From contig NZ_CP027667.1 of the NCBI RefSeq assembly GCF_003008575.1, positions 3,496,001-3,560,000 of the forward strand: a DNA stretch of 64,000 nucleotides. Direction: 5' to 3'. The translations under genes and the position numbers were made by a program. The stretch is from Melaminivora suipulveris. Its GTDB lineage: Bacteria > Pseudomonadota > Gammaproteobacteria > Burkholderiales > Burkholderiaceae_C. Positions 1-64,000 of this stretch are shown piece by piece. A model generated the notes under the pieces. It ran no database searches. It worked only from the letters and a program-made list of their open reading frames with translations, and was not told the DNA's origin. The stretch's first letter is position 1, and each line of letters starts with the position of its first letter.

Positions 1-2
1 AC

Positions 3-2267
3 ATGCTTCGCCGGGCGCTCGATGCAAGGCTGAACGAGCTTCGGGTTCAGAAGCGCTATGACAGCGTTCGCGGTTTGCTGCGGCAGGCTCGGCTTGCAGT
101 GCCGCTCAGAGACCGCGTCAAGCACCTGGATGCCCTCAGGCTTCTCGCGGCCGACCGGAGTTCGTACGATACGTCTTGGGCGCTTGTGGACGCGGCTCAG
201 GAATGGAGGGCGACGTCACCTGCTGTAGCTCAATGGTGCAAGTCCAATCTGCCCGAGCGCATCAAGTCAAGCCTGGTTCACTATGCCAAACCATATGGCT
301 ACGATGAAGATCGATTCGAGACCGTTCTGGCACTGGTAGACCTGCAGCCGGCTGAGATCACCGACCTCATGCTCGCCGGTATCGGCACCAATGTCAGCCG
401 CCTCAGTGCTGAGCGTATACACCATCTCGTCGGCCTCCTTGCGCATAACCTCAGAGCGGGAGACGCCGCTGACCTGGCGCAGTGGTACGCGAGTCGGCTT
501 GTGGATAGGCTTGCGGATGCTGATCGGGTGACGCTGCCAGCAGACGACTGCTACCCTACGGATGTCGACACGGCAGCGGCTGGAGCGGTCTTCGCATGTC
601 TTGGCGATCCAGATCTCCGTGTGCGCTGGAGAGCAGCCCATGCTTCGCGCAGGCTTGCCACGACCGGCTGCGTCGCCGCGTTGCGAATCCTGGCATCCAT
701 GTACGAAGTGCGCCAATTGCCGGCATTTCGTTCGACCGAGCTCCCCTTCTACTGGCTCGCCGCGCGTCTATGGTTCGTCCTTACCTGGGAGCGCATCGCT
801 CACGAACGACCCGAAGTGGCTTTCCAGGCTGGCGACGTGCTTCTCAGCATCGCGCTCAATGATGACTTTCCACACATGCTGGTGCGAGCTGTAGCGCGTG
901 ATGCATGCCTGGCGCTGATCGCTGCGGGCTGGGCACCCCAGCGAGCTGATGCTCGAGCCGTGCTGGAGCGCGTCAACAAGTCCAGCGTCCCTCATATGAA
1001 GCAGGCTGTTCAAAGCAGGAGGCGTGGACTGGCACGAGGTCGAAGATCGGCCGAGCGCACGACACGCTTTCACTTCGATGAAATGGATACCAAGCCCTAC
1101 TGGTACAGCAATATCGTCGGTGGTTTCGCCAATGTCGACCTTGACGCATTTTGCGCGGAGGCCGACCGTTGGATCGTCGACATGTGGGGTGCCAATGAAG
1201 AAACTTACCGCTGGGATCACGAACCACGCCGCAATTCACTGGAGCGATACAACTACAACCTGACCAGCCATAACCACGGCTCGCTTCCGACCGTCGAGCG
1301 TTTCAGCACTTACCTCGAATGGCACGCCATGTGGTGTGCCGCCGGTGAACTGCTCAAGACAGAGCCGCTGCCAAAACCCGACCGAACTGGCGGTAGTTGG
1401 GGCAGCCTTGACGAACGCATCCGCAACCACCGACCTGCTGAACCTCCGCTCTGGTCGATTGACTTGGCCTGCCCCACGCCGCTGGTACTTCAGAACTGGT
1501 TCTTCAGCCCAGGCGATACACGCGGGTGGGTCGAATCCGTCGACGAGGGTGAACACCGGCAGGAGATTTTTCCGGAGGATCGTCCAGAGTATGCGGTTGT
1601 CTATGCACGCGCGACGCGCCGCTTAGAAAAGCAGGAGGAGTCTATAGCAGTGTCGAGCGCTCTGGCCGATCGCCGCACGGCCCCTGCGTTGACCCGCGCG
1701 CTTCAAACAATGGAGAGCGCTTGGGACTATAGGTTGCCCCACGAAGAGGATGAGGATGCCGAAGAAAGCAGTGGTCCATTCAGGCTCACTGGCTGGCTGC
1801 ATTCAGTTCAAGCGGATGGCGGCTTGGACGATAAAGACGAGTTCAAAGGCTCGATCGCTTACATTCCCATGCGTCCCGGGCGCCTCGTCACGGCACGTTA
1901 CTCACTAGTCCGGGATCCCGAAGGCTTTATGCGATGGTCCCGGTCAGATGCGACAGATCAGGAACCCATGTTCCTTTTTGAGTCCTGGGGCGCAGAAGTA
2001 CCTGACGACAGGTATCGCACTGGCTTTAGTTCTGAAGGGTATCGGCTTCTTGCCCATCGTCGACAACTCGGCCAGTTTCTGAACGATGTAGGGTTCGATT
2101 TGATTGTGGAAGTGGAGGTGGATCGACGTGAAAAATCAGACCAGCAATTCAATCTCGAGAAAGAAGAGCTCCGGACGCAGTTCGACCGCATCTACCGACT
2201 CACCGGAGATGGCGAACTCAGTATCGCCGAAGGACACCTTGGCACTTGGCTCGGCGATCGTCGATGA
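3..2267 (+). CDS. Large helical protein of unknown function, probably C-terminal part of a bigger protein
   Basis: I do not recognise this 754-residue protein. The first ATG lies two bases from the window edge, so the reading frame may continue upstream and this is probably only the C-terminal part. The first ~330 residues are Leu/Ala/Arg-rich helices of the kind seen in HEAT- or TPR-like superhelical scaffolds. Residues ~350-520 are rich in Trp and Tyr and look like a compact folded domain. The end is charged. No Walker A, nuclease or other catalytic motif is visible here. It overlaps the next gene by 59 bp in the same direction, so the two are probably co-translated. The C-terminal arm of a STAND-type defence ATPase would fit the context, but that is inference only; the ATPase part, if present, is outside the window. 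Confidence 0.6.
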   Translation: MLRRALDARLNELRVQKRYDSVRGLLRQARLAVPLRDRVKHLDALRLLAADRSSYDTSWALVDAAQEWRATSPAVAQWCKSNLPERIKSSLVHYAKPYGYDEDRFETVLALVDLQPAEITDLMLAGIGTNVSRLSAERIHHLVGLLAHNLRAGDAADLAQWYASRLVDRLADADRVTLPADDCYPTDVDTAAAGAVFACLGDPDLRVRWRAAHASRRLATTGCVAALRILASMYEVRQLPAFRSTELPFYWLAARLWFVLTWERIAHERPEVAFQAGDVLLSIALNDDFPHMLVRAVARDACLALIAAGWAPQRADARAVLERVNKSSVPHMKQAVQSRRRGLARGRRSAERTTRFHFDEMDTKPYWYSNIVGGFANVDLDAFCAEADRWIVDMWGANEETYRWDHEPRRNSLERYNYNLTSHNHGSLPTVERFSTYLEWHAMWCAAGELLKTEPLPKPDRTGGSWGSLDERIRNHRPAEPPLWSIDLACPTPLVLQNWFFSPGDTRGWVESVDEGEHRQEIFPEDRPEYAVVYARATRRLEKQEESIAVSSALADRRTAPALTRALQTMESAWDYRLPHEEDEDAEESSGPFRLTGWLHSVQADGGLDDKDEFKGSIAYIPMRPGRLVTARYSLVRDPEGFMRWSRSDATDQEPMFLFESWGAEVPDDRYRTGFSSEGYRLLAHRRQLGQFLNDVGFDLIVEVEVDRREKSDQQFNLEKEELRTQFDRIYRLTGDGELSIAEGHLGTWLGDRR

Positions 2268-2958
2268 GCTGCGGCTGGACACGCGAGGCGAATTGCTCCA
2301 ACGCTGGATGGCACACCATCTGGCCGAGACAATTAAAGCAGCGGAGCTGGCAGTCGGTGCCAAGAAGGCCAAATTGGAGCGCGACGCGGTTAGCTTGATT
2401 CTTAAGCTGTGGTCGCATCGTTCCGCGCTCCCGGAACCCGTCGATCCTCTTTCGGGATGCCGCGAGGCTCTCAATATCCTGAGACGACTCCAACCGGAGG
2501 CGAATCCTTGGGCTCACTTTTCGAGAAGGCGGCCTGACGAGATTCATTTGCGCGAGATGTTCGACGCGATGAGCAGGGCAATGCTGGCAGGGATTGCCCT
2601 GACTCAACTCAAACAAGTGAAAGAGCCCACAGCAGAGGCCGCGGCACACCTCGACCCCAGCGAGCTGGCGTTGCTGGACGCGTTCAAAGAATGGCAACCT
2701 TTTGTTGATCGCACGCCTCGCAACAAAGTGTCGTGGGAAACGCTGGATAATGGTGGCGCAGCGTTATCCATTGCGACAGAACCTAACCCTGTCGAAGCAG
2801 TCTATGCCGCCCCTAAAGATGAGATTCAGCTGCAAGATTTGGTTGGTGCCAACCTTAAATCCTTGCATAGCAGCTTGGGAAAGCTGATTGATCAGTGGGA
2901 CGCAAGTCGACGACGGGGCTCACCAGATGATAATCGTGACACCATCCTCGACCGGTGA
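2209..2958 (+). CDS. Hypothetical helical protein, partner of the upstream gene
   Basis: A 249-residue protein without recognisable motif. I chose the ATG at 2209 because a GGAG precedes it by a few bases and the residues before it in the same frame read as the shadow of the upstream gene. It is mostly amphipathic helix, with a Lys/Glu-rich stretch near residues 40-60 and a hydrophilic tail. There is no signal peptide or membrane segment. The start sits inside the last 59 bp of the upstream gene, which indicates translational coupling and a joint function. The pair may be the end of an uncharacterised two-gene defence or stress module; nothing in the sequence identifies the activity. Confidence 0.55.
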   Translation: MANSVSPKDTLALGSAIVDELRLDTRGELLQRWMAHHLAETIKAAELAVGAKKAKLERDAVSLILKLWSHRSALPEPVDPLSGCREALNILRRLQPEANPWAHFSRRRPDEIHLREMFDAMSRAMLAGIALTQLKQVKEPTAEAAAHLDPSELALLDAFKEWQPFVDRTPRNKVSWETLDNGGAALSIATEPNPVEAVYAAPKDEIQLQDLVGANLKSLHSSLGKLIDQWDASRRRGSPDDNRDTILDR

Positions 2959-3051
2959 CAGACTATCGATCATCTAGACTTCGCGGCATCGCAGACCCGC
3001 CGTGACTTGTGAGTCACCCCTGTTTTTGTGAGGTGAATTTTGTATCGCTGC

Positions 3052-4146
3052 CTAGCCGATCTCGTTCAAGGCTGTCGACAGCGTTGCCCGCAACCCATGG
3101 CCGGTCAGCCGACCGTCGAAGCCCATGCGTTTCAGGGCGAAGTTGACGGTGTTCTCGCTCATCCGATCCGTCAGCCGCAGCGCGCCTGGGAACAGATATT
3201 TTTGAGCAGGCTTGAAGTCGTTCAACAACTGCTTGACGATCTCCCGCGCGTGGCTCGACAAGGGCACGATGTAGGGCGGTATGTCATTCACACGCTTGCG
3301 CTGTTTACGGGTCAGCATCATGCGCTGTTTGAGTGACGCTGCAGGGATCACCCATAGCCCTCGCTTCAGATCGAACTGGGCGGGTGTGGCCAGCCGCAGT
3401 TCGCCTGTGCGTACTCCAGTGAGCAGCAGTAGGCGGACGGCCAACTGTGTCACCTCTCTTCCTTGGTAGGTACGCAAGATCCGCAAAAACGAAGGTATTT
3501 CCTGCATTCGCAAGAACGGGTTGTGTTGAACCGGTGGCAAGGGGACCGCGACCACATGCAGATCTCGTGCAGGGTTGTTCTCCATGTTCGGCACGATCAC
3601 CATGGCATATCCGAACAACTGCCGGAACCAGGTGCGGACCTTCTCGGCCACCCACAACGACCCGCGCTTTTCGATCCGCCCGACCACTTCCAGCAGGTGA
3701 TGCCGCGTGATTGCGTGGATGGCCATTCGCCGCAGGGGTGGGATGACGTCCTTCTTGAACACCCGCCGGATCTGCGCCAGCGTGCTCTGTCGTCCTTCCT
3801 CCAGGGCCAGCGCTCGGTAGGCAAGCCACCTTTCGTACACCGCGATGAAGGTGTGCTCACCTGCCAGCCGAGCGGCCTGCTGCTTCTGCTTGCGCGCGAT
3901 TCTCGGGTTGATGCCCTTGGCAATCAGCGTTCGCGCTTCGTCCCGCATGGCCCGGGCATCGCGCAAACTCAGTTCGGGGTACATGCCCAGAGACATCCGC
4001 GACTGCTTTCCCAGCCAGTGGTAGCGGAAGTGCCACGCCTTGCTGCCCTTAGGCGAGACAAAGAGCGACAGACCATCGTAGTCGCCCAGGGTGTAGTTCT
4101 TGCCCGTTGCCTTCGCGTTGCGGACATGCAGATCAGTGAGCGCCAT
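3052..4146 (-). pseudogene. P4-type tyrosine recombinase, C-terminally truncated (lacks catalytic Tyr)
   Basis: The N-terminus has the P4/prophage integrase arm-binding domain (DUF4102-like, with the GLSLFVSPKG pattern), followed by a SAM-like core-binding domain and the start of the catalytic domain. The first catalytic Arg is seen in LTGVRTGEL near residue 245 and the HxxR box in GHGLRAT near residue 350. The reading frame stops about eight residues later, so the second His and the nucleophilic Tyr, normally some 40-60 residues further on, are missing. I translated the next ~110 bases on this strand and found no continuation in another frame, so the end has been cut away rather than frameshifted. 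The 364-residue product should bind DNA but not recombine it. It probably marks an old integration or deletion boundary beside the ICE. Confidence 0.85.
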
Positions 4147-4585
4147 GCTCCAACTCCAAACTCCCAGATTAGCTGGGACAGGAGCCGCGGCCGCTTCAGC
4201 GCCGACCTTCAGGTCGCATCAATGCGGTGAGCCGGATATCGCATTGTTGGCCCGAAAAATGTACTTGACTGGGTAAGCTGTGGGCAGATTCCACTGATTG
4301 CCAGTGAAGCCCAGGCGATAAATTTCCTGAAGTTTCAAAAACTTAGGAAGCTTCTCAGAGTCACACAGCGGGTGTGAGTCTCACTTGGAGCGGGTGAAGG
4401 GAACAAATCCGCGCATCCAACCCATTGATTAATAACGGGTTTCCCCAGTTCGGATGTCCGATTTGGGCCACAAATGATACCAGTTTTGCCCTCCTGATGG
4501 ATAGATGCATCCACTGCTGTCTTAGGGCAGCTACAGGCAGCCACTGAGTTGTGTGCCCTGCGACCTGCTCCTAAGCGAAGTGGTA
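4147..4585. other. Intergenic stretch without a supported gene
   Basis: About 440 bp between the divergently ending integrase fragment and the LysR-like gene. A 69-codon open frame on the minus strand (4335-4544) has no recognisable product. No tRNA-like cloverleaf or obvious attachment repeat was found by eye. It should contain the promoter for the integrase fragment. Confidence 0.5.
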
Positions 4586-5227
4586 TCAGGCGCCCTGAGC
4601 TTGTGCTACATGCAGAGCTCTGCTCTCGAATCGCTCGGAAACAGAGTTCGCTTGCCCTTGGGGTCTATGCAGGTGCGTCACGATCTCGTAGGGACCGTCG
4701 TCCAGCGCTCGCATGCTGATTCCCCATCCATGGGCGCGCTTGATGCGCGATTGCGCGGATAGCCCGACACCGTAGCCGGCAGAAACCCATAGCGCCATCA
4801 TCTCGAAAGACGTGACGTACTGAAGATTCTGCTGGTCAGCAGGCGGGTGCGAGAGCAGCCGATGATCCAGCAGAGAACACGTCTCAGCCCGCCAGCGAAA
4901 GATCGGGTAGTCCTGTAGATCGGCGACGGTGAGCGCTGCCTGGTCAAGCAAGGGAAACCGCAGCGGCATCGCAACAGCCATGTGCTCAATCCACAAGGGC
5001 CGGGTTTGGATGGCCGGATCGCTCGACCCTTGAAGCGACACCCCTACGTCATAGCGGCCTTCACGGAGTCCATCAAGCAACTCGTCACCAGCAACCTCAA
5101 AGAACGCGATGCTGACCTCGGGTTCTTCGGCACGTTGCAGCGCGAGCAGCGCCGAAAGCTGAGATGACGATACGCCTGGCGCTATCGCAAGCCTGAGGTG
5201 GGCAGGTTGGCTGGTGATGTTGTCCAT
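4586..5227 (-). CDS. LysR-type substrate-binding domain protein without a DNA-binding domain
   Basis: A 213-residue protein that matches only the effector-binding half of LysR-type regulators: the RLAIAPGVSSSQLSALLA opening strand-helix, the RYDVGVSL pattern and the GYGVGLSAQSR segment near residue 160. The usual N-terminal winged helix (~60 residues) and linker helix are absent, and the start is a proper ATG with its own divergent promoter region, so this looks like a stable stand-alone form rather than a fresh truncation. It is transcribed away from the XRE regulator at 5349. It might act as a ligand sensor or dimerisation partner for the full LysR protein encoded at 5692-6582, which is inference. 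Confidence 0.75.
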   Translation of the reverse strand: MDNITSQPAHLRLAIAPGVSSSQLSALLALQRAEEPEVSIAFFEVAGDELLDGLREGRYDVGVSLQGSSDPAIQTRPLWIEHMAVAMPLRFPLLDQAALTVADLQDYPIFRWRAETCSLLDHRLLSHPPADQQNLQYVTSFEMMALWVSAGYGVGLSAQSRIKRAHGWGISMRALDDGPYEIVTHLHRPQGQANSVSERFESRALHVAQAQGA

Positions 5228-5290
5228 GGAGAACCCACAGAAGCGACGAAGCAGGTCAAGGGCAAACCAGCATCATAGTAAAGAGAGAAC

Positions 5291-5313
5291 TTTAACGTCT
5301 ATATGTTTAACGT
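5291..5313 (+). promoter_or_regulatory. Two TTTAACGT direct repeats in the divergent promoter region
   Basis: TTTAACGT occurs at 5291-5298 and again at 5306-5313, with start-to-start spacing of 15 bp, and is followed by an AT-rich GGTTAATTTAAG. The site lies between the LysR-like gene (start 5227, minus) and the XRE gene (start 5349, plus), where an autoregulatory operator would be expected. Confidence 0.5.
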
Positions 5314-5348
5314 GGTTAATTTAAGTGGATTGTTTGACGCTTCTGTCG

Positions 5349-5654
5349 ATGCAGAAGCTTACTATTCAGCCAGGTCGTCCACCTGGCACACCGACCTATG
5401 AATCCGAACCAGCATTAGCTTTCGGGCGGGCCGTTCGTGCCGCTCGCGTCGCGCAAGGCGTCGCTCAAGACGACTTTGCATTTCAGGCTGGAATATCGCG
5501 TTCGCACATGGGCAAGATCGAACGCGGGGAGCATGTGCCGACGCTTCCCCTGATACTGAAAATTGCTACCGCGCTCGGGATCAGCGCCAGCGAGTTGATG
5601 GCGGCGACTGAAAAAAACCTCAACTCTGGCAGTGAGCTGCAAGGCTCGCCATAA
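5349..5654 (+). CDS. XRE-family helix-turn-helix regulator
   Basis: A small (101-residue) Cro/C1-type DNA-binding protein. The helix-turn-helix spans roughly residues 25-80, with the typical FGRAVRAARVAQGVAQDDFA first helices, the SRSHMGKIERGEHVPTL recognition segment and the ISASELM closing helix. I preferred the ATG at 5349; a GTG at 5325 would add eight residues. It is divergent from the LysR-like gene and followed by a convergent LysR regulator. Small XRE proteins at this position in mobile elements usually control excision or transfer; here the target is unknown. The two TTTAACGT repeats just upstream are a likely binding site. Confidence 0.8.
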   Translation: MQKLTIQPGRPPGTPTYESEPALAFGRAVRAARVAQGVAQDDFAFQAGISRSHMGKIERGEHVPTLPLILKIATALGISASELMAATEKNLNSGSELQGSP

Positions 5655-5691
5655 GCGGCCGCGAACTTCAGTTACGGCCCTTGCCGCCGGA

Positions 5692-6582
5692 TCAATCGCC
5701 CGAGTGCTCGCGCAGGCGCGTGATGAACCGCTCCACCGATACCGGCATGCTCTCGCTGGTAGGTCGCAGCAAGTAGGTCGTGATGATCGCGGAATCCATA
5801 GCCAGGGGACGGATCACCACATCGGGGCGCGGGCTCGCCGCGACCCTGGTTGCCGTGATGAAGCCAACGCCGTAGCCCGCACCGACCAGGGTGAGCATCA
5901 TATCCAGCGAGGACACATGCTCGACAACGTCGGGCTCACGCTCCAACGGCCGCAGCAGCCGCGTCAGTTCGCGGTAGCAGCCTTCGCATGTCTGCGGGTC
6001 GCATAAGACCAGTGGGTAGCTCGCAAGCTGGTGCAGCGGAACGGCCTTGTGTGAAAGCAAAGGGTGCCGGGCAGGTACGGCGACCACCAGCGAGTCGTGC
6101 CAGAGCGGCTCGGTCACGATGTCATCGCCAACCTCCGCCGTGTGCGCGAACCCGATCGAGAAGTCGCCCGAGCGTAGCCCGCGCAACTGCTCGGCCAACG
6201 GCACTTCGGACAGACGAATCTCGATCTCCGGCTCTTCCTCGCGGCAACGGGCCAGGAGGGCTGACAGCCGGGGATCGATGGCGCCGTCGGACACTGCAAT
6301 GCGAAGGCTTCCGCTCAGGCCCGAGGCGACCGCCTGGACGTTCTCCTGAGCCTGCTTCAGCGCGGCGAACACCCTGCGCACGTCTTGCAGGAAAGTTGCG
6401 CCCGCCTCGGTAAGCACCGTACCTCGGCGGTTGCGCACGAAGAGCACTGCACCCAGGTCGTCCTCAAGCTCCTTGATGGCGCGGGACAAGGGTGGTTGTT
6501 CGATATGTAGGCGCTCGGCGGCCCGTGTGAAGTGCAGCTCCTCTGCGAGAGCCACAAAGCAGCGAAGGTGTCGCAGTTCCAT
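5692..6582 (-). CDS. LysR-family transcriptional regulator
   Basis: A full-length 296-residue LysR-type regulator. Residues 1-60 form the winged helix (MELRHLRCFVALAEELHFTRAAERLHIEQPPLSRAIKELE), with the signature AAERLHIEQPPLSRAI recognition region; residues ~90-290 form the periplasmic-binding-protein-like effector domain, ending with a conserved GYGVGFI segment. Length is normal for the family. It is convergent with the XRE gene and divergent from the WYL regulator of the BREX operon, separated by 278 bp. LysR proteins usually regulate the divergent neighbour, so it could influence the BREX promoter, but no effector can be deduced. Confidence 0.9.
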   Translation of the reverse strand: MELRHLRCFVALAEELHFTRAAERLHIEQPPLSRAIKELEDDLGAVLFVRNRRGTVLTEAGATFLQDVRRVFAALKQAQENVQAVASGLSGSLRIAVSDGAIDPRLSALLARCREEEPEIEIRLSEVPLAEQLRGLRSGDFSIGFAHTAEVGDDIVTEPLWHDSLVVAVPARHPLLSHKAVPLHQLASYPLVLCDPQTCEGCYRELTRLLRPLEREPDVVEHVSSLDMMLTLVGAGYGVGFITATRVAASPRPDVVIRPLAMDSAIITTYLLRPTSESMPVSVERFITRLREHSGD

Positions 6583-6834
6583 GGGCCGTGCTCCTGCTCC
6601 CTATCAAGGATCTATTCGCACCAGTCTTCGTCCGCGATGGCCTGCTGGATGCACCCCATTCCACGCCGATCCTGGTGCGCTCCGCTGGGCTGATTGCCTA
6701 CTCGTCCACATCAGATCTCTCATTTGCGCCTTAAAAAATGGTTATCATAATGCAGCATACTAGCAAATCAACTTAGATTTATAGACGTCTTTTCAAGCAG
6801 TTCATATACTTTCTGCAGAAACCCGCATAAGCAT

Positions 6835-6850
6835 TCGTTATTCCGAACGA
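6835..6850 (+). promoter_or_regulatory. Candidate operator upstream of the BREX operon
   Basis: An inverted repeat TCGTT-ATTCCG-AACGA ends ten bases before the ATG of the WYL regulator. It lies in the 278-bp divergent region shared with the LysR gene. WYL regulators of BREX islands are known to repress their own promoter by binding inverted repeats, so this is a reasonable candidate, though arms of five bases are short. A second small palindrome (TTATCATAA) lies at 6742-6750. Confidence 0.35.
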
Positions 6851-6860
6851 GTCAACCAGA

Positions 6861-7775
6861 ATGCCCCACGAACAACTTGCCGATCTAACCCAGCCACAAC
6901 GCGACCGCCTCGCGTTCGTGGAGTTGCGCCTGCGCTTCATGGGGGAGATGCGCCGCCAGGATCTGGTCACGCGCTTTGCTATCCAGTCCGCTGCTGCGTC
7001 CAGGGATCTGGCGCTGTACAAGGAGCTTGCCCCGGGCAACATCGACTACGACGGCAAAGGCAAGTGCTACGTCCTTGGGCCGAGCTTCCAGCCGATCTTC
7101 ACCTTCCCGCCCGAGCGGGCGTTGTCGTGGCTGACGCAGGGGTTTGGCGACGGTGAACCAATGCACATCAAGGCGTGGGTGGCCAGCGAGAGCCCGTCCC
7201 GGCTCACCCATCCTGACCTGGACATCCTGGCGAGCGTGACTCGTGCCATCCACTATGAATGCCCGATGGGTATCGAGTACCACTCCATCTCCAGTGGCCG
7301 CACCACACGCGAGATCGTCCCGTTCGCGTTGATCGACAACGGCCTGCGCTGGCACGTCCGCGCCTTCGACCGCAAATCGCAGGAGTTCCGGGATTTCGTC
7401 ATCACCCGCATCAAGCGCCCTGTGGTGCGTAAGGGGCAGCCCGTGGCGCCCCACGAAATGAACGATCAGGACATTCAGTGGACCCGGATCGTCGAGCTGG
7501 AGCTGGTTCCTCACCCGGATCAACCCCGGCCAGAAATCACCGAAATGGACTACGGCATGCGGGGTGGTGTGCTGCACATGAAGCTGCGTGCCGCCACGGC
7601 TGGCTACATCCTGCGCAAATGGAGTGTGGACTGCTCTCCCGACCATAGCCTGCGCGGCCCCGAGCACCGGCTTTGGTTGAAGGACCACCTCGCCATCTAC
7701 GGCGTGCGCAATGCGGTGCTGGCGCCGGGGTATGCATCGCCAGAAAGTGCTGACGCAGGAGCATCTTATGACTGA
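6861..7775 (+). CDS. brxR: WYL-domain transcriptional regulator of the BREX operon (BrxR-like)
   Basis: A 304-residue regulator with an N-terminal winged helix (residues ~10-65, including RRQDLVTRFAIQSAAASRDLALYKEL) and a central WYL-type ligand-binding domain (residues ~125-200), followed by a C-terminal extension (~210-290). The size and domain order match BrxR/CapW regulators, which repress BREX, CBASS and similar defence operons and are thought to sense an infection-linked ligand, possibly nucleic acid. It is the first gene of the defence operon, only ~60 bp before brxE and in the same direction, which is the usual place for BrxR. The specific ligand is unknown. Start: ATG at 6861 after an AT-rich promoter-like region. 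Confidence 0.85.
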   Translation: MPHEQLADLTQPQRDRLAFVELRLRFMGEMRRQDLVTRFAIQSAAASRDLALYKELAPGNIDYDGKGKCYVLGPSFQPIFTFPPERALSWLTQGFGDGEPMHIKAWVASESPSRLTHPDLDILASVTRAIHYECPMGIEYHSISSGRTTREIVPFALIDNGLRWHVRAFDRKSQEFRDFVITRIKRPVVRKGQPVAPHEMNDQDIQWTRIVELELVPHPDQPRPEITEMDYGMRGGVLHMKLRAATAGYILRKWSVDCSPDHSLRGPEHRLWLKDHLAIYGVRNAVLAPGYASPESADAGASYD

Positions 7776-7837
7776 TCAAAAAATGCATCTACCTCTATGG
7801 ATTGCCTCGGCAGAGCAAACGAATGACGAGAATTGAG

Positions 7838-8338
7838 ATGAAAGAATCCTACCTACCGACATTGCTGCAGATGAGGATGCTTGTCGGCTTCCTTGGCGAG
7901 CGTGCTCAGTGCGCCTGGTGGCCAACGGCGTTCTATGAGGCATCAAGCAAGCTCTTCCTGGAGCCGGTTTTCTCGAAAACGTCTCGCCTCGCTCAGTACC
8001 ACGGTGTGCTCGAAGCAGCCAGGCGATTGCACGACGAGCATTTGAGCGTGGGCAGCTACCACCTGTTTCGCTTGCCCGAAGAGGTCGAGCAAGACCTGCA
8101 CGCGACCGTGCAAAGCAGCGTGGGAGAAGAACTCGCCAGCCAGGCACCACAGAGCAAAGAGGCTGCGCTGGATGCGTTGAAGCGATTGGCTGCCACGGGC
8201 GGCACGTCCAGCGTGGGGCCAACGGCGGTGGGTAGCATCAATGATCTTGATTCCACCGACACGCTGAAGGCTATCGCTGCGGCCTATCTATCTGCTTTCA
8301 CCCAGAACGCCAAAACCTATCCGTATCTGGTGCCCTAA
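7838..8338 (+). CDS. brxE: BrxE family BREX protein
   Basis: A ~166-residue protein. The N-terminal pattern LLQMRMLVGFLGERAQCAWWPTAFYEASSKLFLEPVF, the SRLAQYHGVLEAARRLHDE segment and the YHLFRLPEEVEQDLH block match what I remember of the BrxE family, described as a subtype-specific BREX component and not as part of the minimal type 1 set. No catalytic motif is visible and its biochemical role is unknown. I placed the start at the ATG 7838; an ATG at 7823 and a TTG at 7802 are alternatives and none has a strong ribosome-binding site. It ends 6 bp before brxA, so it is clearly in the operon. Confidence 0.8.
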   Translation: MKESYLPTLLQMRMLVGFLGERAQCAWWPTAFYEASSKLFLEPVFSKTSRLAQYHGVLEAARRLHDEHLSVGSYHLFRLPEEVEQDLHATVQSSVGEELASQAPQSKEAALDALKRLAATGGTSSVGPTAVGSINDLDSTDTLKAIAAAYLSAFTQNAKTYPYLVP

Positions 8339-8344
8339 GAGTTT

Positions 8345-9145
8345 ATGAAGAGCATCGTGGCCGACAACACGCCTTACACGACTCAGTTGCAAGCAGGCCT
8401 TGGGCTCGTCAACGAGACCAAGACGCTGCTTGACCTGTGGTCGTCGGGAATGTCGGCAAATCAGTTGCATCAGGTCGCACTGGAATCGGGGCGATTCCCC
8501 ACTGTTACCGCACGCCGACTTCGCAACATCGTCGTCGAATGCTTCGCTCCACGCTATCTCGTGGCAGGTGGCGCACCGGCGGCACATCTCAAGCAGCTGT
8601 CCGCAACGCTATCCACGGCTGACCTGACGCAGCTCATGCTCGTATTTACGAGTCGGGCCAACCCGATCCTCGGCGACTTCGTGCGCCACGTTTACTGGGC
8701 TCGGTATGCCGGTGGATACACCCAGATTACTAATGAAGATGCGCGAACCTTTGTCGAGCGCGGCATCGATGACGGCAAGACCATCAAACGCTGGTCGGAA
8801 ACCACTGTGCGACGTGTCTCCGCCTATCTGACGGGTTGCTGCGCCGACTACGGAATGCTCGAACGTGGACTGCGCTCAAGCCGTCGCATCTTGCCGTTCC
8901 GTATTTCGCCAGCCGTGGCCGCTTACTTGGCCTTTGAACTGCACTTTTCCGGCGTAGGCGACAACGCTCTGCTGACCCACGAAGACTGGCAGTTGTTTGG
9001 CCTGGCGCGCGAAGACGTGCTGGAAGAAATCAAACGGCTCTCGCTGAAGGGACTGCTGATCGTTCAGGCTGCGGGCGACGTGATCCGCATCAGTTGGAAA
9101 CCACAAGACATGGAGACGCTCTGCGATGTCCTCACTCAAAGCTGA
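8345..9145 (+). CDS. brxA: BREX protein BrxA (DUF1819)
   Basis: A 266-residue protein of the DUF1819/BrxA family, a small helical winged-helix DNA-binding protein required in type 1 BREX. Typical features are the N-terminal ETKTLLDLWSSGMS segment, the middle FVRHVYWARYAGG block and the basic TIKRWSETTVRRVSAYL region around residue 150. The start ATG has AAGAG five bases upstream and lies 6 bp after brxE. The 3' end overlaps brxB by 20 bp. In the family BrxA is thought to bind DNA non-specifically as part of the BREX complex. Confidence 0.9.
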   Translation: MKSIVADNTPYTTQLQAGLGLVNETKTLLDLWSSGMSANQLHQVALESGRFPTVTARRLRNIVVECFAPRYLVAGGAPAAHLKQLSATLSTADLTQLMLVFTSRANPILGDFVRHVYWARYAGGYTQITNEDARTFVERGIDDGKTIKRWSETTVRRVSAYLTGCCADYGMLERGLRSSRRILPFRISPAVAAYLAFELHFSGVGDNALLTHEDWQLFGLAREDVLEEIKRLSLKGLLIVQAAGDVIRISWKPQDMETLCDVLTQS

Positions 9146-9701
9146 TTTTGACGAGTTGCGCGAGCGCATCCGGCACGGGCGGGAGCTCGGCCATGCGAGC
9201 TTCGAGCCGATCTATTACCTGGTCTTCTCGCCAGAGCAGATTCTGGAAGTGAAACGACAAACGCCTGCCTGGGTCGCCAAGCTGCATCAGGAAGGCTGGG
9301 ACGTGCATACCTTCTCCATCGTTGAGCAAATCTGGGCTTTGCTCAAAGACGATCCGTTCTGGTCGCTCTGCGTGATGGAAGACAAGTCAGCGCCACTGGA
9401 CTGGCCGCGCACCAACAAGGCACTGGCCGACATTCTGACGACGGAGAACGGCTTGCTCAAGCGGCTTGAGGAAGTCTTACAGCCGCTCGAAGGCCAGCAG
9501 AACGCGCTGCTGTTGGTCACCGACCTGGAAGCGCTGCATCCGTTCATGCGCATCGGCGCCATCGAAAGCCAGCTCCAGGGCAAGTTTCACGTGCCGACGA
9601 TTTTTCTATACCCCGGCGTACGAACCGGCAAAACGCGCCTGAAGTTTCTCGGCTTCTACCCGGAAGATGGCAATTACCGCTCCGTACACGTTGGCGGCTG
9701 A
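9126..9701 (+). CDS. brxB: BREX protein BrxB (DUF1788)
   Basis: A 191-residue DUF1788 protein. Recognisable blocks are the ASFEPIYYLVFSPEQIL N-terminal strand-helix, the LLVTDLEALHPFMRIGAIESQLQG core around residue 140, and the PTIFLYPGVRTGKTRLKFLGFY C-terminal block that also occurs in BREX ATPase-associated proteins. BrxB is a core BREX component and partner of BrxC in the defence complex; no enzymatic activity is established. The start overlaps the end of brxA by 20 bp and its stop lies 28 bp before the chosen brxC start. Confidence 0.92.
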   Translation: MSSLKADFDELRERIRHGRELGHASFEPIYYLVFSPEQILEVKRQTPAWVAKLHQEGWDVHTFSIVEQIWALLKDDPFWSLCVMEDKSAPLDWPRTNKALADILTTENGLLKRLEEVLQPLEGQQNALLLVTDLEALHPFMRIGAIESQLQGKFHVPTIFLYPGVRTGKTRLKFLGFYPEDGNYRSVHVGG

Positions 9702-9729
9702 ACAGACAAAAGAATCCTGGGACAAATTT

Positions 9730-12700
9730 ATGACGATCCGCTCACTCTTCGATCCAAGCAAGGACATCTACCGGACCATCGAGAAGGTCATTACCTACGG
9801 CGCGTCGACCGATGCCCGCCTGAAGGCCGAGATCTCCGAATACGTGGTCACCGAGAGCATCGAGGAGCAATTCCGTAAGCTCCTCGATCGCATGCAGCTC
9901 GCGATGGAGTCCGGTGGCGAAAACGAGGTGGGCGTCTGGGTCTCCGGCTTCTATGGCTCAGGTAAGAGCTCGTTCACCAAGTACCTCGGCCTGGCGTTTG
10001 ATGATCAGTGCGCCATCGACGGCACCCCATTCATCAACCACCTGCAGGATCGTCTGCACAAGCCACAGACCAAAGCGCTCCTCAGCACTGTGGCAAAGCG
10101 CTTCCCAGCGGCTGTGGTCATGCTCGACCTTGCCAGCGAAATGCTCGCCGGTGCCACGATGGAAGACGTTTCCACCGTCCTCTACTTCAAAGTTCTTCAG
10201 TGGGCTGGCTACTCGCGCAACCTCAAGGTGGCAGCTTTCGAGCGCATGGTCGAGAAGGATGGTCGCACGCCCGAACTGCACGAGTGCATCGCGCAGGCAC
10301 TGCCGGGTGCGACCTGGGCCCGCGTGCAAAACAACCCGCTCGCCATCGACGGGCTGATCCCCAAGATCGCCCACGAGATGTACCCGGCACTCTTCCCCGA
10401 GGCCAAGTCCTTCTCGTCCAGCACGGAGGGCTTCTTCCAATTCGAAGACCAGCGCGTGCAGGAGATGATCGACATCGTCCGCGAGAAGAGCGGCAAGCAG
10501 AACATCATCTTCATCGTCGACGAAGTCGGCCAGTATGTGGCCTCGCGTGACAACCTGATTCTCAACCTCGATGGCCTGGCCAAGAACCTCAAGCGGCTGG
10601 GCGACGGCAAAGCCTGGATCATCTCTACCGCGCAGCAGACCCTTACCGAGGACGACCCCCGCGCAGCCCTGAACTCGGACAAGCTCTACAAGCTGAAAGA
10701 TCGCTTCCCGATCCAGATCGACCTCGAATCGAGTGACATCAAAGAGATCTGCTATCGCCGCCTGCTCGGCAAGTCACCGGCTGGCGAGACCGAACTGGGC
10801 AAGCTGTTCGATGCCCATGGTCAGGCCCTGCGACACAACACCAAGCTGCAAGACGCCAAGTATTACGACGCGGACTTCAGCAAAGAGAGTTTCACCAATC
10901 TCTACCCGTTCCTGCCGGCGCACTTCGACATCCTGCTGCACCTACTCGGCGCGCTCGCAAAGTCCACCGGCGGCATCGGTCTACGCTCTGCGATCAAGGT
11001 AATCCAGGATGTCCTGAAAGGTGAAGGCGGTTCCAAGGCCATGGCCGATCAGCCCGTGGGCTGGCTGGCCACCACGGTGACGCTGTACGACGAACTGGAA
11101 AAGGACATCCGCCGCGCCTTCACGTCCATCCACCAGGCGGTTGGCAAGGTCCAGATTCGCTTCCCGGATTCGCAGCTCCATCAGGACATTGCCAAGTCTG
11201 TCGCCGTACTGCAGATCCTCGGCAACCTGCCGGTGTCGGTGCAGAACGTCGCCAGTTTGATGCACCCGTCCATCACTGCAGCATCGCAGCTCGACACGGT
11301 CAAGAAGGCCGTTGAAGAAATGTTGGGCGATGTGCATGTGCCGTTGGGCGAGAAAGACGGCAACCTTGTTTTCCTCAGCGAAAAGCTGCGTGACATCGAA
11401 CAAGAACGCGGTGCCATTGCGCTGCGCACTGTCGATGTGAAGCGCATCTTCAACGATGCACTGCGCGAGTCCTTCGATCCGCTGCCCCGCGTCAGCCTCC
11501 ACGGCACCATGGCCGTTGCGACTGGCCTGAAGGTTCAGGCCGGCAGCGCCATCACCAGCCTGGCGGGCGACAACAATGCGATCCAAACCGTCGTAGAGCT
11601 GGTGCCTGCCAGTGACTACGAGGCTGCCAAGAACCGGATGCTGGACGACTCCCGCAGCCGCGCCGGTCGCAATGTCATCGGCCTTCTGACGCGGTCAAAC
11701 ACGGACCTCGACGACCTGGCCAACGAAATCTATCGCTGCCAGCGCATCGCCGAGCTGCACCGCAACGAGCCCGACCAAGAGGTCAAGGACTACTGCTCCG
11801 GCCAGCTCGACCGCGCTGCCAAGCTCGCCACACAACTGCAAAGCAAGATCAAGCAGACCCTGCAAGCCGGTTCATTTGTCTTCCGGGGGCAGGCCACCGC
11901 CGTGTCGGCGTTGAATGCCGACCTGCTGGAAGCCGCCAAGAAGCTGCTTGCCGACGTGGCCAACCAGGTTTTCGACCGTTACGTCGAAGCGCCGGTACGC
12001 GCTGGCACCGACACCGCCGAGAAATTCCTCAAGGTGGCCAACCCCGCCGCCATCAGCAGCACGCTGGACCCGCTCAGCCTGGTGCAAACCGTGGCGGGGC
12101 GCGCCTCGTTCAAGACCGACCACAAGGCGATGATCAGCATCCGCGACTACATCGACAAGCGCGGCACGGTCGATGGCAAGCGCCTGCTCGACGATTTCAG
12201 CAGCGACCCGTTCGGCTGGTCGCCGGACACCACGCGCTACATCGTGGCCGCCATGCTCATGGCGGGCGAAATAAAGCTCAAGGTCTCGGGGCGTGAAGTC
12301 ACGGCTGCTGGGCAGCAGGCGATCGATGCGCTGAAGACCAACAACTCGTTCAAGCAGATCGGCGTCGCACTGCGCGACGAGCGCCCATCCATCGAAACCC
12401 TCGGTCGGGCGGCAGAGCGACTCTCTGAGCTGGTCGGTGACATGGTTATCCCGCTGGAGCAGGAAATCAGCAAGGCGGCGGCTAAGCACTTCCCGCGCTT
12501 CCAGCACGATTACGGCTCACTGGCCGAAAAGCTCAGCGGCCTTGAGCTGGCGGGCAGTGACCGCATCCGCACCTTGAACCAGGACATTGCCGACGTTCTG
12601 TTTACCGATGCTTCCGACGCCCCGCAGCGTCTGGGTGCCGAAACCTCCGCCATTTACGACAACCTCAAGTGGGCGCTGGAAGTAAAACGGGTGCTCGACA

Positions 12701-13371
12701 ACGGTCTCGACGCCACGCTGCGTGACTTGCAAACTCATCGCCGCGATATCGAAGCACTGCCCGATACCGGTGTGCCAGGGGAACTGCGCCGCGAACTCAG
12801 CGAAGACCTGGAAACCCTGTCAGAGCGCCTGGGCCAAGAAGACTTCTACAAACACAGCGCAGACTTCAATTCGCAGCTCACCCACTTGAAGGGGCGCGTG
12901 CGCGATGCCGTCATCACACTCTCCGACCAGCAAAAGTTGCGTCTGAAGGAAGGCGTCGAAGACCTTCAGCGCATCCCCGAGTGGGAAGAACTCACCCAAG
13001 AGGAACGCGGCAACGCCGTGAATCGTCTGGACGGGCTCGCCCTGGCCGCGACCCAAGACCTGGCCGGGCTCAAAAAGCTGCTGGCGCGCGACTACGACAT
13101 CAACAGCACCCTCGACGATCTGAAACGGTCGATCCAGCGTCAGGGTCAGGAACGCCTGCGTCAGCGCATGGAGGAAGAGCGGGCCAAGACAGGCGAGAAA
13201 GGCCCGGCCAAGCTCACCAAGTCAATCGCAGTGCCGGTGAAGATGACCTCTGCAGCAGACATCGACGCGCTGATTCAACAACTCAATGAAATCAAGGTAC
13301 AGCTCGGCCTCTACTCCGAGATCGAGGTCTCTCTGGTGGTCGGTGATCAACCTGGAACGGGTGGGAGTTAA
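9730..13371 (+). CDS. brxC: BREX P-loop ATPase BrxC
   Basis: A very large (~1213-residue) ATPase, the usual size for BrxC. The opening MTIRSLFDPSKDIYRTIEKVI is characteristic; an in-frame ATG at 9667 lies inside brxB and would add an unrelated leader, so I prefer 9730. The Walker A motif GFYGSGKSS is near residues 73-81 and a Walker B-like IIFIVDEVGQY near residue 260. The C-terminal third is rich in heptad-like helices and Glu/Arg (coiled coil). BrxC is essential for BREX defence and for methylation by PglX; it is thought to be the motor or assembly ATPase of the complex. The next gene begins 2 bp after its stop codon. Confidence 0.95.
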   Translation: MTIRSLFDPSKDIYRTIEKVITYGASTDARLKAEISEYVVTESIEEQFRKLLDRMQLAMESGGENEVGVWVSGFYGSGKSSFTKYLGLAFDDQCAIDGTPFINHLQDRLHKPQTKALLSTVAKRFPAAVVMLDLASEMLAGATMEDVSTVLYFKVLQWAGYSRNLKVAAFERMVEKDGRTPELHECIAQALPGATWARVQNNPLAIDGLIPKIAHEMYPALFPEAKSFSSSTEGFFQFEDQRVQEMIDIVREKSGKQNIIFIVDEVGQYVASRDNLILNLDGLAKNLKRLGDGKAWIISTAQQTLTEDDPRAALNSDKLYKLKDRFPIQIDLESSDIKEICYRRLLGKSPAGETELGKLFDAHGQALRHNTKLQDAKYYDADFSKESFTNLYPFLPAHFDILLHLLGALAKSTGGIGLRSAIKVIQDVLKGEGGSKAMADQPVGWLATTVTLYDELEKDIRRAFTSIHQAVGKVQIRFPDSQLHQDIAKSVAVLQILGNLPVSVQNVASLMHPSITAASQLDTVKKAVEEMLGDVHVPLGEKDGNLVFLSEKLRDIEQERGAIALRTVDVKRIFNDALRESFDPLPRVSLHGTMAVATGLKVQAGSAITSLAGDNNAIQTVVELVPASDYEAAKNRMLDDSRSRAGRNVIGLLTRSNTDLDDLANEIYRCQRIAELHRNEPDQEVKDYCSGQLDRAAKLATQLQSKIKQTLQAGSFVFRGQATAVSALNADLLEAAKKLLADVANQVFDRYVEAPVRAGTDTAEKFLKVANPAAISSTLDPLSLVQTVAGRASFKTDHKAMISIRDYIDKRGTVDGKRLLDDFSSDPFGWSPDTTRYIVAAMLMAGEIKLKVSGREVTAAGQQAIDALKTNNSFKQIGVALRDERPSIETLGRAAERLSELVGDMVIPLEQEISKAAAKHFPRFQHDYGSLAEKLSGLELAGSDRIRTLNQDIADVLFTDASDAPQRLGAETSAIYDNLKWALEVKRVLDNGLDATLRDLQTHRRDIEALPDTGVPGELRRELSEDLETLSERLGQEDFYKHSADFNSQLTHLKGRVRDAVITLSDQQKLRLKEGVEDLQRIPEWEELTQEERGNAVNRLDGLALAATQDLAGLKKLLARDYDINSTLDDLKRSIQRQGQERLRQRMEEERAKTGEKGPAKLTKSIAVPVKMTSAADIDALIQQLNEIKVQLGLYSEIEVSLVVGDQPGTGGS

Positions 13372-13373
13372 GG

Positions 13374-16112
13374 ATGGAAGTGACCAGCGAATCCAGGCAA
13401 CACATCGAGCACCTTGCAGAGGAGGCACTGACCCAGCTTGACAGCATCGCTGCAGCAGCAAAGAGCAAGCTACACGATGGGCGAACGCTCGGCTCCGATG
13501 CATTGGCGAGCATCAACACCATGACGTCCAGCTCGGCTGTGCAGCGGCTAGACCAGATCAATCAGGCGAATCGAGACAGTTATTCCGTGCTGGAAAGGGA
13601 GCCAGCGATTGCTCGTGTTGTCGTCGCGGACGAGGAAGGTGAAGAGCGCACCTACTACATCTGCCGCACTACACCGATAACGGGCTTTCCCAACCTGGCC
13701 AGCTACCGCGCGCCAGTCGGCCGGCTGGCTTCCCTGTCAGTGGGAGCCGAATTCACCCTGCCCAACGGCGATGTCGTCGAGGTCCTAGAACGCGCCCAAC
13801 TTCGACCCTCCGCACTGGCTGATGGCTGGGATTCACGCGACACCGTGGTGGAGGCCGAGCATTTCGGTCCACTCACCATCGAGTCGCTGCGAGCGCTACT
13901 GACTGAGGTTGCCGGAGAAGAAGTCACCGAAGACCTTTTGGGTCAACTGCTGGCTGAAGAAACCGTCAAGGCCAACATCATCGACGGCGTGCGCCGCAGC
14001 GTCATCACCAAGATGGGGCTGCGCGATCAGCCCGTTCTGGATCAGTACCAGGATGAGATCTTCCGTCTTCCCCTCGACAAGCGCTTGCTGATTCTTGGCC
14101 CGCCCGGCACGGGTAAGACGACAACCCTGATCCGCCGCCTTGGCCAGAAGCTCGACACCGACTTCCTGGAGGAAGGCGAACAACGTCTGGTTGAGACGGT
14201 GGCTACTGCCCAGGGCGTCGCGCACGCCAACAGTTGGCTGATGTTCACGCCCACCGAGTTGCTCAAGCAGTACCTCAAAGAAGCGTTTGCGCGCGAAGAC
14301 GTTCCCGCCTCCGATCTGCGCATCAGAACCTGGCAGGACTATCGGCGCGAGCTGGCCAGAAACGCTTTCGGCGTCCTCCGAACCGCGGCGGGTGGCGGCA
14401 CCTTTGTGCTGAAAGACAGCTTGCCAAGCCTGAGCGCAGAGGCGCTGGATCGCCCGATCCAGTGGTTCGATGACTTCAATATGTGGCAGCGCAACGCCTA
14501 CGTGCAAGAGCTGCATGAAGCGGCCAACATGCTCCGCAAAGCCAAGGCACCAGAAGTCCAGAGCTTGGGCGAGCGGCTGCACAGCATCCTGGCACAAGCG
14601 GGCGATGGCGCGTTGGCGTCCACCTTCGGATCGATGGCAGCCGAGCTCCCCAAAGTGCAGACGCTCGTCGCCAGCCTGAAAGAAGCCTCCGACGGCAAGA
14701 TCAAAGCCGCGCTTAACCTCCAACTCAACCGCAATCGAGGTTTCCTCGATGAGCTGGCGCGCTTCATCGATGGCCTGCAACAAGCCCAGACCATCGATAC
14801 CGACGAGCAAGACGACCTCGATGCCGACGAGGAAGAAGACGCCACGACACCTCGCACCGGTCGCGCCGCTGCGCTCAACGCCTACATGCAAGCGGTACGC
14901 GCCCAAGCGAGAGCAGCCGCATCCAAGCGCACGGTCAGCAAAACATCTCGCAACGGCAAAATCATCGAATGGCTGGCCGATCGTGGTCTGACGGAAGCCG
15001 ACCGCGCCGAAGTGGGAGCGAGTCTGCTGGTGCAGACCAACGCGCGCCGCTTCGCGAATCCGGTCAAACGCTATCTCGACGGCATTCCGAAGCGCTACCG
15101 TGCGTTCCGGCGTGAACGCCAACAAGCCCGGAGCTGGTATCGAGACGAAGGCTTCGATGCCCGCGATATTCATCCACTCGAACTGGACATTGTCCTGCTC
15201 GCCATCCTGCGCGCCGCAGGCGACCTGATCAGCCGGCCGAACGTCCTGCGGGATATCGACAGCCCCGCTTGGTCTGCACTTCAGCCCATCCTCAGCCATT
15301 ACCGCAACCAGGTCTTGGTGGATGAGGCAACCGACTTTTCGCCCATTCAGTTGGCCTGCATGGCCGCCCTGGCGCATCCACGGCTGCGCTCGTTCTTTGC
15401 CTGCGGCGACTTCAACCAACGCCTGACCACCTGGGGTGCGCGATCTGCCGACGAAATGAAGTGGGTCTTTGCCGACTTCGACATCAAAGAGATCACCGTC
15501 TCCTACCGGCAGAGCAAGCAACTGAACGATCTGGCTCGCGCCATGATCCGCGCCGTCGGCGGCACCGAGCAGAGTGTCAGCTTACCCCCACATGTGGACA
15601 GTGGCGGCGTAGCGCCCGCGCTCCTGGAGCATGCCTCCGACACACCAATCGTGATCAGTTGGCTGGCAGACCGCATCCGAGAGATCGAACGCTTCGTCGG
15701 CCAACTGCCGTCCACCGCCATCTTTGTAAATGCACAAGACGACGTTCCCGCAGTGGCGGAAGCGCTGAATGCCGCCTTGGCCGAGCACAACATACCTGTG
15801 ATCGCATCGGATGGGAGAACGGTGGGCCAAGAAGGTAACGTGCGCGTCTTCGACATCCAGCACATCAAGGGCCTGGAGTTCGAAGCGGTGTTCTTCGTGG
15901 GCATCGACCAGCTCGCGGCAAAGCATCCGGCACTGTTCGACAAATACCTGTACGTGGGCACCACACGGGCGGCCACTTACCTGGGCGTGACCTGCGACGG
16001 GGTTCTGCCACCCGCCATCGACAGCCTGCGCCCTCACTTTGGCCAGAACTGGCAAGCGCCAGGTTCACCGCAAGCGGTCACGGAACAAGAGGAATCGATT
16101 GATGGCTTTTGA
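13374..16112 (+). CDS. UvrD/Rep-like superfamily 1 helicase within the BREX operon
   Basis: A 912-residue SF1 helicase-like protein. Motif I (Walker A) GPPGTGKTTTL is near residue 241, motif II reads VDEATDFSP (~residue 645), a motif IV-like VSYRQSKQLN is near 710, motif V is IKGLEFEAVFFVG (~840) and motif VI YVGTTRA (~865). The ~240 residues before motif I are unlike UvrD and carry an N-terminal coiled coil and a small beta-rich domain. The gene starts 2 bp after brxC with a GGGAG ribosome-binding site and overlaps pglX by 11 bp, so it is an integral member of the transcript. Helicases of other superfamilies (BrxH types) replace or accompany BrxL in other BREX subtypes; here a UvrD-like enzyme occurs together with BrxL. 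Its role is inferred to be DNA translocation or unwinding during defence. Confidence 0.85.
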   Translation: MEVTSESRQHIEHLAEEALTQLDSIAAAAKSKLHDGRTLGSDALASINTMTSSSAVQRLDQINQANRDSYSVLEREPAIARVVVADEEGEERTYYICRTTPITGFPNLASYRAPVGRLASLSVGAEFTLPNGDVVEVLERAQLRPSALADGWDSRDTVVEAEHFGPLTIESLRALLTEVAGEEVTEDLLGQLLAEETVKANIIDGVRRSVITKMGLRDQPVLDQYQDEIFRLPLDKRLLILGPPGTGKTTTLIRRLGQKLDTDFLEEGEQRLVETVATAQGVAHANSWLMFTPTELLKQYLKEAFAREDVPASDLRIRTWQDYRRELARNAFGVLRTAAGGGTFVLKDSLPSLSAEALDRPIQWFDDFNMWQRNAYVQELHEAANMLRKAKAPEVQSLGERLHSILAQAGDGALASTFGSMAAELPKVQTLVASLKEASDGKIKAALNLQLNRNRGFLDELARFIDGLQQAQTIDTDEQDDLDADEEEDATTPRTGRAAALNAYMQAVRAQARAAASKRTVSKTSRNGKIIEWLADRGLTEADRAEVGASLLVQTNARRFANPVKRYLDGIPKRYRAFRRERQQARSWYRDEGFDARDIHPLELDIVLLAILRAAGDLISRPNVLRDIDSPAWSALQPILSHYRNQVLVDEATDFSPIQLACMAALAHPRLRSFFACGDFNQRLTTWGARSADEMKWVFADFDIKEITVSYRQSKQLNDLARAMIRAVGGTEQSVSLPPHVDSGGVAPALLEHASDTPIVISWLADRIREIERFVGQLPSTAIFVNAQDDVPAVAEALNAALAEHNIPVIASDGRTVGQEGNVRVFDIQHIKGLEFEAVFFVGIDQLAAKHPALFDKYLYVGTTRAATYLGVTCDGVLPPAIDSLRPHFGQNWQAPGSPQAVTEQEESIDGF

Positions 16113-17994
16113 CCAAGCAACAAGAAACCGCCTGCAGCGCTTCGTCAACGACGCGCGCCGTGTGCTGGAAGAAGAATTCACCCGCCAGCTGCAGAACGAC
16201 TTTGGGCTGGACCCGAACTCGGGCACCGTGGCCGAGTTGGCCAGCCTGAGGCACATCAACGACGCCCAGCGCGAAACCGCCCGCATCCTGCGCGACACCC
16301 TGGCGCACTACACCGCCAGTGGCGACATGAACGCCATGCAGGGCTTGGATCGCATCGTGCGCGAGCAAGCCTTTACCGTGCTCAACCGCCTGGCCGCGCT
16401 GCGCATGGCCGAGGCGCGCGGCCTGTTGGTGGAATCAGTGGGCAACGGCTTCCAGGCCAAGGGATTCCAGCTCTACGCACGCCTGGCCGGCACCGGCCTG
16501 GGTGAAACCGGCGATGCCTACCGCGTGTACCTGTTCAGCGTGTTCGATGAACTCGCCCAAGACCTGCCGGGCCTGTTCGACCGCTATTCGCCGCAGGGCC
16601 GCCTGTTCCCGCGCGAGGCTGCACTGCTGCAAGTACTGACCCTGATCAACGATGCCGACATTGCCCCGCTCTGGAGCGAGGATGAAACCATCGGCTGGAT
16701 CTACCAGTACTTCAACTCCAAGGAAGAGCGCAAGGCGATGCGCGATGCCAGTCAGGCACCGCGCAACAGCCGAGAACTGGCGGTACGCAACCAGTTCTTC
16801 ACGCCGCGCTATGTGGTCGAGTTTCTGGTGGACAACACCCTCGGGCGTCTCTGGTTCAATGCCACCGGCGGGCAAACAGATTTGCGCGATCGCTGCCAAT
16901 ACCTGCTGGTGAAGCCGGACGAAATGCCGCAAGCCGCCACCAAGCTGCGCGACCCGCGCACGCTCAAGCTGCTGGACCCGGCCTGCGGCTCCATGCACTT
17001 TGGTCTGTATGCCTTCGACTTGTTCACGGAGATTTACCGCGAGGCCTGGGCATGGGAGCGACAAAACGGCCCCGGCTCGCTGGATGTTTCCACCCAGCCC
17101 CAGGCCGCACTCAAGCCCCTGAGCCAGACCTACGAGTATGAGGAAACATTTTTGCGCGACGTGCCGCGCCTGATCATCGAGCACAACATCTATGGCGTGG
17201 ACATCGACCCGCGCGCCGCCCAGATCGCATCGTTGGCGCTGTGGCTGCGGGCCCAGCGCGCCTGGCACGATGCAGGGGTGAAGGCCAAAGACCGCCCGCT
17301 AATCGGGCGGGGCCATGTGGTCGCCGCCATTGCGCCGCCGGCAGAGCGTGAGTTGCGAAAGCAGTTTGCTGCCAACCTTGATCAACGCGACGCCGAGCTC
17401 TTCGAGAAGACCCTGCAACTGCTCAAGGGCCTGCCGGAGCTCGGAGTGCTGCTCCAGGTCGAACGCGAGCTACCGAACTTGATTCGCCAGGTCTATGTGG
17501 GCAAGGGCACCGGCCTGTTTGCCCAACAGGAGCAAGAGAACTGGCAGCAAGCAGAGGCACGGCTGCGTGAGGCACTTACCGAATTTGCCCAGGCTGCGAA
17601 ATCCACCTACCAAGGGCGGCTTTTTGCACAGGATGCCTTGCAAGGTCTTCGGCTCATCGATCTATGCCGTGAAGTGTTCGATGTCGTGGTGATGAATCCG
17701 CCTTTTGGCGAGCTGAGTGAGAGCGTCAAGAAATACCTGGAAGGCGCTTATCCCAATTCAAAGACCAATTTACTCACAATTTTCGTAGAGCGCGGTATCT
17801 CTTTACTCAGAAATGAGGGGCGGTTGGGGGCCATTACATCCAGAACATCATTCTTTCTCTCTAGTTACAAGAAATGGCGAAAGAACGTACTGCTCGAAAA
17901 TACGAGACTCTGCGAGTTCATTGATCTCGGTGAGGGCGTTCTTGATGACGCAAATGTAGAGGTTGCAGCGTATTGCCTGGAGGTCAACCGATAA
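16102..17994 (+). CDS. pglX: BREX adenine methyltransferase PglX, N-terminal polypeptide
   Basis: The first 630 residues of the BREX DNA adenine N6-methyltransferase. The SAM-binding motif appears as DPACGSMHFG near residue 292 and the catalytic NPPF as VVMNPPFGE near residue 530. The N-terminal helical region (residues 1-250) is the usual PglX dimer/DNA-binding part. Start at ATG 16102, preceded by AAGAGGA. PglX modifies one strand of a short asymmetric site to mark self DNA. The frame ends at TAA (17992-17994), whereas PglX is normally about 1200 residues; the remainder is in the next frame. This half holds all catalytic motifs but lacks the target-recognition region. Confidence 0.9.
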   Translation: MAFDQATRNRLQRFVNDARRVLEEEFTRQLQNDFGLDPNSGTVAELASLRHINDAQRETARILRDTLAHYTASGDMNAMQGLDRIVREQAFTVLNRLAALRMAEARGLLVESVGNGFQAKGFQLYARLAGTGLGETGDAYRVYLFSVFDELAQDLPGLFDRYSPQGRLFPREAALLQVLTLINDADIAPLWSEDETIGWIYQYFNSKEERKAMRDASQAPRNSRELAVRNQFFTPRYVVEFLVDNTLGRLWFNATGGQTDLRDRCQYLLVKPDEMPQAATKLRDPRTLKLLDPACGSMHFGLYAFDLFTEIYREAWAWERQNGPGSLDVSTQPQAALKPLSQTYEYEETFLRDVPRLIIEHNIYGVDIDPRAAQIASLALWLRAQRAWHDAGVKAKDRPLIGRGHVVAAIAPPAERELRKQFAANLDQRDAELFEKTLQLLKGLPELGVLLQVERELPNLIRQVYVGKGTGLFAQQEQENWQQAEARLREALTEFAQAAKSTYQGRLFAQDALQGLRLIDLCREVFDVVVMNPPFGELSESVKKYLEGAYPNSKTNLLTIFVERGISLLRNEGRLGAITSRTSFFLSSYKKWRKNVLLENTRLCEFIDLGEGVLDDANVEVAAYCLEVNR

Positions 17995-19901
17995 TGTCTG
18001 TTTTCATTAACCTCCTCACTTCGACGGACAAAGAATCCGATCTTCTTTCGGCATTGACGCAGCTTAAGTCCGGTAGACAGGGGCATGGCGTCTTCGAGCG
18101 GGATGCAGACTATTTCTCCGCAACTGAAGATTGCGCCATCCTCTATTCGATGCCAGCGAAGCTTTACGAATTCGCCATCAAAAAACAAACGCTCTCAAGA
18201 ATCGGAGCACAGGCAAGACAAGGGAATGGTGCGCCTACTAGGTACCACCGACTTTGGTGGGAAGTTCTGGAAAAATCTGCGGAGGAGCAGAACGGTTTGG
18301 CGTGGCCATTCATGGCGCACGGAACCCCTTACTCTCCTTTTTACAAAGCGAGTTATTTCCGTTTTAAGTGGGGCGGCGATGGAGCGGAGGCAAAGGCGGA
18401 TATTGCCCATCGATACCCATACTTAAATGGCAACTATGGATTCAAGATTCAGGCAGAGGATCTTTATTTTGAACCTGGACTTTGTTACGGAAAGCGCACA
18501 TCCAATTTTTCTGTCCAAGTTATGCCCTCGAAGCACCTATTTTCTTTCGAGGGAACGGCAATATCAACTCAAGGCGCTTCTGTCGATGCTTGGGTCCTTC
18601 TTGGTCTCCTCAATTCAAAGCCTGTTTCATATTGGCTCTCTCTGGTTTGCGCACAGCATAAGGCCTACAACTACCTTCAGGCCCTACCTATGCCCAACAA
18701 GTTCGACCCGGCACTGGGGTTGTACGCATTAGAGGGCTGGAGTTTGATGCGCTCACTAAATTCTGTTGAAGAAACAAGTAATGCCTTCTTGTTACCTGAA
18801 TTGTTACAAAACCGATTGTTTGGATTTGACCGTCTACGCACTGAAAATCGCTTGTCTGGAATCAAAGAAGCGATAGATGTCATTGCGTTCGATCTGTATG
18901 GTCTAAGCGCAGAAGATCAAGAAATTATCAACCGAGGGAATGATCTATACCGGGCAGAAGATGAGGATTCTGACGAAGACGACGATGGGCCTGACGAGGA
19001 TGTTGAGCAAAGTAGCGCTATCGAACTGTTGCCAAGTGTCTATTCTTGGGCTTGTGGTGTAGCTTTCGGGCGATTCGACTGGCGCCTGGCCACCGGCGAA
19101 CGCGCAGCACCTGCTGAACCGGAACCTTTCGATCCACTGCCGGCGAAAAGCCCCGGCATGTTGCCCGATGGCGCGATGCCATTTCACACCCACGCCGGCA
19201 TCCTGGTGGACGACCCAGGCCATCCGTACGACCTAGCGCGTCTGACTGAGGAGGTTCTTGCTCGTGTCGACGTAACCGTTCCGGATGATGTGCGCCGCTG
19301 GCTGCAGCGCGACTTCTTTCCCTTCCACCTGCAGCGCTATTCCAAGAGCCGCCGCAAAGCGCCTATCTACTGGCCGCTGTCCACCGCATCTGGCAGCTAC
19401 ACGCTGTGGGTTTATTACCCCAGCCTCAGCAGCCAGACACTGTATACGGCGATCAACGACTTCGTCGAACCCAAGCTCAAACAAGTCGGAGCTGACGTGA
19501 CGACTCTGCGCAACAAGGGTTCTGCTCGGACCCGTGACGACGAAAAGCAGTTCGAGGCATTGCAAGCCTTTGAGCTGGAGCTGATCGAACTGCGCGACAC
19601 CCTGCTCAAGCTCGCACCGACCTACAAGCCCAACCACGACGATGGCGTGCAGATCACCGCCGCACCGCTGTGGCCGCTGTTCCGCCACAAGCCATGGCAG
19701 AAGGTGCTCAAGGACACCTGGGCCAAGCTGGAAAAAGGCGACTACGACTGGGCGCACCTGGCCATGAACTACTGGCCGGAGCGCGTGCGCGAGAAGTGCA
19801 AGACCGACAAATCGCTCGCCATCGCGCACAGCCTGGAGGATTTGTACATCGAGCCACCGCCCAAGGAAAAGAAAGCGCGGAAGAAGAAAGGAGAGGCCTG
19901 A
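17994..19901 (+). CDS. pglX: BREX methyltransferase PglX, C-terminal polypeptide (target recognition)
   Basis: A ~635-residue polypeptide that continues PglX beyond the methyltransferase fold. Its ATG (17994-17996) shares one base with the TAA of the first half, and GGAGG at 17979-17983 lies ten bases upstream, so termination-reinitiation could produce it as a separate subunit. It contains the beta-rich DNA-recognition part (residues ~40-250, including FEGTAISTQGA and LLGLLNSKPVSYWLS), an acidic stretch (~320-345) and a helical Lys-rich tail. Bases in 17998-19050 are noticeably AT-richer than flanking BREX DNA, as expected for a swapped specificity region. It may instead be half of a recently frameshifted gene; the sequence alone cannot tell. 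Confidence 0.8.
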   Translation: MSVFINLLTSTDKESDLLSALTQLKSGRQGHGVFERDADYFSATEDCAILYSMPAKLYEFAIKKQTLSRIGAQARQGNGAPTRYHRLWWEVLEKSAEEQNGLAWPFMAHGTPYSPFYKASYFRFKWGGDGAEAKADIAHRYPYLNGNYGFKIQAEDLYFEPGLCYGKRTSNFSVQVMPSKHLFSFEGTAISTQGASVDAWVLLGLLNSKPVSYWLSLVCAQHKAYNYLQALPMPNKFDPALGLYALEGWSLMRSLNSVEETSNAFLLPELLQNRLFGFDRLRTENRLSGIKEAIDVIAFDLYGLSAEDQEIINRGNDLYRAEDEDSDEDDDGPDEDVEQSSAIELLPSVYSWACGVAFGRFDWRLATGERAAPAEPEPFDPLPAKSPGMLPDGAMPFHTHAGILVDDPGHPYDLARLTEEVLARVDVTVPDDVRRWLQRDFFPFHLQRYSKSRRKAPIYWPLSTASGSYTLWVYYPSLSSQTLYTAINDFVEPKLKQVGADVTTLRNKGSARTRDDEKQFEALQAFELELIELRDTLLKLAPTYKPNHDDGVQITAAPLWPLFRHKPWQKVLKDTWAKLEKGDYDWAHLAMNYWPERVREKCKTDKSLAIAHSLEDLYIEPPPKEKKARKKKGEA

Positions 19902-21019
19902 TGGCGACCGTTCACTATCATCTGGGTGCGTTTCCTCCCGTCGAACTGGATTGGCCGCAGCTGATCCCGCTGCTGGGGCCTGCCTCGGCGGCAGTGGCGC
20001 GCTACGACGGTACGTTGGCGGCCATCCCCAATGCAGCGGTGCTGCTGTCACCCCTGACCACGCAAGAGGCGGTGCTGTCTTCGCGCATCGAAGGCACCCA
20101 GGCCACCATGGGCGAGGTGCTGGAGTTCGAGGCCGAAGGCGGTTCGCCCGAGTTGAGCGAGGCGCGGCGCAACGATATTCATGAGGTGCTCAACTACCGC
20201 GCCGCGATGCGCATGGCGGAAAAAATGCTGGCGACGGTGCCGCTGTCGCAGCGGGTCGTGCGTGAATCGCACAAGGTGCTGCTCGATGGTGTGCGCGGCC
20301 AGGGCAAATCGCCCGGCGAGTACCGGCGCATTCCCAACTGGATTGGCCCGGCGGGTTGCACGGTAGAACAGGCGCGATTTGTGCCGATTGGCGCGGATAA
20401 ACTGCCCGATGCCATGAGCGCTTGGGAGCGCTATCTGCACACCGATGCGCCCGACCGGCTGGTGCAACTGGCTATCGTGCATGCGGAGTTCGAGGCGCTG
20501 CATCCATTTTTGGATGGTAATGGCCGTCTGGGCCGCATGCTGGTGCCGCTGTTTCTGTGGCAGAACGCGGTCATTCAACGGCCGATGTTTTACCTGAGCG
20601 CCTTTCTGGAGGCGCACCGCGACGAGTATTACGAGCGCCTGTTGGCGGTGTCGCGCGATGGCGATTGGACGGGCTGGTGCCACTTCTTTCTGCAGGCCAT
20701 CAAGACCCAGGCCGAAGAGAACCAGCACAAGGCCGCTGACATTCTGGCGCTGTATGAGCGCATGAAGCGGGAACTGGCTGATTTGACGCGCTCGCAGTAC
20801 GCCATCCACGCTCTGGACTGGATCTTTGAGCGGCCCATCTTCAAGAGTTCGGACTTTGTGGCCAGCAGTGGCATTCCTGAGCCTACCGCCAAGCGCATGC
20901 TGCCTGCCCTGCGCGATGCCGGTGTGCTGCGGGCGCTGGTAGAGGCCAGCGGCCGGCGGGCGGCCACGCTGTGCTTCCCAGCGCTGCTCAACATTGCCGA
21001 AGGACGGGATGCATTTTGA
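19901..21019 (+). CDS. Fic family protein (probable AMPylase) in the BREX operon
   Basis: A 372-residue Fic/DOC-fold protein. The catalytic motif HPFLDGNGRLGR is at residues 201-212 with the His, Asp, both Gly, Asn and Arg all present, so it should transfer AMP or another nucleotide moiety to a protein target. An N-terminal inhibitory helix motif SSRIEG (S60...E64) is present, as in class II self-inhibited Fic enzymes. Residues ~300-365 resemble a winged helix (SSDFVASSGIPEPTAKRMLPAL), a common Fic C-terminal addition. The ATG overlaps the pglX stop (TGATG). I chose this start because the extension in the same frame back to 19670 overlaps pglX entirely. The target is unknown; by position it replaces accessory genes such as brxU found at the same place in another BREX locus. 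Confidence 0.88.
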   Translation: MATVHYHLGAFPPVELDWPQLIPLLGPASAAVARYDGTLAAIPNAAVLLSPLTTQEAVLSSRIEGTQATMGEVLEFEAEGGSPELSEARRNDIHEVLNYRAAMRMAEKMLATVPLSQRVVRESHKVLLDGVRGQGKSPGEYRRIPNWIGPAGCTVEQARFVPIGADKLPDAMSAWERYLHTDAPDRLVQLAIVHAEFEALHPFLDGNGRLGRMLVPLFLWQNAVIQRPMFYLSAFLEAHRDEYYERLLAVSRDGDWTGWCHFFLQAIKTQAEENQHKAADILALYERMKRELADLTRSQYAIHALDWIFERPIFKSSDFVASSGIPEPTAKRMLPALRDAGVLRALVEASGRRAATLCFPALLNIAEGRDAF

Positions 21020-21098
21020 TGCGCACGGGTGCGATACAAGCGACTTTGTTGCGCATGAAGCGGCTATTTGTGCGCCGCAAAACAATAGAGGTGAATCC

Positions 21099-21137
21099 AT
21101 GATCCACAAACACGAGCGCTTGGGGGCAGGCGTATGA
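21099..21137 (+). CDS. Twelve-codon open frame coupled to pglZ
   Basis: A short frame with its own GAGGTG ribosome-binding site, starting at ATG 21099 and reading MIHKHERLGAGV. Its TGA overlaps the pglZ ATG (ATGA). It may be a leader for translational coupling of pglZ, or the vestige of a gene that once lay between Fic and pglZ. Confidence 0.35.
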   Translation: MIHKHERLGAGV

Positions 21138-23653
21138 GCATTGCCGAGTTCATTCGCGAGAGCGTGCTGCGACCGCGCCTGAAGCAAGCGGGCTGCCTGG
21201 TGGTGTACGACGCAGACCGCCGCTACCGCGAACAATGCTTCGACCTGGCGGGCGACCAGCTTCGGGTGGTGGATGCATCGATCAGCAGCATCGAAAGCCG
21301 CGAGGCGGCCCTGCTGGCGCTTCGCGAAGTGGGCAAGGCTGCGCTGGAAGCGGTGTTGATCTATGTGCCCACCCAGCGCCCGGAAACCGACGAGCACAAG
21401 CAGGCTGACCCATTTGCCTTGTATGCAGAATGCGGCGCGGTGTTCCCGCAAGACGATGGCGACGAATACCTAAGCCTGTGCCTGCGCGCCAGGCCGGATC
21501 ACGCCACCGAGATTCGCCAGGTGTTCGCCACGTCTCCCTCTGGGCCGACCTTCGCGGTGATCGACGCCATCGGCGGTGGCGTCAGCTGGCCCCAGTTGCG
21601 AGCCACGCTGCGGGTGGAGTCTGGCCGCGAGATTCTGGCGGCGCTGCTGGCACCCAGCGCCAACCAGACCGAAGCGCTCAAGGGGCAGGAAGGCTGGATG
21701 CAGGAAGCGCGCGATTTTCTCCGTGCCACCTTGGGGCTCTCCGTGAAGACGCGCGGCAAGACCTGGTCCGCGCTGGCGGACGAGCTGTGGCGTTATGTGC
21801 TGTTTTCCGAGTTCGTCTTTGATTTGCCCACGGCCTTGCCGGATGCCCTGAATGGTGTGCCGCACGCGCCGCCCGAGGCCAAGCCTATCGTCGAAGGTGT
21901 GTGCGAGCAGTTGCGCAATGATCCTAAAGCGCGTGCGGCCTATATCGACCGCGCAGAAGCCATAGAGAAAGAACTCAATCTGGTCGAACTCTGTGCTTCG
22001 CTGGAAGACCTGGGCGAGCGCGATACCTTCCCCTTCGAGGAACGAACCTTCCTGCGCGCGGCCATCAAAGGCATCGTCACGGACGACACCGATGCCACGC
22101 GCCGCGTGTTGACCCGCCACAAAGGCTCGGTCTGGCTGGGCATGGGCGAGAGCCAGGCGCAGTGGGAACTGGTGCGCTCGGGGCTGAGCCTGGTTGAAGC
22201 CTGCGACGACTTCGAGCGCCAGCTGCCGGACCACGCTCGCTCCCAGGCCGAGCTGATCGACTTCTATCTGAACAGTCTGCGCGAGGCGGATCGCCTGCAG
22301 CGCGAGTTTGAGCAGGCCGCAGGTGATTTTCTCGATCAGCATGGGCTGATGCACGAGGTCATCAACCAGGCGCGTGCTCGCTATCGCCGCCTGGCGGAAA
22401 AGGTGCAAGGCCTCTTCGTCAAGCATATTGAGACGGCAGGCTGGCCGCCTGCTGGTCGACTGGCCAACGCCGATGTTTTTGATCGCCTGGTGGCTGACCG
22501 CCTCAAGGAGCGTGGCCGCAAGGTGGCGTATTTGATGGTGGACGCCCTGCGCTACGAATTGGGCGTGGCGCTTGAAAAGCTGCTGACTGAGGACGGCCTT
22601 GTTGAATTGCAGGTGGCCTATGCACAGTTGCCCACCATCACCTTGGTCGGCATGGCCAGCTTGCTGCCCAATGCTCGCACAGGGCTGACCCTGGCGCTAG
22701 AGAACGATTCCCTGGTGCCCAAGCTGGACGGTGAATCCGTGGGGAACGTGGCACAGCGCATGGGTGTGCTGGCCAAGCGCTATGGCGATCGCTTCGAGGA
22801 AATGCCGCTGAGTGACTTTGTTCGCGGCAAGCCGAAGATCGCCGAGACCGTCGATCTGCTGGTGCTGCGTTCTACAGAAATCGACAGTCAACTGGAAAAC
22901 AACCCCGAGACCACCTTGGGACTGATCCCCGGCACCTTGAAGCTCATTCGCGTGGCACTGCATAAGCTGCGTGGCATGGGGTTCAAAGAGGCGGTCATCG
23001 TGACCGATCACGGTTTCTTCCTGAATGCCCAGGCGGAAGCCGGCGATGTGTGCGTGAAACCGCAGGGGAAATGGCTGAATGCCCATGACCGCATGATGCT
23101 GGGCAACGGCACGGCGGACAGCCATAGCCTGATCGTTGGCGCTGACAAGGTCGGTATTCGCGGCGATTTTGCGCAAGTGGCGCTGCCGCGCAGCATGGCG
23201 CCGTACCGCTCTGGCCATCTTTACTTTCATGGCGGGGCGTCGCTGGCGGAGGCGGTTGTTCCGGTGCTGGTCGCCCGTCTGGATAGCGGAGCCAATGCGC
23301 AGCCGCGCAAGGTTCTGGTGGAGCTGAGCTACAAGAACGGCGCCAAGCGCATCACCACCTTCCTGCCCGTGATCGAGGTGACCCTGGTCTCCGATGACAT
23401 GTTCACGCAGGACATGAGCGTGGAAATCTTGCTTGAGGCCCAGGACAGCAAAGGCAATGTGGTGGGAGAGCCGCGCCCCGGTGGTGAGGTGAATCCCGCG
23501 ACGAGAACCCTGACCTTGATGCCGAACCAGCGTAAGCAGATTGCATTGCGGATGGATGAGGCATTCAGGGGCAAGTTCAAGGTCGTGGCGCTGAACCCAA
23601 CGACCTTGGCGGCCTACAGCAATCTGGCGCTTGAAACCGACTACACGGAATGA
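21134..23653 (+). CDS. pglZ: BREX phosphatase-fold protein PglZ
   Basis: An 839-residue PglZ. The central region has the alkaline-phosphatase-superfamily fold: VAYLMVDALRYELG (~residue 470) carries the first metal-binding Asp, and EAVIVTDHGFF (~residue 620) the Asp-His pair. The C-terminal ~120 residues form a beta domain. PglZ is the hallmark BREX protein; it is needed both for methylation and for defence, and in the family acts as a metal-dependent nuclease or phosphodiesterase-like component of the complex. Length is as in type 1 BREX. Start at 21134 overlaps the 12-codon leader frame and its own stop overlaps brxL by four bases. Confidence 0.93.
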   Translation: MSIAEFIRESVLRPRLKQAGCLVVYDADRRYREQCFDLAGDQLRVVDASISSIESREAALLALREVGKAALEAVLIYVPTQRPETDEHKQADPFALYAECGAVFPQDDGDEYLSLCLRARPDHATEIRQVFATSPSGPTFAVIDAIGGGVSWPQLRATLRVESGREILAALLAPSANQTEALKGQEGWMQEARDFLRATLGLSVKTRGKTWSALADELWRYVLFSEFVFDLPTALPDALNGVPHAPPEAKPIVEGVCEQLRNDPKARAAYIDRAEAIEKELNLVELCASLEDLGERDTFPFEERTFLRAAIKGIVTDDTDATRRVLTRHKGSVWLGMGESQAQWELVRSGLSLVEACDDFERQLPDHARSQAELIDFYLNSLREADRLQREFEQAAGDFLDQHGLMHEVINQARARYRRLAEKVQGLFVKHIETAGWPPAGRLANADVFDRLVADRLKERGRKVAYLMVDALRYELGVALEKLLTEDGLVELQVAYAQLPTITLVGMASLLPNARTGLTLALENDSLVPKLDGESVGNVAQRMGVLAKRYGDRFEEMPLSDFVRGKPKIAETVDLLVLRSTEIDSQLENNPETTLGLIPGTLKLIRVALHKLRGMGFKEAVIVTDHGFFLNAQAEAGDVCVKPQGKWLNAHDRMMLGNGTADSHSLIVGADKVGIRGDFAQVALPRSMAPYRSGHLYFHGGASLAEAVVPVLVARLDSGANAQPRKVLVELSYKNGAKRITTFLPVIEVTLVSDDMFTQDMSVEILLEAQDSKGNVVGEPRPGGEVNPATRTLTLMPNQRKQIALRMDEAFRGKFKVVALNPTTLAAYSNLALETDYTE

Positions 23654-25761
23654 GCCCTATGGACGAACTCGACCAAAAACTGAACGCCACATTCGACGGC
23701 AAGGTACTTCGTAAGGACCTGCTGCATCGGATTAAAAAGGGCACCAACGTCCCGACGTTCGTCCTGGAGTTTCTGCTCGCCAAATATTGCGCCAGCAATG
23801 ACCAGGCAGAGATGGATGCGGGCATGGAGGCCGTGCTGTCGTCGCTGCAGGAAAACTATGTGCGGCCGGACGAAGCGAATGCGGCTCAGTCCAAGGTCGC
23901 CACCAAGGGTAAGCACCGCTTCATCGACAAAGTTCACGTTCGCTACGTCGAGAAAGAAAAGCGCCACTGGGCATCGCTGGAAAACTTCAACTCGCAACGC
24001 ATCGCCATTGCCGAGAAGTTCTACCGGGATAACGATCGTCTGCTGGAAGGCGGAATTTGGGCCGAAGTCACCCTGGCGCACAACGACATTGATGAAGACG
24101 ACTATGCGTTCTCCATTGAGGACTTGCGACCGATCCAACTGACGCGATTCGATTTTGAACGCTACGCAGAAGGCCGATCAGCCTTCACGCGTGATGAGTG
24201 GATCGCTGCGGTATTGCGCTCAGTAGGCCTGGAGCCAAGCAAGCTGTCGAAGCGCGTGCAGATGCACTTCATCGCGAGGTTGGCCGCTTTGGTGGAGCCC
24301 AACTACAACTACATCGAGCTGGGGCCACGCGGCACAGGTAAATCCTATTTCTTCAGTGAGTTCTCACCCTATGCCACCTTGATCTCGGGCGGCCAGGCGA
24401 CCAAGGCAACGCTGTTCTACAACAACGCGCGCCGCAAGGTGGGTTTGGTAGGGTTTTGGGACACGGTCGCCTTTGACGAAGTCGGCGGAATCAAGGTGCG
24501 CGACCCGGACACCATCCAGATCATGAAGGACTTCATGGCCAACGGGCGCTTCTCGCGCGGCGCAGAAGTCATTGCCGATGCCAGCCTGAGTTTTGTCGGC
24601 AATATCGACGTGTCTGTGCAGCAGGTGGTCAATTCCAACGAACACGACCTGTTTCAGCCCTTGCCGCCGGAACTCGACCTGGCGGTGATGGATCGCTTCG
24701 CCGCGTATATCCCAGGTTGGGAGATGCCCAAGAACAGCAGCGAGTTCCTGACCAGCAACTACGGCTTCATCACCGACTACCTGGCGGAAGCCTTCCACTA
24801 CCAGTTCAAGCACACGAACCGGTATGAGGAGGTCAGCAAGCGCATTCGCCTCGGCAAGGCCATCGAGGGGCGCGACGAAAAAGGCATCAAAAAGACCGTC
24901 TGTGCGTTCTTGAAGGTGCTCCACCCCAACGGCCCACCAACCGACGAAGAGTTCGAGGAATACGTGGCCTACGCGACGGAATGCCGCCGCCGCGTCAAGG
25001 AGCAGATGAACAAGCGCAAACCGGATGACGAGTTCGCGCGCATCAATTTGTCGTATTTCAAAGCCAGCGGCGAGGAAGTGGTGGTGTTCTGCCCAGAGTC
25101 GAAGAATGCGCCGGCAACGCAAGAGCCTGCGCGCCGTCGTTTGAACCAGGGAGGTGAACAGTCCAGGGAAACAGTCGAAACGATTGAAGTGCAGCCAGTC
25201 GTGCAACCCGCGCCTATCGTTGCGACAGAACCTTCGGTCGCCCCGTCGCCGATTGCGCCAACACCAGCGGTGCTTGCGCCGCCCGCACCGGAGCTCAAAG
25301 AGCAGCACTTCACCATCCTCTATGGCGACACGGGTTACAGCTATGAGTCGATCCTCGGCCCTTATCTGCAAGGTGCGAAGGCCGTCGTCATCGAAGACCC
25401 GTACATCCGGCTGCAGCATCAGATTCAGAACTTCGTGCGCTTCTGCGAGACAGTGCTAAAGGCTGGTACGGTGAAGAAGATCAGCCTGATCACCGGCTAT
25501 GACGACAAGACTCAGTTGGCCGACATCGCCGAAAAACTCGATGAGCTGAAGCAAAGCCTGCTGGAGTTGGATGTCGAACTGGAGGTGAAGCTCAATCCGA
25601 ACATCCATGACCGCGAGATCCGTCTGGACAATGGCTGGGTCATCAAGATCGGACGAGGACTGGATTTTTACCAGAAGCCTGGAGGCTGGTTCGAGGTGGG
25701 AGCGAATGATCTCAGCTTGCGAAAGTGCCTGGAGACCAAGGTCGATATTTTTCGGGTTTAG
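23650..25761 (+). CDS. brxL: BREX Lon-like AAA+ protein BrxL
   Basis: A 703-residue BrxL. The N-terminal ~200 residues include the DNA-binding helical domain; the AAA+ Walker A is GPRGTGKS near residues 224-231 and the Walker B-like VAFDEVGG near residue 276; an arginine-containing MDRFAAYIPGW follows. A Pro/Ala-rich linker (residues ~510-550) leads to a C-terminal ~150-residue domain. BrxL forms DNA-encircling barrels in the family and defines type 1 BREX. Start: the ATG at 23650 overlaps the pglZ stop (ATGA); an in-frame ATG at 23659 is possible. It is the last gene of the defence operon and converges on the relaxase gene. Confidence 0.93.
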   Translation: MSPMDELDQKLNATFDGKVLRKDLLHRIKKGTNVPTFVLEFLLAKYCASNDQAEMDAGMEAVLSSLQENYVRPDEANAAQSKVATKGKHRFIDKVHVRYVEKEKRHWASLENFNSQRIAIAEKFYRDNDRLLEGGIWAEVTLAHNDIDEDDYAFSIEDLRPIQLTRFDFERYAEGRSAFTRDEWIAAVLRSVGLEPSKLSKRVQMHFIARLAALVEPNYNYIELGPRGTGKSYFFSEFSPYATLISGGQATKATLFYNNARRKVGLVGFWDTVAFDEVGGIKVRDPDTIQIMKDFMANGRFSRGAEVIADASLSFVGNIDVSVQQVVNSNEHDLFQPLPPELDLAVMDRFAAYIPGWEMPKNSSEFLTSNYGFITDYLAEAFHYQFKHTNRYEEVSKRIRLGKAIEGRDEKGIKKTVCAFLKVLHPNGPPTDEEFEEYVAYATECRRRVKEQMNKRKPDDEFARINLSYFKASGEEVVVFCPESKNAPATQEPARRRLNQGGEQSRETVETIEVQPVVQPAPIVATEPSVAPSPIAPTPAVLAPPAPELKEQHFTILYGDTGYSYESILGPYLQGAKAVVIEDPYIRLQHQIQNFVRFCETVLKAGTVKKISLITGYDDKTQLADIAEKLDELKQSLLELDVELEVKLNPNIHDREIRLDNGWVIKIGRGLDFYQKPGGWFEVGANDLSLRKCLETKVDIFRV

Positions 25762-25766
25762 AACCT

Positions 25767-25787
25767 GCCCGGCTTTTTTCACCGGGC
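25767..25787. terminator. Hairpin between convergent brxL and traI
   Basis: GCCCGG (25767-25772) and CCGGGC (25782-25787) form a six-base stem around a T-rich loop, just after the brxL stop and immediately before the minus-strand traI stop. There is no T-run after the stem, so it is only a candidate bidirectional terminator. Confidence 0.4.
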
Positions 25788-25788
25788 A

Positions 25789-27645
25789 TTAGCCAACTGG
25801 AAGCCCAATAGCCTTCAGGTATGGGTTGTTTGGCGGCACCTCACCGAAGACTAGTTGTGGCTCGACAAGCAGATAGCCATGTAGCTTCCGTGATTTTCTG
25901 GGGCCAGTGACTTCGCATGTCCAGATGTTCAACCCGCTGGATTGCTTGCGATGCAATTGCAGCCGCTCGAAGCGCTTCTGCACCCACTGCCAATCCTGCA
26001 GGCTCTCCTGCCTGGCCAGTTTGCCTACCTGCGGATGTTCCTGCGCATAGCGCTGAAATACGCCCGGGCTGACCAGGTAGGCGGTGTCGCTCACGGTATG
26101 CACTAGCGCTTTCGCATCGTTGATGATGAGTCGCCGCGTGGCGATGCCCTGTTTCAGCCACGCCATGAAGTGCTCGCCGGATGGCTGTGCCGTCGAGGAC
26201 GTGAAGGCCGGCCGCGAAGGCGCAGCGGCGGCCAAGGTCGGTAGGGGCGTATCGGAAAGAACGATGGGTGTTTCGTCCGGGGCGGTTTCCACATCTTGAT
26301 CGGTGGTTGGCGAATTTCCCGTTCCCGCCATCGCCAGTATGTCCTCCATGACGTCGGGGCTGGCCGGGGCCTTGGATGGAGGGGCCGATGCGATGCCACT
26401 ACCTTCCGCTGGCGGAGCGTTTTGGTTCTCCAAAGCGGACGTCGCGCCGTCCGCAGAAAGGATGGCCGCTACCTCGGCATCTTCACCTGCGGGGGGCGTG
26501 TCGATCGTCACCGTCCCGGCAAAGAGCACCGGTCGCTCACCAGATTCCCAGATCAGCGCGGGTGCCAGCCGTAGCAACGTAAACGAGTGGATCCAGCCGG
26601 TGGAACTGGTCACGGTAGCACGCCAGATCGCCTTGCCGTCTGCTGTGGGCTGCAACATGCCGTGATCCTGCAGCACGTTGAACACGGCGGTGTTGTTCGC
26701 AGGAATACCGTCAATGCCCTGGGATAGCAGATGCGCCCGAAGCTTGTCCGAGACCGTCTTGCTGACCAGCCACAAACCATCCTCGGTGAGCCAGCCATCG
26801 GAGGCTTCGGGCTGGTTCAGCTTCAACTCCTCCTTGAGCAGGTAACGCAGTCCGTCGAGCAGCTTGCGTTGCAGCGCGTGCTTGGGCGCGGCCATGGCGC
26901 GTGTGGGGTCGCCGCCCAGTTCCTGGGCCACGGAAGCACGGTCGGCCTGCACCACCAATTCGCCCAGCACCCCGGCGTGCTCGTACTGCCCGGCCAGAAC
27001 GTAGAGCAGTGACGCCCACAGCGACGGATAGCAGCTGAGCCAGTCCAGGACTTCGAGGTCAAGCAGTTGCCGGTAGAGCAAGCCTGTCGCGGCGCTGTGG
27101 AGCCGGTACTCGCGATCGTCACGATAGCGGAAGCGGTATGGCTGGTGCAGCGGGCCGTGCCACGGGTGCCAAGTGCTGCCGTCGGCCTGTTCGACGTGCA
27201 GATCGACGGCGATCTTGCCGATGTCGTGCAGCAGTGCGGCATAGGCGACGGCAGCAGTCCACGCCTCGGCTTGCGCGGCCTGATCCTCGGGGTTGGCGCC
27301 GATGGGCAGCAAATGGGACTGCCGCAGCTTCAGGCTGTAGGCGACGATTTCCAGGCCGTGGTCAAGCATGCCGCCTGGGTAAGCGTGGTGATGCGCCTCG
27401 GATGCAGGGAAAGCCTGAACCAACTCGGCATAACGTTCCAGCGGCGCGCGGTACAGCGCGGCGAACTGCTTGCGCGAGAGCGAGGTGCGCTGCCAGATGT
27501 GTTCCAGCAGCTTCTGCCGGCGCGGTGTCGCCAGCAGCGATGCGGCCGATTCCGGCCAGATCAGCCCTTTCGGGAGGTCGGTGGTGGGTGCTGGCGATGG
27601 AGCGGCAGCGACCGAGGTCCGTTTTCGCTGGAACAGAGAGAGCAT
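25789..27645 (-). CDS. traI: TraI-type (MobH family) conjugative relaxase
   Basis: A 618-residue relaxase of the ICE. The N-terminal TraI_2-type domain carries HHHAYPGGMLDHGLEI (residues ~80-95) and the HD-like LLHDIGKIAVDLH (~140), the histidine-rich metal site of MobH relaxases, which nick oriT and stay bound to the transferred strand. A Pro/Ala-rich linker (~residues 380-480) precedes a C-terminal DUF1528-like domain. I chose the ATG at 27643-27645 (AGGA six bases upstream) over an in-frame start at 27720. It is adjacent to the BREX cargo and divergent from the 27956 gene; the oriT may lie in the 310-bp gap between them. Confidence 0.9.
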   Translation of the reverse strand: MLSLFQRKRTSVAAAPSPAPTTDLPKGLIWPESAASLLATPRRQKLLEHIWQRTSLSRKQFAALYRAPLERYAELVQAFPASEAHHHAYPGGMLDHGLEIVAYSLKLRQSHLLPIGANPEDQAAQAEAWTAAVAYAALLHDIGKIAVDLHVEQADGSTWHPWHGPLHQPYRFRYRDDREYRLHSAATGLLYRQLLDLEVLDWLSCYPSLWASLLYVLAGQYEHAGVLGELVVQADRASVAQELGGDPTRAMAAPKHALQRKLLDGLRYLLKEELKLNQPEASDGWLTEDGLWLVSKTVSDKLRAHLLSQGIDGIPANNTAVFNVLQDHGMLQPTADGKAIWRATVTSSTGWIHSFTLLRLAPALIWESGERPVLFAGTVTIDTPPAGEDAEVAAILSADGATSALENQNAPPAEGSGIASAPPSKAPASPDVMEDILAMAGTGNSPTTDQDVETAPDETPIVLSDTPLPTLAAAAPSRPAFTSSTAQPSGEHFMAWLKQGIATRRLIINDAKALVHTVSDTAYLVSPGVFQRYAQEHPQVGKLARQESLQDWQWVQKRFERLQLHRKQSSGLNIWTCEVTGPRKSRKLHGYLLVEPQLVFGEVPPNNPYLKAIGLPVG

Positions 27646-27865
27646 GTGGGTGTCCTGATGGCGGGCCAAGCGGGAGGCCTTTTCGCCTTTTCGGGTAGGG
27701 CCTTTCCCCTTGCACCCCATTCCCTTGCCATTTCGGCCCTTTGGCCTTCAACCGTTTCGGTATAGCGGGGCGTGGATTGCGGCTCCAGCGTCAATGTGGA
27801 ACCCGCTCGAATGGATTGGACGGCGACCCGGCGCTGGCGCTGGCGCTGCGGGAACGCAGCTTCCG

Positions 27866-27952
27866 CCAAGTAGGTTGGCCTCATTCAGACGGTTCTGAGT
27901 TGATAAATGCGACAAAGGCGACTAAATTGACTTCTGTCTCAAACCTACTTGG
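27866..27952. promoter_or_regulatory. Perfect 11-bp inverted repeat around a promoter, between traI and the next gene
   Basis: CCAAGTAGGTT (27866-27876) and its exact reverse complement AACCTACTTGG (27942-27952) are 65 bp apart. Between them lies a sigma-70-like promoter on the plus strand, TTGATA then TAAATT with 17-bp spacing. The right copy ends three bases before the ATG at 27956. The pair may be two operator sites allowing looping, or part of an oriT/attachment structure. The rest of the 310-bp gap holds three GGCGCT-type hexamers near 27831-27849 and nothing else I can name. Confidence 0.5.
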
Positions 27953-27955
27953 GGG

Positions 27956-28588
27956 ATGGCCATGCCCGCTGCCATTGAATTCATTGCCGACCGTCTGCCG
28001 CGAGTCACGGTGAAGGATGTGCGTCGCTTCGCGGATACCGTCGAAATCCGGGACGCCAAGGCTTTCGCGGCCGAGTTGCAGGCGTTCGTCCACGAGCGTG
28101 TGGTGGCAGTGAAACTACCCGCTAATCTGGAGGGGGAGACGGTGGAACAGGCCCTTGCACGCAAGGCAGCCGCGCTGCGTGCCGACACGCGCTGGCCACC
28201 GAGTAAAACCGACGTCCAGCGTGGCCGCGCCGTGCTGCTGGAAACCTTCAACCTGCCGCACAACCTGCCGATCCCCGAGTTCGCAAAACTTGCGGACAAG
28301 TCCCGCCAGCAGATCTACAAGGACATCGTTGCCCGTCGGCTGCTGGCGTTGAACGTGGGGCCGCGCGGTCAGAAGCTGCCTGACTGGCAGCTCGACCCGG
28401 TGAAGCAGCAGTTGACCCAAACCGTGCTTCAGGAGGTCGAGGGCATCGACCACTGGACGATCTACCGCGCACTGTCCGAACCGCTCGAAGGCTTAGGCTG
28501 TCGCTCGCCGGTGGAGGCGGTGACGCATGGCACGATCGACGACGTGGCCGAGGCGGTGTTCAACGTGCTGGGCGTCCAGGTGCATTGA
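27956..28588 (+). CDS. ICE-encoded putative DNA-binding protein with Xre/MbcA/ParS-like C-terminus
   Basis: A 210-residue protein. Residues ~95-150 (IPEFAKLADKSRQQIYKDIVARRLLAL) look like a helix-turn-helix, and the C-terminal ~60 residues (RSPVEAVTHGTIDDVAEAVFNVLG) resemble the toxin-binding domain of Xre/MbcA/ParS antitoxins. Similar genes occur beside prlF/yhaV in related ICEs. A second ATG two codons downstream (27962) is an alternative start. One arm of the 11-bp inverted repeat lies directly upstream, which suggests autoregulation. No cognate RES-type toxin is next to it; the following genes are a different toxin-antitoxin family. Function therefore uncertain. Confidence 0.7.
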   Translation: MAMPAAIEFIADRLPRVTVKDVRRFADTVEIRDAKAFAAELQAFVHERVVAVKLPANLEGETVEQALARKAAALRADTRWPPSKTDVQRGRAVLLETFNLPHNLPIPEFAKLADKSRQQIYKDIVARRLLALNVGPRGQKLPDWQLDPVKQQLTQTVLQEVEGIDHWTIYRALSEPLEGLGCRSPVEAVTHGTIDDVAEAVFNVLGVQVH

Positions 28589-28617
28589 AGTCATAAACCG
28601 CGAGTTGCCGTCTCTCA

Positions 28618-28646
28618 TTGACTTGGTAAGGATATTTCCTTACAAT
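28618..28646 (+). promoter_or_regulatory. Sigma-70 promoter with overlapping palindromic operator for prlF-yhaV
   Basis: TTGACT at 28618-28623 and TACAAT at 28641-28646 are separated by exactly 17 bp. GTAAGG (28626-28631) and CCTTAC (28638-28643) form an inverted repeat filling the spacer and running into the -10 box. This is the arrangement expected for a promoter repressed by the PrlF/YhaV complex. Confidence 0.75.
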
Positions 28647-28673
28647 GCAGACATTGCGATCAGGAGAGCTTCC

Positions 28674-28991
28674 ATGCCTGCCATTCACGAAGTTGCCACG
28701 CTGACCTCCAAAGGCCAGATCACGCTGCCCAAGTCCATCCGGCAGGCGCTGGGGGTGGATACGGGCGGCAAAGTTGCGTTCGACCTGCGCGGCGGCGAAG
28801 TCGTCGTCACCCGTGCTGACGCCGAGCATGAAGACCCTGCCATTGCCGCGTTCCTGACCCTGCTGGCCCGCGATATTGAAGCGGGCCGGAATGTGCGCGG
28901 CCTGCCCGAGGATCTGGCTCGCACAATGCTGGAGCACGTGGGACACAAGGTGGACCTGGGCGATGATTTCGATGAGGACGTGGAAATCTGA
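28674..28991 (+). CDS. prlF: PrlF-type antitoxin (SpoVT/AbrB fold)
   Basis: A 105-residue antitoxin of the PrlF/YhaV type II toxin-antitoxin family. The N-terminal swapped-hairpin AbrB-type DNA-binding domain is seen in VATLTSKGQITLPKSIRQALGV (residues ~6-28), followed by a flexible toxin-neutralising tail rich in Asp and Glu. The ATG at 28674 has GGAG upstream and follows a near-consensus promoter with a palindromic operator. The TGA stop overlaps the yhaV ATG by one base, giving coupled translation. In this ICE class the pair is a common stability module between traI and traG. Confidence 0.9.
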   Translation: MPAIHEVATLTSKGQITLPKSIRQALGVDTGGKVAFDLRGGEVVVTRADAEHEDPAIAAFLTLLARDIEAGRNVRGLPEDLARTMLEHVGHKVDLGDDFDEDVEI

Positions 28992-29449
28992 TGCAACAGC
29001 ATGGCTGGACACTGCTGTTCCACGACAACCTGATCGAGCAGATGATGAAGCTGCGCGCGGCCGTGCTGCGCGCCCAAGACAACGACCCGGAAGGGTTCGG
29101 ATCGAACGCCAACGTCAAGTTCTTCCGGGTCTTGGTTCAGCTGATACAAGACGTGGTGCCGAGTGATCCGGCGCGCGACGAGTACCGTCAAGGCAACACC
29201 ATGGGGCCGGCCTATCGCCATTGGCGGCGGGCCAAGATCGGAAGGCGATACCGGCTGTTCTTCCGCTACGACTCGAAGGCGAAGGTCATCGTGTACGCCT
29301 GGGTCAACGATGAACAGACCCTGCGGTCTTCGGGAAGCAAATCAGACCCGTATGCCGTGTTCTAGAAGATGCTCAGGCGCGGGAACCCGCCGGACGAATG
29401 GATCGCATTGGTACAGGCAAGCAAGCAGGATTGGAGCAAACTGGAATAG
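28991..29449 (+). pseudogene. yhaV: YhaV-family toxin with an internal amber codon near its C-terminus
   Basis: YhaV toxins are ribosome-associated RelE-like RNases. The frame reads 124 residues with the conserved core (YRLFFRYDSKAKVIVYAWVNDEQTLR, residues ~85-112) and ends at TAG (29363-29365). Translation past this TAG continues as KMLRRGNPPDEW... for 27 more residues to the TAG at 29447. That segment matches the normal end of E. coli YhaV (KMLKRGHPPADW), and the total of 152 codons matches the normal length. A Ser-to-amber change (TCG to TAG) is the simplest explanation. The truncated toxin probably has reduced or no activity unless the amber is suppressed. It is coupled to prlF through TGATG. 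Confidence 0.85.
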
Positions 29450-29476
29450 GTATTCCTCAAGTAGCAGGTGACGACC

Positions 29477-29839
29477 ATGAACACGACGACCCGCATCAGC
29501 ACCGCAGAACGCCTCGGCCGCAGCATCGGCCGTGGATGGCGTGGATACCTTCGTCGTGAACAGCGTGTCGCACGGTGGCTGGTGACGCTTGGAGTGCCAG
29601 TAGGGGGGGCTGCGGCAGTGCTTTGGATCGTCAAACTGGCCGTCCTTGGTGTGCTGCTCTATTCCGCGTTCTGGCTGGCATTGCTGCTGGTATTTGCGGT
29701 GATTGCAGCGGGAGTCATGGGGAACGCTGAACTGGATGATGAGCCACAGACAGAATGGCGTACTGGGCCGCTGGGATTCGGCCTGTACCATCCCGATGGT
29801 TCCAGGATCGACCCTCACGACCCTGATGCCGAGGCGTAG
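29477..29839 (+). CDS. DUF3742 family ICE membrane protein
   Basis: A 120-residue protein with a basic N-terminus (LGRSIGRGWRGYLRREQR), two adjacent membrane segments (residues ~38-80) and a hydrophilic tail with DPHDPDAEA. This matches DUF3742, a protein of unknown function found at this position in PAGI-2/ICEclc-like elements. I preferred the ATG at 29477 over one nine bases earlier. It converges on traG. Confidence 0.85.
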   Translation: MNTTTRISTAERLGRSIGRGWRGYLRREQRVARWLVTLGVPVGGAAAVLWIVKLAVLGVLLYSAFWLALLLVFAVIAAGVMGNAELDDEPQTEWRTGPLGFGLYHPDGSRIDPHDPDAEA

Positions 29840-29852
29840 GACTCCGGGTTGT

Positions 29853-31376
29853 CTACTTCCTGCCACCTGCCTTTATCAGTGCGCCACCTCCCTTACTGCC
29901 CGCTGTCTGCGCATCCTTGGTGCCATTGATCAATGCCTGTGCAATGGCTCCAGCATGGAGACCTGCCCAAGTGAGGGCAGTCATCCAAAAGGCTGGCAGC
30001 ACCAAGAACATCGTGCCCATGACGAACATCAGGAGCATGTCCCCGAAGGCGTTGTTCAGCCCCACCAGCGGGTCGAAGTTGGCGTGTGGCCGGTTCCAGC
30101 CGAAGCCCCAGCCGTAGAGCGCATCGAGGATGGTGCTGTCGATCCAGCGCGCGAGCTGGAACCAGAAATCGACGAAGAACAGCGCGAACTGCACGACGCT
30201 CACGGTAACGACGGTCTTCAGGTCGTAGGTGCCCACGACCAGCACCAGCGGGATGCAGATGACCAGCGCCATCTTGAGCAAGGCGAGCACCATGGGCAGC
30301 GCCTGGCGCACCACGTCCATGGCGGGAAACGCGGCAATCGCACCGACGGCCATTCCGACGTCGCCGGTGGCCCGCGTAACGATGTTCGGCAGGGTCTTGT
30401 CGATCTGGCCGCCGTAGTCTGTATAGACGCTGCCCTGGTTCAATTTCTGCTGCCGTGGCGAGGCGATGGTGCGGATCACCGAGTCGTCCACCTCAGCTCG
30501 GCTCAGGAAGCCGGCCCAGCCCGCTAGGCGATTCAGCAGGCTTGGGTCTACCTGCCCCAGCAGGCGCGCGCGCAGACCATTGCTGCCATCGGCCCACCAC
30601 TGCCTGCAGGACGGATAACCGCCACCGCTGGCCACCTGCGCAAGCCCCGCGTCGCGGGTGCTGTCGTAGGGCCAGTCATCGCGTGGTGTGCTGGAGCGGT
30701 AGGTGTCGTAGTAGCCGCCGGTGTCCGTGAAGAAGCGCGAGCCGATCCAGGTCACGTCGTGCATCTGCGCTTCATCGAGGTTCGGGCGCTGCATGAAGAG
30801 CTTGGCGCGCGCTGGTCCGTAGCAGTCTCGCGAGAAATCCGCCACTTCCTGAGCCAGCACCGGGTCGTCGATGCGCGTGGCGTCGATCTCCATCCTCATC
30901 TGCCGCAGGTCTGTCCCGCAAGGGATCGCCGCCACCGATGCCCCCGTGACGGCGCGCGAGATGGCGTGCATGAAGGCCCACCACACCGGCACCTTCGCGG
31001 ACTGGTTGTTGATGGTGCTGAAAGACTGCGACCAACCGGTATCCGTGGGTTGCGGCACGCTGACCTGGCATTGGGCCGAGCGCGTGCTGTCGTAGCGGAT
31101 GGTGTTGAGATCCACGTCGATGAATGGAATACCGGCGAACATCACCACCACGATGGCGACGAACACCCGGTTCTCGATGCGCGCAGCCGAGAGCACGCCC
31201 TTGTTGCCTTCGTCGGCACCCTCCGCGCGGGCCTTCAGCCATTCCTGCACGATGATGGCAATGAAAGGCAGCGCGAATACACCGCTCGCCACCAGTACCG
31301 CCCAGATGCCGTTGTGGACGATCCACGACACCAGCGTGAGGTAGTACTCCAGGTAGTCGGTGGTGAAAAGCGTCAT
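29853..31376 (-). CDS. traG: TraG N-terminal-domain conjugative transfer protein
   Basis: A 507-residue inner-membrane protein matching the TraG N-terminal family of mating-pair stabilisation proteins. There are membrane helices near residues 20-45 and 75-95, a large periplasmic segment with cysteines (~100-330), then a cluster of hydrophobic helices at ~345-480 (for example MALVICIPLVLVVGTYDL). The first gene of the long minus-strand transfer cluster as ordered from its 3' end; the next gene lies 15 bp upstream. It acts in the envelope during mating-pair formation or stabilisation. Confidence 0.88.
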   Translation of the reverse strand: MTLFTTDYLEYYLTLVSWIVHNGIWAVLVASGVFALPFIAIIVQEWLKARAEGADEGNKGVLSAARIENRVFVAIVVVMFAGIPFIDVDLNTIRYDSTRSAQCQVSVPQPTDTGWSQSFSTINNQSAKVPVWWAFMHAISRAVTGASVAAIPCGTDLRQMRMEIDATRIDDPVLAQEVADFSRDCYGPARAKLFMQRPNLDEAQMHDVTWIGSRFFTDTGGYYDTYRSSTPRDDWPYDSTRDAGLAQVASGGGYPSCRQWWADGSNGLRARLLGQVDPSLLNRLAGWAGFLSRAEVDDSVIRTIASPRQQKLNQGSVYTDYGGQIDKTLPNIVTRATGDVGMAVGAIAAFPAMDVVRQALPMVLALLKMALVICIPLVLVVGTYDLKTVVTVSVVQFALFFVDFWFQLARWIDSTILDALYGWGFGWNRPHANFDPLVGLNNAFGDMLLMFVMGTMFLVLPAFWMTALTWAGLHAGAIAQALINGTKDAQTAGSKGGGALIKAGGRK

Positions 31377-31391
31377 GGCCCCGATCTCCCC

Positions 31392-31763
31392 TCAAGCGGC
31401 CTGCATCAACAGGCTGGCTTCCAGCGCGACGATTGCGGCGACGCCGGCGATCTCGCTGCGCACCAGGCGACGCCGCGCCTGCTTATCCGCCCCGCGTTGG
31501 GCCTCACGCGCCAGCAGCCGGCGGCGCATCCAGACCCAGCCGTAGGCTGTCGCGCCGTACAGACACAGCCGCCACACCAGGAAGTAGCTCGCCGTGGCCG
31601 CGAGCCAGCGCTCCCAGCCGGCAACGCTGCCGACGAGATAAATGCCGACGATGTTGGCGCCCACAGCGGCGGCAACGAGCACCACCGTCCACAGCAACGC
31701 CTTCGCCGCGCGCTGGTTAAGCAGCCAGCGGGGGCGCAGCCAACTGGCGCGCGGCGGGTTCAT
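31392..31763 (-). CDS. Hypothetical ICE membrane protein
   Basis: A 123-residue protein with about three to four hydrophobic segments (residues ~20-40, 48-72, 103-121) and an Arg-rich cytoplasmic loop (MRRRLLAREAQRGADKQARRR). It sits between traG and the TIGR03755-type gene and overlaps the latter by four bases (ATGA), so it belongs to the transfer operon. Small unnamed membrane proteins are common at this place in the same ICE class. Confidence 0.75.
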   Translation of the reverse strand: MNPPRASWLRPRWLLNQRAAKALLWTVVLVAAAVGANIVGIYLVGSVAGWERWLAATASYFLVWRLCLYGATAYGWVWMRRRLLAREAQRGADKQARRRLVRSEIAGVAAIVALEASLLMQAA

Positions 31764-33178
31764 GGGTTGCCTCCCGGATTGCCCTTCTGGAGCCGGTCGA
31801 GGCGGTCGGGTATGGGGTCGCCTTCGTAGATGCCACGCGAGCCAGCCGCGCGCGTGCCGTGGCGCTGGATGATGGCCATGGGGGAGTTGTTCGCCAGCTC
31901 GCGGCGCAGCTCCAGCTCGGTCTTGAGGTTGCGGATTTCCTGGTCGAGTGTGTCGCTTTCGTGGTTCACGGCCTCGACCGCCAACTGGTTCGCCGTGACG
32001 TTGGGCTCCTTCTTGCCGGTCAGCAGGGTGCGCTGGAGCAGCAATGCCTTCTCCAGCACAGACGCCAGCGCGACCTCCGAGGCCAGGCGCCGCGCCAGCA
32101 GGTCTTGATCCGGCTCGTCGCGCAGCGCCTCAATGACGCCGCGCGTGATGGGCAGCGAGGTGCTGCCAGCCGCGCGCAGGTTCTCGAAGGTGGTGTTGCG
32201 CGTTCCCGAGACCAGCTCCTGCAAGGCTTCCAGCTTGGCCTCGTATTCCTCCTGGATCAGCGGCGTCAGCCCGACGCCGGGCACTGTCTCGGTCTTGGTG
32301 CAGGCATCGCAGGTACGCTGCACCTGTTCCCCAAGAACCCGTGTGGCCCATTCAGTCGCTTGTTGTGGCGAGGTCCAGGTCTGGCAGGACAGACTCGCGC
32401 AACTGGCGGGGGCAATGGAGGATGCATCGGTCACGCTGCGGCCGTTGACCAGGTTGTAGCCCGCGCGGGTGACGTCGCCGACCACGCGGATGGCCGACTG
32501 ACCTGCGCCGCCCGCATTGCTGCCACCGATCCAGGGTACGCCGTCGTTGCCACGGCGCGTTTCGGCCTGTTCGATCGCCGACACGGCATCCGTGCTCGAC
32601 ACCGCATCGCGCAGTGCCATGCCTTCGGCGACCTGGCTCCAGCCGAGCTGTCCGCCCGCCGTGTCGGCCATCTTCTCGGCCATGGCGCGGCAGGTCAGCT
32701 TGGAACGGTCGAAATCCAGCCGCGCCTGCAGCACGCCGTTGGTCAGCAGGTTGTACAGCCCCGGATCGGCACGCTGGATGATTAACGCAGGTAGCGATGC
32801 CACCGCGCTGGTGGCGCTCTGGATCACGTTGCTCATGATCTGCTGAAAGCCGTTGGTGACGCCGTTGAGCTGGTTGCGCAGCGTGGTCTGGATGCTCATG
32901 TCTCCGCAGATCAGGTTGCTGTTCCAACCCACGCCGACGCCGATCGAGCGCATGCCGGCCGCACGGCCCATGGACACCGCGCTGCCGCCGCCAATCGAAT
33001 ACATCACCTCGTCGCCGATGACGGAGCCGCCGGTCTGAAAGCCGGTCTGCGCCCACGCCAGACCGCCGCCAAGAACGAGCGCGCCAGCCAGCACCCCGGT
33101 CAATACCCGAGCCAATACCATGGGGCGCAGCAGGCGGCGTGCCTTTGGGGAGAGGTTCATCAGTTCAGGACGCTTCAT
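31760..33178 (-). CDS. ICE conjugation protein, TIGR03755 type
   Basis: A 472-residue exported protein. Start at ATG 33176-33178; a longer frame to 33244 overlaps the neighbouring gene. After a basic N-terminus there is a signal-like hydrophobic segment ending in GGGLAWAQ, and the mature part has Gly-rich and Cys-containing regions (SCASLSCQTW, TCDACTKTET) and a long helical C-terminus. By composition and neighbour order it matches the TIGR03755 family of integrating conjugative elements, likely periplasmic part of the mating apparatus (TraH-like role is inference). Confidence 0.82.
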   Translation of the reverse strand: MKRPELMNLSPKARRLLRPMVLARVLTGVLAGALVLGGGLAWAQTGFQTGGSVIGDEVMYSIGGGSAVSMGRAAGMRSIGVGVGWNSNLICGDMSIQTTLRNQLNGVTNGFQQIMSNVIQSATSAVASLPALIIQRADPGLYNLLTNGVLQARLDFDRSKLTCRAMAEKMADTAGGQLGWSQVAEGMALRDAVSSTDAVSAIEQAETRRGNDGVPWIGGSNAGGAGQSAIRVVGDVTRAGYNLVNGRSVTDASSIAPASCASLSCQTWTSPQQATEWATRVLGEQVQRTCDACTKTETVPGVGLTPLIQEEYEAKLEALQELVSGTRNTTFENLRAAGSTSLPITRGVIEALRDEPDQDLLARRLASEVALASVLEKALLLQRTLLTGKKEPNVTANQLAVEAVNHESDTLDQEIRNLKTELELRRELANNSPMAIIQRHGTRAAGSRGIYEGDPIPDRLDRLQKGNPGGNP

Positions 33179-33188
33179 CGCCGTACCC

Positions 33189-34136
33189 TCATTGGAAATC
33201 GACGCTGCCGAGGAACACTTGCCCCCGGCGTTCGCAGCACGCATAGGGACGCCACAGCGCCCAGGCGTAGTCGCCTTGCTGCGCCTGGGTCAGGAAGCCG
33301 CTGCGCGGGAACACCGTGCAGGACGAGGACAGGACGGGCGTGAGTTCCTGCCACTTGCCCGTCGAGGCATCGCCTTCCATCAGCGCGCCGGCAGGCCAGT
33401 AGCCGGGCCGCGAGTTGGCGAGCAGCGGCTGATAGACGTGAATCTGCCCACGGCGCGTGACGACATCGCCAGCGCGCTGGGCCACCACGGCGCCGGCCTT
33501 GTGGTCGTCGGCCTGGTGCAGGAAGCCGCCACGCGGATACACGTTGCCCCAGAGGTTCATCGTGGTGCGCGCGCCGACCTCGCGCCTGCCAGGAATCAGC
33601 GCCTCCGGGTAGACCATCTCGGGCACGTTGTAGCGCCAGGCCAGTGTGTCCAGGGTGCTGAGCAGGTACGGCATGAACGCCGTGCCCGCGCCCTCGCAGA
33701 AGTAGCCCGACGATGAGACGAACTGGTTGAACACCTCGACGCCGGGATGGCCGATGACGTCCGCGTTCTTGAACTTGGCGAGATTGTTCTCGTGGTCTTC
33801 GTTGGTGGTGCCGTCTCCGCCGGCCTGGGCCGAAGGGTTGGGCGTGCTCATCGGTCGAACTTCGACCCAGGGGTTCTCGCCGGTGTTGCTGTAGCTGGAG
33901 ACGACCGCATCGGGGATGTAGTGGCGGACTTTGATGGACGTGCGCACCGTGCAGCCCGTCCAGGTGCAGTAGAGCCAGTAGCAGATGCCGACGACGCGGT
34001 ATTCGAGGCAGTCTGGCGATGCCACTGAGCCAACGATGGTTGCGGTGTTGAGGGCGTAGCTGCCCGTGGCGCTGAGCAGCAGCACTGAGGCCACGCCAGC
34101 ACGCAGGCGGCGCATCCGCTCGAAGGGTCGGGTCAT
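33189..34136 (-). CDS. ICE conjugation protein, TIGR03756 type (TraU-like)
   Basis: A 315-residue secreted protein with signal sequence (residues ~1-30, ending SYALNTATI) and a cysteine-rich mature part (CLEYRVVGICYWLYCTWTGC). This matches the TIGR03756/TraU family, periplasmic proteins of conjugative type IV secretion needed for DNA transfer. Start chosen at ATG 34134-34136, which overlaps the TIGR03757 gene by four bases; the frame upstream to 34256 is a shadow of that gene. Disulfides are likely, in keeping with a DsbA-like gene in the same operon. Confidence 0.82.
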   Translation of the reverse strand: MTRPFERMRRLRAGVASVLLLSATGSYALNTATIVGSVASPDCLEYRVVGICYWLYCTWTGCTVRTSIKVRHYIPDAVVSSYSNTGENPWVEVRPMSTPNPSAQAGGDGTTNEDHENNLAKFKNADVIGHPGVEVFNQFVSSSGYFCEGAGTAFMPYLLSTLDTLAWRYNVPEMVYPEALIPGRREVGARTTMNLWGNVYPRGGFLHQADDHKAGAVVAQRAGDVVTRRGQIHVYQPLLANSRPGYWPAGALMEGDASTGKWQELTPVLSSSCTVFPRSGFLTQAQQGDYAWALWRPYACCERRGQVFLGSVDFQ

Positions 34137-34579
34137 GGCTGCGGCCTCCGGTGTTGCGCAATGCGCGCGACGGCACGGGCCACGTCCGGCTCGCCATAGA
34201 CCACGTAACGCTGATCCACCAGGACCGCCGGAATGCTGGTGACACCCAGGCTCCATGCGTCGGCGACGCCCTGGTATGCCGACGCAATGCGGCGCTGGAG
34301 GTCGGCACCGCCGTTGTTCAGGCGGCGCTTGACGATGACCGCGGCCTGCTCAGGATCGGCGGGCAGCTGTGCGGAAAGCTCGGCTTCGATGCGCGGGCCT
34401 TCATCCAGCTCGATCAGCCGTTCCCCACCCATGGTCTTGACCGGGTGGCGGCTGTCGGTGACGACCACCACATCGGCGGCGAAGGTGGTTGGGCTGAAAA
34501 CGGCCAAGGATGCCGGCAGTGCAACGGCCAGGCCAAGGGTTCGCCAGCCGGATGCGAAGCGGAATAAAGATGCTGGCAT
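34133..34579 (-). CDS. ICE conjugation protein, TIGR03757 type (TrbC-like periplasmic)
   Basis: A 148-residue protein with a signal peptide (first ~34 residues, ending TTFAADV) and a thioredoxin-like mature domain without the CxxC pair (SIPAVLVDQRYVVYGEPD near the end). It fits the TIGR03757 family of ICE proteins. The stop overlaps the TIGR03756 gene by four bases. The upstream 144 bp to the RadC gene hold no gene. Confidence 0.8.
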   Translation of the reverse strand: MPASLFRFASGWRTLGLAVALPASLAVFSPTTFAADVVVVTDSRHPVKTMGGERLIELDEGPRIEAELSAQLPADPEQAAVIVKRRLNNGGADLQRRIASAYQGVADAWSLGVTSIPAVLVDQRYVVYGEPDVARAVARIAQHRRPQP

Positions 34580-34723
34580 GTCGCGTGCCCTGGAAGTTGA
34601 TCAGAGCCATAGTCGAACGCGAACCCGCTGCCGCCCCAACAAACAATGCGCATCGCGGGCACCCCGCATACCTGTTCGATGCTGCCGCATGGAAGAAAGC
34701 GGAGGCCGAAGCCCCCGCTGTGA

Positions 34724-35218
34724 TTACAAAAGACCAGACTCGGCGAATGAGTACGGTGCGCCCTGACCAATCACAAAATGGTCGAGTACCCGCACGTCGA
34801 TAAGCGCCAAGGCCGTCTTCAACTGTTCGGTCAGCAAGCGATCCGCATTGGATGGCTCGGTGGTGCCCGAGGGGTGCTGATGGGCGAAGATGACCGCAGC
34901 GGCGTTCAGTTGCAACGCTCGCTGCAGCACGACACGCGGATAAACCGAGGTCGCATTGATCGTTCCATGGAACATCGGCTCCACGGCCAGCACGTCGTGC
35001 ATGCTGTTCATGAACACGACGACGAATATCTCATTGGGCTCGGCGACCAGCTTCAAGCGAAGGTAGTCCCTGACCGCAGCGGGCCGCTCAAGACGTGGCC
35101 CTGCTTTGAAAACCCGTCGCTCCAGCAACACGATGGCTTGCTGGACGATCCAGTCCTCGTTCTGAACAGAAATATCGGAAAGCGACTCCAGGCAGGAGTC
35201 ATTGATGACGACAGACAT
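34724..35218 (-). CDS. radC: RadC-like JAB/MPN domain protein
   Basis: A 164-residue protein with the RadC JAMM signature HQHPSGTTEPSNAD near residue 125, preceded by a conserved VFMNSMHDVLAVEPMFHGTINATSVYPR block. Start placed at ATG 35216-35218, since the residues upstream to 35299 are Cys/Pro-rich and unlike the family. RadC-like proteins are frequent passengers of mobile elements; their former link to DNA repair is not supported and their function is uncertain. Flanked by conjugation genes on both sides. Confidence 0.88.
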   Translation of the reverse strand: MSVVINDSCLESLSDISVQNEDWIVQQAIVLLERRVFKAGPRLERPAAVRDYLRLKLVAEPNEIFVVVFMNSMHDVLAVEPMFHGTINATSVYPRVVLQRALQLNAAAVIFAHQHPSGTTEPSNADRLLTEQLKTALALIDVRVLDHFVIGQGAPYSFAESGLL

Positions 35219-35403
35219 GGCGAACCTCCAGGCAGGGAAATCGGAGGGCGCACATGCCCTTGGAGGGCAGGCCCTCCAGGGAATGGAACAACGGAACAAG
35301 GTGCATCCATCACCGCTGCTGCGGTGATCGTTCGCGGCAGGATGCGAGGCGAACGGGTAGCGGTCAGCGCAGCGTGCTGCGCCGTAGCCTCAATGACCGC
35401 AGG

Positions 35404-36168
35404 CTACCTGGGCATGTCGCCGACGACGTCGGCAGGCATTTCGGTAGTGGGTGAAGTGACCGAATCCTCAGCCGCCAGCATGTCCATGGCCGACAGCAGT
35501 GCATCGCCTTCGATCGGCCCCTGCAGCAGGATCGCCTGGCCGGTCTGACGATCATGCAGCCGAAGCGATGGCGTCGCAGTTACGCCGCCCTTGGTGGCTT
35601 CCTCGGCCTGAGCGCGAATCAACGCTTCGGGCCGCTCGCTGGCCAAACACCGCTCGACGGCTGGATTGAGGTCGGGGTAACGCAGGCCCTCGGGCAAGCC
35701 CAGGCCGTCGCTGCGCGTGTGCGCATAGACCCATTCGACGGCCTGCCAAAAGGCCGCATGCCCATCTGTCTCGGCGGCGCACTCGGCCAGGCGTGCTTCG
35801 GCGGAGGCGGCCGGCTCGTGCGCGGCCAGCGGCTGGTGCTGCCATTGCAGGGCTACGTCCGCGTTGGCACCCACCCAGCGCTTGAGCTGCGGAAAGTACT
35901 CCCGGCAGAACGGGCATTCGAGGTCGGCATAGAGCGTCAGCGTGAACCGTCCCTTGGGGTTGCCCATCTGCCAGGGAGGCCCGGCTACCTGCGCCGTGCT
36001 GATCGGCACGGGAGCTTGCGATTTTGATTCGCTGGGTGCATGGGCCACAAGCCAGATCAGCAGCAGAGTGATCAATCCAGCGGCCACGACCCAGGGCCAG
36101 CGCTTGCGCGAGCGCCGATGGCGGAACGCCTGCACCGGCATAGGAATGGAAGGAGGTTTCGGTTTCAC
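35404..36168 (-). CDS. DsbA-like thioredoxin-fold protein of the ICE
   Basis: A 254-residue protein with one N-terminal membrane anchor (residues ~24-45, WPWVVAAGLITLLLIWLVA) and a periplasmic thioredoxin fold. The active-site CPFC is near residue 88 and the cis-Pro segment TATPSLRLHD near residue 205. It should form or isomerise disulfides in the Cys-rich periplasmic transfer proteins of the same operon (TIGR03756 and TIGR03755 types). It lies 15 bp downstream of the VirB4-like ATPase gene. Confidence 0.85.
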   Translation of the reverse strand: MKPKPPSIPMPVQAFRHRRSRKRWPWVVAAGLITLLLIWLVAHAPSESKSQAPVPISTAQVAGPPWQMGNPKGRFTLTLYADLECPFCREYFPQLKRWVGANADVALQWQHQPLAAHEPAASAEARLAECAAETDGHAAFWQAVEWVYAHTRSDGLGLPEGLRYPDLNPAVERCLASERPEALIRAQAEEATKGGVTATPSLRLHDRQTGQAILLQGPIEGDALLSAMDMLAAEDSVTSPTTEMPADVVGDMPR

Positions 36169-36183
36169 GGCAGTCTCCGGCGG

Positions 36184-39093
36184 CTATTGCGGCAGGCCCA
36201 AGGCTGGCGACTCGATGCCGCGCGCCTGGTCGATCTTCTCGGCCACCTTGAAGGCCGCGTCGAGTTCACTGATGCCGTGCTGCTGCATGAGTTGGTAACG
36301 CTCGGCTTTCTCCTCGGGTTCGGTCTGCGCAAGCGCGAGATAGAGGCTCGGTGGCACGGCCCGAAACAGCACTTCCAGGCTCTTGGAGAGGATGACGCCC
36401 TCGGTGAACTTCCCGGCTTCCTTGCGCGCCGAAAGCATCAGCGCCTTCTGCGCAGGCGAGAGTTCGCGGAAGCGGGCGATCTTCTCCACCTCATCGGGTG
36501 GCATCGACAGGCATATCCACCACTCGATCATGTTGAGCATGGGCTCTGCGGCGCGCGGCAGATCGTCGATGTTTTGTGTGGCGAGCCAGAACCAGGCCCC
36601 CAGCTTGCGCCACATCTTGGTGATCTTCACCACGTAGGGGGCGAGCAGCGGGTTCTTGGTGATGATGTGCCCTTCGTCGGTGACGTTGATGATCGGGCGG
36701 CCCAGGTACTGATCGCGCTCGGCAATGTTGTTCACCGTGCTGATCAGGCTTATGTAGGCAATGGAGAGCTGCGCGTTGTAGCCCTCGCGGGCATAGGTCG
36801 CCAGATCGACCAGGGTGATGTCGGCCTCGGGCCACGGCGAACCGTCGCGGTCGAACATTTCACCGTCCGTGCCTTGGCAGAACATGTCCATGGCGTCGGC
36901 CATCTCCAGCAGTCGCACACGCCGCATTTCCGGCAGCGTCGGGTCCTGGCTGCGCGTGCGCAGCGCATTGCGCACATCGCGCGTGAGCACGGTGCGCTTC
37001 TCGCCATCCTTGCTGTGGCAGTGTTCTGCGGCATCGAGGATGCACTGACGGATCAGCGAGCGGTCGGCCCGCGTCATCCGGGCTTCTTCCTTGTCTTCGC
37101 CACCGGTGATCATCAGCCTCGCGGTGATCTCCAATTCGCCCAGTACGTCGCGCTGCTCATCTGCCTCCATGGCCACAGCATCGGGCGGCAGGTCTTCGTC
37201 CAGGGCATCGGCGTCGAGCGTCTGCACGTCGCTGGGCGTCTCGATCAGCCGGCGCGCATCCGCGAACGGCGCCAGGGTAACGCCCGAGCCCGGCGCGAGC
37301 TTGACCCGGTTCACGGTCAGGCCCAGGCGCCGGGCAAAGTCGCTGAACAAGCCAAAGCTGTTGCCGGCCTCGACAATGAACAGGCGGGGTCGGTAGATCG
37401 CCGTGACCTGATTCAAGAGGTTGTTGAGGGTCGCCGACTTGCCCGAACCCGTCGGGCCGAACAGGAACAGGTGGGCGTTCATCTGCCGGTCCAGGCGGTT
37501 GAGCGGGTCGAAGGTGATCGGCCCGCCGCCGCGGTTGAACATCGTGATGCCGGGGTGCCCCGTACCCTGGGCGCGGCCCCACACCGGCGAGAGGTTCGCC
37601 GCGTGCTGGGCGAACATCAGTTGGGTGTACCACTTGCGCCGATCCTGGCCGGGGTTGTAGCAGCACGGCAGCCAGCGCAGGTAGCTGTTGAGCGGTGCCA
37701 CCTCGTCGTCCTCGCGCACCGGCTGCAGGCCAGCGTTGAGCATGACGTTCGCCAGATCCAGGCCGCGTCGGTCCAGTTCCGCCTCATCGCGCCCGCGCAG
37801 GTAGAACGCCAGCGTGCCGCGATAGAGCTTGTGCGCGCTGCCGATCAGGGAACGGGCTTCATGCACGTCCTTGAGCGTCTGCTCCGACGCCAGGGTTTCG
37901 CCGACCGCTTTCTTGGCCAGGTGGTTCAAGTCCGCCTCAAGGACATCCTGCGGCGTGGCGACCATCGTCAGGCAAAGGGTGGTGTCCTCGGGCATCTGGT
38001 CGAACAGCGTGTTGATGGCATCGCCTTTGCGTGTCTCGCCGGTCAGGTGCCCTGTGCCCGGCGGCATGCGCAGGCGGTCGGTGATCAGCACGCGGTGCGG
38101 CAGGCCGTCGAAATGCCAGGTGCCCTGCGCCACGTCGGAGCGCGGCTGGCCGAAGAACAGCCGCTGGCTGAAATCCCGCCCGCTCGCCAATTCGATCTCG
38201 CCGTCTTCGCCGGCCTCCGTACTGTCGGGGTAGCGCGCCAGCGCATAGAAGCGCTCCCTGTCTTCGGCCCCAGGCCCAAGCAACGTGGGACGCGGGTTGA
38301 ACCAGCGCAGCAGCCAGTCGTGAACATCCGCAGCCACCATGCGCCGGGCCTGAATGCCGGCGTTCGCCAGTCCGCCGCACAGGCGGTCGCAAACGATATT
38401 GAGCATCTGCTCGGGCGTCTGCCCGCGGCGGCTGTTTTGCCCTTGGCCGGTCACGCGGCGATAGACCACCATGCGCACACGCCGGGTCTGGCCGCGCCAG
38501 CGCAGCCGTGTGACCACCGTGTCCTCGAACAGACCGCCCGGCTTGGCCACCGCGCGCAGGTGATGGCCGAAGAAGCGCAGGTAGAACTCGGTGAACGCCG
38601 TCTCACGGGCGCGCGGCTGCACATAGTCGCGCAGGGTCTGCATGTACTGGTCGAAACTGGGCTCGTCCTGAGCGTAGAGCTGCAGCACCCAGGGGTTCTC
38701 ATCCAGTTCATCGAAACTGTCCTGCAGCGCGTTTTCCAAGGCATCGCGGGCCTGCGCGAGCCAGCCAGGTTCCCGGCCTTCGGTGCCCAGCGGCACCAGC
38801 TCGTAGAACGCCGCCACCGATTGCCCGTCCTCCAGCAACATGGCTTTCGACTGCGCCAGGAACTCCACCCAGGGCAGCAGTTCCACGAACGACGGCGCGA
38901 CCTCGTACAGCGCCTGCTCGTCTGCCAGGGTCGCCGGCCTGCGGCCTTGCACCGCCGTGCCGGGTTCGGGGATGCCGACCTGGCGCAGTGCCTCGACGTG
39001 GCGTTGCCAGCCGTCCGGCTGCTCGTCGTCGTCAGCATCGGATGCGGCCAGCTTCGGCGCGGTCGGCTTCGGTCTGGGGAGTTTCCAGCGCAT
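36184..39093 (-). CDS. Conjugative transfer ATPase, VirB4/TraC-like (TIGR03744, PFL_4706 type)
   Basis: A 969-residue ATPase that energises the mating-pair type IV secretion system. The Walker A motif is FGPTGSGKSATLNN near residue 540, and a Walker B-like PIINVTDEGHII lies near residue 800. The N-terminal half is the VirB4-type domain that contacts the membrane. Size and motif positions fit the PFL_4706 family. The stop is 15 bp before the DsbA-like gene, and its start overlaps the lipoprotein gene by one base, so it is central in the operon. Confidence 0.93.
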   Translation of the reverse strand: MRWKLPRPKPTAPKLAASDADDDEQPDGWQRHVEALRQVGIPEPGTAVQGRRPATLADEQALYEVAPSFVELLPWVEFLAQSKAMLLEDGQSVAAFYELVPLGTEGREPGWLAQARDALENALQDSFDELDENPWVLQLYAQDEPSFDQYMQTLRDYVQPRARETAFTEFYLRFFGHHLRAVAKPGGLFEDTVVTRLRWRGQTRRVRMVVYRRVTGQGQNSRRGQTPEQMLNIVCDRLCGGLANAGIQARRMVAADVHDWLLRWFNPRPTLLGPGAEDRERFYALARYPDSTEAGEDGEIELASGRDFSQRLFFGQPRSDVAQGTWHFDGLPHRVLITDRLRMPPGTGHLTGETRKGDAINTLFDQMPEDTTLCLTMVATPQDVLEADLNHLAKKAVGETLASEQTLKDVHEARSLIGSAHKLYRGTLAFYLRGRDEAELDRRGLDLANVMLNAGLQPVREDDEVAPLNSYLRWLPCCYNPGQDRRKWYTQLMFAQHAANLSPVWGRAQGTGHPGITMFNRGGGPITFDPLNRLDRQMNAHLFLFGPTGSGKSATLNNLLNQVTAIYRPRLFIVEAGNSFGLFSDFARRLGLTVNRVKLAPGSGVTLAPFADARRLIETPSDVQTLDADALDEDLPPDAVAMEADEQRDVLGELEITARLMITGGEDKEEARMTRADRSLIRQCILDAAEHCHSKDGEKRTVLTRDVRNALRTRSQDPTLPEMRRVRLLEMADAMDMFCQGTDGEMFDRDGSPWPEADITLVDLATYAREGYNAQLSIAYISLISTVNNIAERDQYLGRPIINVTDEGHIITKNPLLAPYVVKITKMWRKLGAWFWLATQNIDDLPRAAEPMLNMIEWWICLSMPPDEVEKIARFRELSPAQKALMLSARKEAGKFTEGVILSKSLEVLFRAVPPSLYLALAQTEPEEKAERYQLMQQHGISELDAAFKVAEKIDQARGIESPALGLPQ

Positions 39094-39542
39094 CAGTAAT
39101 CCTCCACGCGCTCGCCTGGCATGGCGTACTGCACGCGCTGGTACAGCGGGAACACGGTCGTATAGCCCGGAATCGGCACTGGGTCGGTGCCCGCCAAATG
39201 CGGATACACGTACATCACGAGATCGGGGTTGGGCAGGCGCTGGAACTGGCGGTAGACCTCGTTGCGCGCCGTGCGCGTGTAGCGCATCTGCTCGGCAGGC
39301 GCGGCCTGCACGTCCATCTCGGTCAGCGGCCTGCGCAGGCTCTGGCGCGCATCGAGCAACTGCCTGCGCGCTACCTGGCCGGCACCACCGCCGCCGTCGC
39401 CGGCGTTCTGCTGCCAGATGTTCATCATCGTGCTGTCGCCGTGGGTCAGCAGCTTTTCCTTGCTGGTGGCGCAGCCACCGAGCAGCGCGACGGCCAAGGC
39501 CAGCGCCAGGCCCTGAGCCCAGCTATTCAAGTTCGAGGGCAT
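39093..39542 (-). CDS. Conjugative transfer lipoprotein, TIGR03751 type
   Basis: A 149-residue lipoprotein: signal segment ALALAVALLGGC with the lipobox Cys at residue 24, followed by a periplasmic domain ending in PGERVEDY. Start at ATG 39540-39542, overlapping the TIGR03752 gene by 20 bp; the frame upstream is the shadow of that gene. TIGR03751 proteins are outer-membrane-linked components of ICE mating channels (VirB7/TraV-like role inferred). Confidence 0.85.
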   Translation of the reverse strand: MPSNLNSWAQGLALALAVALLGGCATSKEKLLTHGDSTMMNIWQQNAGDGGGGAGQVARRQLLDARQSLRRPLTEMDVQAAPAEQMRYTRTARNEVYRQFQRLPNPDLVMYVYPHLAGTDPVPIPGYTTVFPLYQRVQYAMPGERVEDY

Positions 39543-40932
39543 GGCTTTCTCCTGCGCGGTGATCGACCTTGCGGCCTTCGGGATCGAAGTCGATGGCGAG
39601 CGGCTTTTCGAGGTGGACGGCGACCTTGGCACCGGGCTGCACATAAACGGCAGCGAAGGCCTGGCCGTAGAGCTTGTTGACCCAGCTCGACATGTCCTGG
39701 ACGCCGCTGGCGAGAATCCGGCCCACGGCTTCCTGGCCGCTGATGCCCACGCTGCCGATGGAGCCGTCGGCGCCGACATAGGACGCCCTGCCACTGTCGG
39801 ATTCGATCAGCGAGGCCACGCCAGCCCCAGCCGCCGTGATCAGCGCCTGGGTGCCGAGGTACTGCTGCGCATTGCTGCGCCGCTCGCCGCTGACACAGGG
39901 AATGCCGTGCGGGTCGCTGATCCAGCCCAGGCCGTCGCGTTGTTGGTTGTTCTGCTGGTTGCCCTCACGATCCTCGGGGATGGTGCGGATGGTCCCGTCA
40001 TGGAACACGAAGGTGATGCTGCGCACCTGGCCGCGCACGCAGGAGAGCGTCCAGTCGCCCGATGCGGTGCCGGAGAACACGGCCCCGGCCACATCGGGAA
40101 TGTCGATGCCGTTCGCGGTCAAATTGTCAGGCCCGACCAAGACCTTGAAGGGGTATGGATCGTTCACCGTGCCGTCGATCGGCACGCGGCCAATCAGCGC
40201 CGTCATCGCCACCGACCCCATCAGCGTCGAGTTGGTCGGCACGGTATAGACGGGCGTCGGGCTCTTGACGCCTGCCGCGCGTGCGCCCGCGTTCGCCACG
40301 GTTTGCGCTGTGGTTTCCAGCGTGCTCTGTGCGGAACCGAAGCTGGTGGGGAAGCTTATGCCGCCATTCGACCTGCCACGCCCGTCGCTTTGTTTCGCGT
40401 CATCCGGCTCCACCCAGCGCATACCGCCTTCCATGCCGGCCTCGTCGCCGTCACGCAGGCCCAGCCCCACCGGCAAATCGGCATGGCCGCCGCCACGCCC
40501 GCCGATGCTGTCCAGGCGCTGCTGCAGGTCAGCGAGCAGCCCCTCGGTCTGCTGGCGCGCGCTGGCCGCCTGCTGTTGGTCGCGGCGCAGGTTGGAGCGC
40601 TCGGATTCGAGGGCGGAACTGATGCGTTGGTCGATGGCGTTCTCGCGCTGGCGCAGTCGCTGGTTCTCCTCACGCTGCGACCTGTTGTCGGACAGCGCGG
40701 TCTGAAGCTCGGTGCGCAACTGCTTCACCTGGGCAACCAGCGTCGCCACGGTGTCGCGCGGGGTGTCACCCTCGATGCCCAGCGCCTTCATTTCTTCCGG
40801 CGTAAGCCTGCCGCCGCCATCCGTGACAGGCGGTGCCGACGCACCGCCACCGGAAAACAGCCGGATGGCGACAAACAGCACCAGCAGGGCCACGGGGATC
40901 AGCAGCCACTTCAGGAGTCCGTTACTGCGCAT
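39523..40932 (-). CDS. ICE conjugation protein, TIGR03752 type (TraB/VirB10-like)
   Basis: A 469-residue protein with one N-terminal membrane helix (LLIPVALLVLFVAIRLF), a long coiled coil at ~residues 60-145 (Gln/Arg/Glu heptads), a Pro/Gly linker and a C-terminal beta domain with VYVQPGAKVAVHLEKPL at the end. This layout is that of TraB/VirB10 channel scaffolds and matches TIGR03752. It overlaps the genes on both sides (10 bp and 20 bp). Confidence 0.87.
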   Translation of the reverse strand: MRSNGLLKWLLIPVALLVLFVAIRLFSGGGASAPPVTDGGGRLTPEEMKALGIEGDTPRDTVATLVAQVKQLRTELQTALSDNRSQREENQRLRQRENAIDQRISSALESERSNLRRDQQQAASARQQTEGLLADLQQRLDSIGGRGGGHADLPVGLGLRDGDEAGMEGGMRWVEPDDAKQSDGRGRSNGGISFPTSFGSAQSTLETTAQTVANAGARAAGVKSPTPVYTVPTNSTLMGSVAMTALIGRVPIDGTVNDPYPFKVLVGPDNLTANGIDIPDVAGAVFSGTASGDWTLSCVRGQVRSITFVFHDGTIRTIPEDREGNQQNNQQRDGLGWISDPHGIPCVSGERRSNAQQYLGTQALITAAGAGVASLIESDSGRASYVGADGSIGSVGISGQEAVGRILASGVQDMSSWVNKLYGQAFAAVYVQPGAKVAVHLEKPLAIDFDPEGRKVDHRAGESHALELE

Positions 40933-41860
40933 GGCGGGCCTCCCTGTCGTCGCTGGCTGCTGCTTTGGGCTGCGGGAGATGCACAGCGGGGTCGAAGCGA
41001 TGGATCGCCGGCAGCAGCGATTGCGCGAGGCCGTGCCCGCGCGTCACCAGGTACAGGACGGTGGTGTCCTCGGGGGTTCCGCGCGGGCCAAGCGCCTCGT
41101 GCTGGAAGGTGGCGGTGAGGAAATCCCCTTGCAGCACGCGCGGGTCGAGGCTGATCCAGTCGCTGCTACTGTTGGTCAGGCGCACGGCAGTGACCCACTG
41201 GTCTTCCAGGCGCCACGAGGCGAGCGCGACCGCGCGTGCCGGCAAGGTCGGCATCAGCGTGCCGAGGTCGAGGTCGCGGCGCAGGTTGACCCGCATGACG
41301 CCTGGCAAGGCTTCCACGGTGCGCAGCGGTGCGTAGAGGTTCTGCGCAGCAAAACGTGTCAGCACGACGGGGATTGGCGTTTCGCGCCGCGCCGTCCGGG
41401 TGCCCGCCTGCTCCTGAGCGCGTGCATGGGGCGCATCGGCACCGTCAGGCTGATCGCCATAGCGCGCTGTTGAGTTGTTGCCCTCGACGATTCGCACCGG
41501 TTCCAGCTCGGCTTCGCCGTCCTTGGGCGGCTCCGCCGCAATGTCGAGCAGGATCAGCGCGCCGGTGTCGGCGTCCTGCAATTGCAGCCGAGTGGGCTCG
41601 ATCGGCTCGCTGGCGCGCAGGTACACCGCGCCGCCCGCGCTCTGCACGCGCAAGCGCTCACCGACGCCTGCGGGAACGCCCACGCGGACGTTTCGGTCGA
41701 TGAACACGATGCGCTCCTGGCCGACCTTCAACGGCACCGCCAGCGGCATGCGCTCCCAACGCAGGATCTCCACCGCCTGGACAGCGGGGGACACGACCAC
41801 TGCGGCGGCCACGGCCAGCAGCCCCAGCAGCGCGAGTACAGGATGCTTCATGGGCTTCAT
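40922..41860 (-). CDS. ICE conjugation protein, TIGR03749 type (TraK/VirB9-like)
   Basis: A 312-residue exported protein with signal sequence (ALLGLLAVAAAVVVSPAVQA, residues ~9-28) and a beta-rich mature part with the LRRDLDLG and LTNSSSDWISLDP segments. It matches TIGR03749, whose place in the operon suggests a secretin-like TraK/VirB9 role in the outer part of the channel. Two Met codons near the start (41860 and 41851) are possible. Four-base overlap with the upstream gene. Confidence 0.83.
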   Translation of the reverse strand: MKPMKHPVLALLGLLAVAAAVVVSPAVQAVEILRWERMPLAVPLKVGQERIVFIDRNVRVGVPAGVGERLRVQSAGGAVYLRASEPIEPTRLQLQDADTGALILLDIAAEPPKDGEAELEPVRIVEGNNSTARYGDQPDGADAPHARAQEQAGTRTARRETPIPVVLTRFAAQNLYAPLRTVEALPGVMRVNLRRDLDLGTLMPTLPARAVALASWRLEDQWVTAVRLTNSSSDWISLDPRVLQGDFLTATFQHEALGPRGTPEDTTVLYLVTRGHGLAQSLLPAIHRFDPAVHLPQPKAAASDDREARHAQ

Positions 41861-42549
41861 GGGGAATTACCTCCTTGAGGCGCTTGCGGCGTCAGGCCAC
41901 CAGGCACCGGGCGCGTCGGCTCCGGTGCGCTGATGCGCTGGGGCGTGCCCTCGTAGCAGTCGATCACCAGGCCGAACGGGTTGCGTGCGGGATCGACGTC
42001 CACCCGCGCGACCTTTACGGGGTAGCGCACCAGGGCGCGTTTGACCTGCTCGGCGCCGTAGTACTCGTCGGCGCTGATGTCCAACGTCACCACCCAGTCG
42101 CGGTCGGAGATCACACGCACGCGCGCCGTGGGGTTGTCGCCATAGCTGCGACCGGGGATTTCGTAGATGCCGCGCACCCGCTGGCGCAGTTCGCCGGTGC
42201 TGCGGCGGTAGTCGTAGTCCGCCTTGAGGAATGCCTGGCAGGACGGGGTGAGGTACGGCGAGAGCGTATGGAGGTTGCGCGGGTAATCTTCTTCGCCATT
42301 CGTCGGCCAGCGGTTGAGGGTCTGGAACACGTAGAACGTGAACGCATAGACCGACTCGGGCGGCACTTCCCACCACTTGCGGGTACTGCCGGAGCGTAGG
42401 TCAGGCGGGACGTGGATGGTCAGATCGCGCGGTGCGCTCCACCAGCCGCCGCCCATGACCAGGGCGACGATGACCAGCGCACCCGCGCCGAGGCGCAGCG
42501 TCTTGATGTGCGCCTGCAGGTGGGTGATCTCGTTCTTGAAACGGCTCAT
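41857..42549 (-). CDS. ICE conjugation protein, TIGR03746/PFL_4703 type (TraE/VirB5-8-like)
   Basis: A 230-residue protein with a cytoplasmic N-terminus, one membrane helix (AGALVIVALVMGGGWW, residues ~22-38) and a periplasmic domain containing ESVYAFTFYVFQTLNRWP and SPSCQ-like patterns that identify the PFL_4703 family. Start at ATG 42547-42549, four-base overlap with the upstream TIGR03750 gene; the longer frame to 42852 is a shadow. Likely an inner-membrane channel subunit. Confidence 0.85.
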   Translation of the reverse strand: MSRFKNEITHLQAHIKTLRLGAGALVIVALVMGGGWWSAPRDLTIHVPPDLRSGSTRKWWEVPPESVYAFTFYVFQTLNRWPTNGEEDYPRNLHTLSPYLTPSCQAFLKADYDYRRSTGELRQRVRGIYEIPGRSYGDNPTARVRVISDRDWVVTLDISADEYYGAEQVKRALVRYPVKVARVDVDPARNPFGLVIDCYEGTPQRISAPEPTRPVPGGLTPQAPQGGNSP

Positions 42550-42956
42550 CGCGCGCCCCCGTGCATGCCCCTGCGGATGGTCCAGAAGCCGGAGCGCGAG
42601 ATCAGCACATGGCCGCCCACCCAACCGGCCATCAGCGGATGGCGCGTGGCAATGCGCCACTGCAACTGCCGGTACAGCCAGGTGTCGGGACGCCCACGCT
42701 TGAGACGGCGCAGGATGCCGCCGCCGATGAAAACGCCCAGCGCCACGCCCAGGACAACGAAGGTCGGCGCGATGGCAATGGTGCGTAACACCCAGGACAG
42801 CGGCGCGCCAACCACCAGGCCGGCAGCGCCGGACAGGCCGCAGCAAATCCACAACTCATCGGCAGTGAGGCCGCGCACGACCACCGGGTGCCTGTTGAGC
42901 CGGTGTGGAAGGAACGTGACTGTCCCATCGGCACGGACATGCTGTTGCTCGGACAT
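42546..42956 (-). CDS. Conjugative transfer protein, TIGR03750 type (TraL-like)
   Basis: A 136-residue inner-membrane protein with two membrane segments (residues ~38-58 and ~62-85) and the conserved LKRGRPDTWLYRQLQW motif, typical of TraL-like TIGR03750 proteins. It overlaps the next gene by four bases. It lies 13 bp downstream of the pilin-like TIGR03745 gene. Confidence 0.85.
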   Translation of the reverse strand: MSEQQHVRADGTVTFLPHRLNRHPVVVRGLTADELWICCGLSGAAGLVVGAPLSWVLRTIAIAPTFVVLGVALGVFIGGGILRRLKRGRPDTWLYRQLQWRIATRHPLMAGWVGGHVLISRSGFWTIRRGMHGGAR

Positions 42957-42969
42957 AGCCCGTCCTCGC

Positions 42970-43329
42970 TTACAGGATGCCGGTGGCTTCGGTGAGCAGC
43001 CAGATGCCGATCACGAGCAGGACGGCGCCGATGGCGACCGTGAGACCGAACTGCCCCCAAGTCTTGCGACCGGTGTGGATTTCCGCGTAGGTGCCGTAGG
43101 CGTGGTAGCACACGCCAATGAACATCGACGCCACCACCAGGAGGGCCACGAGCATGATGATGTCGTAGCCGTAGTTCCTGATTGTTTCCATGATGCCGCT
43201 GCCGGCGCCGCGGGTCGGGTTTTCCAGCTGCGGCAGACCTTGCGCAAACGACAGCGCGGGCAGCGCGGCGGCACCCAGGGCGACGGCGGCGCGTTGGACA
43301 AAACGAGTAGTGAGGATGCGGTTTGGCAT
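42970..43329 (-). CDS. ICE membrane protein, TIGR03745 type (pilin-like)
   Basis: A 119-residue protein with a cleavable signal (AAALPALSFAQG) and two mature hydrophobic helices (residues ~55-77 and ~95-115), the layout of small conjugative pilins (TraA/VirB2-like role inferred). ATG 43327-43329 has AAGGGA six bases upstream; a TTG two codons earlier is less likely. Confidence 0.83.
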   Translation of the reverse strand: MPNRILTTRFVQRAAVALGAAALPALSFAQGLPQLENPTRGAGSGIMETIRNYGYDIIMLVALLVVASMFIGVCYHAYGTYAEIHTGRKTWGQFGLTVAIGAVLLVIGIWLLTEATGIL

Positions 43330-43345
43330 GGTCAATCCCTTCAGG

Positions 43346-43579
43346 TCAGGAGAGGAGGAAGAACGTCATGACGAGGTACATCGCGACGAAGCGGATGCAG
43401 ACGCCGAGGAACTGGCGTTGGTTGAGGCGGTTCTCGGCCCACCCCACGTAGGCCGTTCGGATGGCCCAGACGCCCCAGACGAGCAGAACCGCAAACACGA
43501 TGCCGACCAGAACGGTCGCCATCGCGGACGGCGCGATACCGCTGTTGGCTTGAAATGCCGAGACCTGGGCGCCGTTCAT
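43346..43579 (-). CDS. ICE protein, TIGR03758 type
   Basis: A 77-residue membrane protein with two hydrophobic segments (residues ~18-40 and ~60-76) separated by WAENRLNQRQFLGVCIRF. It matches the small TIGR03758 family located between the RAQPRD and TIGR03745 genes in this ICE class. The start overlaps the RAQPRD gene by four bases. Confidence 0.82.
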   Translation of the reverse strand: MNGAQVSAFQANSGIAPSAMATVLVGIVFAVLLVWGVWAIRTAYVGWAENRLNQRQFLGVCIRFVAMYLVMTFFLLS

Positions 43580-43959
43580 GGTCTGCCCTGCGCAGTCGTC
43601 GGCAGCGATGGCGGGGCGGTCCGCTCGGTGCGGTACTCACCAGCCAGTTCGGAGAGGTCGCGTGGCTGGGCGCGCGACGGTGTGAGATGGGCCTGGATGC
43701 CGGCGCGCACACGCGCCAGATCAGCCAGCAGTCGTGGGTAATCGAAGTGGTAGCGCTCGCCCGGCTGGATGGAGGCATGCGCGGCGCCATCCGCGATGGT
43801 GCGCTCCAGCGCGTCGAGCTGGCGTAGCGCAGCGACCAGCTCCTGGCGCTGTGCCGGGGATTCGGCCAAGGCAACCGGGAACTGACCCATCAGCAGGGCC
43901 GTCACGAGAAAAGTGGGCACGCCGCGATGCGCGGCGCGCAGCCAGATCGGAGCCAACAT
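43576..43959 (-). CDS. RAQPRD-family ICE protein (TIGR01690)
   Basis: A 127-residue exported protein containing the diagnostic RAQPRDLSELAGEYR near residue 97. Residues ~12-34 form a signal sequence (VTALLMGQFPVALA). The rest is helical with Leu/Arg repeats. Function unknown; it is a periplasmic component conserved in the transfer operons of PAGI-2/ICEclc-like elements. It starts about 100 bp downstream of the TIGR03747 gene, a gap that may hold an internal promoter. Confidence 0.9.
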   Translation of the reverse strand: MLAPIWLRAAHRGVPTFLVTALLMGQFPVALAESPAQRQELVAALRQLDALERTIADGAAHASIQPGERYHFDYPRLLADLARVRAGIQAHLTPSRAQPRDLSELAGEYRTERTAPPSLPTTAQGRP

Positions 43960-44057
43960 CGCGCCATTCCTGTGTGATAAGCAATGGCTTGATCGTGGCG
44001 ATCAAAGGCGTATCAGGCCGCAAACAATAAGAACCTGCGGATGACCGGATTGATGGC

Positions 44058-44819
44058 CTAGAGGTACTTCTTGAAGCTCCCTGCAGTCAGGCTCACGGCC
44101 AGCCCCAGCAAGCCGGCGCTGGGCAGCAGGATCAGCAGCGGATGCACCGAGATCGGCAGCGCCAGGTACGTGACCCAGGGCAGCACGGCCAGCGGCATCA
44201 GGCTCGCTTTCGCTCGGTGATAGATAAAGCCGGATTCCCGGCCTGCGCCGAACCGGCGCACATCCCGCCGTACCAAACCGTCGATCAGGCCGACGAAAGC
44301 GGCCGTGAAGATCAGCGGCAGCGTGAGCGCCAGGACCAGCAGGCGCACGAGGAAAGTAAGCGTCGTGAAGGCTGCGGCGATCAGGTAGCTCTCCGTCCAG
44401 ACATAGACCTGGCTGATGAAGTAGCGGAAGTTGCGCCCTCCGTCCTGGTTTTTCCCCTGGCTGGGCGCGCGGGCGCGCTCGGCGGTCTGGCTCATGCGCT
44501 CCAGGAGCCCTGATCGCACGAACACCCATTCATAACCCGTGTCCACCAGCTCGTGCGCCGTTCGCCCCGGCTCCTGCACGACCACGCTGCGCGTGAAATG
44601 CTTGGACAGGTGCCCCAGCTCGTACTGCAACATTTGCTGGGAGTGCTGCCAGCCCTGGTCTTTCCAGAACAGGTGCATGCCGATGCACTCCATCAGGATC
44701 GAGAACAGCAGCGAGCCGACCAGCACCCCGAGCAGCCGGAGCGGCAAGGTGATGGTGCCGACGATCAAGCCCTGGCGGCGGTTCTGCTCGCGCTGCGCAG
44801 TCGAGGCGGCATCGCTCAT
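44058..44819 (-). CDS. ICE membrane protein, TIGR03747 type
   Basis: A 253-residue inner-membrane protein with about four hydrophobic segments (residues ~22-45, ~145-190, ~205-245). The cytoplasmic/periplasmic loop contains LSKHFTRSVVVQEPGRTAHELVD. It matches the TIGR03747 family always found next to the TraD coupling protein. The start overlaps traD by four bases. Confidence 0.83.
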   Translation of the reverse strand: MSDAASTAQREQNRRQGLIVGTITLPLRLLGVLVGSLLFSILMECIGMHLFWKDQGWQHSQQMLQYELGHLSKHFTRSVVVQEPGRTAHELVDTGYEWVFVRSGLLERMSQTAERARAPSQGKNQDGGRNFRYFISQVYVWTESYLIAAAFTTLTFLVRLLVLALTLPLIFTAAFVGLIDGLVRRDVRRFGAGRESGFIYHRAKASLMPLAVLPWVTYLALPISVHPLLILLPSAGLLGLAVSLTAGSFKKYL

Positions 44820-46999
44820 GGCGCGGCCTCTTCGCTGGCCGTGTCGCCCGTGCCGGTGATGGGTGTGGCGATGGCCGTCTCATCGAGCAGATCGTCCGGC
44901 AAGGCCGCGTCCTGCAAGACCGGGGAGCTGGTGAACTCCCACCACTGCGTGGCCTCGCTGTAGCTCTGGCGCATGTGCCCGGCCAGTTGCTGCAAGTCCG
45001 CCGGCATTACCTCGTCCGGGTCTGGCGCCGGCAACGGCATGCGCACCTTCCAAAGCTGGCCACCTTGCAACAGCGCGAAGCACTGGCCTTTGGGCAGGCC
45101 GACGACGTGCGACGGCTCGATCATCGGCACGCTGGACATGCTGATGCGGTCTTGGGTGTTCGACGTAAAGTCCGTCGCGCCGCGAATGTCGGAGCTGTCG
45201 GTTGCGCCGCTGACGATGGTGGTCGTATAGACCTCGACCTTCGGCAATTGCCGGGTTAGCAATTCAGCGGTAGCCGTCTCGCGCACGCGCAGCATGAACA
45301 GGTTGTTGAAGTTGCCGATCACCTGACCGGCCTTCGCGCGGTTGCCGATGCGTGCTTCGATGTCCGAGAGGGTCTGCGTGTACGCGGTGACTTGCAGGCC
45401 AGCACCGCCGCCCTTGTTGATCAGCGGGATGAACTCGTCGCCCATCAACTCGTTGAACTCATCGGCATGGACGTTGATCGGCACGCGCGAGCCAGCCGAT
45501 GCGCCCGGCAGGCCGTCGTCGATCCCGTGCTTGTAGATGTGACCGGCGACCGAAACCAGGTCGGAGAACATGGAATTGCCGACCGCTGCGGCGACCTCGG
45601 CATCGGATAGCGCATCCAGGCCAACATAGACCACGGCGCGCTTTCGGATGACCTGCATCCAATCAAAGATCGGACGCGGGTCGGCCAGGTCGGAGTAGTT
45701 CGGGGCCAGAAGCTGGGCGATCTTGCCGCTGGTGAGCTTCTCCAGCAGCGGCAGCAGCGATGCAACGATCTTGTCGAAGTAGGTCTTGTCGTAGCGCACA
45801 GCCGAGCGCAGGCCGTCGAGCACCGGGTCGTAGTTGCGCGCCTGCGAGAGGTACTGCTCCAGCGCCACCACGCGCTTTTCGCGCCCGATCATGTTGCGCG
45901 GGATGTTCTTCTCGTTGAGCTTGGCCTCGATCTGGACGATCACCTCCCAGGCCTTGGGCTCGGTCTTGGCGAAGTAGTGCTGGGCATACTCGATGAACAG
46001 CGCGTCGATGTTGATCACATGGCGCTGGATCAGCATGTAGTCCGGGCGCTGCCCCAGTTCCACCAGGGCGCGGGCGATGATGTTGACGAAGCGCCACGCA
46101 AACTCGCGAAATGCCGCGCTGTTTCCTTCGCCGGAAAGCTGGCCCGCAACACGGGTGGCCACTTCGCTGATGCGCCCAAAGCGGCCCACAGCGTTGTAGC
46201 GCGCGGAAATGTCCGGCCAGCCCAAATGGAAGACATAGAACTCGCCCTCGCGCCCCGCACGCTTGGCCTCGACGTACACCCGCTTCAAAAGATCGGCATC
46301 GCCCTTGGGGTCGATGACGATGACGACCTCGTGCTCGCCGTCGGCGTTCTTGCGTCGAATGTCCTGGGTCACGAACAACTCGGCCAACCGCGTCTTGCCC
46401 ACGCGCGTGGTGCCCAGCACCAGCGAATGCCCGACGCGCTCACCCAGCGGCAGACTGACATCCACCTCGTCGGGTTCGATGCCGTGCAGGCGCGGCAGGC
46501 CACCCACAGGCGGCAGTGGGCACACCGGGTTGAAAGGCACATCCCAGCCCGTGAGCGCAGGCAGCCGGGACAGCGGGAACGGCGCGAACTCCAGCCGTTC
46601 CTCCAGCCTGCGCGCCAGCCGGTAGGCCGGCGTTGGCTCGACGTAGCGGCGGAACTCCGGTCGGTACGTCTGCATCAGCCGATGGGTGTGTTTCTGCTCC
46701 CACAGAAACCCGCGCCCCACGAACAGACGCTGCTGGCTGACCGGCACGTCCTTGCTGGTCATCACGTAGCGCGGCAAGCGGCGAATGTTGCGCCGGTAGC
46801 GCAGAATGACGCGGGCATCGCGGTAGCGGATGGCACCGTAGACGCAGAACGCCAGCGCACTGCCGACGCCCATGGCGGGGCTCAGCGCGAGCGACCACGG
46901 GGCCACCAGGGACAGAAACGCGGCGCCTGCACACGCCGCGACGGTATAGAACTCCACCGCTGGGCGCAGCAAAACCTCGACCGGTTGTTTCCCCGACAT
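44816..46999 (-). CDS. traD: Type IV coupling protein TraD
   Basis: A 727-residue coupling ATPase that links the relaxosome to the secretion channel. Two N-terminal membrane helices (residues ~18-50), Walker A-like GTTRVGKTRLAEL near residue 196, Walker B-like VVIVIDPKGDADLL near residue 225, and a conserved INVHADEFNELMG near residue 508. The C-terminal ~80 residues are Asp/Glu/Ala-rich, as expected for relaxosome contact. The Walker A has Val before Gly-Lys-Thr (RVGKT), as is common in this ICE class. Confidence 0.93.
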   Translation of the reverse strand: MSGKQPVEVLLRPAVEFYTVAACAGAAFLSLVAPWSLALSPAMGVGSALAFCVYGAIRYRDARVILRYRRNIRRLPRYVMTSKDVPVSQQRLFVGRGFLWEQKHTHRLMQTYRPEFRRYVEPTPAYRLARRLEERLEFAPFPLSRLPALTGWDVPFNPVCPLPPVGGLPRLHGIEPDEVDVSLPLGERVGHSLVLGTTRVGKTRLAELFVTQDIRRKNADGEHEVVIVIDPKGDADLLKRVYVEAKRAGREGEFYVFHLGWPDISARYNAVGRFGRISEVATRVAGQLSGEGNSAAFREFAWRFVNIIARALVELGQRPDYMLIQRHVINIDALFIEYAQHYFAKTEPKAWEVIVQIEAKLNEKNIPRNMIGREKRVVALEQYLSQARNYDPVLDGLRSAVRYDKTYFDKIVASLLPLLEKLTSGKIAQLLAPNYSDLADPRPIFDWMQVIRKRAVVYVGLDALSDAEVAAAVGNSMFSDLVSVAGHIYKHGIDDGLPGASAGSRVPINVHADEFNELMGDEFIPLINKGGGAGLQVTAYTQTLSDIEARIGNRAKAGQVIGNFNNLFMLRVRETATAELLTRQLPKVEVYTTTIVSGATDSSDIRGATDFTSNTQDRISMSSVPMIEPSHVVGLPKGQCFALLQGGQLWKVRMPLPAPDPDEVMPADLQQLAGHMRQSYSEATQWWEFTSSPVLQDAALPDDLLDETAIATPITGTGDTASEEAAP

Positions 47000-47003
47000 G
47001 GCT

Positions 47004-47552
47004 TCATTGCTCGATGCCGGTGGCTGTGATCAGCACCGGGTAATGCCGCAGACCCAGGCGCTCGGCCAGGTCGTCACCGGCCACAGGCGCAAGAGGCACG
47101 CCGGGCACCAGGGCGCGCAGCCGTGCCAGGCCCTGCACGGTCTCGACGTTAACCACCAGGCCCACCGCGCCGCGCTCGCGCAGCGAGCCCGCCTGGCGGC
47201 GCAGCCAGGCTTGGGACGCCTCGTCGTCGCCGACGACCACAAAAGGCCGCAGGCCCGGTGCCTCGATTACCCGCCGCGCGACGGTGCCAGGCGTGAGCTT
47301 GGCACTGCGCACCGGCAGCATCGCAGCCTCGTCCATGGGCGTGGCGGGCACCGGGAGCATCGGGATGGGCGGTCGGGCCGGGGCATCGGCGCGCGGCTGA
47401 AGGTTCAGAGCCTCGTAGTACGGCAGCGCCGACGTGCCGCCACGGTCTTCGACCACAATCAGCGGCTCTCCGGCACGCGAGGCCAGCGGCAGAGCCGCCA
47501 GCAGCACGAGCAGGCCCTTCAGTGTGAGATTGGCCAGAGGGAACTTCGTCAT
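47004..47552 (-). CDS. ICE protein, TIGR03765 type
   Basis: A 182-residue exported protein with signal sequence (LLVLLAALPLASRAGEP) and a C-terminal thioredoxin-like or TrbC-like fold (GLVVNVETVQGLARLRALVPGVPLAPVAGDDLAERLGLRHYPVLI, residues ~125-175). It matches the TIGR03765 family. It lies four bases upstream of traD and overlaps the transglycosylase gene by four bases. Confidence 0.83.
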   Translation of the reverse strand: MTKFPLANLTLKGLLVLLAALPLASRAGEPLIVVEDRGGTSALPYYEALNLQPRADAPARPPIPMLPVPATPMDEAAMLPVRSAKLTPGTVARRVIEAPGLRPFVVVGDDEASQAWLRRQAGSLRERGAVGLVVNVETVQGLARLRALVPGVPLAPVAGDDLAERLGLRHYPVLITATGIEQ

Positions 47553-48154
47553 GGGGATGTCTCCTGGTGCGCGGCGAGGGCTGCGGCGGTTGGGCGCGTA
47601 CCCTGCACACGGGCAAGGTGGCGCGACACGCTGCGCCGATAGCGGGCGGCAGGTTCTCCACCCGCAGGACGGTGGTAGCGACCGATTGCCAGTAACCAGT
47701 CCTCGCCAGATGTGTGCTGCTCCTTCAGGATTTCAGCGGCGATGGCGAGGTTGCTGTATGGGTTGAGCAGGTCGCACGGGCTGGCGTAGCGCTGCTGGTG
47801 GTAGCCGAGGTTGATCTGGCCCAGGCCCGCGTCGATGCGTGTGTGCGGCGTGGAGTGCATTGCCTGCTGCAAACCGGCGCAGGCGTCGGCACGGGTGGCG
47901 AAGCGGTGCGACTGGCCGGCGACGTTGAGCGACCACGGCCACGGGACGATGCGCCCGTTGCGGCGGATGCCGCTCTCCTGCAAGGCCACCGCGTAGAGCA
48001 CCGTCGAGGGAATGCCCGCGCGCTGGGCCGCAAGTTGATAGGCCGGTGGCGGAATCTCTTGGGCATGGGCGGCGCAGGCGCACAGGCCCGCCGCGAGCAC
48101 CAGTGCGCGCAAGCACTGCGAAACGGAGGTGGCCGCTACGGCTGGCGCTGCCAT
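47549..48154 (-). CDS. Lytic transglycosylase-like conjugation protein
   Basis: A 201-residue exported protein with signal sequence (ALVLAAGLCACAAHAQ). The SLT fold is shown by VLYAVALQESG (catalytic Glu near residue 58) and by DAGLGQINLGYH (~residue 108). Such enzymes open peptidoglycan for the mating channel. Start chosen at ATG 48152-48154, giving a normal signal peptide; it overlaps the TIGR03759 gene by 19 bp. Confidence 0.88.
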   Translation of the reverse strand: MAAPAVAATSVSQCLRALVLAAGLCACAAHAQEIPPPAYQLAAQRAGIPSTVLYAVALQESGIRRNGRIVPWPWSLNVAGQSHRFATRADACAGLQQAMHSTPHTRIDAGLGQINLGYHQQRYASPCDLLNPYSNLAIAAEILKEQHTSGEDWLLAIGRYHRPAGGEPAARYRRSVSRHLARVQGTRPTAAALAAHQETSP

Positions 48155-48873
48155 TGACCGTTCACCTCGCGCACGACTGCTGGAAGGTCTCCGGGCAAGC
48201 TCAGCGACAGCCACCGCCCGCCATCATGGTTGAGCGTGATGCCACCGCTGCGCACGCGCGCCGGATCGACGTTCGCACGCTTGGCCCAGTCGCGGATGCG
48301 CGTGTCGTCCTGGCGGCTGCCGACCATGTACAGGTCGAACTCGGTGCCGGAGGATTGCAGGCGCTGCACAAGCTGTCCGCAGGCCGCGCAGCCGTCCTTG
48401 ACGAATACTGCCGTGCGGCCTGAACCGCGCAAGGGGTTGGCGCTTGTGGCGGCGCCGGGCTTGTCGTCAGGCAGGTTCACCCGCTGCATGCCGGGATTCA
48501 GGCGCTGCCAGGCCTCGTCGTAGGCACGTTGGTAGGCGAGCAGCTTCTCGACGCGGCGCGCTTCGACCTGCACCTGCAGCTCGGCGTAGCGGTGCCGTTC
48601 CTCGTCGGTGCGCGCCTCGATGCCCAGGGCGGACAGCGGGTCCAGGTTGGGCGAGTAGATGCCCAGCGGCCCGTCCATCAGTTCGCGGTAGCGCGCCCAC
48701 TCCTGCGGTTGCAGGCCCCATTCGCTTGTCACCCGGTCGTCCAGGGCGTGGGCGATCAGCGAGCGCTCCTGACTGTGCGCATTGCCGGCGGGAGCCGTGG
48801 CCGGCTGCTGCGCCCCGGCGGGCAACTGGGCAGACGCGAGCAGAAGCGCGGAAAGGATGATGGCTGGCTTCAT
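48136..48873 (-). CDS. ICE protein, TIGR03759 type
   Basis: A 245-residue exported protein with signal sequence (LSALLLASAQLPAGAQQ). The helical middle has SEWGLQPQEWARYRELMDGPLGIYSPNLDPLSALGIEA, diagnostic for TIGR03759, and the C-terminal half is thioredoxin-like with FVKDGCAACGQLVQRL, a CAAC pair near residue 160. It probably acts in the periplasm as a redox partner of the transfer machinery. Overlaps its downstream neighbour by 19 bp. Confidence 0.85.
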   Translation of the reverse strand: MKPAIILSALLLASAQLPAGAQQPATAPAGNAHSQERSLIAHALDDRVTSEWGLQPQEWARYRELMDGPLGIYSPNLDPLSALGIEARTDEERHRYAELQVQVEARRVEKLLAYQRAYDEAWQRLNPGMQRVNLPDDKPGAATSANPLRGSGRTAVFVKDGCAACGQLVQRLQSSGTEFDLYMVGSRQDDTRIRDWAKRANVDPARVRSGGITLNHDGGRWLSLSLPGDLPAVVREVNGQWQRQP

Positions 48874-48887
48874 GTCGTGTCCTCAGC

Positions 48888-49523
48888 TCAAGGGATCGCC
48901 ACGCGACGGGTCTGGTCGCCGGTCTGGAACACGGCGGTGCTGCCCTCGACCGCCTGCAAGCGCCACGAGCCGATCGCATCGCCTGAAAGCAGCACCTGAA
49001 GCTGGTCGGGCGTGAAGTCCCCGCTGCTCGGCGCGACGGACAGGCTGCGCTGGCCGGCGCGAAGTTCGGCGCCGACAATGCGGAACGGCAGTGGCGGCGG
49101 CTCGGGCTTGGCGGTGACGGGTTGGCTCGGGGAGCGCCGCTGGGCTGGCGTTGTGGCACGCGGGGTGGTCTGGCGTGCCCTGATCTGCTCGACCTCCTTG
49201 CGCAGCGCCAGAACGTCGTCGGCAGTGGCATGACCGCCCATCGTCTGCTCGATTTGGGCGATGCGTGCCTCCAGCGCTTGGCGGGTGTCCTGCAGGCCTG
49301 CGGCGGTGGCGGCTGCGGGCTGCTGCTGCATGGTCGCGGCCAGCCCGGCTACCTGGGCTTCGAGGCGTTGCAGCCGGGTGTCGAGCCGCTGCTGGTCGGC
49401 CTGATCGTTTATCGCCTGGTGGCCCCGAAGTGCGAAGACACTGAGGCCAATCAGCCAAAGCCACAGCAGGCTCTGCACCACCACGGTGAAGGTCGGGCGC
49501 CGGAGAGACTGCGTGGGGTTCAT
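48888..49523 (-). CDS. ICE coiled-coil membrane protein, unnamed
   Basis: A 211-residue protein with an N-terminal membrane helix (residues ~16-33), a coiled coil (~40-120, Gln/Arg/Leu heptads), a Pro/Thr-rich linker and a C-terminal ~70-residue beta domain (PFRIVGAELRAGQRSLSV). It resembles type IV pilus-like accessory proteins found beside PilL in this ICE class; I do not know a firm name. The start overlaps the pilL-like gene by four bases. Confidence 0.72.
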   Translation of the reverse strand: MNPTQSLRRPTFTVVVQSLLWLWLIGLSVFALRGHQAINDQADQQRLDTRLQRLEAQVAGLAATMQQQPAAATAAGLQDTRQALEARIAQIEQTMGGHATADDVLALRKEVEQIRARQTTPRATTPAQRRSPSQPVTAKPEPPPLPFRIVGAELRAGQRSLSVAPSSGDFTPDQLQVLLSGDAIGSWRLQAVEGSTAVFQTGDQTRRVAIP

Positions 49524-50098
49524 GGCTGGCCTCCCGAAATGGAAGGAGGCAGCGGGAACGTCTGCGCCGCTTCGGCGGCGGGCAGCCCGGGAACCGGCTC
49601 GGTGCCTGCATCGCGACCGGGCTGCTCGAAGCAGACCTGCCGTGTCCGGTCATCTGCGTGCACTTCCCAGGCCGGGCCGGCCAGGGTGAGCAGCGCATCG
49701 CGCAAGGTCATGGGGCCGAGATGTAGATGCGCCGCTGGCAGCGGCAGCGCGTACAGCGCGGTCACCGCGTGCGCGGTCTCGCAAAGCTGGTAGCCGCTGC
49801 GCTTGAGTACATGCCGCAGCCCGTCGCCGACCGTGGCACGGGCATCCTCGGGCATAGACACGTCGATGGTCTGCAACAGCAAGTCACGCTGCGCCGCCGA
49901 GGGTGCCAGCTCGACCAGCGTGTAGCGGCCATAGCGCACGACGGGAATGAACTCAGAGGCCTCGGGTTCGGGAACGGAGGCGACTTCTTCTATGGCGTTT
50001 GGCACCAGTGGCGCGGTCGTGGTGGCGCAGCCGCTGGCTAGCGCTGCAGCCAGGAGACCAGCGCCGACCAGACGCCGGGATACTTGGATTGCGGGCAT
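49520..50098 (-). CDS. pilL: PilL N-terminal domain lipoprotein of the ICE
   Basis: A 192-residue lipoprotein: signal segment with lipobox LAAALASGC (Cys at residue 24) and the PilL-N-type domain with FIPVVRYGRYTLVELAPSAAQRDLL and an STN-like C-terminal part (LRDALLTLAGPAWEV). PilL-type proteins belong to the type IVb conjugative pilus genes that close the transfer cluster of PAGI-2/ICEclc-like elements. It is the first gene of the minus-strand cluster; its promoter should be in the 219-bp gap to arsH, which holds no other gene. Confidence 0.82.
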   Translation of the reverse strand: MPAIQVSRRLVGAGLLAAALASGCATTTAPLVPNAIEEVASVPEPEASEFIPVVRYGRYTLVELAPSAAQRDLLLQTIDVSMPEDARATVGDGLRHVLKRSGYQLCETAHAVTALYALPLPAAHLHLGPMTLRDALLTLAGPAWEVHADDRTRQVCFEQPGRDAGTEPVPGLPAAEAAQTFPLPPSISGGQP

Positions 50099-50317
50099 GA
50101 CATCGGCTCTTCTGTTGCGATGCCGATACCTTGGCGGCGCGCCGCCGCACGGTCAGCCAGGAATGCGATCTGCGGGCTACCCGTTTTCAGAGGTACGCCC
50201 CTGACGCCAGCCGCATATCGTCAAGGCGGCACAAGAGGCGCAGCCGTTGTTGCGCATCACCAGCCGTGCATGGATCAGCCTGGGCTGCGCCTCAGCAAGG
50301 AGCCAACACATGAGTTC

Positions 50318-51055
50318 TCATATCGCCGCTTGATCGACCCGCCGGCTCAGGGCTTTGGCGCTTTCCTTGCGCTCGCTGTAGCGATCCACTAGATAGGGCG
50401 CCACATCGCGCGTGAGCAGCGAGAACTTCATCAGCTCTTCCATCACATCCACGATGCGGTCGTAATAGGCAGAGGGCTTCATGCGTCCTGCTTCATCAAA
50501 CTCCTGGTATGCCTTGGCCACCGAGGACTGGTTGGGAATGGTCAGCATCCGCATCCAGCGGCCCAACACGCGCATCTGGTTGATGGCATTGAAGGATTGA
50601 GAACCGCCCGATACCTGCATCACCGCCAGCGTCTTGCCCTGAGTGGGGCGCACCGCGCCGATGGACAGTGGAATCCAGTCGATCTGCGTTTTCATCAGGC
50701 CGGTCATGGCGCCGTGGCGCTCAGGCGAACTCCACACCATGCTTTCGGCCCATTGCACCAGTTCGTGCAGTTCCCTGACCTTCGGGTGATCGTGAGGCGC
50801 ATCGTCCACCAGCGGCAGGCCCGAGGGGTTGAACATTCGCGTTTCGCCACCGAGCGCACGCAGGATGCGCGCCGCTTCTTCGGCAGCCAGGCGGCTGAAC
50901 GAGCGTTCGCGCAGTGAGCCGTAGAGCAGCAGGAAGCGCGGCGCGTGGGTGGCACGCTCGGGCGCCATCAGCCGCTGGGCATCGGGTTGCTGGAACAGCG
51001 CGGTGTCGATATTGGGCAGGTCAACTCTGGATTCAGACACGGCGGCCTTCCGCAT
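50318..51055 (-). CDS. arsH: Arsenical resistance NADPH-dependent flavoprotein ArsH
   Basis: A 245-residue flavodoxin-like protein. The FMN-binding [16 protein letters not shown] (residues ~40-55), the [20 protein letters not shown] block (~107-126) and the [16 protein letters not shown] block (~148-163) are diagnostic for ArsH. It oxidises trivalent organoarsenicals in the cytoplasm using NADPH and FMN. It overlaps arsC by 23 bp and is the last gene of the minus-strand arsenic operon. Confidence 0.93.
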
Positions 51056-51455
51056 TCACGACGGCTTCGCCGTCTTCCTTGCTGAATGCACCGCGCTGCG
51101 GCTGGGGCAGGATGTCCAACACCGTCTCCGAAGGCCGGCACAGCATGGTGCCCAGCGGCGTGACCACGATGGGGCGGTTGATAAGAATGGGGTGCTGGAG
51201 CATGAATCCGATCAACTGCTCGTCGCTCCATTTCGGGTCATCGAGACCCAGCTCGGCATAAGGCGTACCCTTTTCGCGCAGGACGGCACGTACCGGCACG
51301 CCCATGGCGGCGATCAGCGCTGTCAACGTGGCCCGGTCGGGCGGTGTCTTCAGGTACTCGATGACGACAGGCTCCTCGCCACTGTTACGGATCATGGCGA
51401 GCACGTTGCGCGATGTGCCGCAGGCGGGGTTGTGATAAATAGTGATTGGATTCAT
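51033..51455 (-). CDS. arsC: Glutaredoxin-dependent arsenate reductase ArsC
   Basis: A 140-residue arsenate reductase. The catalytic Cys is in [11 protein letters not shown] (Cys12); the [17 protein letters not shown] segment (~92-108) supplies the conserved Arg residues. It reduces arsenate to arsenite in the cytoplasm with glutathione and glutaredoxin. Start at ATG 51453-51455; the long upstream frame to 51599 is a shadow. The arsenite it makes is normally exported by ACR3, which is broken here. Confidence 0.93.
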
Positions 51456-51469
51456 TGCTGTATGCCGAC

Positions 51470-51709
51470 TCAGAAATTCGTAGGGTTGGGGATCTGTGTT
51501 CCAGTGGCCCAGGCGTATTCGATGGTTGCCAATATGCTGAGCAGCCCAAGCATGAGGTGGCCCAAGGCTGGGCCGCTCGGAACGTACAGCGCCATCCAAA
51601 GCGGCAGGTAGCGTTCGAATCGGCCCATAGGCGAGGCAGCGCGGGCCATGACACTCTCCAGCTCGCCAAGGCCCACAGGCGCTTTAGCACCCACGGGCCC
51701 TTCAGTCAT
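51470..51709 (-). CDS. Short ACR3-like N-terminal remnant coupled to arsM
   Basis: A 79-residue frame whose ATG overlaps the arsM stop (ATGA). Residues ~28-62 (MGRFERYLPLWMALYVPSGPALGHL followed by a hydrophobic helix) resemble the opening of ACR3 arsenite permeases (FERYLTLWVAL...GIALGHL), after which the similarity ends in an unrelated polar tail. It could be a decayed pump fragment left by recombination or a small membrane protein in its own right. It is separate from the ACR3 C-terminal piece at 52637-53279. Confidence 0.5.
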   Translation of the reverse strand: MTEGPVGAKAPVGLGELESVMARAASPMGRFERYLPLWMALYVPSGPALGHLMLGLLSILATIEYAWATGTQIPNPTNF

Positions 51710-52587
51710 GAGAGATGCGACGGCGTGGTGCCCGGCTTGATGGCTTCGATCGTGGCCGAGACGACGAAGTCGGTGACCTTGCGTCCCGGCGCCCAGTCCT
51801 TGATGAAGGTCTTCGACTCGTCTTTCGGCTGGATGCGGATCTGCTCGAATCCGGCGGCACGCATCATCGCCTCCAGGTCGGCAATCAGCGATGCGTTGCC
51901 CATGCACCCGGCAATGAGCGCGGCATCGTTGCGCATGTCCTCGGGCAGCGGGGCAGTCGCGACCACGTCGGAAATGGCCAGCCGCCCCCCGGCCTTGAGC
52001 ACGCGGAAAGCCTCGCGGAACACCTGGGGCTTGTCGGGCGACAGGTTGATGACGCAATTGGAGATCACCACGTCGGCAACAGCATCGGCAATCGGCAGGT
52101 GCTCGATCTCGCCGAGGCGGAACTCCACGTTTTCGTATTGGCCCTTTAGCGCATTGGCACGCGCCTTGGAGACCATCTCCGGGGTCATGTCAACGCCGAT
52201 CACCTGGCCGCTGTACCCCACCTCGCCAACGGCCAGGAAGCAGTCGAAGCCACCGCCCGATCCCAGGTCGACGACTGTTTCGCCCGACTTCAGTGCGGCA
52301 ATGGCCTTGGGATTGCCGCAGCCCAGGCCCATGTCGGCGCCAGCAGGCGCCAGATCCAAGTCGGCCTGGCTGTAGCCCAGACGGGTGGAGATGAGCGTGT
52401 TGATGGCGCCATCGTCGCTGACGCCGCAGCAACTCGAAGCATTGCCGCTGCTTTGGCCCTTGTCGCTGGCCTGAGCCACCTGGGCATAGGCATTTCGCAC
52501 GGTACGGCGATGCGCATCGTCACTCATTGGTGTCAACGATACGTTGGGCTGCGTCGCAGGGGTGCAGCAGGTATTCGGCTTATTCAT
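51706..52587 (-). CDS. arsM: Arsenite S-adenosylmethionine methyltransferase ArsM
   Basis: A 293-residue class I methyltransferase. The SAM-binding motif is VVDLGSGGGFDCF (~residue 108), the arsenic-binding Cys pattern includes ISNCVINLSPDK (~175) and AGCMGN (~228), and an N-terminal CC is near residue 55 (SSCCGV). It converts arsenite to methylated species, some volatile. Start at ATG 52585-52587, with AAGGAG seven bases upstream. It follows the ACR3 3' part by 49 bp. Confidence 0.92.
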   Translation of the reverse strand: MNKPNTCCTPATQPNVSLTPMSDDAHRRTVRNAYAQVAQASDKGQSSGNASSCCGVSDDGAINTLISTRLGYSQADLDLAPAGADMGLGCGNPKAIAALKSGETVVDLGSGGGFDCFLAVGEVGYSGQVIGVDMTPEMVSKARANALKGQYENVEFRLGEIEHLPIADAVADVVISNCVINLSPDKPQVFREAFRVLKAGGRLAISDVVATAPLPEDMRNDAALIAGCMGNASLIADLEAMMRAAGFEQIRIQPKDESKTFIKDWAPGRKVTDFVVSATIEAIKPGTTPSHLS

Positions 52588-52636
52588 AGATGGGCTCCTT
52601 GGGTTGGGATTCCAGATATCCGTTTGCCGACATTCG

Positions 52637-53279
52637 TCACGACGCTGCAAAACGCACGCGCGTGCGGTTGGCAAAAGCCACCAGGGACAGCATCACCGGC
52701 ACCTCGACCAGCACGCCAACCACGGTGGCCAGCGCCGCGCCCGAGTTCAGGCCAAACAGACCAATGGCCACAGCCACCGCCAGCTCGAAGAAGTTGGACG
52801 TACCGATCAGCGCGCAGGGCGCGGCAATCGGGTGCGGCAGACGCCAGGCCCAGGCCCAGGCATAACCCAGGGCGAAAATGGCGTAGGACTGGATCAGGAT
52901 GGGCACGGCAATCAGCGCAATCAGCATGGGCTGGGCCAGGATCACCGGACCCTGAAAGCCGAACAGCAGCACCACGGTGAGCAGCAGGCCGAGCATGGAG
53001 ACAGGCTTGATGCGCGCGGTGAAGTCCGAGACGGCCGCCTCGCCGCCCTGGGCGGTCAGGCGCTTGCGCGTCCACCAGCCGGCGATCAGTGGGAGCACGA
53101 TGTAGAGCACCACCGACAGCACCAAAGTCTCCCAGGGGATGGCGATCTCGGTCACGCCCAGCAGCAGAGCGACGATGGGTGCGAACGCCACCACCATCAC
53201 CAGGTTGTTCACCGAAACCTGCACCAGCGTGTAGTTCGGGTCGCCACGGGTCATCTGTGACCACACGAAGACCATGGCA
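52637..53279 (-). pseudogene. ACR3 arsenite efflux pump, 3' part only
   Basis: About 213 C-terminal residues of an ACR3 (BASS-family) arsenite/H+ antiporter: [18 protein letters not shown], the conserved [21 protein letters not shown] motif near the end, and some six hydrophobic helices. The frame runs straight into the IS5 end at 53280, beyond which it only continues as antisense of the transposase. The first half, including the Cys-containing helix needed for arsenite, is absent and is not found on the other side of the IS. The pump is therefore not functional. Confidence 0.88.

Positions 53280-64000: not shown

Follow-up and report, generated by a model that had tools for sequence, protein, structure and literature searches.

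Gene organization of the locus

The window, a stretch of 64,000 nucleotides from Melaminivora suipulveris, contains a phage-defence (BREX) operon that is ICE cargo on a mobile element and whose genes appear intact. The operon genes and the regulator gene ahead of them are as follows.

6861 to 7775, + strand: WYL-domain transcription regulator, BrxR/CapW-like (Pfam WYL, 42.1 bits)
7838 to 8338, + strand: BrxE (BrxE_fam; NF033447, 174.9 bits, cut-off 40)
8345 to 9145, + strand: BrxA (PADLOC BrxA, 443.8 bits; Pfam BrxA)
9126 to 9701, + strand: BrxB (PADLOC BrxB, 379.6 bits; Pfam BrxB)
9730 to 13371, + strand: BrxC ATPase (NF033441, 855 bits; longest ORF from 9667)
13374 to 16112, + strand: SF1 (UvrD/HelD-like) helicase, an optional module (Pfam UvrD_C_2, UvrD-helicase)
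16102 to 17994, + strand: PglX-N, catalytic (MTase) half, 630 aa (Eco57I, 90 bits; PADLOC PglX PDLC02527, model positions 1-658)
17994 to 19901, + strand: PglX-C, specificity (TRD) half, 635 aa (PADLOC PDLC02532; PDLC02527 positions 665-1305)
19901 to 21019, + strand: class II Fic AMP-transferase with a C-terminal DNA-binding-type region (Fic_N, Fic; SoFic structures 3eqx, 3zcn)
21134 to 23653, + strand: PglZ (PADLOC PglZ PDLC02561, 1371.7 bits; Pfam PglZ; PDB PglZ 9zn5)
23650 to 25761, + strand: BrxL with a predicted C-terminal PLD/HKD-type nuclease domain (BrxL_N, BrxL_ATPase, MIT_C; PADLOC BrxL, 972 bits)

All the genes that the preliminary description had named between 7838 and 25761 (brxE-A-B-C, a UvrD-like helicase, pglX, Fic, pglZ and brxL) are present, and profile matches and motif checks, including Walker A motifs in both BrxC and BrxL, bear out their coordinates and identities. 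Its "pglX" was correctly identified but comprises two genes. This split was missing from that description, as were the HKD-type nuclease domain ending BrxL and the WYL gene heading the cluster. The closest structural matches of the WYL regulator are the WYL protein 7qfz (278 bits), CapW (106 bits) and BrxR 7t8k (80 bits), and relatives with 68-89% identity stand before brxE in many sister loci.

The genes are tightly packed. Successive spacings are +62 (WYL-BrxE), +6 (BrxE-BrxA), -20 (BrxA-BrxB), -35 (BrxB-BrxC), +2 (BrxC-helicase), -11 (helicase-PglX-N), -1 (PglX-N/PglX-C), -1 (PglX-C/Fic), +114 (Fic-PglZ) and -4 nt (PglZ-BrxL). The BrxB-BrxC value becomes +28 with the BrxC start at ATG 9730, which is likelier than 9667 because the frame is closed upstream of 9730 in several relatives. 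Thus, the description of the gaps as within a few dozen bases holds for most of them, but not for the 62 nt before brxE or the 114 nt before pglZ, a stretch that contains a repeat array. Given this packing, the operon is probably read as one transcript.

A BREX lineage pairing BrxE with BrxL

PglZ, BrxC and a PglX-type methyltransferase cluster with BrxA and BrxB, which identifies the system as BREX. Like the type 1 systems of E. coli HS, Salmonella and Acinetobacter (brxA-B-C-pglX-pglZ-brxL), it has BrxL and all six core genes, ordered A-B-C-X-Z-L as usual, with a WYL regulator first. Extra defence genes around pglX are a further shared trait; a DUF262 gene, known as BrxU, is inserted there in pEFER, and PARIS is another such insertion in type 1 BREX. 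Scored separately, the two PglX halves reach 482.4 bits (N) and 183.7 bits (C) against the BREX-1 cut-off of 500 for the whole protein; BREX-1 is the best-scoring type for each.

Unlike type 1 systems, the operon includes BrxE, and its PglZ falls below the type 1 NCBIfam cut-offs, with 103.0 of 270.35 bits (type A) and 59.9 of 400 bits (type B). Type 6 operons are ordered brxE-A-B-C-pglX-pglZ-brxD-brxHI. The window operon likewise starts with BrxE, and the best NCBIfam score of its PglZ, 167.4 bits, is to BREX_PglZ_6. However, this score falls short of the 400 bits that type 6 requires, BrxL is present, and BrxE, while a member of family NF033447, scores only 37.1 bits against the BREX-6 equivalog NF033448 (BREX_6_BrxE, cut-off 80). 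No operon protein matched BrxD or BrxHI among the matches listed (for PglX-N, the best 25 of 43 families). A genome search for type 6 PglZ references returned none over the cut-off (0 of 249), and the best match of BrxE in the PDB was at chance level (E 0.84).

The pairing of BrxE with BrxL in one BREX operon, as originally described, is recurrent: 21 of the lineage's 27 loci show both genes, a contig or region end truncates the other six, and the pairing occurs in Bacteroidota too. PMC12839542 assigns BrxE to type 6 only and finds BrxL-HKD variants in 1030 of the 2913 type 1 taxa that have BrxL. The BrxL of the window ends in an MIT_C match (E 5.7e-52) where a Lon-like domain is usual, and the sequence HDREIRLD at residue 653 fits the HxR-x4-D motif, which marks the domain as HKD/PLD-type; the variants of PMC12839542 have the same C-terminus and motif, with no difference of note.

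PglX is divided into catalytic and specificity genes

The TAA stop of PglX-N overlaps the ATG start of PglX-C at TAATG, and the two products together tile a single PADLOC PglX model, at positions 1-658 and 665-1305. The motifs DPACGS and NPPF are present, and PglX-C weakly matches Salmonella PglX 8c45 in its C-terminal half (residues 665-855 and 1076-1152). Across the 27 lineage loci with the PglX-PglZ stretch visible, PglX is split in 17 and fused in 10. We aligned 14 of the 17 split and all 10 fused forms, leaving out L042, L060 and L140. In the 14 aligned split loci, which come from different bacteria, the boundary is identical, with the conserved ends ...AAYVLEKQ / MTTFLRLL.... Pairwise identity, averaged over the 11 closest split loci, is 90.6% in the N half, 42.0% in the recognition region and 84.2% in the C-terminal part. 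One locus, L064, carries two intact specificity genes in tandem (638 and 630 aa), which are 38% identical in the recognition region and 80% in the C-terminal part, and in L147 other genes intervene between the halves. By eye, a transposase-like ORF also lies between the halves in L060, and L140 bears insertions.

Since the stop and start codons overlap by 1-4 nt, a slight shift could be enough to join the two frames, and the gene might be unsplit in function, through a recent frameshift, a sequencing error or ribosomal frameshifting. We consider this highly improbable. The shared boundary in the 14 aligned loci led us to reject an artefact, the intervening genes of L147 argue against a programmed frameshift, and the tandem specificity genes of L064 speak against either. 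As for the history of the split, a tree of 24 rows requires four changes, which fall to one after the long rows L147 and L148 are dropped; repeated gain and loss is accordingly not pressed here.

The conserved split site, the start/stop overlap, the variable recognition region between conserved ends and the tandem specificity genes are thus observed features. The gene structure is that of a type I-like M/S division: as in type I restriction-modification (HsdM, HsdS and HsdR), catalysis and specificity are encoded separately and the specificity region is hypervariable. Unlike type I systems, the effector is PglZ/BrxL instead of HsdR, and each C gene, judging from its length, has one recognition domain instead of two. 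We infer that PglX-N and PglX-C assemble and that the latter determines the motif. BrxB, BrxC, PglX-N, PglX-C and PglZ would then make up the modification complex usual for BREX, except that target recognition would reside in a subunit of its own that can be exchanged, much as HsdS serves HsdM in type I systems. Restriction, from what is known of the families, would fall to PglZ and the BrxL-HKD nuclease. A separate specificity gene contradicts the view that the recognition domain is always fused in BREX methyltransferases, and it would make the dependence of the BREX target motif on one small gene directly testable.

A Fic gene in a variable slot between PglX and PglZ

The interval between PglX and PglZ is filled in 19 of the 27 loci, by defence-type genes where scanned; its contents elsewhere are GmrSD-like, HEC-07-like, OLD+DUF4276 or other genes, or nothing. 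The family scans left out L137, L139, L140, L162 and L163, and L162 and L163 were placed by similarity. Fic occupies this slot in the window alone (1 of 27 loci), and none of three plasmid records examined, from 183 matched, had Fic within BREX.

The Fic protein has the motifs HPFLDGNGR and SxxxEG and the sequences SRIEG and HPFLDGNGRLGR; the N-terminal inhibitory (S/T)xxxE(G/N) signature together with the Fic motif assigns it to class II. It resembles SoFic (3eqx) in its self-inhibitory SxxxEG helix, its HPFxDGNGR motif and its length. Unlike SoFic, it scores below the equivalog cut-off (NF046030, 165.8 of 550), and the conserved AS1-like small antitoxin gene is not found downstream, where the only ORF has 27 codons and is absent from the relatives compared. 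Sofic is reported to cause abortive infection (PMC12249575), and DNA to stimulate a class II Fic that carries a wHTH (PMC10628234).

Close relatives of this Fic tend to keep similar company. Of 14 proteins at least 50% identical, the window's included, 10 are in or beside DNA-modification operons, and 7 of these directly follow a modification or specificity gene. The arrangements include HsdM-HsdS-Fic-HsdR (L164, L175, type I systems with the same Fic clade between HsdS and HsdR), an HsdS-like end, recognized by eye, followed by Fic-HsdR (L165), Mod-Fic-Res (L069), Fic-Res (L168, L169), Mod-Fic (L170) and, in the window, PglX-Fic-PglZ. Close relatives outside modification operons are L144 (63%), L181 (73%), and L180 and L190 (both 51%). 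In L170 the reading frame of Fic is broken close to its start; in L168 the Mod that precedes Fic continues into a transposase domain.

Because Fic was seen only once in the BREX slot, a standalone, toxin-like SoFic-type gene may have entered an ICE cargo operon by chance, as a passenger with no functional link to BREX. The abundance of the family (7983 homologues at E<=1e-40 among 7998 scored) and a 63%-identical relative standing alone on a conjugative plasmid are in keeping with this. We nevertheless find it somewhat doubtful, given how often close relatives lie in modification operons and directly after the modification or specificity gene, and given that Fic shares one base with the stop of PglX-C and keeps the reading order intact. 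Fic is more probably a transferable cassette whose clade often sits between modification and restriction genes.

A repeat array downstream of Fic

One further feature runs from the end of Fic into the gap before pglZ.

21015 to 21085, + strand: repeat array following Fic and preceding pglZ, with TTTGATGCGCA (21015-21025) and TTTGTTGCGCA (21045-21055) 30 bp apart

None of 300 shuffles yielded a 30-bp repeat pair as good. Further half-site-like words were found by eye at 21030-21039, 21067-21076 and 21076-21085; taken by itself, the inverted pair 21030-21039/21046-21055 does not reach significance (p 0.17). No sigma-70-like promoter site was found at 20900-21250, which includes the Fic-PglZ gap.

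Many relatives likewise have direct repeats 30 bp apart directly after the Fic stop. We compared 46 spacings in 45 Fics, 17 of at least 44% identity and 28 more distant, the latter being a picked part of 79 loci plus L146, L171, L173 and L174. The four discovery loci (window, L164, L165, L069) and the low-complexity L180 were set aside, L170 (contig end) and L183 (internal stop) were left out, and L186/L187 and L188/L189 are near-copies. The 30-bp spacing ranked top in 7 of the 12 relatives at least 44% identical and not used for discovery (5 as sole best, 2 as ties), in none of the 28 more distant Fics and in 3 of 45 coding-sequence controls. It is lacking in L144, L169, L172, L179 and L145, whereas L181, L182 and L184 have repeats without a clear R-M operon, L182 having only an HSDR_N-like protein upstream.

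These repeats suggest candidate operators for the C-terminal DNA-binding-type region of Fic. One repeat overlaps the Fic stop codon, and the repeats may instead be the relic of some unrelated element or belong to an RNA structure at the end of Fic, an origin that is possible, if short of probable. From locus to locus the repeated words change, but the spacing of 30 bp and a TTTGTG/CACAAA core tend to be retained, as expected of operators.

Fic would act as a backup toxin and/or a regulator of the effector gene. It would most likely be a backup, a normally self-inhibited AMP-transferase released once the main system fails, with its C-terminal domain bound to its own repeat array before the effector gene, and it may also regulate pglZ-brxL. 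A broader proposal, rather unlikely as a whole, is that this clade is a portable guard for modification-based immunity: a DNA-binding AMP-transferase with its own 30-bp-spaced operators, typically placed between a modification/specificity gene and an effector gene (HsdR, Res or PglZ), which controls effector expression and, on breach, arrests the cell by AMPylation. Were this true, and PglX a two-subunit enzyme with exchangeable specificity genes, BREX here would be a type-I-like machine of swappable parts. The cassette with its array, common to type I, type III-like and BREX operons, offers a handle on how toxin-like plug-ins are linked to restriction systems.

An optional helicase and a modular operon

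The helicase gives profile matches to HelD and UvrD structures and has the motifs GPPGTGKT and DEA. Its motor core is that of HelD and UvrD, but it scores far under every NCBIfam cut-off matched and has about 240 N-terminal residues before the ATP-binding motif. Homologues are numerous (2516 at E<=1e-10 among 7995 scored). The preliminary description was right that it is embedded in the operon, since it lies between brxC and pglX in many lineage loci, but it is optional: it is present in 3 and missing in 10 of the 13 lineage loci found by BrxE or PglZ instead of by the helicase. The same subfamily is also part of an SNF2/DUF4391/Mod/Res operon. BREX and SNF2/Mod/Res members are interleaved in the FastTree tree; a single BREX clade is not rejected by the likelihood test (p-AU 0.145), and we have toned down repeated exchange between the two operon types. 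A neighbour census of more distant helicases (77 ORFs) found no constant partner, the commonest family occurring in 3.

BrxE, the helicase and Fic had been proposed to be integral parts of one composite system, combining methylation, unwinding and AMPylation in a single pathway. The tight packing and overlaps of the genes, the constant position of the helicase in many loci and the recurrence of BrxE with BrxL fit this idea. However, among the 27 loci the three occur together only in the window, as follows from the single occurrence of Fic in the slot; the preliminary description had itself given such a restriction as a ground for refutation. Each part recurs separately, and both the helicase and Fic relatives have partners in other systems. 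We therefore rejected the fixed composite, which is quite improbable. Our preferred reading, to which we give a probability of roughly 0.7, is a modular new variant of BREX that belongs to a recurrent lineage with BrxE and BrxL, travels as cargo of an ICE and is assembled from plug-in parts: a split PglX, an optional helicase and a Fic cassette.

Within this modular operon, the helicase is an optional part that would serve as a DNA motor for more than one modification-based system, with partner and task both putative. Its contribution is open to experiment in two different systems, making it a second testable part. Its reading frame is broken in L060.

Gene order and classification of the operon

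The preliminary description had drawn a near-gapless BREX operon in which a UvrD-like helicase and a Fic gene are embedded in a type 1 core. Its gene list and coordinates were upheld by the ORF listing and family searches, which gave the following layout.

3052–4146, minus strand: integrase, left of the BREX cluster
4586–5227, minus strand: LysR-type gene without HTH match
5325–5654, plus strand: small XRE-type regulator
5692–6582, minus strand: LysR-type gene with HTH match
6861–7775: WYL regulator, heading the cluster
7838–8338: brxE
8345–9145: brxA
9126–9701: brxB
ending at 13371: brxC
13374–16112: UvrD-like helicase, between brxC and pglX
16102–17994: first pglX gene (630 aa), overlapped by the second
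19901–21019: Fic, between pglX and pglZ
21134–23653: pglZ
23650–25761: brxL
25789–27720, minus strand: TraI_2 relaxase, right of the cluster
29853–31376, minus strand: TraG_N, right of the cluster
35303–35450, minus strand: radC RNA motif, farther right

The spacings run from −35 to +6, but 62 nt precede brxE and 114 nt separate Fic from pglZ. The single pglX that had been proposed contains the methyltransferase motifs but is encoded as two genes. All of the motifs sought in the operon proteins were found. The integrase on the left and TraI_2, TraG_N and the radC motif on the right make it most likely that the operon is carried as cargo by an integrative conjugative element, which we take to resemble ICEclc. 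The interval between the integrase and BREX (4586–6582) is occupied by the LysR-type genes and the XRE-type regulator.

All type 1 BREX genes are present, yet PglZ falls below the type 1 cut-offs as well as the type 6 cut-off, and BrxE is a family member that is not of the BREX-6 kind. We file the operon as a BREX variant between types 1 and 6, belonging to neither. The BrxL C-terminus is a PLD/HKD-like domain (MIT_C) with HDREIRLD; a BrxL variant with such an end is already described in the text of PMC12839542.

Recurrence of the lineage and the variable PglX–PglZ slot

Relatives were collected as loci with L numbers. A helicase-anchored scan of named genomes yielded 80 loci; BrxE searches of 300, 369 and 299 genomes gave matches in 4, 3 and 7 (6/7 over the cut-off), the own genome being counted each time; a plasmid search returned three BrxE records among 72,556, two of which were examined; and IMG/VR, searched with PglZ, gave three loci. 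PglX and the junction to PglZ were visible in 27 loci assigned to the lineage by core proteins: the window, L040–L044, L046, L047, L049, L050, L054, L060, L064, L072, L109, L120 (=L143), L121, L122, L137, L139, L140, L142, L147, L148 and L161–L163. L138 lies on the same contig as L042 and shares its count, and L045, L110, L136 and L141, which end before the junction, were left out. Members include the Thioflavicoccus plasmid pTHIMO01 and, more distantly, Hymenobacter (Bacteroidota), with a fused PglX.

BrxE is present in 22/27 loci and BrxL in 24/27, the remaining five (L046, L064, L072, L162, L163) and three (L064, L072, L140) being contig or fetched-region ends. BrxE, given as exclusive to type 6 in the text of PMC12839542, occurs together with BrxL in all ten loci that were found by BrxE or PglZ with both places readable (L143, L121, L122, L137, L042, L139, L142, L147, L148, L161). 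Of the proposed combination of brxL, brxE, helicase and Fic, the BrxE/BrxL part recurs. Among the 13 loci not found through the helicase, three have it in the place between brxC and pglX (L137, L042, L162; absent from L120–L122, L139, L140, L142, L147, L148, L161 and L163). Fic fills the slot between PglX and PglZ in the window alone among the 27.

This slot between PglX and PglZ holds extra genes in 19/27 loci and is empty in eight (L046, L047, L072, L120, L121, L122, L142, L161). Its contents are GmrSD-like, HEC-07-like, OLD ATPase + DUF4276, DuOB + DUF488, a UPF0175/DUF3368 pair, SEC-C, other ORFs and Fic; for each kind these names come from a scan or annotation of one or two members, with the rest assigned by similarity. 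Auxiliary BREX cassettes are described in PMC12839542, whose main text does not contain the word Fic. Among the papers listed by a literature search for BREX, Fic and AMPylation, none had all of them together; PMC10740426 and PMC8649781 contain the words BREX and Fic.

PglX is divided into a catalytic and a proposed specificity gene

PglX is split in 17 of the 27 loci and fused in ten. In the window, the first gene contains DPACGS and NPPF, and the A of its TAA stop is shared with the ATG of the second. The halves tile positions 1–658 and 665–1305 of one 1332-position PADLOC PglX model. On Salmonella PglX (8c45), the N half aligns up to residue 595, about 14 residues short of its own end, and the C half from 665 on, beginning at its residue 54. 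These alignment ends place the break near residue 610 of Salmonella PglX, about 45 residues before the hinge that the text of PMC11341690 places at 654–659.

Pairwise identity among the 11 closest split loci averages 90.6% in the N half, 42.0% in C-half residues 16–340 and 84.2% in 341–620. The window's recognition region is just 27–33% identical to those of 13 other aligned split loci, and the junction sequence is kept across the 14. Where nothing is inserted between the halves, the start codon of the C gene, ATG or GTG, overlaps the end of the N gene. L064 (4408–8213) has one catalytic-half gene followed by two complete specificity-half genes in tandem, which share 38% identity in the recognition region and 80% elsewhere. 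On pTHIMO01 (L147, NC_019941.1, 16631–24441), the halves are separated by two genes, whose annotated products are an ATP-binding-domain protein and a DUF2290 protein. In these sequence comparisons, the split has the pattern of a division into a catalytic and a specificity part. A word search of the available texts of PMC12839542, PMC11341690 and PMC12707154 returned no mention of a split PglX, and the literature listings surveyed showed none either. L147 also carries a UPF0175/DUF3368 pair before pglZ.

The Fic clade and its downstream repeats

Among 14 Fics of at least 50% identity with readable surroundings (the window, L164, L165, L175, L069, L168, L169, L170, L178, L179, L144, L180, L181, L190), ten belong to DNA-modification operons or are immediate neighbours of one.

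Contexts of these ten Fic genes
L164, L175: HsdM-HsdS-Fic-HsdR
L165: HsdS-like end (by eye)-Fic-HsdR
L069: Mod-Fic-Res
L168: Fic-Res; Mod two ORFs upstream, continuing into a transposase domain
L169: PAS protein, then Fic-Res
L170: Mod-Fic; Fic broken near its start; contig end
L178: MTase + Mrr-like, then Fic
L179: Fic, then fused MTase/specificity protein
Window: PglX-Fic-PglZ

The Fics of L144, L180, L181 and L190 lie outside such operons. The set leaves out L183 (51%; internal stop), as well as L176 and L177, repeats of L164 and L165. As its sources were one order sample (8/300 genomes, E≤1e-80), IMG/VR, the helicase loci and three plasmid matches, 10/14 is not a census. The Thermus plasmid pAA2-2c (L146, 5445–12898) carries a Fic (40%) flanked by proteins annotated as helicase-related and DUF1156, possibly another modification operon with Fic.

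In many clade members, direct repeats with 30-bp spacing lie immediately 3' of the Fic stop codon: TTTGATGCGCA and TTTGTTGCGCA in the window, TTTGAGGGTCAC and TTTGTGGGTCAC in L164, and GTGAGCGACAAA twice in L165. This spacing, first noticed in four loci, was tested against 46 spacings in 12 further relatives of at least 44% identity. It ranked top in seven, as sole best in five (L181, L175, L178, L168, L184) and tied in L182 and L190, compared with 0/28 more distant Fics and 3/45 coding controls. None of 300 shuffles matched the window's pair. In L169, where the 30-bp spacing is absent, a perfect inverted pair is present, ACTCCACAAA-GATG-TTTGTGGAGT; the window's inverted pair by itself was not significant (p 0.17). 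The repeat words vary by locus while a TTTGTG core tends to persist, as would be expected of operators whose DNA-binding protein is itself diverging. The deposition of the closest solved relative, 3eqx, names it a Fic domain containing transcriptional regulator, and the text of PMC10628234 reports that DNA stimulates a winged-helix Fic of class II. The window's array occupies the place before pglZ where two studied BREX systems have a start or promoter, according to the text of PMC12707154; no sigma-70-like site was detected there.

Around the directly observed gene content, split, variability pattern, repeats and contexts, we propose that the two PglX parts would assemble, PglZ and BrxL-HKD would be effectors and the helicase would serve as an accessory motor, with Fic as what would be a self-inhibited toxin and DNA-bound regulator. 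The abortive infection by Sofic reported in the text of PMC12249575 supports a putative backup role for the window's Fic, although this protein scores far below the SoFic cut-off.

The helicase is shared with an SNF2/Mod/Res operon

In 13 loci (L002, L003, L048, L051–L053, L055–L059, L106, L123), helicases 72–86% identical to the window's belong to another operon, SNF2 - DUF4391 - helicase - Mod - Res. It is a type III-like system that has two further motors. The SNF2 protein of L048 matches PADLOC C3a139 HKD+Snf2, and six of the 13 loci (L003, L052, L053, L057, L058, L123) have an upstream WYL gene in the same orientation that is 45–85% identical to the window's. In the tree, one close clade of 28 rows is common to both systems (14 BREX, 13 SNF2, 1 other), suggesting that the helicase was exchanged between them; a single clade of BREX helicases was also compatible with the likelihood test (p-AU 0.145, no rejection). 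The neighbours of more distant helicase relatives (77 ORFs) included no constant partner.

A second, separate tie of the helicase to BREX is found in Roseobacter (L089 and L090, 1792–12691), where a distant copy (45%) comes directly 3' of brxL in BREX-like operons whose PglX is fused and which include BrxL. In Herbaspirillum (L050, 6463–9995), a TOTE-type RecD-like helicase and an S1/CSD protein (PDC-M16A/B) stand between brxC and the UvrD-like helicase.
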